From positions 1 through 22,217 of the IMG/VR virus record IMGVR_UViG_3300030329_005019: a DNA stretch of 22,217 bases. One strand, 5' to 3'. Below the pieces are notes generated by a model that saw nothing but the letters and a program-made list of their open reading frames with translations, did not search any database and was not told the DNA's origin. Origin of the DNA: a virus. Made by a program: the position numbers and the translations under genes. How positions within the stretch are numbered: position 1 is the first letter of the stretch; each line of letters starts with the position of its first letter. Of the stretch, positions 1 to 22,217 are shown in pieces.

Positions 1-2
1 CA

Positions 3-65
3 GAATCAGGTCTTGAAATCACCATCCCCGAAACCCATATGCTGTATTCATTTACAGACTTATAA
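3..65 (+). CDS. C-terminal end of an upstream structural gene (partial)
   Basis: Frame 3 is open from the window edge and stops at TAA 63-65, giving about 20 residues that end MLYSFTDL. The stop overlaps the strong ribosome binding site (TAAGGAGG, 63-70) of the next gene, which is the usual tight spacing in this operon and is the main reason to accept the frame. The other forward frames are poorer: frame 2 has an early stop at 14-16, and frame 1 stays open only into the next start. What the protein is cannot be told from 20 residues. Its place directly before a decoration-like gene suggests the major capsid protein, which is inference from gene order only. Confidence 0.5.
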   Translation, partial: ESGLEITIPETHMLYSFTDL

Positions 66-80
66 GGAGGATATTGAATA

Positions 81-548
81 ATGAGAAGTGATTATCTTAA
101 TGAAAATAGTTCACTGACTGGTACTTATGTAAAGAAAATTAAAAAAATTACTGAGAACTATACAGTGACTGAAGCGGATAGTGGAACTATATTTTTAGTA
201 CACCCAGTTGCAACAACCGAGTTAGATTTGCCAACTGTGGCAGACCTTCCTCCAGGTTGGAATTGCGAAGTATGGGTAACTGAAGATACAGATGGTTCTG
301 ATGGCGGAATGGGTCAAATCGTTAATATCGATTTTGGTTCAGGAACTGACATCGTAGGATACATTGCATCTATTGCAGATGCAGCTGGTGATGTTGCGGT
401 AAATAATGATGATTATATCAACTTTACTGCTGCAGCCAGTCCTGGCGACCATGTTAAAATATTTACCGATGGAAATCGTTGGTATGTAGAAGGTATGGCT
501 GCTGCATGTGCATCTGATACATTGTTCCATACAGGTGCTGCTTCATAA
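81..548 (+). CDS. Putative head decoration-like beta protein, 155 aa
   Basis: This predicted soluble, acidic protein is rich in Gly, Asp, Thr and Val and has the pattern of phage beta-sandwich surface proteins. A short N-terminal tail (residues 1-25) is followed by a segment with TVTEADSGTIFLVH, then PPGWNCEVWV near residues 57-66, and GNRWYVEG near the C-terminus. I recognise this order (SG-T-F, then GW-C, then a final DG-N/R-WYVEG strand) from head-decoration or hypothetical virion proteins of marine phages; no exact family can be assigned by eye. There is no signal peptide or membrane segment. The start is set by AAGGAGG at 64-70, ten bases upstream. It sits at the left end of the structural operon, where a decoration protein normally follows the capsid gene. 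A domain of a fibre or spike is the main alternative. Confidence 0.5.
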   Translation: MRSDYLNENSSLTGTYVKKIKKITENYTVTEADSGTIFLVHPVATTELDLPTVADLPPGWNCEVWVTEDTDGSDGGMGQIVNIDFGSGTDIVGYIASIADAAGDVAVNNDDYINFTAAASPGDHVKIFTDGNRWYVEGMAAACASDTLFHTGAAS

Positions 549-614
549 AATCCGAATCAATAAGGATTAATAGTTTTGTAGAACTATGGGAGCTATCGAT
601 AAAGGGTGGCTCCC
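549..614 (+). other. Two small hairpins in the 106-bp gene-free gap
   Basis: The first inverted repeat pairs AATCC (549-553) with GGATT (564-568) around a 10-base loop and is followed by a short TTTT at 574-577. The second pairs GGGAGC (588-593) with GCTCCC (609-614) around a 15-base loop. No long U tract follows the stronger second stem, so it is not a textbook intrinsic terminator. The gap stands out because most other junctions in the window are under 20 bases or overlap. An RNA processing or partial termination site between a highly expressed head gene and the downstream genes is plausible but is inference. Confidence 0.35.
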
Positions 615-654
615 GAATCTACTAAAAATTTTAATAATTAACATGGAGATACAA

Positions 655-840
655 ATGGCAGTAAAATCAAAAGGATTTGTCTTAGACCCTACTCCTGGAG
701 CTGATGATTCAAGTGGGAGTGTAGCAGATACAGTTCAAAATTATATTGATGGATTAGATACAACGCCTAATATAATAGAAACTTCTATGACAACATTAGG
801 TCATAGAATATTTGTTTTAGTGACTATTGAAACTGACTGA
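655..840 (+). CDS. Hypothetical small virion-region protein, 61 aa
   Basis: I chose the ATG at 655 rather than the in-frame ATG at 586, because GGAG at 645-648 lies six bases upstream of 655. The earlier start has no ribosome binding site and would run through the second hairpin at 588-614. The protein starts MAVKSKGF, has an acidic Ser/Gly-rich middle (PGADDSSGS), a possible short helix (VADTVQNYIDGL) and a hydrophobic C-terminal strand (RIFVLVTIETD). I do not recognise a named family. Small proteins of this kind commonly lie between head and neck genes in marine phages. It ends two bases before the next ATG, so it is co-translated with the neighbours. Function unknown. Confidence 0.6.
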   Translation: MAVKSKGFVLDPTPGADDSSGSVADTVQNYIDGLDTTPNIIETSMTTLGHRIFVLVTIETD

Positions 841-842
841 TA

Positions 843-1106
843 ATGCCTAGAGATTATAAAGACGAATATGAAAAATTTCAAAAAAAGAAATCTTCATATC
901 GTGCTAAGTTAAATAAATATAATCGAAAGAAAGGCACATATGGTAATGGAGATGGAAAGGATGCCTCACATAGTGGAGGTAAAATTACTGGTTTTGTGGA
1001 GTCTAGTAAGAATAAAGGCAAAAAAGAGAAAAGTCGTTTAAAGGGTTCAAAAAGAAAAACCTATAAAACTTATGATGCAAGGAAAAGGAAAAAGTATGGC
1101 AAGTAG
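843..1106 (+). CDS. Small basic protein with a degenerate HNH-like DGKD motif, 87 aa
   Basis: The protein is very rich in Lys and Arg. Residues 1-30 (RDYKDEYEKFQ followed by a basic Tyr/Asn/Lys helix) and a following GDGKDASH motif match the order seen in a small phage family whose members read DYK-EY, basic helix, GDGKDV-H, then an Asn-rich HNH half ending in NRS. Here the first His is kept, but the usual NN-S-NL core is replaced by a short Gly/Lys stretch (SGGKITGFVESSKNKG), so catalysis by an HNH-type site looks doubtful. A DNA- or RNA-binding role near the head genes is more likely. It starts two bases after the previous stop with no clear ribosome binding site, suggesting coupled translation. 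The family assignment comes from motif memory, not from a search. Confidence 0.55.
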   Translation: MPRDYKDEYEKFQKKKSSYRAKLNKYNRKKGTYGNGDGKDASHSGGKITGFVESSKNKGKKEKSRLKGSKRKTYKTYDARKRKKYGK

Positions 1107-1281
1107 ATACTGGAAAAGAAATAAAGATGGAAAATTAGTAGAGTTTTTTCCTAATAAATTCAATTGGGAGGAAAGTTCAGTTAATAATCATATTAATATG
1201 AGAAAGACTTGGAGTGGTACTACAAAAATTGAATTTAATACAACAACTATGGATGAATCTATTAAGAGGATGAATAAATAA
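1096..1281 (+). CDS. Hypothetical protein, 61 aa
   Basis: The frame is open from an ATG at 1072, but the ATG at 1096 is preferred because AAGGAA (1085-1090) sits five bases upstream; it overlaps the end of the previous gene by 11 bases. The product begins MASRYWKRNKDGKLVEFFP, is rich in Asn, Lys and Thr, and contains several aromatic residues but no membrane segment or recognisable motif. Its stop overlaps the next start as TAATG (1279-1283), so the gene is embedded in a coupled chain leading into the neck proteins. I do not recognise the family. Confidence 0.55.
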   Translation: MASRYWKRNKDGKLVEFFPNKFNWEESSVNNHINMRKTWSGTTKIEFNTTTMDESIKRMNK

Positions 1282-2144
1282 TGGCTTGGGCTTTTAGTGA
1301 TGAAATTCATTCTTTAACTAATTATAATGCTGATGATGGTGATGCTGGGAGTGCAATATCTGGAGAAACTTTAGCAGCACATACAGCTCAATGGTTGTCG
1401 GATGGAGCTCAAGAAGTATCTGCAAGGCTTCCAATTGATTTGCAAGAAGAATGTACTACATATGCATCTCAAACAAATGCAAATGGTTTTAATGTAGCTT
1501 TAGCAATCAAAGTTACAAGTGTTGTTCGTCATGATGGAACATCTTATCAAATATGTCGAAAAGTACCTACATCTTTATGGTCAAGAGTATCTGATTCAAA
1601 TGATATTTTATATGCAACTGCAGATGACCCAGTATATTATATTGATTATGATGGTTCTTCAAGGAATGAATTATATATTAAACCTGACCCCGAATCAGGA
1701 TATAAAGGTAGAGTATATTATATTCCAGAGTATAGTGTAGCAGGAACAGCCACAGCAATTGATAATTTTCCTCAAGTAGCTGAGCCGTTAGTTATATTGT
1801 ATGCGTCTATGAAAGCATTATGTTATAAAATGTCTGAAATGCATATTTTAGTTCCAGAGCATTCTGACCAAGATTTAAGCGATTCGGGTTCGTATGCTTC
1901 TGCGACAGATGGTAAGAATCAAGGATGGGAGCAAATAAGACATTGGATAGAAAATGAAGAAGATTCTGAATTAGCAGCAGTAAATACTCAATCATTAACA
2001 ACCGAGATGCAACAATTTATAGCCGAATATCAATGGTATCAATCTAAGCATCAAATGTTAAAAATGGAATATGAAGAAGGATTGGCAAGATTGTCGGGCG
2101 TTCCAATGACTCCTCAGCAACCTAGAGAGAGAGAAGGTAGATAA
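1281..2144 (+). CDS. Putative neck / head-to-tail adaptor protein, 287 aa
   Basis: The overall pattern matches a structural protein family found after the head genes of many marine phages. A helical segment AQWLSDGAQEVSARLP lies at residues 36-51. Beta-rich stretches follow (residues 70-155, including DPVYYIDY and LYIKPDPESGYKGRVYYIPEY), then a conserved helix FPQVAEPLVILYASMKAL (163-180), and a long charged C-terminal helix with many Gln, Glu and Met (residues 236-272). These proteins are thought to form part of the connector below the portal. There is no signal peptide or membrane segment. The start is coupled to the previous stop (TAATG) and has AGAGGA upstream at about 1265-1270. The class call rests on pattern recognition and position, so the exact role (adaptor, stopper or neck) is uncertain. 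Confidence 0.55.
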   Translation: MAWAFSDEIHSLTNYNADDGDAGSAISGETLAAHTAQWLSDGAQEVSARLPIDLQEECTTYASQTNANGFNVALAIKVTSVVRHDGTSYQICRKVPTSLWSRVSDSNDILYATADDPVYYIDYDGSSRNELYIKPDPESGYKGRVYYIPEYSVAGTATAIDNFPQVAEPLVILYASMKALCYKMSEMHILVPEHSDQDLSDSGSYASATDGKNQGWEQIRHWIENEEDSELAAVNTQSLTTEMQQFIAEYQWYQSKHQMLKMEYEEGLARLSGVPMTPQQPREREGR

Positions 2145-2449
2145 TGACAGTTAAAGATATAGTGCAACAAATTGAATTAGTATATGGTCGTCAACCATTG
2201 CCATATATGTTAAGATTAATTAATGATGCTCTTGTTGATATGGGCGGAAAAATACAACATTATACTGTAAGTGCTTATACAAATTTAGAGCAATACAAAA
2301 GATGGTATGAACTTGATGATGCAGTTATTGATGTATTCAGAGTAGAAGTTTTAGATAGTAATGATAGATATGTAATGATACCAAAATTAACAGACCCTCA
2401 TAAATTATTAAAAGATGATTCTGATGTTAGTTCAGATTCATTAAAGTAG
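2144..2449 (+). CDS. Putative head-tail connector, N-terminal part, 101 aa
   Basis: An N-terminal helical pair (MTVKDIVQQIELVYGRQPLPYMLRLINDALVDMG) is followed by a strand-rich segment with RWYELDDAVIDVFRVEVLDS near residues 53-72 and VMIPKLTDP near 77-85. In the phage connector proteins I know, this 'WY-L--DVI---V---D----IP-L' block continues directly into a 'W---DN-L-I' block, which here is encoded by the next gene in another frame. The protein therefore looks like the front half of a connector of about 235 residues. It starts at a TAATG junction with GAAGG just upstream, and ends at TAG 2447-2449, eight bases before the next ATG. A separate complete small protein is the alternative. Confidence 0.5.
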   Translation: MTVKDIVQQIELVYGRQPLPYMLRLINDALVDMGGKIQHYTVSAYTNLEQYKRWYELDDAVIDVFRVEVLDSNDRYVMIPKLTDPHKLLKDDSDVSSDSLK

Positions 2450-2456
2450 GAGAGTT

Positions 2457-2861
2457 ATGGCAACAAAAAGAAATTACCCAAATGATTATTTTGCATGGTA
2501 TAATGATGATAATCGATTAGCAATCGTTGCTAGAGTTTTAACAAGCGATGTTGCTAATAGTGCTGAAACTACCACAGATTCATATGATACTTATACTGGT
2601 AGTGATATTACTCAAGGGCTGAGAATGCATTATCATTCAAAGTATACACAAGTAAGTTCAATTACGGATAATCTAACAACTGGATGTGGAGTTGATTCTG
2701 GTCTTCACCCTTCAATAGTTGATTATGTGAAATCAAGAATTTTAGAAGACATGGGTGATTTACAAACATCACAATATTTTAGACAAAAATACGAAGTATC
2801 AATTAAACAATACCCACATAGAAAAACTGGTGTTCGTAATTTGTCGGTACCAAGATTATAG
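2457..2861 (+). CDS. Putative head-tail connector, C-terminal part, 134 aa
   Basis: The protein opens with YFAWYNDDNRLAIV, which resembles the middle of single-chain phage connector proteins. A Thr/Asp-rich loop follows, then ITQGLRMHYHSK, a HPSIVDYVKSRILEDMGD helix, and a final helix with QYFRQKYEVSIKQ. That final pattern (acidic-site helix, then Y-R--Y--S) is typical of the C-terminal half of these adaptors. It has its own ribosome binding site (AGGAG, 2448-2452) and ATG. Its reading frame is closed by TAA at 2442-2444, so it cannot be reached from the previous gene by a simple frameshift much upstream of the junction. The two gene products probably assemble together. It is followed immediately by the fibre gene (stop TAG 2859-2861, inside that gene's GGGAG). 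Confidence 0.5.
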   Translation: MATKRNYPNDYFAWYNDDNRLAIVARVLTSDVANSAETTTDSYDTYTGSDITQGLRMHYHSKYTQVSSITDNLTTGCGVDSGLHPSIVDYVKSRILEDMGDLQTSQYFRQKYEVSIKQYPHRKTGVRNLSVPRL

Positions 2862-2870
2862 GGAGATAAA

Positions 2871-5800
2871 ATGGCAACAAATTGGATTATAGAAACATTA
2901 ACAAGTGCGGTAACATCAACAGATGACAAAACTGCAAGTCTTGCTGATGATAAGTTTTTTAAGATAATAGATGGTACTGGGACTGGAACAATATGGAACG
3001 TTTTAAATGATGCAAATGATTTTTATAGTATGCAATTATTTGGTCATTCGGGTCAACCTGCAAAATTTTATATAACAGCAGACCAAGGTGAAGATTTAGC
3101 GGATTCATGGTTGTGGCAAATAGCTGATGATGGGGAAATGACATGGGCATTAAGAACAGGTGGTGGAGCAGGATTAGAAGTTGAGGACGATACATATACA
3201 ACAAGATTAACTCTTGATACTAGTGGCAATCTCACAACATTAGGTGATTTAACTGTAACAGGTGCTGATATTACTCTTGGTGCTGATGCAGATGGTACAG
3301 ATAGAAGTATAACATTTGGTCATAGTACATTAAAAACAATTATGGGTATTGATGATTCTGCAGATGCATTTGTAATTAATACTGATGCAGCGTTTGATGG
3401 AACTCTTGCAAATAATTCATTTTCTATCGATGCAAGTCATAATGCAATTTTAGCAGGGAATCTTGCTGTAACTGGAGATACTACATTAACAGGAGATTTA
3501 GCAGTTAATGGAGACAATATAACATGTGATGGGAATTTAGAGATAGATTCTACTAATTTCACTGTTGATGCAACTGGAGATATAGTCTTAGATGCAGCTG
3601 GAGGTGATTTTACAGTTTCTGTTAGTGATACTTCAATAATGGAGCTTGATACAAGTTCTATGTTATTTCAATCTACAGGATTAGGCGATAAAAATACATT
3701 ATTTGGAAAGAATGCTGGAGATACATTCAATACAAGTGGTGGAAGTCCTTATGGAAACACATTGATTGGAGAAGATTCTGGTACAGCTATAACACATGCC
3801 GATTACAATACAGCTATTGGAGTAGATACTCTTAAAGCTAATGTTACAAGTGCAAATAATACAGCTGTTGGATATGCATCTCTTTCTGCTCAAACTGCTG
3901 CAAGCAATACAGCCGTTGGTTATCACGCAGGGAAACTCACTGTAGGGGCAGATGGGAATACTTTAATAGGAGCTAATGCTTTTGGAGGAAACACTGCAGC
4001 AGCAGTTAATAATGTTGTAGTTGGACGCTCTGCTTTTTCAGCATCTTCATCAGCAGCTCCAGATGGGAATATTGCAATGGGATTTGAAGCTCTAAAAAGT
4101 GCTACAAATGCATGTACTCATAATATCGCTATAGGATATGAAGCAATGGATAATGTTTCTGCTCCAGGAAATTTTAATATAGCAATTGGTTATCAAGCAC
4201 TTGATACTAATGGAGTTACATCGAATAATCTTATTGCTATAGGGTCTGATGCTATGGGCAGTGGCGCAGTTGATACTGGAAGTGCACAAATTGCTATTGG
4301 GCAGAATGCATTAAATTCTCTTACTGACGGAACAACTAATACTGCTATAGGATATAGGGCTGGTTCCGCAATGGCCACAGGTTCTAATAATACAATCCTT
4401 GGATATGACGCTTTAAAAAGTGCCACTTATGGAGACAATGTTGCGATAGGTTATTTAGCTGCTGCTAATATTACTGGAGCAGATGCACATGGTAATACTG
4501 TCGTAGGCACAAATGCTCTTGCTACTAGTACTGCTCAATCAGAAGAAAATGTAGTAATAGGTAAGAATGCTATGTATGGAACTGAATTAGATGTAGATAA
4601 AAATGTAGCAATAGGAGCTTATGCTTTAGATACTGCAGGCGTTAATACAGAAGGTACAATAGCGATTGGTGCTGGTGCTATGGGAGCTGGGGCTGTAACA
4701 AGTAATTATTGCGTTGGAATTGGATGGAATGCTTTAAATGACCTCACGAGCGGTGGTAAAAATGAGGCAATTGGTTATCAGGCAGCATATTCATTAACTA
4801 CTGGTGCGTCTAATATTGCTTTAGGCGAAGGTACACTGAAGACTATGGAGGCAGCTAACGGAAACATTGCAATCGGTTCTTATGCCATGGAACTTTTAAA
4901 TCATGCTGATGCTGATTATAATATAGCGATTGGATTTGAAGCATTAAGTTCAGCAACCACTTCTGACAGTTGTTTGTGTAATATCGCAATAGGTATGGAA
5001 GCTATGGAACAACCTACTTCTCCTGGGAATAATAATATTGCTATAGGTCAACATACATTAGACAATGCAAGTTTTGCAGGACATAGGAATATAGCTATTG
5101 GTCAAAATGTGATGGATGCTACAGCTACAGGTACTGTTGATAACATAGCTATAGGTTATAATGCTTTGGGTGACGGAAATGTAGCTGCAACTGGTCAAAA
5201 TATTGCAATTGGAAGAGCTGCATTAAAAGATTCTACATCATATCAACAAGTCGCCATAGGTTATTATGCAGCAAAGGCACAGACAGATGCTACACTTAGT
5301 ACAGTTGTAGGTTATAAAGCTCTTGAAAATAATACTCAAGGAGATGGAAATGTAGCAATAGGGTCTTATGCTTTACAGGATGCTAATGGTGTTGATGGTG
5401 CTCAATATAATACTGCAGTCGGTGTAAATGCGGGTAAAGATGTTACAACAGGAACATATAATGTATTTTTAGGTGCAAATTCAGGAAAAGCTCTTACAGA
5501 AGGAGATAATAGTATAGCTATAGGTTATAATTCATTAATGACTGCTACTACTGCAGGTAATAATGTAGCAATAGGCGAAGATGCGTTAAGAATGAGTGCC
5601 CAAGCAGGAAATACAGCTGTAGGTCATGAAGTTGCTAGACATACAACAGGGGGGAATCTTACTGCAGTTGGTTTTAGAGCACTTAAGGCAAGTGGGACAA
5701 CTTATGCAGTTTCTACATGTGATACTGGTACTGGTGGTACATTTACTGTAGGGAGTGGTGTATATAATAATTCTACTTCTATACAACATGCAACTTCAAG

Positions 5801-7724
5801 TGCTATTACTGTTGGCGATGGAGTTGCTGGTACTGGGATTCCAAGTAATGCTTATGTTTCATCTATAACCGATACTGAAAATTTTGTTTTATCTGCTTCT
5901 ACTACTGGTGGCTCTTTAACTGGACAAACATTAACATTTACAAAAGCGACAGTAACATGTGATGCTGCTCCAATATATGTAGGAGATTCAATTACGGGGA
6001 CAGGTTTAGGTGGAAATGGGGATGTATATGTTGTTGAGTCAATTAATGCAGGAACAGAAGGTGATGATACTGGAAGTGGAGTTACTAGTTTTCAATTAAA
6101 TAATGCAAGTGGAGTAACAACTCAATCAAATACTACACTCACTTTTGACCCTACATTAACAGGATGGCAAAATACTGCATTTGGAACTTCAGCTGGTGAA
6201 GCTTTAAGAGGTACTACAAATGATAATACGTTAATAGGAGCAAGAGCTGGAAAAGTTTTAAGAAATGGTTCTGGAAATACTATTGTAGGAAAAGATGCAG
6301 GGTTTGATTTAACAAATGGACAAAATAATGTATTTGTAGGAAAACAGGCTGGTTATGAGACTACAACTGGCATTAGAAATGTATTTGTAGGACAGAATGC
6401 TGGAAAAGATAATACAACTGCAAGTAATAGTATAGCTATAGGTTATAATGCACTTAGCGATAATGTCACATCAACTAATAATGTAGCTGTAGGTTATGAC
6501 TCTTTAAAACTATGTACTGCAGGGCAAAACACAGCTATGGGATATAGTGCAGGTTCATCTATTGTTGAAGGAACTCAAAATGTAATTATTGGTTCAGGTG
6601 CGTTAGATGCAGCAGTTGAAGATAGTAGAAATATAGCAATTGGAGTCGCTGCTTTAGGCTCTCAAAATGCTGGAGGAACTGACGACACAGCTACAAATAC
6701 TAATAATATAGGTATAGGGTATGCTGCAGGTACATCTATAACCACGGGTACAAATAATACTATAGTTGGTACTACAAGTGCAGATGCATTAACTATAGGG
6801 GAGCAGGTCGTAACACTTGGTAATGGGGCTTTAGGAAATGGTGTCGAGGTATCTAACTCTGTCGCAATTGGGTATAATGCCCTTCTTCATTGCGATAGTG
6901 GAGGAAGTTCAGGAAGTACGACAAATTATTATAATACAGCAGTAGGGAGTGGGTCTGGAACGTATACTACCACAGGTACTCATAATACATTTATAGGAGG
7001 CCATACAGGTAGAGGAATAGATGCTGAAAAGTTAACAGGAGCTTCAAATACAGCAGTAGGAGCTCTTGCTGGGTATCTATTACAAGGGGCAGCTTCAGAA
7101 AATGCACTAATAGGAAAATCTGCTGGAAATTCAATAACCACAGGGACAAAGAATACTTGCTTAGGGGAAAATTCTGATGTTAGTGCTGCAACGGGTACAA
7201 ATCAAACAGTTATAGGTAATGATGCACAAGGGATTGGAGATAATTATGCAGTTATTGGAGATGGTGGTACAACTAGATTATATGCAGCAGATGATACAGG
7301 TGCAACATTATATGCAGGAAGTGCAACTGTGCAAACATCTGATGCTAGAATTAAAGAAAACGTTAATAATACTATTCTTGGGTTAGATTTTATAAAAGAA
7401 TTAAGGCCTGTAGAATATAAAAAAAGACAACCAGTTGATTATGACGAAAGTCTTAAAAAGGAATTATCTTGGTTTAAAAATGGAAGGACTCCAAGAACTT
7501 TAGATGAGTTGGATAAAAATAAAATAAGAACTGGTTTTATTGCTCAAGAAGTAGGTGAGGTTTTAAAAAATATAGGTTTTGATGATAATAATGATATTGT
7601 TGCAATTGATGAAACTAATACACAGCAACATATTGCATATTCTAAAATTGTACCGCCTCTTGTTAAAGCCGTTCAAGAATTATCAAAACAAGTAGAAGAA
7701 TTAAAAAGTAAACTAGGAGAATAA
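2871..7724 (+). CDS. Giant tail fibre with YadA-head-like repeats and peptidase S74 chaperone, 1617 aa
   Basis: Residues 1 to about 270 form a beta-rich N-terminal part with repeated 'LTTLGDLTVTG'-like strands common in phage fibres. Residues about 275-940 and 1097-1460 consist of short 'N-(T/I/V)-A-(I/V)-G-Y-x-A-L' repeats, the beta-roll pattern of trimeric autotransporter heads. Residues about 942-1096 are a non-repeat insert. The C-terminus is a peptidase S74 (endo-N-acyl neuraminidase type) intramolecular chaperone: SDARIK at 1490-1495 gives the Ser1490/Lys1495 dyad, followed by GLDFIKELRPVEYKK, TGFIAQEVGEVL and a coiled-coil end KAVQELSKQVEELKSKL. Known members trimerise and cleave themselves just before that Ser, so the mature fibre should end near residue 1489. 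GGGAG at 2861-2865 sets the start. Receptor binding is likely; the ligand is unknown. Confidence 0.9.
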   Translation: MATNWIIETLTSAVTSTDDKTASLADDKFFKIIDGTGTGTIWNVLNDANDFYSMQLFGHSGQPAKFYITADQGEDLADSWLWQIADDGEMTWALRTGGGAGLEVEDDTYTTRLTLDTSGNLTTLGDLTVTGADITLGADADGTDRSITFGHSTLKTIMGIDDSADAFVINTDAAFDGTLANNSFSIDASHNAILAGNLAVTGDTTLTGDLAVNGDNITCDGNLEIDSTNFTVDATGDIVLDAAGGDFTVSVSDTSIMELDTSSMLFQSTGLGDKNTLFGKNAGDTFNTSGGSPYGNTLIGEDSGTAITHADYNTAIGVDTLKANVTSANNTAVGYASLSAQTAASNTAVGYHAGKLTVGADGNTLIGANAFGGNTAAAVNNVVVGRSAFSASSSAAPDGNIAMGFEALKSATNACTHNIAIGYEAMDNVSAPGNFNIAIGYQALDTNGVTSNNLIAIGSDAMGSGAVDTGSAQIAIGQNALNSLTDGTTNTAIGYRAGSAMATGSNNTILGYDALKSATYGDNVAIGYLAAANITGADAHGNTVVGTNALATSTAQSEENVVIGKNAMYGTELDVDKNVAIGAYALDTAGVNTEGTIAIGAGAMGAGAVTSNYCVGIGWNALNDLTSGGKNEAIGYQAAYSLTTGASNIALGEGTLKTMEAANGNIAIGSYAMELLNHADADYNIAIGFEALSSATTSDSCLCNIAIGMEAMEQPTSPGNNNIAIGQHTLDNASFAGHRNIAIGQNVMDATATGTVDNIAIGYNALGDGNVAATGQNIAIGRAALKDSTSYQQVAIGYYAAKAQTDATLSTVVGYKALENNTQGDGNVAIGSYALQDANGVDGAQYNTAVGVNAGKDVTTGTYNVFLGANSGKALTEGDNSIAIGYNSLMTATTAGNNVAIGEDALRMSAQAGNTAVGHEVARHTTGGNLTAVGFRALKASGTTYAVSTCDTGTGGTFTVGSGVYNNSTSIQHATSSAITVGDGVAGTGIPSNAYVSSITDTENFVLSASTTGGSLTGQTLTFTKATVTCDAAPIYVGDSITGTGLGGNGDVYVVESINAGTEGDDTGSGVTSFQLNNASGVTTQSNTTLTFDPTLTGWQNTAFGTSAGEALRGTTNDNTLIGARAGKVLRNGSGNTIVGKDAGFDLTNGQNNVFVGKQAGYETTTGIRNVFVGQNAGKDNTTASNSIAIGYNALSDNVTSTNNVAVGYDSLKLCTAGQNTAMGYSAGSSIVEGTQNVIIGSGALDAAVEDSRNIAIGVAALGSQNAGGTDDTATNTNNIGIGYAAGTSITTGTNNTIVGTTSADALTIGEQVVTLGNGALGNGVEVSNSVAIGYNALLHCDSGGSSGSTTNYYNTAVGSGSGTYTTTGTHNTFIGGHTGRGIDAEKLTGASNTAVGALAGYLLQGAASENALIGKSAGNSITTGTKNTCLGENSDVSAATGTNQTVIGNDAQGIGDNYAVIGDGGTTRLYAADDTGATLYAGSATVQTSDARIKENVNNTILGLDFIKELRPVEYKKRQPVDYDESLKKELSWFKNGRTPRTLDELDKNKIRTGFIAQEVGEVLKNIGFDDNNDIVAIDETNTQQHIAYSKIVPPLVKAVQELSKQVEELKSKLGE
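3691..5690 (+). repeat. First block of beta-roll repeats inside the fibre gene (about 38 units)
   Basis: By hand I count about 38 units with the core N-x-A-(I/V/L)-G followed two to three residues later by A/S-L/M/G, spaced 12 to 30 residues apart. Examples are NTAIGVDTL, NIAIGYEAM and NVAIGSYAL. The DNA is only partly repetitive: short stretches such as ATAGCTATAGGTTATAAT recur (for example near 5514-5531 and 6433-6450), while linkers between units differ in length and sequence. This is a protein-level repeat, not a CRISPR or a simple tandem DNA repeat. Confidence 0.85.
6166..7262 (+). repeat. Second block of beta-roll repeats inside the fibre gene (about 20 units)
   Basis: After the insert the same motif resumes with about 20 units, beginning NTAFGTSAGE and ending QTVIGNDAQG and YAVIGDGG just before the S74 domain. 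Many units in this block end in AG (SAGE, RAGK, DAGF, QAGY, NAGK), whereas the first block mostly ends AL or AM. The two blocks may thus have different histories or pack differently. Confidence 0.8.
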
Positions 7725-7726
7725 TA

Positions 7727-7987
7727 ATGAGAGTAAAAGACTATAGCACTCTTAAATCAGCGTCAAAAGTATCATTTGCGAAAGCAACAGTTAATGATGA
7801 AGAAGTAATACAATTAACAGAAAAAAGATTTGATGCATCAACAGGAAGTGCTCTTGCCGATAAAGTTAGAGAAGTGTCTCTTTTAGAATATGAATCTGAG
7901 CAGTCACAACTTAATAGCGAAAAAGCAAGAATAGAAGCTGATTTAACAGAGTTAGCAAAAATTATTACAGACATAAAAGCATTATAA
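7727..7987 (+). CDS. Small protein with C-terminal coiled coil, 86 aa
   Basis: The first half (residues 1-47) has alternating strands, including VIQLTEKRFDASTGSALADKV. The second half (residues 49-86, from REVSLLEYESEQSQLNSEKA to TELAKIITDIKAL) has Leu/Ile at heptad spacing and looks like a coiled coil. Small proteins of this build (a 'K-FD--TG-' segment followed by a coiled coil) often directly follow fibre genes in phages, where they may assist fibre assembly or cap it. AGGAGA (7715-7720), inside the end of the fibre gene, is its ribosome binding site, and the ATG comes three bases after the fibre stop. No family name can be given; the assembly role is inferred from position. Confidence 0.6.
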   Translation: MRVKDYSTLKSASKVSFAKATVNDEEVIQLTEKRFDASTGSALADKVREVSLLEYESEQSQLNSEKARIEADLTELAKIITDIKAL

Positions 7988-8005
7988 TAACACAAGGAGA
8001 TAGTA

Positions 8006-8212
8006 ATGTCAAAAAAAGAGGTGAGTCCTTCTAATGAAGAAAGACTGGTTCAGTTGCGTGAACAATATGAAGAAGTAATAAAGAAAAGAGAAGAATTGAA
8101 TGCAGAATTAAATGCTTTGACGACTTTAGCATTAAAGCTTCAAGGTGCAATAGAGATTCTTGATGCTATTGAAGATAAGTCGGAACAAAAACAGGAGGAG
8201 TTAAGTGATTGA
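8006..8212 (+). CDS. Small coiled-coil protein, 68 aa
   Basis: Nearly the whole protein is a charged helix. Residues 11-58 show regular hydrophobic spacing (LVQLREQYEEVIKKREELNA, then LNALTTLALKLQGAIEILDAI) flanked by Lys/Glu, which is a coiled-coil pattern. There is no membrane segment. A good ribosome binding site (AAGGAG, 7994-7999) lies six bases before the ATG. The stop TGA (8210-8212) overlaps the next gene, which starts at GTG 8205. Together with the previous gene it makes a pair of coiled-coil proteins between the fibre and the membrane cassette. Function unknown; scaffold or fibre-assembly roles are possible. Confidence 0.55.
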   Translation: MSKKEVSPSNEERLVQLREQYEEVIKKREELNAELNALTTLALKLQGAIEILDAIEDKSEQKQEELSD

Positions 8213-8354
8213 TACATTAAAAACAACTAGTATAGGCGGAGGAAGTTTTCTTATGCAATTTATAGAAATGGTTCCAGAGTTTGTAAAAGTATGTGTAGGA
8301 CTTGTGACAATTGTATATTTAGGAATAAAGATATACAAAGAACTAAAAAAATAG
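8205..8354 (+). CDS. Small single-pass membrane protein, holin-like, 49 aa (GTG start)
   Basis: This short gene starts at GTG 8205, five bases after a perfect AGGAGGAG (8192-8199), and overlaps the previous gene by eight bases. The strong ribosome binding site decides the start. The product begins MIDTLKTTSIGGGSFLMQF. It has one hydrophobic segment, VKVCVGLVTIVYLGIKIY (about residues 28-45), and a basic tail KELKK, so N-out/C-in topology is likely. Size, single membrane span and charged end resemble small phage holins or holin-like accessory proteins, and it stands next to other small membrane genes. No endolysin is visible, so lysis is inferred from this clustering. Confidence 0.6.
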   Translation: MIDTLKTTSIGGGSFLMQFIEMVPEFVKVCVGLVTIVYLGIKIYKELKK

Positions 8355-8360
8355 GGTTAT

Positions 8361-9143
8361 ATGAAAAAAAATGATAAGGGGGTAGTGCAAAGGGCTATTG
8401 TAACTCCCGATAAGCACTTCCCCTTGCATGATGCAGATGCAATAAATGTAGTAAAAAAAGCAATAGAAATGGTAAAACCTGATACTTATATAGATTTAGG
8501 TGATACTGGAGAGTGGACACATTTTAGCACTCACCATTGGAAAGGCAGATTCGCTAAGCCGATGGAAGATTTAATTCCTTTGCTTGACCAAGATATAGCT
8601 GAAGTTAATGCAGGAATGGATTGGATAGATGAGTCTTTAGATAAAATCGGCTGTAAAAAGAGGTATTTTGTTCAAGGTAACCATGAGGTATGGTTAGATA
8701 AATTTGTCACTAGATACCCTTATTTAAAGCATTATATGACTGAAAAGGCTTTAAGGTTGAAAGAAAGAGGATATAAATACTATCCTTATAACAATAAAAA
8801 GAATTTAAAGATAGGAAAAATTAATTTCACACATGGAAAGTATACCACTAAATATCATGCTTATAAACATCTTGACCATTATGGCGAGAGTATTATGTAT
8901 GGACACACCCATGACCTTCAAAGGTTTACTAAAACTTTCAATGGAGGCACTATAAGTTCATGGAGTTTAGGATGTTTAAAAGATATAGAAAATGATGAAG
9001 ATTGGTTGGGTGGGAAATTAACTAATTGGAATCACGCTTTTGCAATTATAGATTGGTTTAAAGGTGGAAATTTCAAAGTAGAAGTTGTAGAGATTATAAA
9101 AGGTAAAACAACATTATGGGGGAAAATAATAGATGGTAAATAA
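8361..9143 (+). CDS. Calcineurin-like metallophosphoesterase, 260 aa
   Basis: The five metal-site blocks of the metallophosphoesterase superfamily are present in order: D17-K-H19 (the DxH block), G47-D48 (GD block), G106-N-H108-E109 (GNHE block), H158-G159, and G181-H182-T-H184 (GHTH block). These residues normally bind two metal ions and hydrolyse phosphomono- or diesters. The length is typical and the domain is intact. There is no signal peptide or membrane segment, so the enzyme should act in the cytoplasm. The gene stands between small membrane proteins in a virion and lysis operon rather than among DNA genes. Its substrate cannot be read from the sequence; nucleic-acid ends, nucleotides and phosphoproteins are all possible. 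Ribosome binding is modest (AGGG, 8353-8356), and the start follows the previous stop by six bases. Confidence 0.88.
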   Translation: MKKNDKGVVQRAIVTPDKHFPLHDADAINVVKKAIEMVKPDTYIDLGDTGEWTHFSTHHWKGRFAKPMEDLIPLLDQDIAEVNAGMDWIDESLDKIGCKKRYFVQGNHEVWLDKFVTRYPYLKHYMTEKALRLKERGYKYYPYNNKKNLKIGKINFTHGKYTTKYHAYKHLDHYGESIMYGHTHDLQRFTKTFNGGTISSWSLGCLKDIENDEDWLGGKLTNWNHAFAIIDWFKGGNFKVEVVEIIKGKTTLWGKIIDGK

Positions 9144-9228
9144 AAATATAAGTACTACGATGTATAGTCCTTTCATTGTTTCGACAACTATATATCCTAA
9201 TGTTATTATTAAATGGGAAATTGCTTAG
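9133..9228 (+). CDS. Possible 31-aa overlapping small protein
   Basis: An ATG at 9133, inside the last codons of the phosphoesterase gene, opens a 31-codon frame ending TAG 9226-9228. That stop overlaps a GTG at 9228 (TAGTG), the same stop/start coupling used elsewhere here. A G-rich stretch (GGGGA) lies about nine bases upstream. The product (MVNKNISTTMYSPFIVSTTI at its start) is mildly hydrophobic with no clear membrane helix. Without it the stretch 9144-9227 would be empty in an otherwise packed operon. Evidence is weak and chance is a real alternative. Confidence 0.25.
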   Translation: MVNKNISTTMYSPFIVSTTIYPNVIIKWEIA

Positions 9229-9323
9229 TGTTATTTGATTTATTATTTGCAGTTCCTATTGTATTTATTATTGGGATTTTAATATGTTCATATTATGATT
9301 ACTTAAAAGGCAAGAAAAAATAA
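9228..9323 (+). CDS. Tiny single-pass membrane protein, 31 aa (GTG start)
   Basis: From GTG 9228 the frame encodes MLFDLLFAVPIVFIIGILIC followed by a Tyr/Asp linker and a basic LKGKKK end. This is a hydrophobic span of about 18 residues with a positive tail, as in small phage membrane or spanin-like proteins. The stop TAA (9321-9323) overlaps the next ATG as TAATG, which strongly supports real translation. An in-frame ATG at 9213 would give 36 residues (extra MGNCL) but has no ribosome binding site; GTG 9228 has a weak GGGAAA (9215-9220). It lies between the phosphoesterase and the holin candidate. Confidence 0.5.
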   Translation: MLFDLLFAVPIVFIIGILICSYYDYLKGKKK

Positions 9324-9628
9324 TGGACATGGCAGTATTTGATTTATTAGAAAGGTTTGGTTTACCTGTAATGATGGTTGTGGCTTTGGGATGGTATGTA
9401 AAGTCCCAAAATGCTTGGATACAGAATGAATTGCAAACTGAGTTAAGAGAATCTTTTGAAAGACTAGAAGGTATCATTATAAAGCTTATAGATGCCCAAA
9501 AAGGAATGCAAATCAATCAAGCTGAGATAAAGTCTAAGATTGGAGCGATTATTGAAATTATGGCTAGTTTAAGTGGGAATGGATTGAAGGAAAAATTTGT
9601 AACAAGAAAACGAAATAATGAATATTAA
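9323..9628 (+). CDS. Putative holin of BhlA/UviB-like build, 101 aa
   Basis: An N-terminal membrane helix (about residues 10-26, FGLPVMMVVALGWYV) is preceded by a short acidic segment MDMAVFDLLER. A long amphipathic helix follows (residues 30-86, with ELQTELRESFERLEGIIIKL), then a basic tail KEKFVTRKRNNEY. One short N-terminal span plus a coiled-coil cytoplasmic part is the build of BhlA/UviB-type holins of phages and bacteriocin loci. The gene is coupled to the preceding tiny membrane protein by TAATG and has no strong ribosome binding site of its own, so its level may depend on translation of the upstream gene. No endolysin lies beside it. A membrane anchor for another function remains possible. 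Confidence 0.6.
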   Translation: MDMAVFDLLERFGLPVMMVVALGWYVKSQNAWIQNELQTELRESFERLEGIIIKLIDAQKGMQINQAEIKSKIGAIIEIMASLSGNGLKEKFVTRKRNNEY

Positions 9629-9646
9629 TATAGAAGGGGAGTAGAG

Positions 9647-9781
9647 ATGCCAAAAGTGGGAAGTAAACATTTTACATATGACGCAAGAGGAAGAAGACTT
9701 GCTAAAGCACATGCAAAAAAAACAGGTAAAAAAGTAACTAAAGTGGCTAATAAAAAGAAGTCCAAATCAAAAAAATACTAA
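9647..9781 (+). CDS. Very basic 44-aa protein of the MPKVG-type phage family
   Basis: This short gene has a strong ribosome binding site (GGGGAG, 9636-9641) before ATG 9647. The product begins MPKVGSKHFTYDARGRRLAK and continues as Lys/Ala-rich sequence ending KSKSKKY; more than a third of residues are Lys or Arg. I know similar tiny proteins with an MP-V-(G/N)-K-(E/H/K)F-Y start from virion regions of marine phages, where they are uncharacterised. Binding to DNA or to a negatively charged virion surface would fit the charge but is inference. It is followed after 12 bases by the next gene, whose binding site overlaps this stop. Confidence 0.6.
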   Translation: MPKVGSKHFTYDARGRRLAKAHAKKTGKKVTKVANKKKSKSKKY

Positions 9782-9793
9782 AGGAGAAGTGAA

Positions 9794-9967
9794 ATGGTAG
9801 ATATGATTATAGCTTATTTAAAAAGCAATAAGGAAGAGATAATTGATGGAATTAATAAAAAGGTTAATATTCCTTTAATTTCCGAAGCTAAAGAAGAAGA
9901 GATATTTGATTCTTTGTTTGATGGCTTTATGGAAGTTTTAGAAGGAGTATTAAGCAAAAAGAAATAG
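9794..9967 (+). CDS. Hypothetical small acidic helical protein, 57 aa
   Basis: ATG 9794 is preceded by AAGGAG (9781-9786) at good spacing. The product starts MVDMIIAYLKSNKEEIIDGI, contains NIPLISEAKEEEIFD and ends with a helix FMEVLEGVLSKKK. It is predicted helical and acidic with a basic C-terminal tip, and has no clear membrane span. Small proteins of the same outline (a MI--YLK start and a final LEG-L helix) appear beside the basic MPKVG-type protein in some phages, which suggests a conserved pair, but I cannot name a function. The stop TAG (9965-9967) overlaps the ribosome binding site of the following structural gene. Confidence 0.5.
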   Translation: MVDMIIAYLKSNKEEIIDGINKKVNIPLISEAKEEEIFDSLFDGFMEVLEGVLSKKK

Positions 9968-9976
9968 GAGAAAATA

Positions 9977-11974
9977 ATGGGCAAATTGACAACATCTTTA
10001 AAATTAACATCGGATGTTTATGGTGCAAGTGGCAGTCAGCAATATTCAACATCACATATTGCCTCATCTGCATTTGATACAACATTTAAAGTTGACAATA
10101 CTGATTCTTTTAAAGAACTAATTGAATTTAAACCTGATGGAAGTAAGACATATAATAAGTTCAATTATTTGTTATTGGCGAACGATGGAAATCAATCTGC
10201 CGAAATTCAAATATTATTAAGGGAGTTTGGAGTAGATGATGATATTGTTGACGCAAACCCCGAATCTGCGACAATTGATTTTGTTTTGCATCCTGGAAAA
10301 TACTTTGCATTACCAACATCTAAAATGATTGTATATTCATCTGACCCTGATGATAATGATGTATATGCTGCAAGTGATACTTCGGCTGGGAATAAAGGAG
10401 GAACTAGTGCATATGGTGTAGCTTATGCTACTACTGGACCAACATTTATAGACCCTCCTGGGTATTTCATTGCAAGTCAAACAAATGGAGACCCAGTAAG
10501 TCTTACGGCTTCAGGAAACTTGTTTGAAGCAGACATAGAAGAAGATTTTTTCAAAAATCAAATAATGGGAGATACTACTACAGGTCATGCAGAAGCTGAC
10601 CATATAGCTTTATTTGGAGAATGTCATGCAGACGAGGTTGGAACTCTTCAAACTATCTCTGGATTAGCTACAGGGACAACATTTGATAATTGTAAATTAA
10701 CTTTAAGTGCAGTAGGAAACAATATATCATCAGCAACAGGAACATATATAGGAGCATATTCATCAGTTGCAAGACTTAATGGTGCTCATACAGCAAGTGT
10801 TACTACTATAACATTTGAAAATAATGCTGGTAGCAATGGTAGTGCTGATGGGCAAATGTTTAAATTGTATGATATAATACGTGTAGGAAATGAATTGATG
10901 CAAATAACTGATGGTGTTCCTAATCAAACAACTTTCACTGTTAAACGTGGAGTATTAGGAACTACAGCAGCAGCTCATGCAGACCAAGATGCTATTGGTT
11001 TTCATTATATGAATGAGGTTTTAGAGTATTTAGATAGTACTGATGGGACCTCTAAAGCAGCTACGGCTGGATGTACTTTAATGCAAGGTGCTAGTAATAT
11101 ATATACTAATTCGTCTGGAAAATTTTCTTCTAACACCTTCTTTGGATTAGGGAGAGATTTTGCATATCCATGTGGATTAGTACCTGGTTCTATTGGAATA
11201 AAATTCTATTCTCAAGCGAGATTACCATTAGGTTTAAAGGGTATTGGTTCTAGTACTACTACGGGATTAGCTGCAAATACAGCATATGAATTTAAAATAA
11301 CAGTAGATGGTGGTACTCAGACTGTTTGCAACTTTACGACAGATGCAACTAATACTACTTTCGGTAATAGCTTTTCTGGTACTGGGGTATTAAAAAAGAT
11401 TCAAGATGAATTAGATGCTGAGAATTTAGATGTAACAGTTGCATTAGAAAACAATGATGTTGTATTTAGAACTAAATCAAGATATAAAGGAAAGAGTTCA
11501 ATAGCATTAGCTGCAGGTTCTGATGGGGCTGTTGCAGAATTGTTTGGAACGGGTAAATTCCCATTAACAACTGCATTAAGACCTGTTATAAGTCCTTCTT
11601 TACCAATGGATTCAGATGAAGATAATATAATGTTTGATGATGGTATGGGAAGATTGCGAAGAAAAAATGGTGGTCATGGATATATTAATTATGAAACTGG
11701 AGCTTTCAAGTTGATTGGATGCCCAGCTAATTCTCATATGAAAATTGCTTGTTCAACAAATTCAGCATTAAGTGGAGCAGTTAAAAGTGGAAGAGAGAAT
11801 TTTGTTCCTGTGATTAAAGCTCGTAGTTTAAATGCTTATAGAGATGCGTTGATAAGAGTTGTTGCTTATGATGATATTATTGATGATGATAATGTTGAAT
11901 TGTTGATGACTTCAGTAGAAGGCGATACATCAGGTTTATTGCAAGATACCAATTCTGAGGGTGGTTCTTATTAA
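9977..11974 (+). CDS. Putative tail structural protein, 665 aa
   Basis: This is a beta-rich, Thr/Ser/Gly-rich virion protein with no signal peptide. The N-terminal 110 residues (TSLKLTSDVYG onward, then FNYLLLANDGNQSAEIQILL and ATIDFVLHPGKYFALP) look like a beta sandwich. Around residues 290-325 a segment with IIRVGNELMQI and VKRGVLGTTAAAHADQDAI matches a common phage tail motif ('VGDE-M-V ... V-RG--GTTAAAH--G'). Residues about 433-520 form another beta module (AYEFKITVDGGTQ ... VVFRTKSRYKGKSS), and the C-terminal part has GRLRRKNGGHGYINYETG. AGGAG at 9966-9970 sets the start. It lies just before the nozzle-like gene and overlaps it by TAATG, so a tail or distal-tail role is likely. The exact component is unknown. 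Confidence 0.55.
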   Translation: MGKLTTSLKLTSDVYGASGSQQYSTSHIASSAFDTTFKVDNTDSFKELIEFKPDGSKTYNKFNYLLLANDGNQSAEIQILLREFGVDDDIVDANPESATIDFVLHPGKYFALPTSKMIVYSSDPDDNDVYAASDTSAGNKGGTSAYGVAYATTGPTFIDPPGYFIASQTNGDPVSLTASGNLFEADIEEDFFKNQIMGDTTTGHAEADHIALFGECHADEVGTLQTISGLATGTTFDNCKLTLSAVGNNISSATGTYIGAYSSVARLNGAHTASVTTITFENNAGSNGSADGQMFKLYDIIRVGNELMQITDGVPNQTTFTVKRGVLGTTAAAHADQDAIGFHYMNEVLEYLDSTDGTSKAATAGCTLMQGASNIYTNSSGKFSSNTFFGLGRDFAYPCGLVPGSIGIKFYSQARLPLGLKGIGSSTTTGLAANTAYEFKITVDGGTQTVCNFTTDATNTTFGNSFSGTGVLKKIQDELDAENLDVTVALENNDVVFRTKSRYKGKSSIALAAGSDGAVAELFGTGKFPLTTALRPVISPSLPMDSDEDNIMFDDGMGRLRRKNGGHGYINYETGAFKLIGCPANSHMKIACSTNSALSGAVKSGRENFVPVIKARSLNAYRDALIRVVAYDDIIDDDNVELLMTSVEGDTSGLLQDTNSEGGSY

Positions 11975-14900
11975 TGCCTAAAGAAACTTATACCTTATCA
12001 TCTTTTGAGAGAGGACTAATAACATCTCAAGAGGCAAGGGATTTAGAACAAGATGCAATCCCAGGTGCTTCAGGATTTGATTTTTCTAAAAAAGGAAAAG
12101 TTAAAATTCTAGGAGATGGATTTAAAGATGCTCTTGACCCTACTCTTGCATCCTATTTTACTGGTGGTTTAGCAGAAAGAGAACGGATTTTAACTTTTAG
12201 ACATGATTACGATTTAGGTGTTGAAGGAGAATGGTCGAAAAATGAAATATTTTCTGGTTACATGGCTCCTCCAACTTTTAGAGAAAAAGGAGTGCAGTAT
12301 TATGTTGTTACTTCTGGGGAAAATAGGAATGAAATAACTCTTATTGCAAGTCATGAAAATGATGCTGGGGAGCAAGTTTTTTCAACTATACCATGGGATG
12401 AACCTACATATAATTCAACTTCTCAGGGTCACCCTCATGAGTCATTTACAGAGGGTACAATACTTAATTTTGACCTTGACCAAAATGGTTTCAATCAAAG
12501 AAATCAAAAAATGCATGTAGGACCAGATGCAAATGCTGATATCGTTGGATATTGGGTAAATAATGGATTTAGATATTGTGATGCTAATTTTGAAAATAAA
12601 AATAATAATATAGTTGGATATTTTGGACATATAAATAGAAAGTATTTAAGTAATTTAGATTCAATTAGATTACCATCAGATGGAGAGCCTTCTGAAGACC
12701 AATATAATCCTTATGCAAATACAAGTAATTCATCATTCACAAGGAATCATTGGCATTTTCAAACTTATGAAGATTATTTTAGTCTATTAGGTCCTAATGC
12801 TGAATTGTTAGAATCAATACCAAGACATCCATATGATGATACAAATGGTGCTGTGAAATTTAAAGATAAAACTGCAGGGTTTACTGGATTTCTCAAAGGT
12901 TCGTTACTTACTACTGATAGGCTTGATGGTCAATCCAACTGGAATAGTGATGGAAAGCCTTTCAATAATTATCAGATTTCTACTTATGCTTTTCCAAATT
13001 TAGAGAGAATTGATGATAATACTAACGAAATTGTTTCATCAGTAGCAGCTACAGCAAGTACTACTCCACTTCATGAAGGGACAATGGAAGATGGACATGA
13101 ATTAAGACGAAAATGGATGTTTGGAAGCTCTATTTTATATGATGGTGACCCTAAAGGTATTTGTCAAGAAACTGGAATTGCAAAAACTCATGGCAGTAGT
13201 AAAATCGATGGTGTAAGAATATATGAACCAAATATTTTAAATTTAAAAGATATATCTGAGCATTTAGATTATGAAACAGATGGACTAAATCCATGGGTTC
13301 AGATTGGCTCAACTACCAATGGAAACGCTATTACAACAACAGATGGTGTCGAACCAGCTACTACTAATTTTATCCCAGGAGATTTTAATGCTCTTCCTAA
13401 AATAGTTTTTAATTGGACATTCCTTCCTTGGTGGGCAGATACAGATAAAATAATACCTGCAACTGAAAGTAATCATCTTAGTACTGATAGACCTTTGTGG
13501 GACGCTAGGGTTGTAGGATTTAGAATTTATATGAGAGATATAGAAGATGAGGCTAAAACATGGTATAATCTTGCAACAATTGATGCTTTGAGAGGAATGA
13601 TTTATTATAATGGATGTAATATAGAATCTGAACCATGGGTGCCATTAGGTATGCTTGATGAGACAAATGGTTTAGTTCAAAGATGGGAATTATCTGAACA
13701 GCAAGAGATAATTAACAATTGGTCGCATAGAATACCTCTTTGGGGCAATAGTACTTTAGGTAGAAATGGAGTAAAATGGGAGTCTCCACATAACCATAAT
13801 ACTAGAGTATTAGTTTCCTCTTCAAATTATGATATATATATTCCTGATACTGAGATTTCTGCTTTGACAGACCCTTATAAAAATTGTGGAGTTAATCAAA
13901 GTGTAAATATAGAATCTATACCTGACCATACATATGAGCTTCTTAATGGATATAAACATAATTATTCTCCTACGATGCTTTCACATGTAGATAAATTAAA
14001 GGGAAATGTAGAATGGATTCATGATTTTGGAGGGGATGACCCTGAGACTGAGGACGAGGTTGAGGAGGAAGAAAGAAGAAATGTTGCACGTATGGCTGAA
14101 TCATATGGAAATATATATAGATTTAAAACTTCAGCTATTTTAAATGATAGAGTTTACATTGGAAATATAATGGATGTAGATACTCAATTTCATCAACCTG
14201 ATAGAATTTTAAAAACTGAACCAGGGCAGCATGATATTTTCCCAGACGATGGATTTCATCATATAGATTTAGCTACTGGCGATGGAGATTCTATTGTACA
14301 TATGATTACATATAATGGCAAATTATTTGTATGGAAACATCACACATTATATGTTATTAAAATATTAGATGATGGACAAGAAGTAATTGAGTCAACTCAT
14401 TACAATCATGGAATTGACAACAAATATCATGTTATTATAACGCAACATGGTCCATGTTGGTTTAATAAAGCTGGATTATATTTATATACTCATGAGAATA
14501 AAATTGACAACTTAATTGAAGATAAAATCATGAGAGGTGTATATATAAAAGATATGTCGGAATTTTATGGTTCAACTTTAAATGATATATTAGGTAGTGG
14601 AACTTCTGGAGGAATACAGGATTATATCTCTAATATAATTGTAGGTAATCCTGGCAATATTCACTTATTCGATGTTAATGATGATGGAATATTGGATGTA
14701 TTAGATATTGTTGAATGGACTAATTTAATACTTGATGGAGATGTTGATGCTATTGCACTTTTTGAGGATTTTGAATTGCAAGATTTATATGTATCTCAAG
14801 TTGCTTTTGGATGGAAAGGATTTGTAGCATCAGATGGACTTGGGAAATTAGGAAAGCCCATGATTGGTTATTTGCCAAATGATAATAAAATAATTATCTA

Positions 14901-15615
14901 TAAAAGTTCAGATGCATCTGCTTTTCCTCAAGTGAGTGGTGATGCTTATATTTATGACTTTACTTTAAAGAACTTTTCATATGGAAAGAAAGTATTTCCA
15001 AGTGGTAAAAATGTAATTAAAAGCAATTTTGTAAATGACGCAGAGGGAAATTTATTATATTTAGCATCTTATAATGACCCAGAAGGTGTAAATGAATCTG
15101 AAATAAAGATATTGCAGTGGGATAATGCATCTACGAATAAATTTAATGTTGAATTTAAAACTAAAGATATTGACTTTGGTTCTCCTGGGTTAAGGAAGAA
15201 AGTTTATAAAATATATGTATCTGTTGCGGGTCAAGTTCAACCCAATGTACAAGTATTGTATTCAATTAATGGTTCTGACCAATTTTCTCCTTTAAATAGA
15301 TTTGAAGGAGTTCAAAACTACGATGTAGATACAGGGTTTATGCCAGGGCATGAGTCTACTAGTTTTAATTCAAGCAGTCCTGAACTTGAAAATCAATGGT
15401 ATACAGCGGTTTTAAAACCATCTAGCTCTGGTCAAAGTTTAAATAATATATACTCAATTCAACTATTGTTTACTGGAAGAAATTATGGATTGGATGTTAA
15501 TTTGGAGCCTACGGCAACTAAATTGGGAAGTAATTCAGATATTGGAGATTTTGTAAGTTCAACATTTCAAATCAATGATATTACTATAGTATATAGGGCT
15601 AAAAATGCCAGGTAG
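11974..15615 (+). CDS. Putative tail nozzle-like protein with a dockerin-type loop, 1213 aa
   Basis: The N-terminus (SSFERGLITSQEARDLEQDA, then GASGFDFSKKGKVKILGDG) is the usual opening of long phage proteins that list a 'no-fixed-order' set of strands and close a short tail. Around residues 735-860, PDRILKTE, FPDDGFHHIDLATGDGDSIV, GKLFVWKHHTLYVIKI and GPCWFNKAGLYLYTHENKI follow the beta-propeller-like core of such proteins. An acidic stretch (about residues 687-705, many Glu/Asp) precedes it. Residues 900-911 read D-V-N-D-D-G-I-L-D-V-L-D, a dockerin-type calcium loop followed by a helix. Comparison is with P22 gp10/T7 gp12-type or 'stabilisation' proteins by pattern and position only. Start: GAGGGTGG before a TAATG junction. 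Confidence 0.6.
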   Translation: MPKETYTLSSFERGLITSQEARDLEQDAIPGASGFDFSKKGKVKILGDGFKDALDPTLASYFTGGLAERERILTFRHDYDLGVEGEWSKNEIFSGYMAPPTFREKGVQYYVVTSGENRNEITLIASHENDAGEQVFSTIPWDEPTYNSTSQGHPHESFTEGTILNFDLDQNGFNQRNQKMHVGPDANADIVGYWVNNGFRYCDANFENKNNNIVGYFGHINRKYLSNLDSIRLPSDGEPSEDQYNPYANTSNSSFTRNHWHFQTYEDYFSLLGPNAELLESIPRHPYDDTNGAVKFKDKTAGFTGFLKGSLLTTDRLDGQSNWNSDGKPFNNYQISTYAFPNLERIDDNTNEIVSSVAATASTTPLHEGTMEDGHELRRKWMFGSSILYDGDPKGICQETGIAKTHGSSKIDGVRIYEPNILNLKDISEHLDYETDGLNPWVQIGSTTNGNAITTTDGVEPATTNFIPGDFNALPKIVFNWTFLPWWADTDKIIPATESNHLSTDRPLWDARVVGFRIYMRDIEDEAKTWYNLATIDALRGMIYYNGCNIESEPWVPLGMLDETNGLVQRWELSEQQEIINNWSHRIPLWGNSTLGRNGVKWESPHNHNTRVLVSSSNYDIYIPDTEISALTDPYKNCGVNQSVNIESIPDHTYELLNGYKHNYSPTMLSHVDKLKGNVEWIHDFGGDDPETEDEVEEEERRNVARMAESYGNIYRFKTSAILNDRVYIGNIMDVDTQFHQPDRILKTEPGQHDIFPDDGFHHIDLATGDGDSIVHMITYNGKLFVWKHHTLYVIKILDDGQEVIESTHYNHGIDNKYHVIITQHGPCWFNKAGLYLYTHENKIDNLIEDKIMRGVYIKDMSEFYGSTLNDILGSGTSGGIQDYISNIIVGNPGNIHLFDVNDDGILDVLDIVEWTNLILDGDVDAIALFEDFELQDLYVSQVAFGWKGFVASDGLGKLGKPMIGYLPNDNKIIIYKSSDASAFPQVSGDAYIYDFTLKNFSYGKKVFPSGKNVIKSNFVNDAEGNLLYLASYNDPEGVNESEIKILQWDNASTNKFNVEFKTKDIDFGSPGLRKKVYKIYVSVAGQVQPNVQVLYSINGSDQFSPLNRFEGVQNYDVDTGFMPGHESTSFNSSSPELENQWYTAVLKPSSSGQSLNNIYSIQLLFTGRNYGLDVNLEPTATKLGSNSDIGDFVSSTFQINDITIVYRAKNAR

Positions 15616-17779
15616 TAAAAATAGAAATATTGGCATACCTAGAAATGTAAGTAGTGATAATTTTAGAATATCTAAAAGTGGTGGTAAAATCAAGCTATTT
15701 GCAAAGTATAATAATAAATGGTATGCTACCCCTTTAGAAGATGCTTTTAATATTAATAACCTTAATCAAGCACGAAAACATAGCATTGTAACATATAATA
15801 ATGGGTCTGGAGAATTAAATCCCGCTATAACTGCAGAGCCTAATGGCAAATTGTCAATAAGAGATAATAAAAGTGATTCAAAGGTTGTTATTAAAAATGA
15901 TTCTGGGGTTTTAAAAGTTAGAAATTCTAGGGATGATGAAGATGCAGTTGTAAAAGCAAAAACACTTAGGCTCCCTAGTGTTGCTCCTACTCCTGTTGTT
16001 GGAGATTTGTATTATAATTCTGGCGGAGGTGGACATATTTTACATGGTGTAGGGCTAGGAATAAATGCTTTTACTACAACTACCGCTACTTCTCAAAGTG
16101 CCTCCTTAGCTATTATCTCTAAAGGGAATGATGGAACAGCAGGTTATGGAGATGCTTTTGTAAAATTATTATCAGAATCAACAAATGTTTGGGCGTTTGG
16201 AAATGATGCTAGTGATAGCAATAAATTTAAAATTCACAATGGCTCTGCTTTAGTAGATGATTCTTTACTTGATTTAGATAGTAGTGGGAACATGTCCATA
16301 GATGGAACTTTGACCGCAGGTGGTTTTACAACAACAGGAACTTGGACTTTTGATACATCTGCAGGTGGAACTACAGGAATAACACAAATTAATGTTGGTA
16401 GTGCTTTTACTGATAATGATACGACGTTAATGTCTGCTGGGGCAATCAAAGAAAAGATAGAAGCTTATGGTTATTCTACAGCATCGGGAGACATAACAGG
16501 AGTTACTCTTACTGGAGATAGTGGTGGAGCTTTAGCTGACACAGCTGGTTCAGCAGATTTTACAATAGCAGGTGGAACTAATTGTGCTACATCTGGTTCT
16601 GGCAGTACTATTACTGTTAATGTAGATGATGCTTTTTTGAAAAATGATGATGATGATACTATGGCTGGTACATTAACAATAGATAAGGATGTATCTAATA
16701 CTAGTGCAGGTACATACGAAGGTTTATCTATTGATTTTGATAAAACAGGAACAAGTACTAGCGATAATACATTAAATGCACTTAGAATAGATGCAGATAA
16801 TACTACTGCAACTAATGGGACAAATGAATTAAATGGAATAAACAATACCCCTACTCTAACCCATAATGCTGATGCAGGGACAGCTATTGTCAGAGGATTA
16901 CATCAAACAGTTACAGGTCATAGTAATGGTGCTGCTCGAACTTTTGGTATAAACCAAATAGTTACAGGTGGTGATTTAAGTAGAATGTATGGTATATACC
17001 AAACTGTAGATAATGGTGGGGTAGATATTCTATTAACCAGTTCTGCTAATACAGGTGATTATTGTACTATTGCAACTACTAATAATGGAGCAACAACTAT
17101 TCAAACTATAGATGCGGATGCAGAATTAGCTAATTTCATACTAGATATAGATGGAGACATAGAGCTTAATGCTGATGGTGGAGAGATTACTTTAAAAGAT
17201 GATTCTGCTACATTTGGAGAATTTTCTACAGCTGCTAGTAAAAGTAGCTTTAAATTATATGAATCAGGTGGTTCTTCTACGGATGACTATCTTCAAATAG
17301 TTACTGCAGCTCATGGAGCGACTGTAATTAAAACTCATGATGATGCTGCTGGAGCTGCGAATTTAGGTTTTAATATTGATGGTCATATTGATATGAATGA
17401 TTCTCCAGTGGGCTTTAATCAATTTGAACCTACATATGGTGGAACTAATACTGATGTTGACTACAGAACCAATAGCAATAAAGCTTTTGCTACTTTTGGA
17501 GCAGGGAGTATTACTAATATAAGATTATATTTTCCTGCTATTTCTGGGAATTTCATTTTACTTTTAAAACAAGATGGCACTGGAAGTAGAACTGTAACAA
17601 ATTGGAATGCATATGATTCGGCTGGTAATGCAGCAGGTGGAAGCAGTACTGTTAAATTTGCAGGAGGCTCTAATCCAACATTAACTACAGATGCAAATCA
17701 TGTTGATATATTTTCTTTTTATTGGGACGCAGATAATGAAATTGCTTATGGAGCAGCAACTTTGGACTTCCAATTCTAA
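15605..17779 (+). CDS. Tail fibre / receptor-binding protein, 724 aa
   Basis: The N-terminus is basic and starts MPGSKNRNIGIPRN, probably the part that attaches to the tail. The middle has fibre-type strands (LLDLDSSGNMSIDGTLTAGG near residue 220-240, TLMSAGAIKEKIEAYGYS, NDDDDTMAGTLTIDKDVS) as in many marine phage fibres. The last 100 residues follow a fibre-tip pattern I recognise: FPAISGNFILLLKQDGTGSR, then a gap and NPTLTTDANHVDIFSFYWD, ending IAYGAATLDFQF. This C-terminal module usually ends phage fibres and is likely to be at the tip. AGGG (15595-15598) gives the start, which overlaps the nozzle gene by 11 bases. It is followed by the methyltransferase gene at a TAATG junction. Receptor unknown. 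Confidence 0.75.
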   Translation: MPGSKNRNIGIPRNVSSDNFRISKSGGKIKLFAKYNNKWYATPLEDAFNINNLNQARKHSIVTYNNGSGELNPAITAEPNGKLSIRDNKSDSKVVIKNDSGVLKVRNSRDDEDAVVKAKTLRLPSVAPTPVVGDLYYNSGGGGHILHGVGLGINAFTTTTATSQSASLAIISKGNDGTAGYGDAFVKLLSESTNVWAFGNDASDSNKFKIHNGSALVDDSLLDLDSSGNMSIDGTLTAGGFTTTGTWTFDTSAGGTTGITQINVGSAFTDNDTTLMSAGAIKEKIEAYGYSTASGDITGVTLTGDSGGALADTAGSADFTIAGGTNCATSGSGSTITVNVDDAFLKNDDDDTMAGTLTIDKDVSNTSAGTYEGLSIDFDKTGTSTSDNTLNALRIDADNTTATNGTNELNGINNTPTLTHNADAGTAIVRGLHQTVTGHSNGAARTFGINQIVTGGDLSRMYGIYQTVDNGGVDILLTSSANTGDYCTIATTNNGATTIQTIDADAELANFILDIDGDIELNADGGEITLKDDSATFGEFSTAASKSSFKLYESGGSSTDDYLQIVTAAHGATVIKTHDDAAGAANLGFNIDGHIDMNDSPVGFNQFEPTYGGTNTDVDYRTNSNKAFATFGAGSITNIRLYFPAISGNFILLLKQDGTGSRTVTNWNAYDSAGNAAGGSSTVKFAGGSNPTLTTDANHVDIFSFYWDADNEIAYGAATLDFQF

Positions 17780-18327
17780 TGGCATTTAAAGATAATACAT
17801 TAGAGTTTTTTGACACTAAAATAGTAAATGAAGATGGTATGGAAGTTATGATGAACTGGGAGTCTCCGATAATGGAAAAATCTGCTGAATATATATGTCA
17901 TAATAAGGGTGATATTCTTGAAATAGGTTTTGGTATGGGGATATGTGCTGATTACATACAATCTCAAGGAGTTAATAGCCATACTATAGTAGAGATACAT
18001 CCACAGATTTTAGAAAGATTAAATACTTGGGCTAGTGGTAAGTCTAATGTAACTATAATTGAGGGAGATTGGGCTAATTTAAGCCTTTCAGACACATATG
18101 ATGGTATCTTTATTGATACATTTGGAGATGATAATTGGAGTCAATTTAAAACATTTGCATTAGCAAGGTCTAAGTCAGGAGCTAAGATTACTTATTGGAA
18201 TAATTTTGAAGAAGAAAGAAATGAACATTCATTCGATTCTATATCATTTGAATCTATTTCTATATCTCCAGATGAAAATGGATATATGGATGCAAGTGTT
18301 TATTATATGCCAAAGGTGGTGATTTAA
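17779..18327 (+). CDS. SAM-dependent methyltransferase resembling GAMT/RMT2 arginine-type enzymes, 182 aa
   Basis: The class I methyltransferase core is clear. Residues 46-54 read ILEIGFGMG (SAM-binding motif I), an acidic residue E72 lies in VEIHP, VTIIEGDW (91-98) is the next strand, and DGIFIDTF (108-115) carries a candidate catalytic Asp113. Residues 21-33, MEVMMNWESPIME, match the 'W-(E/D)-P-M' signature placed before motif I in guanidinoacetate N-methyltransferase and in RMT2-type protein arginine N-methyltransferases, and the FIDT position matches the YDTYP loop of that family. A substrate with a guanidino group is therefore plausible, but it could be a protein, a small molecule or a sugar. 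The length is short, lacking the extra C-terminal part of cellular GAMT. It is coupled by TAATG to fibre genes on both sides. Confidence 0.8.
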   Translation: MAFKDNTLEFFDTKIVNEDGMEVMMNWESPIMEKSAEYICHNKGDILEIGFGMGICADYIQSQGVNSHTIVEIHPQILERLNTWASGKSNVTIIEGDWANLSLSDTYDGIFIDTFGDDNWSQFKTFALARSKSGAKITYWNNFEEERNEHSFDSISFESISISPDENGYMDASVYYMPKVVI

Positions 18328-18995
18328 TGGCTACTATATATGCAGATTCTGATGCCTATGTTTATAAAACTCATGCAAGTTGGAACTCTGCTCGAAGCTT
18401 TACTACTGGGACTGGATTCTCTAGTGCATCTACCATTAGTACTGTTGGTATTTCATCATCTGCTACTAGTGGAAGGGGTGGCGGTACTAGTCATACTATT
18501 TACAGGTCATTTTTTGTATTTGACACAAGTGGGGTGAATCAATTAGTCGAGAGTGCAACATTGTCATTATTGGGGGCCTCTAATACGTCAGGAGATGTTA
18601 TAATTGTAGCTGCAACTTCAGATATAAGTTCTTTTAGTACTGCAGATTATGACTCTATCTTTGATTGGGATGATTCTGGAACAGATGGCTCTGGTGGTGG
18701 AAGTGGAGAGCCACACCTTAGAAAATATTCAGATGCATATACTACTAGTTGGAGTGTTTATCCTTCTGGATATAATGATATTCCATTAAGACCAGAAGCT
18801 TTGCAGGATATGAGAGATAGTAATTCATTGTATGTTTGTGCGATGAATTATAGTAAAGATTTTTTAGATGTTGCCCCAACTGGAACACATAGACTTGGTT
18901 TATATTATGAAAATTATACAGGGACATCCAGAGACCCAAAAATAACATACGAGCTGTCGAAGAGTAATGCAATATTAATGGGAACAAATTTTTAA
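18327..18995 (+). CDS. DNRLRE-like beta-sandwich virion protein, 222 aa
   Basis: The order of motifs follows a beta-sandwich type seen in fibres of marine phages and in DNRLRE-like carbohydrate-binding modules. Residues 5-30 read YADSDAYVYKTHASWNSARS, a Ser/Gly-rich loop follows (41-57), then YRSFFVFDTSGVNQLVESAT (59-78) with LSLLG at 79-83, and the C-terminal half holds IPLRPEALQDM, a LYVCAMNYSKD strand and HRLGLYYENYTGTSRDPKI. No enzyme motif is seen. A role in binding surface sugars is plausible but inferred from fold and neighbours. The start has AAAGGTGG (18312-18319) and a TAATG junction with the methyltransferase. A small outer fibre or tip is the likeliest place. Confidence 0.65.
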   Translation: MATIYADSDAYVYKTHASWNSARSFTTGTGFSSASTISTVGISSSATSGRGGGTSHTIYRSFFVFDTSGVNQLVESATLSLLGASNTSGDVIIVAATSDISSFSTADYDSIFDWDDSGTDGSGGGSGEPHLRKYSDAYTTSWSVYPSGYNDIPLRPEALQDMRDSNSLYVCAMNYSKDFLDVAPTGTHRLGLYYENYTGTSRDPKITYELSKSNAILMGTNF

Positions 18996-19000
18996 TAATA

Positions 19001-19072
19001 ATGATTGTATTTATAGGGAAGAAAATGGTATTTTATATTGACGAAAACCACAAAAAAGCAGAGGTTTTATAA
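19001..19072 (+). CDS. Possible 23-aa leader-like ORF before the internal protein genes
   Basis: ATG 19001 opens a frame of 23 codons (MIVFIGKKMVFYIDENHKKA, then EVL) that stops at TAA 19070-19072, overlapping the next ATG as TAATG. A second in-frame ATG at 19025 with a purine-rich GGGAAGAAA before it would give 15 residues. The coupling is the only support. The stretch 18996-19071 could simply be a short leader containing the AGAGG binding site (19060-19064) of the following gene. Confidence 0.25.
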   Translation: MIVFIGKKMVFYIDENHKKAEVL

Positions 19073-19845
19073 TGGCAAGTTCAGGACAGATATTAGATAT
19101 ATTAAGCAAACTAGAAAAGGGTGCTAAAGAAATTGATGCTAAAGAGCGTAGAGCTCGTAGGGCAGAAGGTAAACAGCATCGTAAATTATTCTCAGAAGCA
19201 AACAAAAGAATCAAAAAAGCCTCTGACAAGGCAAAAAAGGGAAATAAATGGGGAACTATACTTTCTACCCTTCTCGCATTAACTGGGGTTGGGATTCCCG
19301 CTATTATGGCTGCTCAATTTGCAGGCTCCTTAGTTGGAGGCAAGGTTATGAGCGATAAAGCTAAAAAAGGATTCGATATGACTGGATTGGGAAAGACTAA
19401 ATTTGGAGAAGATTTACGTACTTTTAAAAGTGAACTCGGCTCTGATGTTTTTTCAAATGCTTTAAATAGAGCAATGGTAACAGGTTTAACTGCTGGAGTC
19501 GGAAGTAAGGTTGGAGGTGTCCTTGAGAAAGGAGCTGATGCATGGAAGATACCAGGATTGAATCTTCCTAAAGCAACTTTAAATCCAGCAACAAAAGAAT
19601 TACTTAATAAACCAGTATTTCAAGCTCTCGGAAAGGGAGTTAAGGGTGTTATGGGTTTACCTAAAACGCTACATGAAGCAACTAAATTGAGCGGTATGGG
19701 GACTGGAGAGTCAGCTTTAACAAAGTTACTTGAATCTTATGTTGCTGCGGATAAATTAAATAAGATGCCTAGTATTTATGATTATGATTTACCATCTTCA
19801 ATGGCTACGCCTGAAGATAGAAGAGGATTTGGAGGATATATTTAA
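19072..19845 (+). CDS. Putative internal virion / ejection-type protein, 257 aa
   Basis: A basic N-terminal coiled part (residues 8-58, with many Lys, Arg and Glu) is followed by a hydrophobic stretch WGTILSTLLALTGVGIPAIM and AAQFAGSLVGG (60-90) that could form one or two membrane-inserting helices. The rest is Gly/Lys-rich with short amphipathic helices. This build, a charged coiled region plus a membrane-active helix in a cytoplasmic protein without signal peptide, is common in internal or ejection proteins of short-tailed phages, where they help DNA cross the membrane. That role is inferred from composition and from position after the tail and fibre genes. AGAGG (19060-19064) gives the start. 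Confidence 0.5.
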   Translation: MASSGQILDILSKLEKGAKEIDAKERRARRAEGKQHRKLFSEANKRIKKASDKAKKGNKWGTILSTLLALTGVGIPAIMAAQFAGSLVGGKVMSDKAKKGFDMTGLGKTKFGEDLRTFKSELGSDVFSNALNRAMVTGLTAGVGSKVGGVLEKGADAWKIPGLNLPKATLNPATKELLNKPVFQALGKGVKGVMGLPKTLHEATKLSGMGTGESALTKLLESYVAADKLNKMPSIYDYDLPSSMATPEDRRGFGGYI

Positions 19846-20309
19846 TGGCTAATGGAATTGACGATTATTGGGATTCCATGTTCGAATCAGAATATGGTGG
19901 AAGCAATCCCTATCAATCATTTTTTAATAGATATTTAGGTCAAGATGTTGATGTATATAATCCTCAATCTATTGCCGATGTTTTAATGGAGCAATATGAT
20001 GTTGAAGGATTGACTTCAGATATGTTTACACCAATGGATAGAAATTTAATGGAAGCATCTGACCCTACGACATACGATGCATATAAACGAATGCAAACTA
20101 ATCCTTTAATGAGAAAGTATAGTAAAGAGGTTGCAGGTGGAGCAGGTATTTTAAATCCAAATAAAATCAGACAAAGAGCAATGAGGCAATATCAGATGGG
20201 TGTAAGTGATATAACGCAAAATATATATGGAAGGACAAGAGCAGCGAGTAGTAAAGTTAAGGATTGGATGAAGTCTGCTATAGATAAAGTTTTTAGAATG
20301 AAATACTAA
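19845..20309 (+). CDS. Hypothetical virion-region protein, 154 aa
   Basis: The N-terminus is acidic with many Tyr/Phe (WDSMFESEYGGSNPYQSFFN). The middle is helical (IADVLMEQYDVEGLTSDMF), and the C-terminal 50 residues are basic (IRQRAMRQYQMGVSDITQN to SAIDKVFRMKY). There is no membrane segment. The gene is coupled to its neighbour by TAATG with GGAGG (19831-19835). I do not recognise the family. Its place between two other unannotated virion-type genes suggests a component of the same internal complex. An acidic front and a basic end would suit binding to another virion protein and to DNA, which is inference. Confidence 0.5.
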   Translation: MANGIDDYWDSMFESEYGGSNPYQSFFNRYLGQDVDVYNPQSIADVLMEQYDVEGLTSDMFTPMDRNLMEASDPTTYDAYKRMQTNPLMRKYSKEVAGGAGILNPNKIRQRAMRQYQMGVSDITQNIYGRTRAASSKVKDWMKSAIDKVFRMKY

Positions 20310-20320
20310 GGAGAAGTATT

Positions 20321-21205
20321 ATGGGATTTAAATTATTTAGACCAAAAACATGGAAAATAGGAGCAGGGAAAGGTAAACCATTATTGCATCATCTTACTCC
20401 ATGGAAAGACCAAAGTTTATCGGAACATAATAAAGCATTAGGTAGGTCTAAGTTTGCAAAAGGATTGCATAAATATGTATATAACCCATTAGTTCATGGC
20501 TATTTGGGAGATTATGAGGGTGATGATGACTTGCTTGGATTAACAGGTGCTAATCTTTATGAATCAAAAGATGATAGTAGAAGAGGTTTAGAAAATGTAC
20601 TTAAAGGTCTGGGGCAAGGAAAGACTCCAAAAGGAAGATATGGGCTTGGAGAAGGCTTAAGAGATGCTGGTATAGATTATTCATTTGACGTAACAGATGC
20701 TAAATCTTTAGGAGAAGCTCTTGCTAAAGCACAATTTGAAAAGCAAATGGTTTCTGACTTAGAAGGTGGTGATTATGCATCTGCAGTTGGCACCTATGGG
20801 AGCGGTAAAAGAAGTGTAGAAGGATATGGATATATAAAAGAAAGTGATTATGAAAAAGCATGGGATGAATTTCAAAAAGAGCAAGGAGATGCTTTTTATA
20901 AAATGGGGAGTATGTATGCACTTAACCCATTTGAATTATCTCAATTAGACCCTGCTTCTAAAAAGTGGAGAGATATGTTAAATCCACGTCAAGCTGAAGC
21001 AACTGATATTTATGGAGAGCAAATTGAAAGTATTTATTCGGGCATTGGTGGAGATATCCAAACTGGAGAAGCTGCGAGAAAAAGGAAAGATGCTTTAGAT
21101 ATGTATGGACAAAACATATTAAGTGCAAGAGGAGATGTAAGGTCTGCTCGTGAAGGACAAATGGATAAGACATTAGAAGATATATTAAGTGCATTTCAAA
21201 GTTAA
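20321..21205 (+). CDS. Hypothetical virion-region protein, 294 aa
   Basis: The start is well defined by AAGGAG, 7-8 bases upstream (about 20308-20313). The N-terminal 60 residues are basic with aromatic residues (MGFKLFRPKTWKIGAGKGKP). The middle is Gly-rich with acidic and basic patches, and there is a long helical C-terminal half (residues 170-294, EKAWDEFQKEQGD and later MYGQNILSARGDVRSAREGQ) with Gln, Glu, Lys and Arg. No enzyme motif, membrane span or signal peptide is visible. It lies in the probable internal-protein block, where long helical proteins are usual. Function unknown. Confidence 0.5.
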   Translation: MGFKLFRPKTWKIGAGKGKPLLHHLTPWKDQSLSEHNKALGRSKFAKGLHKYVYNPLVHGYLGDYEGDDDLLGLTGANLYESKDDSRRGLENVLKGLGQGKTPKGRYGLGEGLRDAGIDYSFDVTDAKSLGEALAKAQFEKQMVSDLEGGDYASAVGTYGSGKRSVEGYGYIKESDYEKAWDEFQKEQGDAFYKMGSMYALNPFELSQLDPASKKWRDMLNPRQAEATDIYGEQIESIYSGIGGDIQTGEAARKRKDALDMYGQNILSARGDVRSAREGQMDKTLEDILSAFQS

Positions 21206-21214
21206 GGATTTATT

Positions 21215-22217
21215 ATGGCAGAACCAAAAGGCAAATGGAGAACACAAGCAACTGTTGATTTAGGCTCACTCATTCAAGGACTTGCAATGATGGGAAGTCA
21301 ATTTGATAAACAAGAAAGTGCTGATGAGTTGTGGGGAGATAAAGTTGTATCAAGATTAACAGCACCTCAATCAGCATTTTATATTAGCCCAAATGAATAT
21401 GACGTTAGTATAATCGAAGATGGTCTAAGTGATTTGCGAACTCAACATCAAAATTTAATTGACAATAATAGCGATAAATATAAAGCTGGGACATATGCTT
21501 ATGATTCTATTTCTGAAAGAATAGAGGATGCTGAGAGGCAACTAACAAAAGCTAATGAATTTCAATTGGATTATCAGAATCTTTTATCAATTAATGATAA
21601 GTCTACGGAATTAAGAGCAGTTCCAGTCACGGATGAAATGGGAAATATTTTATATGAAAAAAATCCTGATGGTTCTATAGCCGTAGATGAGGATGGAAAT
21701 CAAATTGAAATGATGAAGATGGAAAATGATTGGACTGAAATGCAATCTCTTATATATAATACTCCATCTGATGAATATGGACGAGTTATGTTTGATGATA
21801 GAGTAATGGAATTAAGAGATTCTATATTAGAAAGAAATATTGCCGTTGGAAGTGCTTTATCTTCATTTGAACAGAAATACAAAGATTGGCTAAATATCAA
21901 TGATGTTGTTACTGGCGATATGAATAAAAAAATAACAAATATGTATAATCTTATGGGTCAAGAAAAAATGAATCTTGAAAGAATTGATGATAACTTTCAA
22001 GGTGACTTTATATTAGATAAGGAATACTTTGAAAGATTTAAAAGGGCAGTAGATTTAGATGAATGGGAGGAATTCAATACAACAAATGCAGCTAGACTAC
22101 AAGAAAGATTTAATGAAAAAAACAATCTTATAAATACTGCCAACTCATATAGGAAAGAATATGTAGATTTATATAATAAAATTCATCCTGATGGAAGCGT
22201 AGAGCATGGGGGTTTAG
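21215..22217 (+). CDS. Large helical virion-region protein, truncated by the window (334 residues seen)
   Basis: ATG 21215 follows AAGGA (21204-21208) by six bases. The frame is open to the window edge with no stop, so only the N-terminal 334 codons are seen. The sequence is strongly helical and acidic, for example LIQGLAMMGSQFDKQESADE near residue 19 and DLRTQHQNLIDNNSDKYKA, with many Asn/Asp/Glu/Lys and regular hydrophobic residues that suggest coiled coils. Around residues 145-170 there is a short beta-hairpin-like stretch with repeated 'G-(N/S)-I' turns (GNILYEKNPDGSIAVDEDGN). The length and helical character fit an internal virion or tape-measure-like protein, but which of these cannot be told without the C-terminal part. 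Confidence 0.55.
   Translation, partial: MAEPKGKWRTQATVDLGSLIQGLAMMGSQFDKQESADELWGDKVVSRLTAPQSAFYISPNEYDVSIIEDGLSDLRTQHQNLIDNNSDKYKAGTYAYDSISERIEDAERQLTKANEFQLDYQNLLSINDKSTELRAVPVTDEMGNILYEKNPDGSIAVDEDGNQIEMMKMENDWTEMQSLIYNTPSDEYGRVMFDDRVMELRDSILERNIAVGSALSSFEQKYKDWLNINDVVTGDMNKKITNMYNLMGQEKMNLERIDDNFQGDFILDKEYFERFKRAVDLDEWEEFNTTNAARLQERFNEKNNLINTANSYRKEYVDLYNKIHPDGSVEHGGL

Follow-up and report, generated by a model that had tools for sequence, protein, structure and literature searches.

Absence of GATC from a marine tailed-phage fragment and its all-or-none loss among relatives, a probable case of evasion of host type II restriction

Phage T7 is poor in GATC and there are staphylococcal phages free of it, losses which have been attributed to host enzymes or to repair. 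On a broader scale, some site has been completely or almost completely eliminated from roughly one phage genome in ten, and in nearly all cases the sites concerned are of the orthodox type II kind (PMC6286503). In that work GATC is listed as a word recognised by a known type II enzyme of the orthodox kind and avoided in phages, is also counted among the type IIM sites, and is under-represented in every one of the 46 phages with a matching enzyme in the host (PMC6286503). A further precedent is phiX174, in which mismatch repair is the accepted or debated cause of GATC loss (PMC5014478). Here we have analyzed a window of 22,217 bases, the full length of an IMG/VR virus record, from which GATC is absent. 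As in the described cases of restriction-site avoidance, a short type II palindrome has been wholly eliminated, no matching D12 methylase is found and relatives have lost other sites of type II-like appearance; unlike those cases, the host enzyme is here a putative one, and close relatives from samples of one kind are divided with unusual sharpness into all or none (PMC6286503). As in phiX174, GATC is reduced to zero and is written around by synonymous choice, but phiX174 is a 5.4-kb single-stranded DNA enterobacterial phage of a Dam+ MutH+ host, whereas the phages considered here are double-stranded DNA marine tailed phages in whose relatives other words have also been lost (PMC5014478). With phiX174 as precedent the phenomenon is already known; the loss in the window is real, and on the simplest explanation it would belong to an established type of evasion, the all-or-none pattern of which is here unusually clear.

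An incomplete fragment, the window corresponds to the virion-structure region of a tailed phage genome and encodes a tail spike, a metallophosphoesterase and large structural proteins without assigned family, replication genes being absent from the record. The tail spike-like protein (2871..7724, plus strand; phrog_4636, E 1.9e-128) terminates in a Peptidase_S74 chaperone end (PF13884, E 4.8e-8). The metallophosphoesterase, of 260 residues (8361..9143, plus strand; phrog_221, E 1.1e-24), has a match to Pfam Metallophos_2 (E 5.4e-4) that falls below the cut-off, and served as the marker for both the relatives and the tree. A dockerin-like stretch noticed by eye in the protein encoded at 11974-15615 was considered as a hint of the host and dropped, Pfam giving no match.

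A string count of the window yields no GATC on either strand, the word being a palindrome, whereas 66 are predicted by base composition and 59 or 75 by Markov models, the former model second-order and strand-specific, the latter strand-merged. The GATC-free span runs over the whole of 1..22217 (unstranded), and among all 256 tetranucleotides compared with the Markov expectation GATC has the lowest z-score and is the most under-represented. The claim of the initial annotation that the site is missing when dozens are expected is therefore borne out (0 against 59-75). Synonymous-codon shuffling carried out gene by gene, which preserves both proteins and codon usage, results in a mean of 56.2 GATC and a minimum of 44 over 300 shuffles, so that the word lies below codon- and composition-aware expectations alike (0 against 56-66). 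By reading phase, the shuffles place 31 sites where an Asp GAT is followed by C, 22 as xGA TCx and 3 as xxG ATC, and in the observed window all three phases are empty. CCGG and CGCG are likewise at zero, but their Markov expectations are just 6.4 and 2.5, and in a codon-aware scan of 1,012 words the window evidences the loss of GATC only. A depletion of GCNNGC (3 against 29 under a dinucleotide model) was discarded, as it is not flagged under the synonymous shuffles. The genome is AT-rich and CG-containing words are low everywhere, which could suggest that the absence of GATC arises from composition, codon usage or contig assembly; such an artefact is vanishingly improbable, being excluded by the Markov and synonymous-shuffle nulls, by the normal counts of CATG, AGCT and GTAC in the window, palindromes which had already been said to occur, and by the normal GATC content of sister contigs that match the window in base composition.

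The avoidance is also evident from codon choice. Within the 20 called genes of the window, Asp preceding a codon that starts with C is GAC in 32 cases and GAT in none, as compared with 437 GAT and 47 GAC when the following codon starts with A, G or T, in full agreement with the earlier observation that Asp is GAC whenever C follows. Codon reading gives examples on the plus strand at 6147..6150 (GACC), 14038..14041 and 20948..20951, the positions originally cited for such codons being accurate within a few bases. Arg after Asp is encoded by AGA eight times, by AGG once and never by CGN, so that what had been described as an invariable AGA is correct as to the lack of CGN and fails in a single AGG. 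Avoidance reaches beyond Asp, as Ile following a G-ending codon is never ATC (0 of 46).

We have gathered as relatives 80 IMG/VR loci with 67-88% identity to the window phosphoesterase; searches with tail and adaptor proteins from the window as probes returned no usable relatives in IMG/VR or in phage records. Among the 72 loci with an expectation of at least 15, 48 (about two-thirds) have exactly zero GATC, and the distribution of the ratio to expectation is bimodal, no locus falling between 0 and 0.33. The 25 zero contigs, amounting to 762 kb, contain no GATC against 2,238 expected from composition or 1,670 from synonymous shuffles, and include contigs of 49-52 kb, relatives of up to 52 kb being GATC-free from end to end; the 21 GATC-bearing records (884 kb) contain 1,979 against 2,681 expected. 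Where the bearing relatives have a GATC, the aligned positions of the zero contigs are mostly occupied by words one step away (GACC, GATT, GATA, AATC, TATC, GGTC), and within the identity bins of 65-75% the synonymous GACC is the commonest of these. On the phosphoesterase tree the GATC state changes about 10 times, at least 7 of them on well-supported branches, a number which is not firm because it derives from one gene tree and the phosphoesterase may itself pass between phages. For comparison, an arbitrary 16-base pattern was used to draw a background sample of 60 unrelated IMG/VR loci, each with 15 or more sites expected; 7 of these have zero GATC and none lies between 0 and 0.2 of expectation. 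Complete loss is therefore rather frequent among viral contigs of low GC, which agrees with the tenth or so of phage genomes published as having wholly or almost wholly lost some site (PMC6286503). What stands out in this group is the high share of zero loci and the repeated switching.

Words other than GATC have also been purged from the relatives. Applied to 25 records, the codon-aware scan of 1,012 words reveals lineage-specific purges of CCGG, CASTG, CTAG, RCGY, ACGT, GGTGA, GAATTC and CCAG, most of which we take to be sites of classical type II enzymes. One partly depleted relative (G040, L158-L160) retains a single RGATCY of about 30 and has TGATCA in the expected number, a pattern such as an enzyme with the six-base site RGATCY would leave. 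These losses bear on a distinct explanation, namely escape from Dam/MutH mismatch repair, according to which MutH would nick unmethylated or hemimethylated GATC and GATC-free phages would escape such nicks or retain an elevated rate of mutation. Indeed, this predicts the loss of GATC together with the lack of a phage methylase, as seen, and in phiX174, with no GATC in 5.4 kb, added sites alter the mutation rate (PMC5014478). However, mismatch repair cannot account for the losses of CCGG, CASTG, CTAG, RCGY, CCAG and RGATCY in sister contigs: GATC is the only word avoided in the window taken alone, but not in the group, and we regard this explanation as improbable.

The non-palindromic CCAG/CTGG is wholly absent from some relatives, with 0 against 98 in synonymous shuffles for G019 (L116-L117) and 0 against 117 for G038 (L156-L157), and CCAT, CCAA, CCTG and GCAG are normal where it is lost. 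The loss extends to L026, L035 and L197, all five being also GATC-free and L197 having no similarity to the phage group; CCAG is the one part of the finding that may be unfamiliar. In another relative (G037, L154-L155) several words have been purged together, ACGT and ACGC being at 0, CTAG at 1 and CATG at 15 when around 90-106 of each are expected by composition, and yet 40 GATC are retained.

The methylase content of these phages was inspected for signs of protection. No PF02086 (D12/Dam-type) methylase is present in the 47 records that comprise the window and 46 relatives, up to 57 kb, and the idea that such a methylase underlies the GATC-bearing state was rejected; nor do the GATC-bearing contigs contain any further candidate motif of an N6-adenine methylase. 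By motif, the only DNA-methylase-like protein is a PF01555 protein of unassigned specificity found in two zero contigs. The window itself encodes a small SAM-dependent methyltransferase of 182 residues (17779..18327, plus strand; Methyltransf_25, E 2e-6; RrnaAD, E 7.8e-6), which has no PADLOC methylase match and no sign of being a DNA methylase, and for this reason is not evidence of GATC protection. These results are compatible with a virus devoid of protective methylation, there being no D12/Dam-type gene in 46 contigs of up to 57 kb beside a window that is itself incomplete. A point against restriction does emerge here, as the GATC-bearing relatives are also without a D12 methylase, and if they met the same hosts their escape from cutting would call for some other explanation.

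In respect to gene content, no family separates zero from bearing contigs, the best occurring in 10 of the 25 zero contigs, and the differences between the two states are at the level of modules and follow ancestry. This is pertinent to a phage-encoded GATC nuclease, which would destroy host DNA and spare the site-free phage, and which would indeed give an absolute, all-or-none loss. A small family of unassigned function that is nuclease-like by eye (cluster 42, phrog_13596) is present in 8 zero contigs and in no GATC-bearing contig, but it is missing from the near-complete zero contigs G003, G004 and G010 (47-52 kb) and lies mostly within a replication module that follows ancestry. As such a nuclease cannot account for the loss of the other words either, we consider it very improbable. 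A neighbouring trio that includes an E1-like adenylyltransferase and a JAB-like peptidase occurs in six GATC-bearing contigs (G028, comprising L133-L135, G020-G023 and G033); the E1-like gene is also present in G030, and the trio has matches to defence-system models of the E1-E2 and JAB kinds. A spore photoproduct lyase-like radical SAM gene (PF20903, E 9e-22) is found in G004 (L089-L091) at contig positions 33493-34392.

The search for a host resulted in a weak lead towards Marinimicrobia, which would be the tentative host of these marine phages. Of 245 genomes from the phylum to which a Marinimicrobia record belongs, one has the phosphoesterase, at about 59% identity and on a binned contig of 5.3 kb. 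The gene is absent from a sample of 396 genomes of a Flavobacteriales order and from 6 genomes of an archaeal class, and a search of a public genome collection with it gave no match. With the terminase only distant relatives at 24-32% identity were retrieved, from mixed phyla, and the tRNA genes looked for as a guide to the host amounted to just one tRNA in 60 pieces. In the 245 genomes of the tentative host phylum there is one MutH match, with stops in the frame, and this near absence argues further against mismatch repair if the host does belong to Marinimicrobia. DpnII-family matches are found in 4 of the 245, all weak, and D12 methylases above the cut-off in 46, one of them being closest to DpnM among solved structures. 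In one genome of this phylum (L318:337-2292) the gene next after that for a DGQHR protein, a relative of phosphorothioation-associated proteins, encodes a Dam-family methylase.

The presence of Dam/DpnM-like methylases in some of these genomes is compatible with cutting by a type IIM enzyme of the DpnI type, in which GATC would be Dam-methylated in one host and cut in another, so that phages alternating between them would lose the site. GATC counts as a type IIM site, and its avoidance in 46 of 46 phages with corresponding host enzymes fits this as well (PMC6286503). Nevertheless, two kinds of host are needed, and sequence alone cannot separate this from ordinary type II cutting; we view it as quite improbable.

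Taken together, these results suggest that GATC has probably been purged under type II restriction by a putative host enzyme. Restriction is the best-supported cause because the loss is absolute and marks many relatives but not others, and because other type II-like sites have been lost; since mismatch repair predicts the loss of GATC alone, and no gene family tracks the state, a host type II enzyme is the best explanation. The GATC-specific host restriction proposed in the initial annotation is in this sense partly supported, the enzyme and the time for which a host lineage may have carried it, as well as the direction of each switch and the history, being what we infer. An enzyme with a specificity like that of DpnII, MboI or Sau3AI would cut GATC during infection of a host by a phage carrying no methylase that protects the site; fewer sites would result in better survival, and a phage with none left would be immune. 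New GATC introduced by mutation or gene exchange would be removed again, and relatives in hosts without such an enzyme would keep or regain the site.

Missing words in phage genomes could serve as a cheap record of the restriction enzymes of uncultured hosts, and GATC-free phages with close relatives near normal may allow the switches to be dated and phages to be paired with hosts that have or lack the enzyme. The multi-word footprints make the group useful in the search for unlisted specificities, such as that for CCAG. As a tentative proposal, which we would put forward as possible and no further, the GATC-free state may be a switch thrown repeatedly and to completion, tracking the turnover of restriction in an uncultured host group, with the missing words reading out enzyme specificities that would include an unrecognised one for CCAG.
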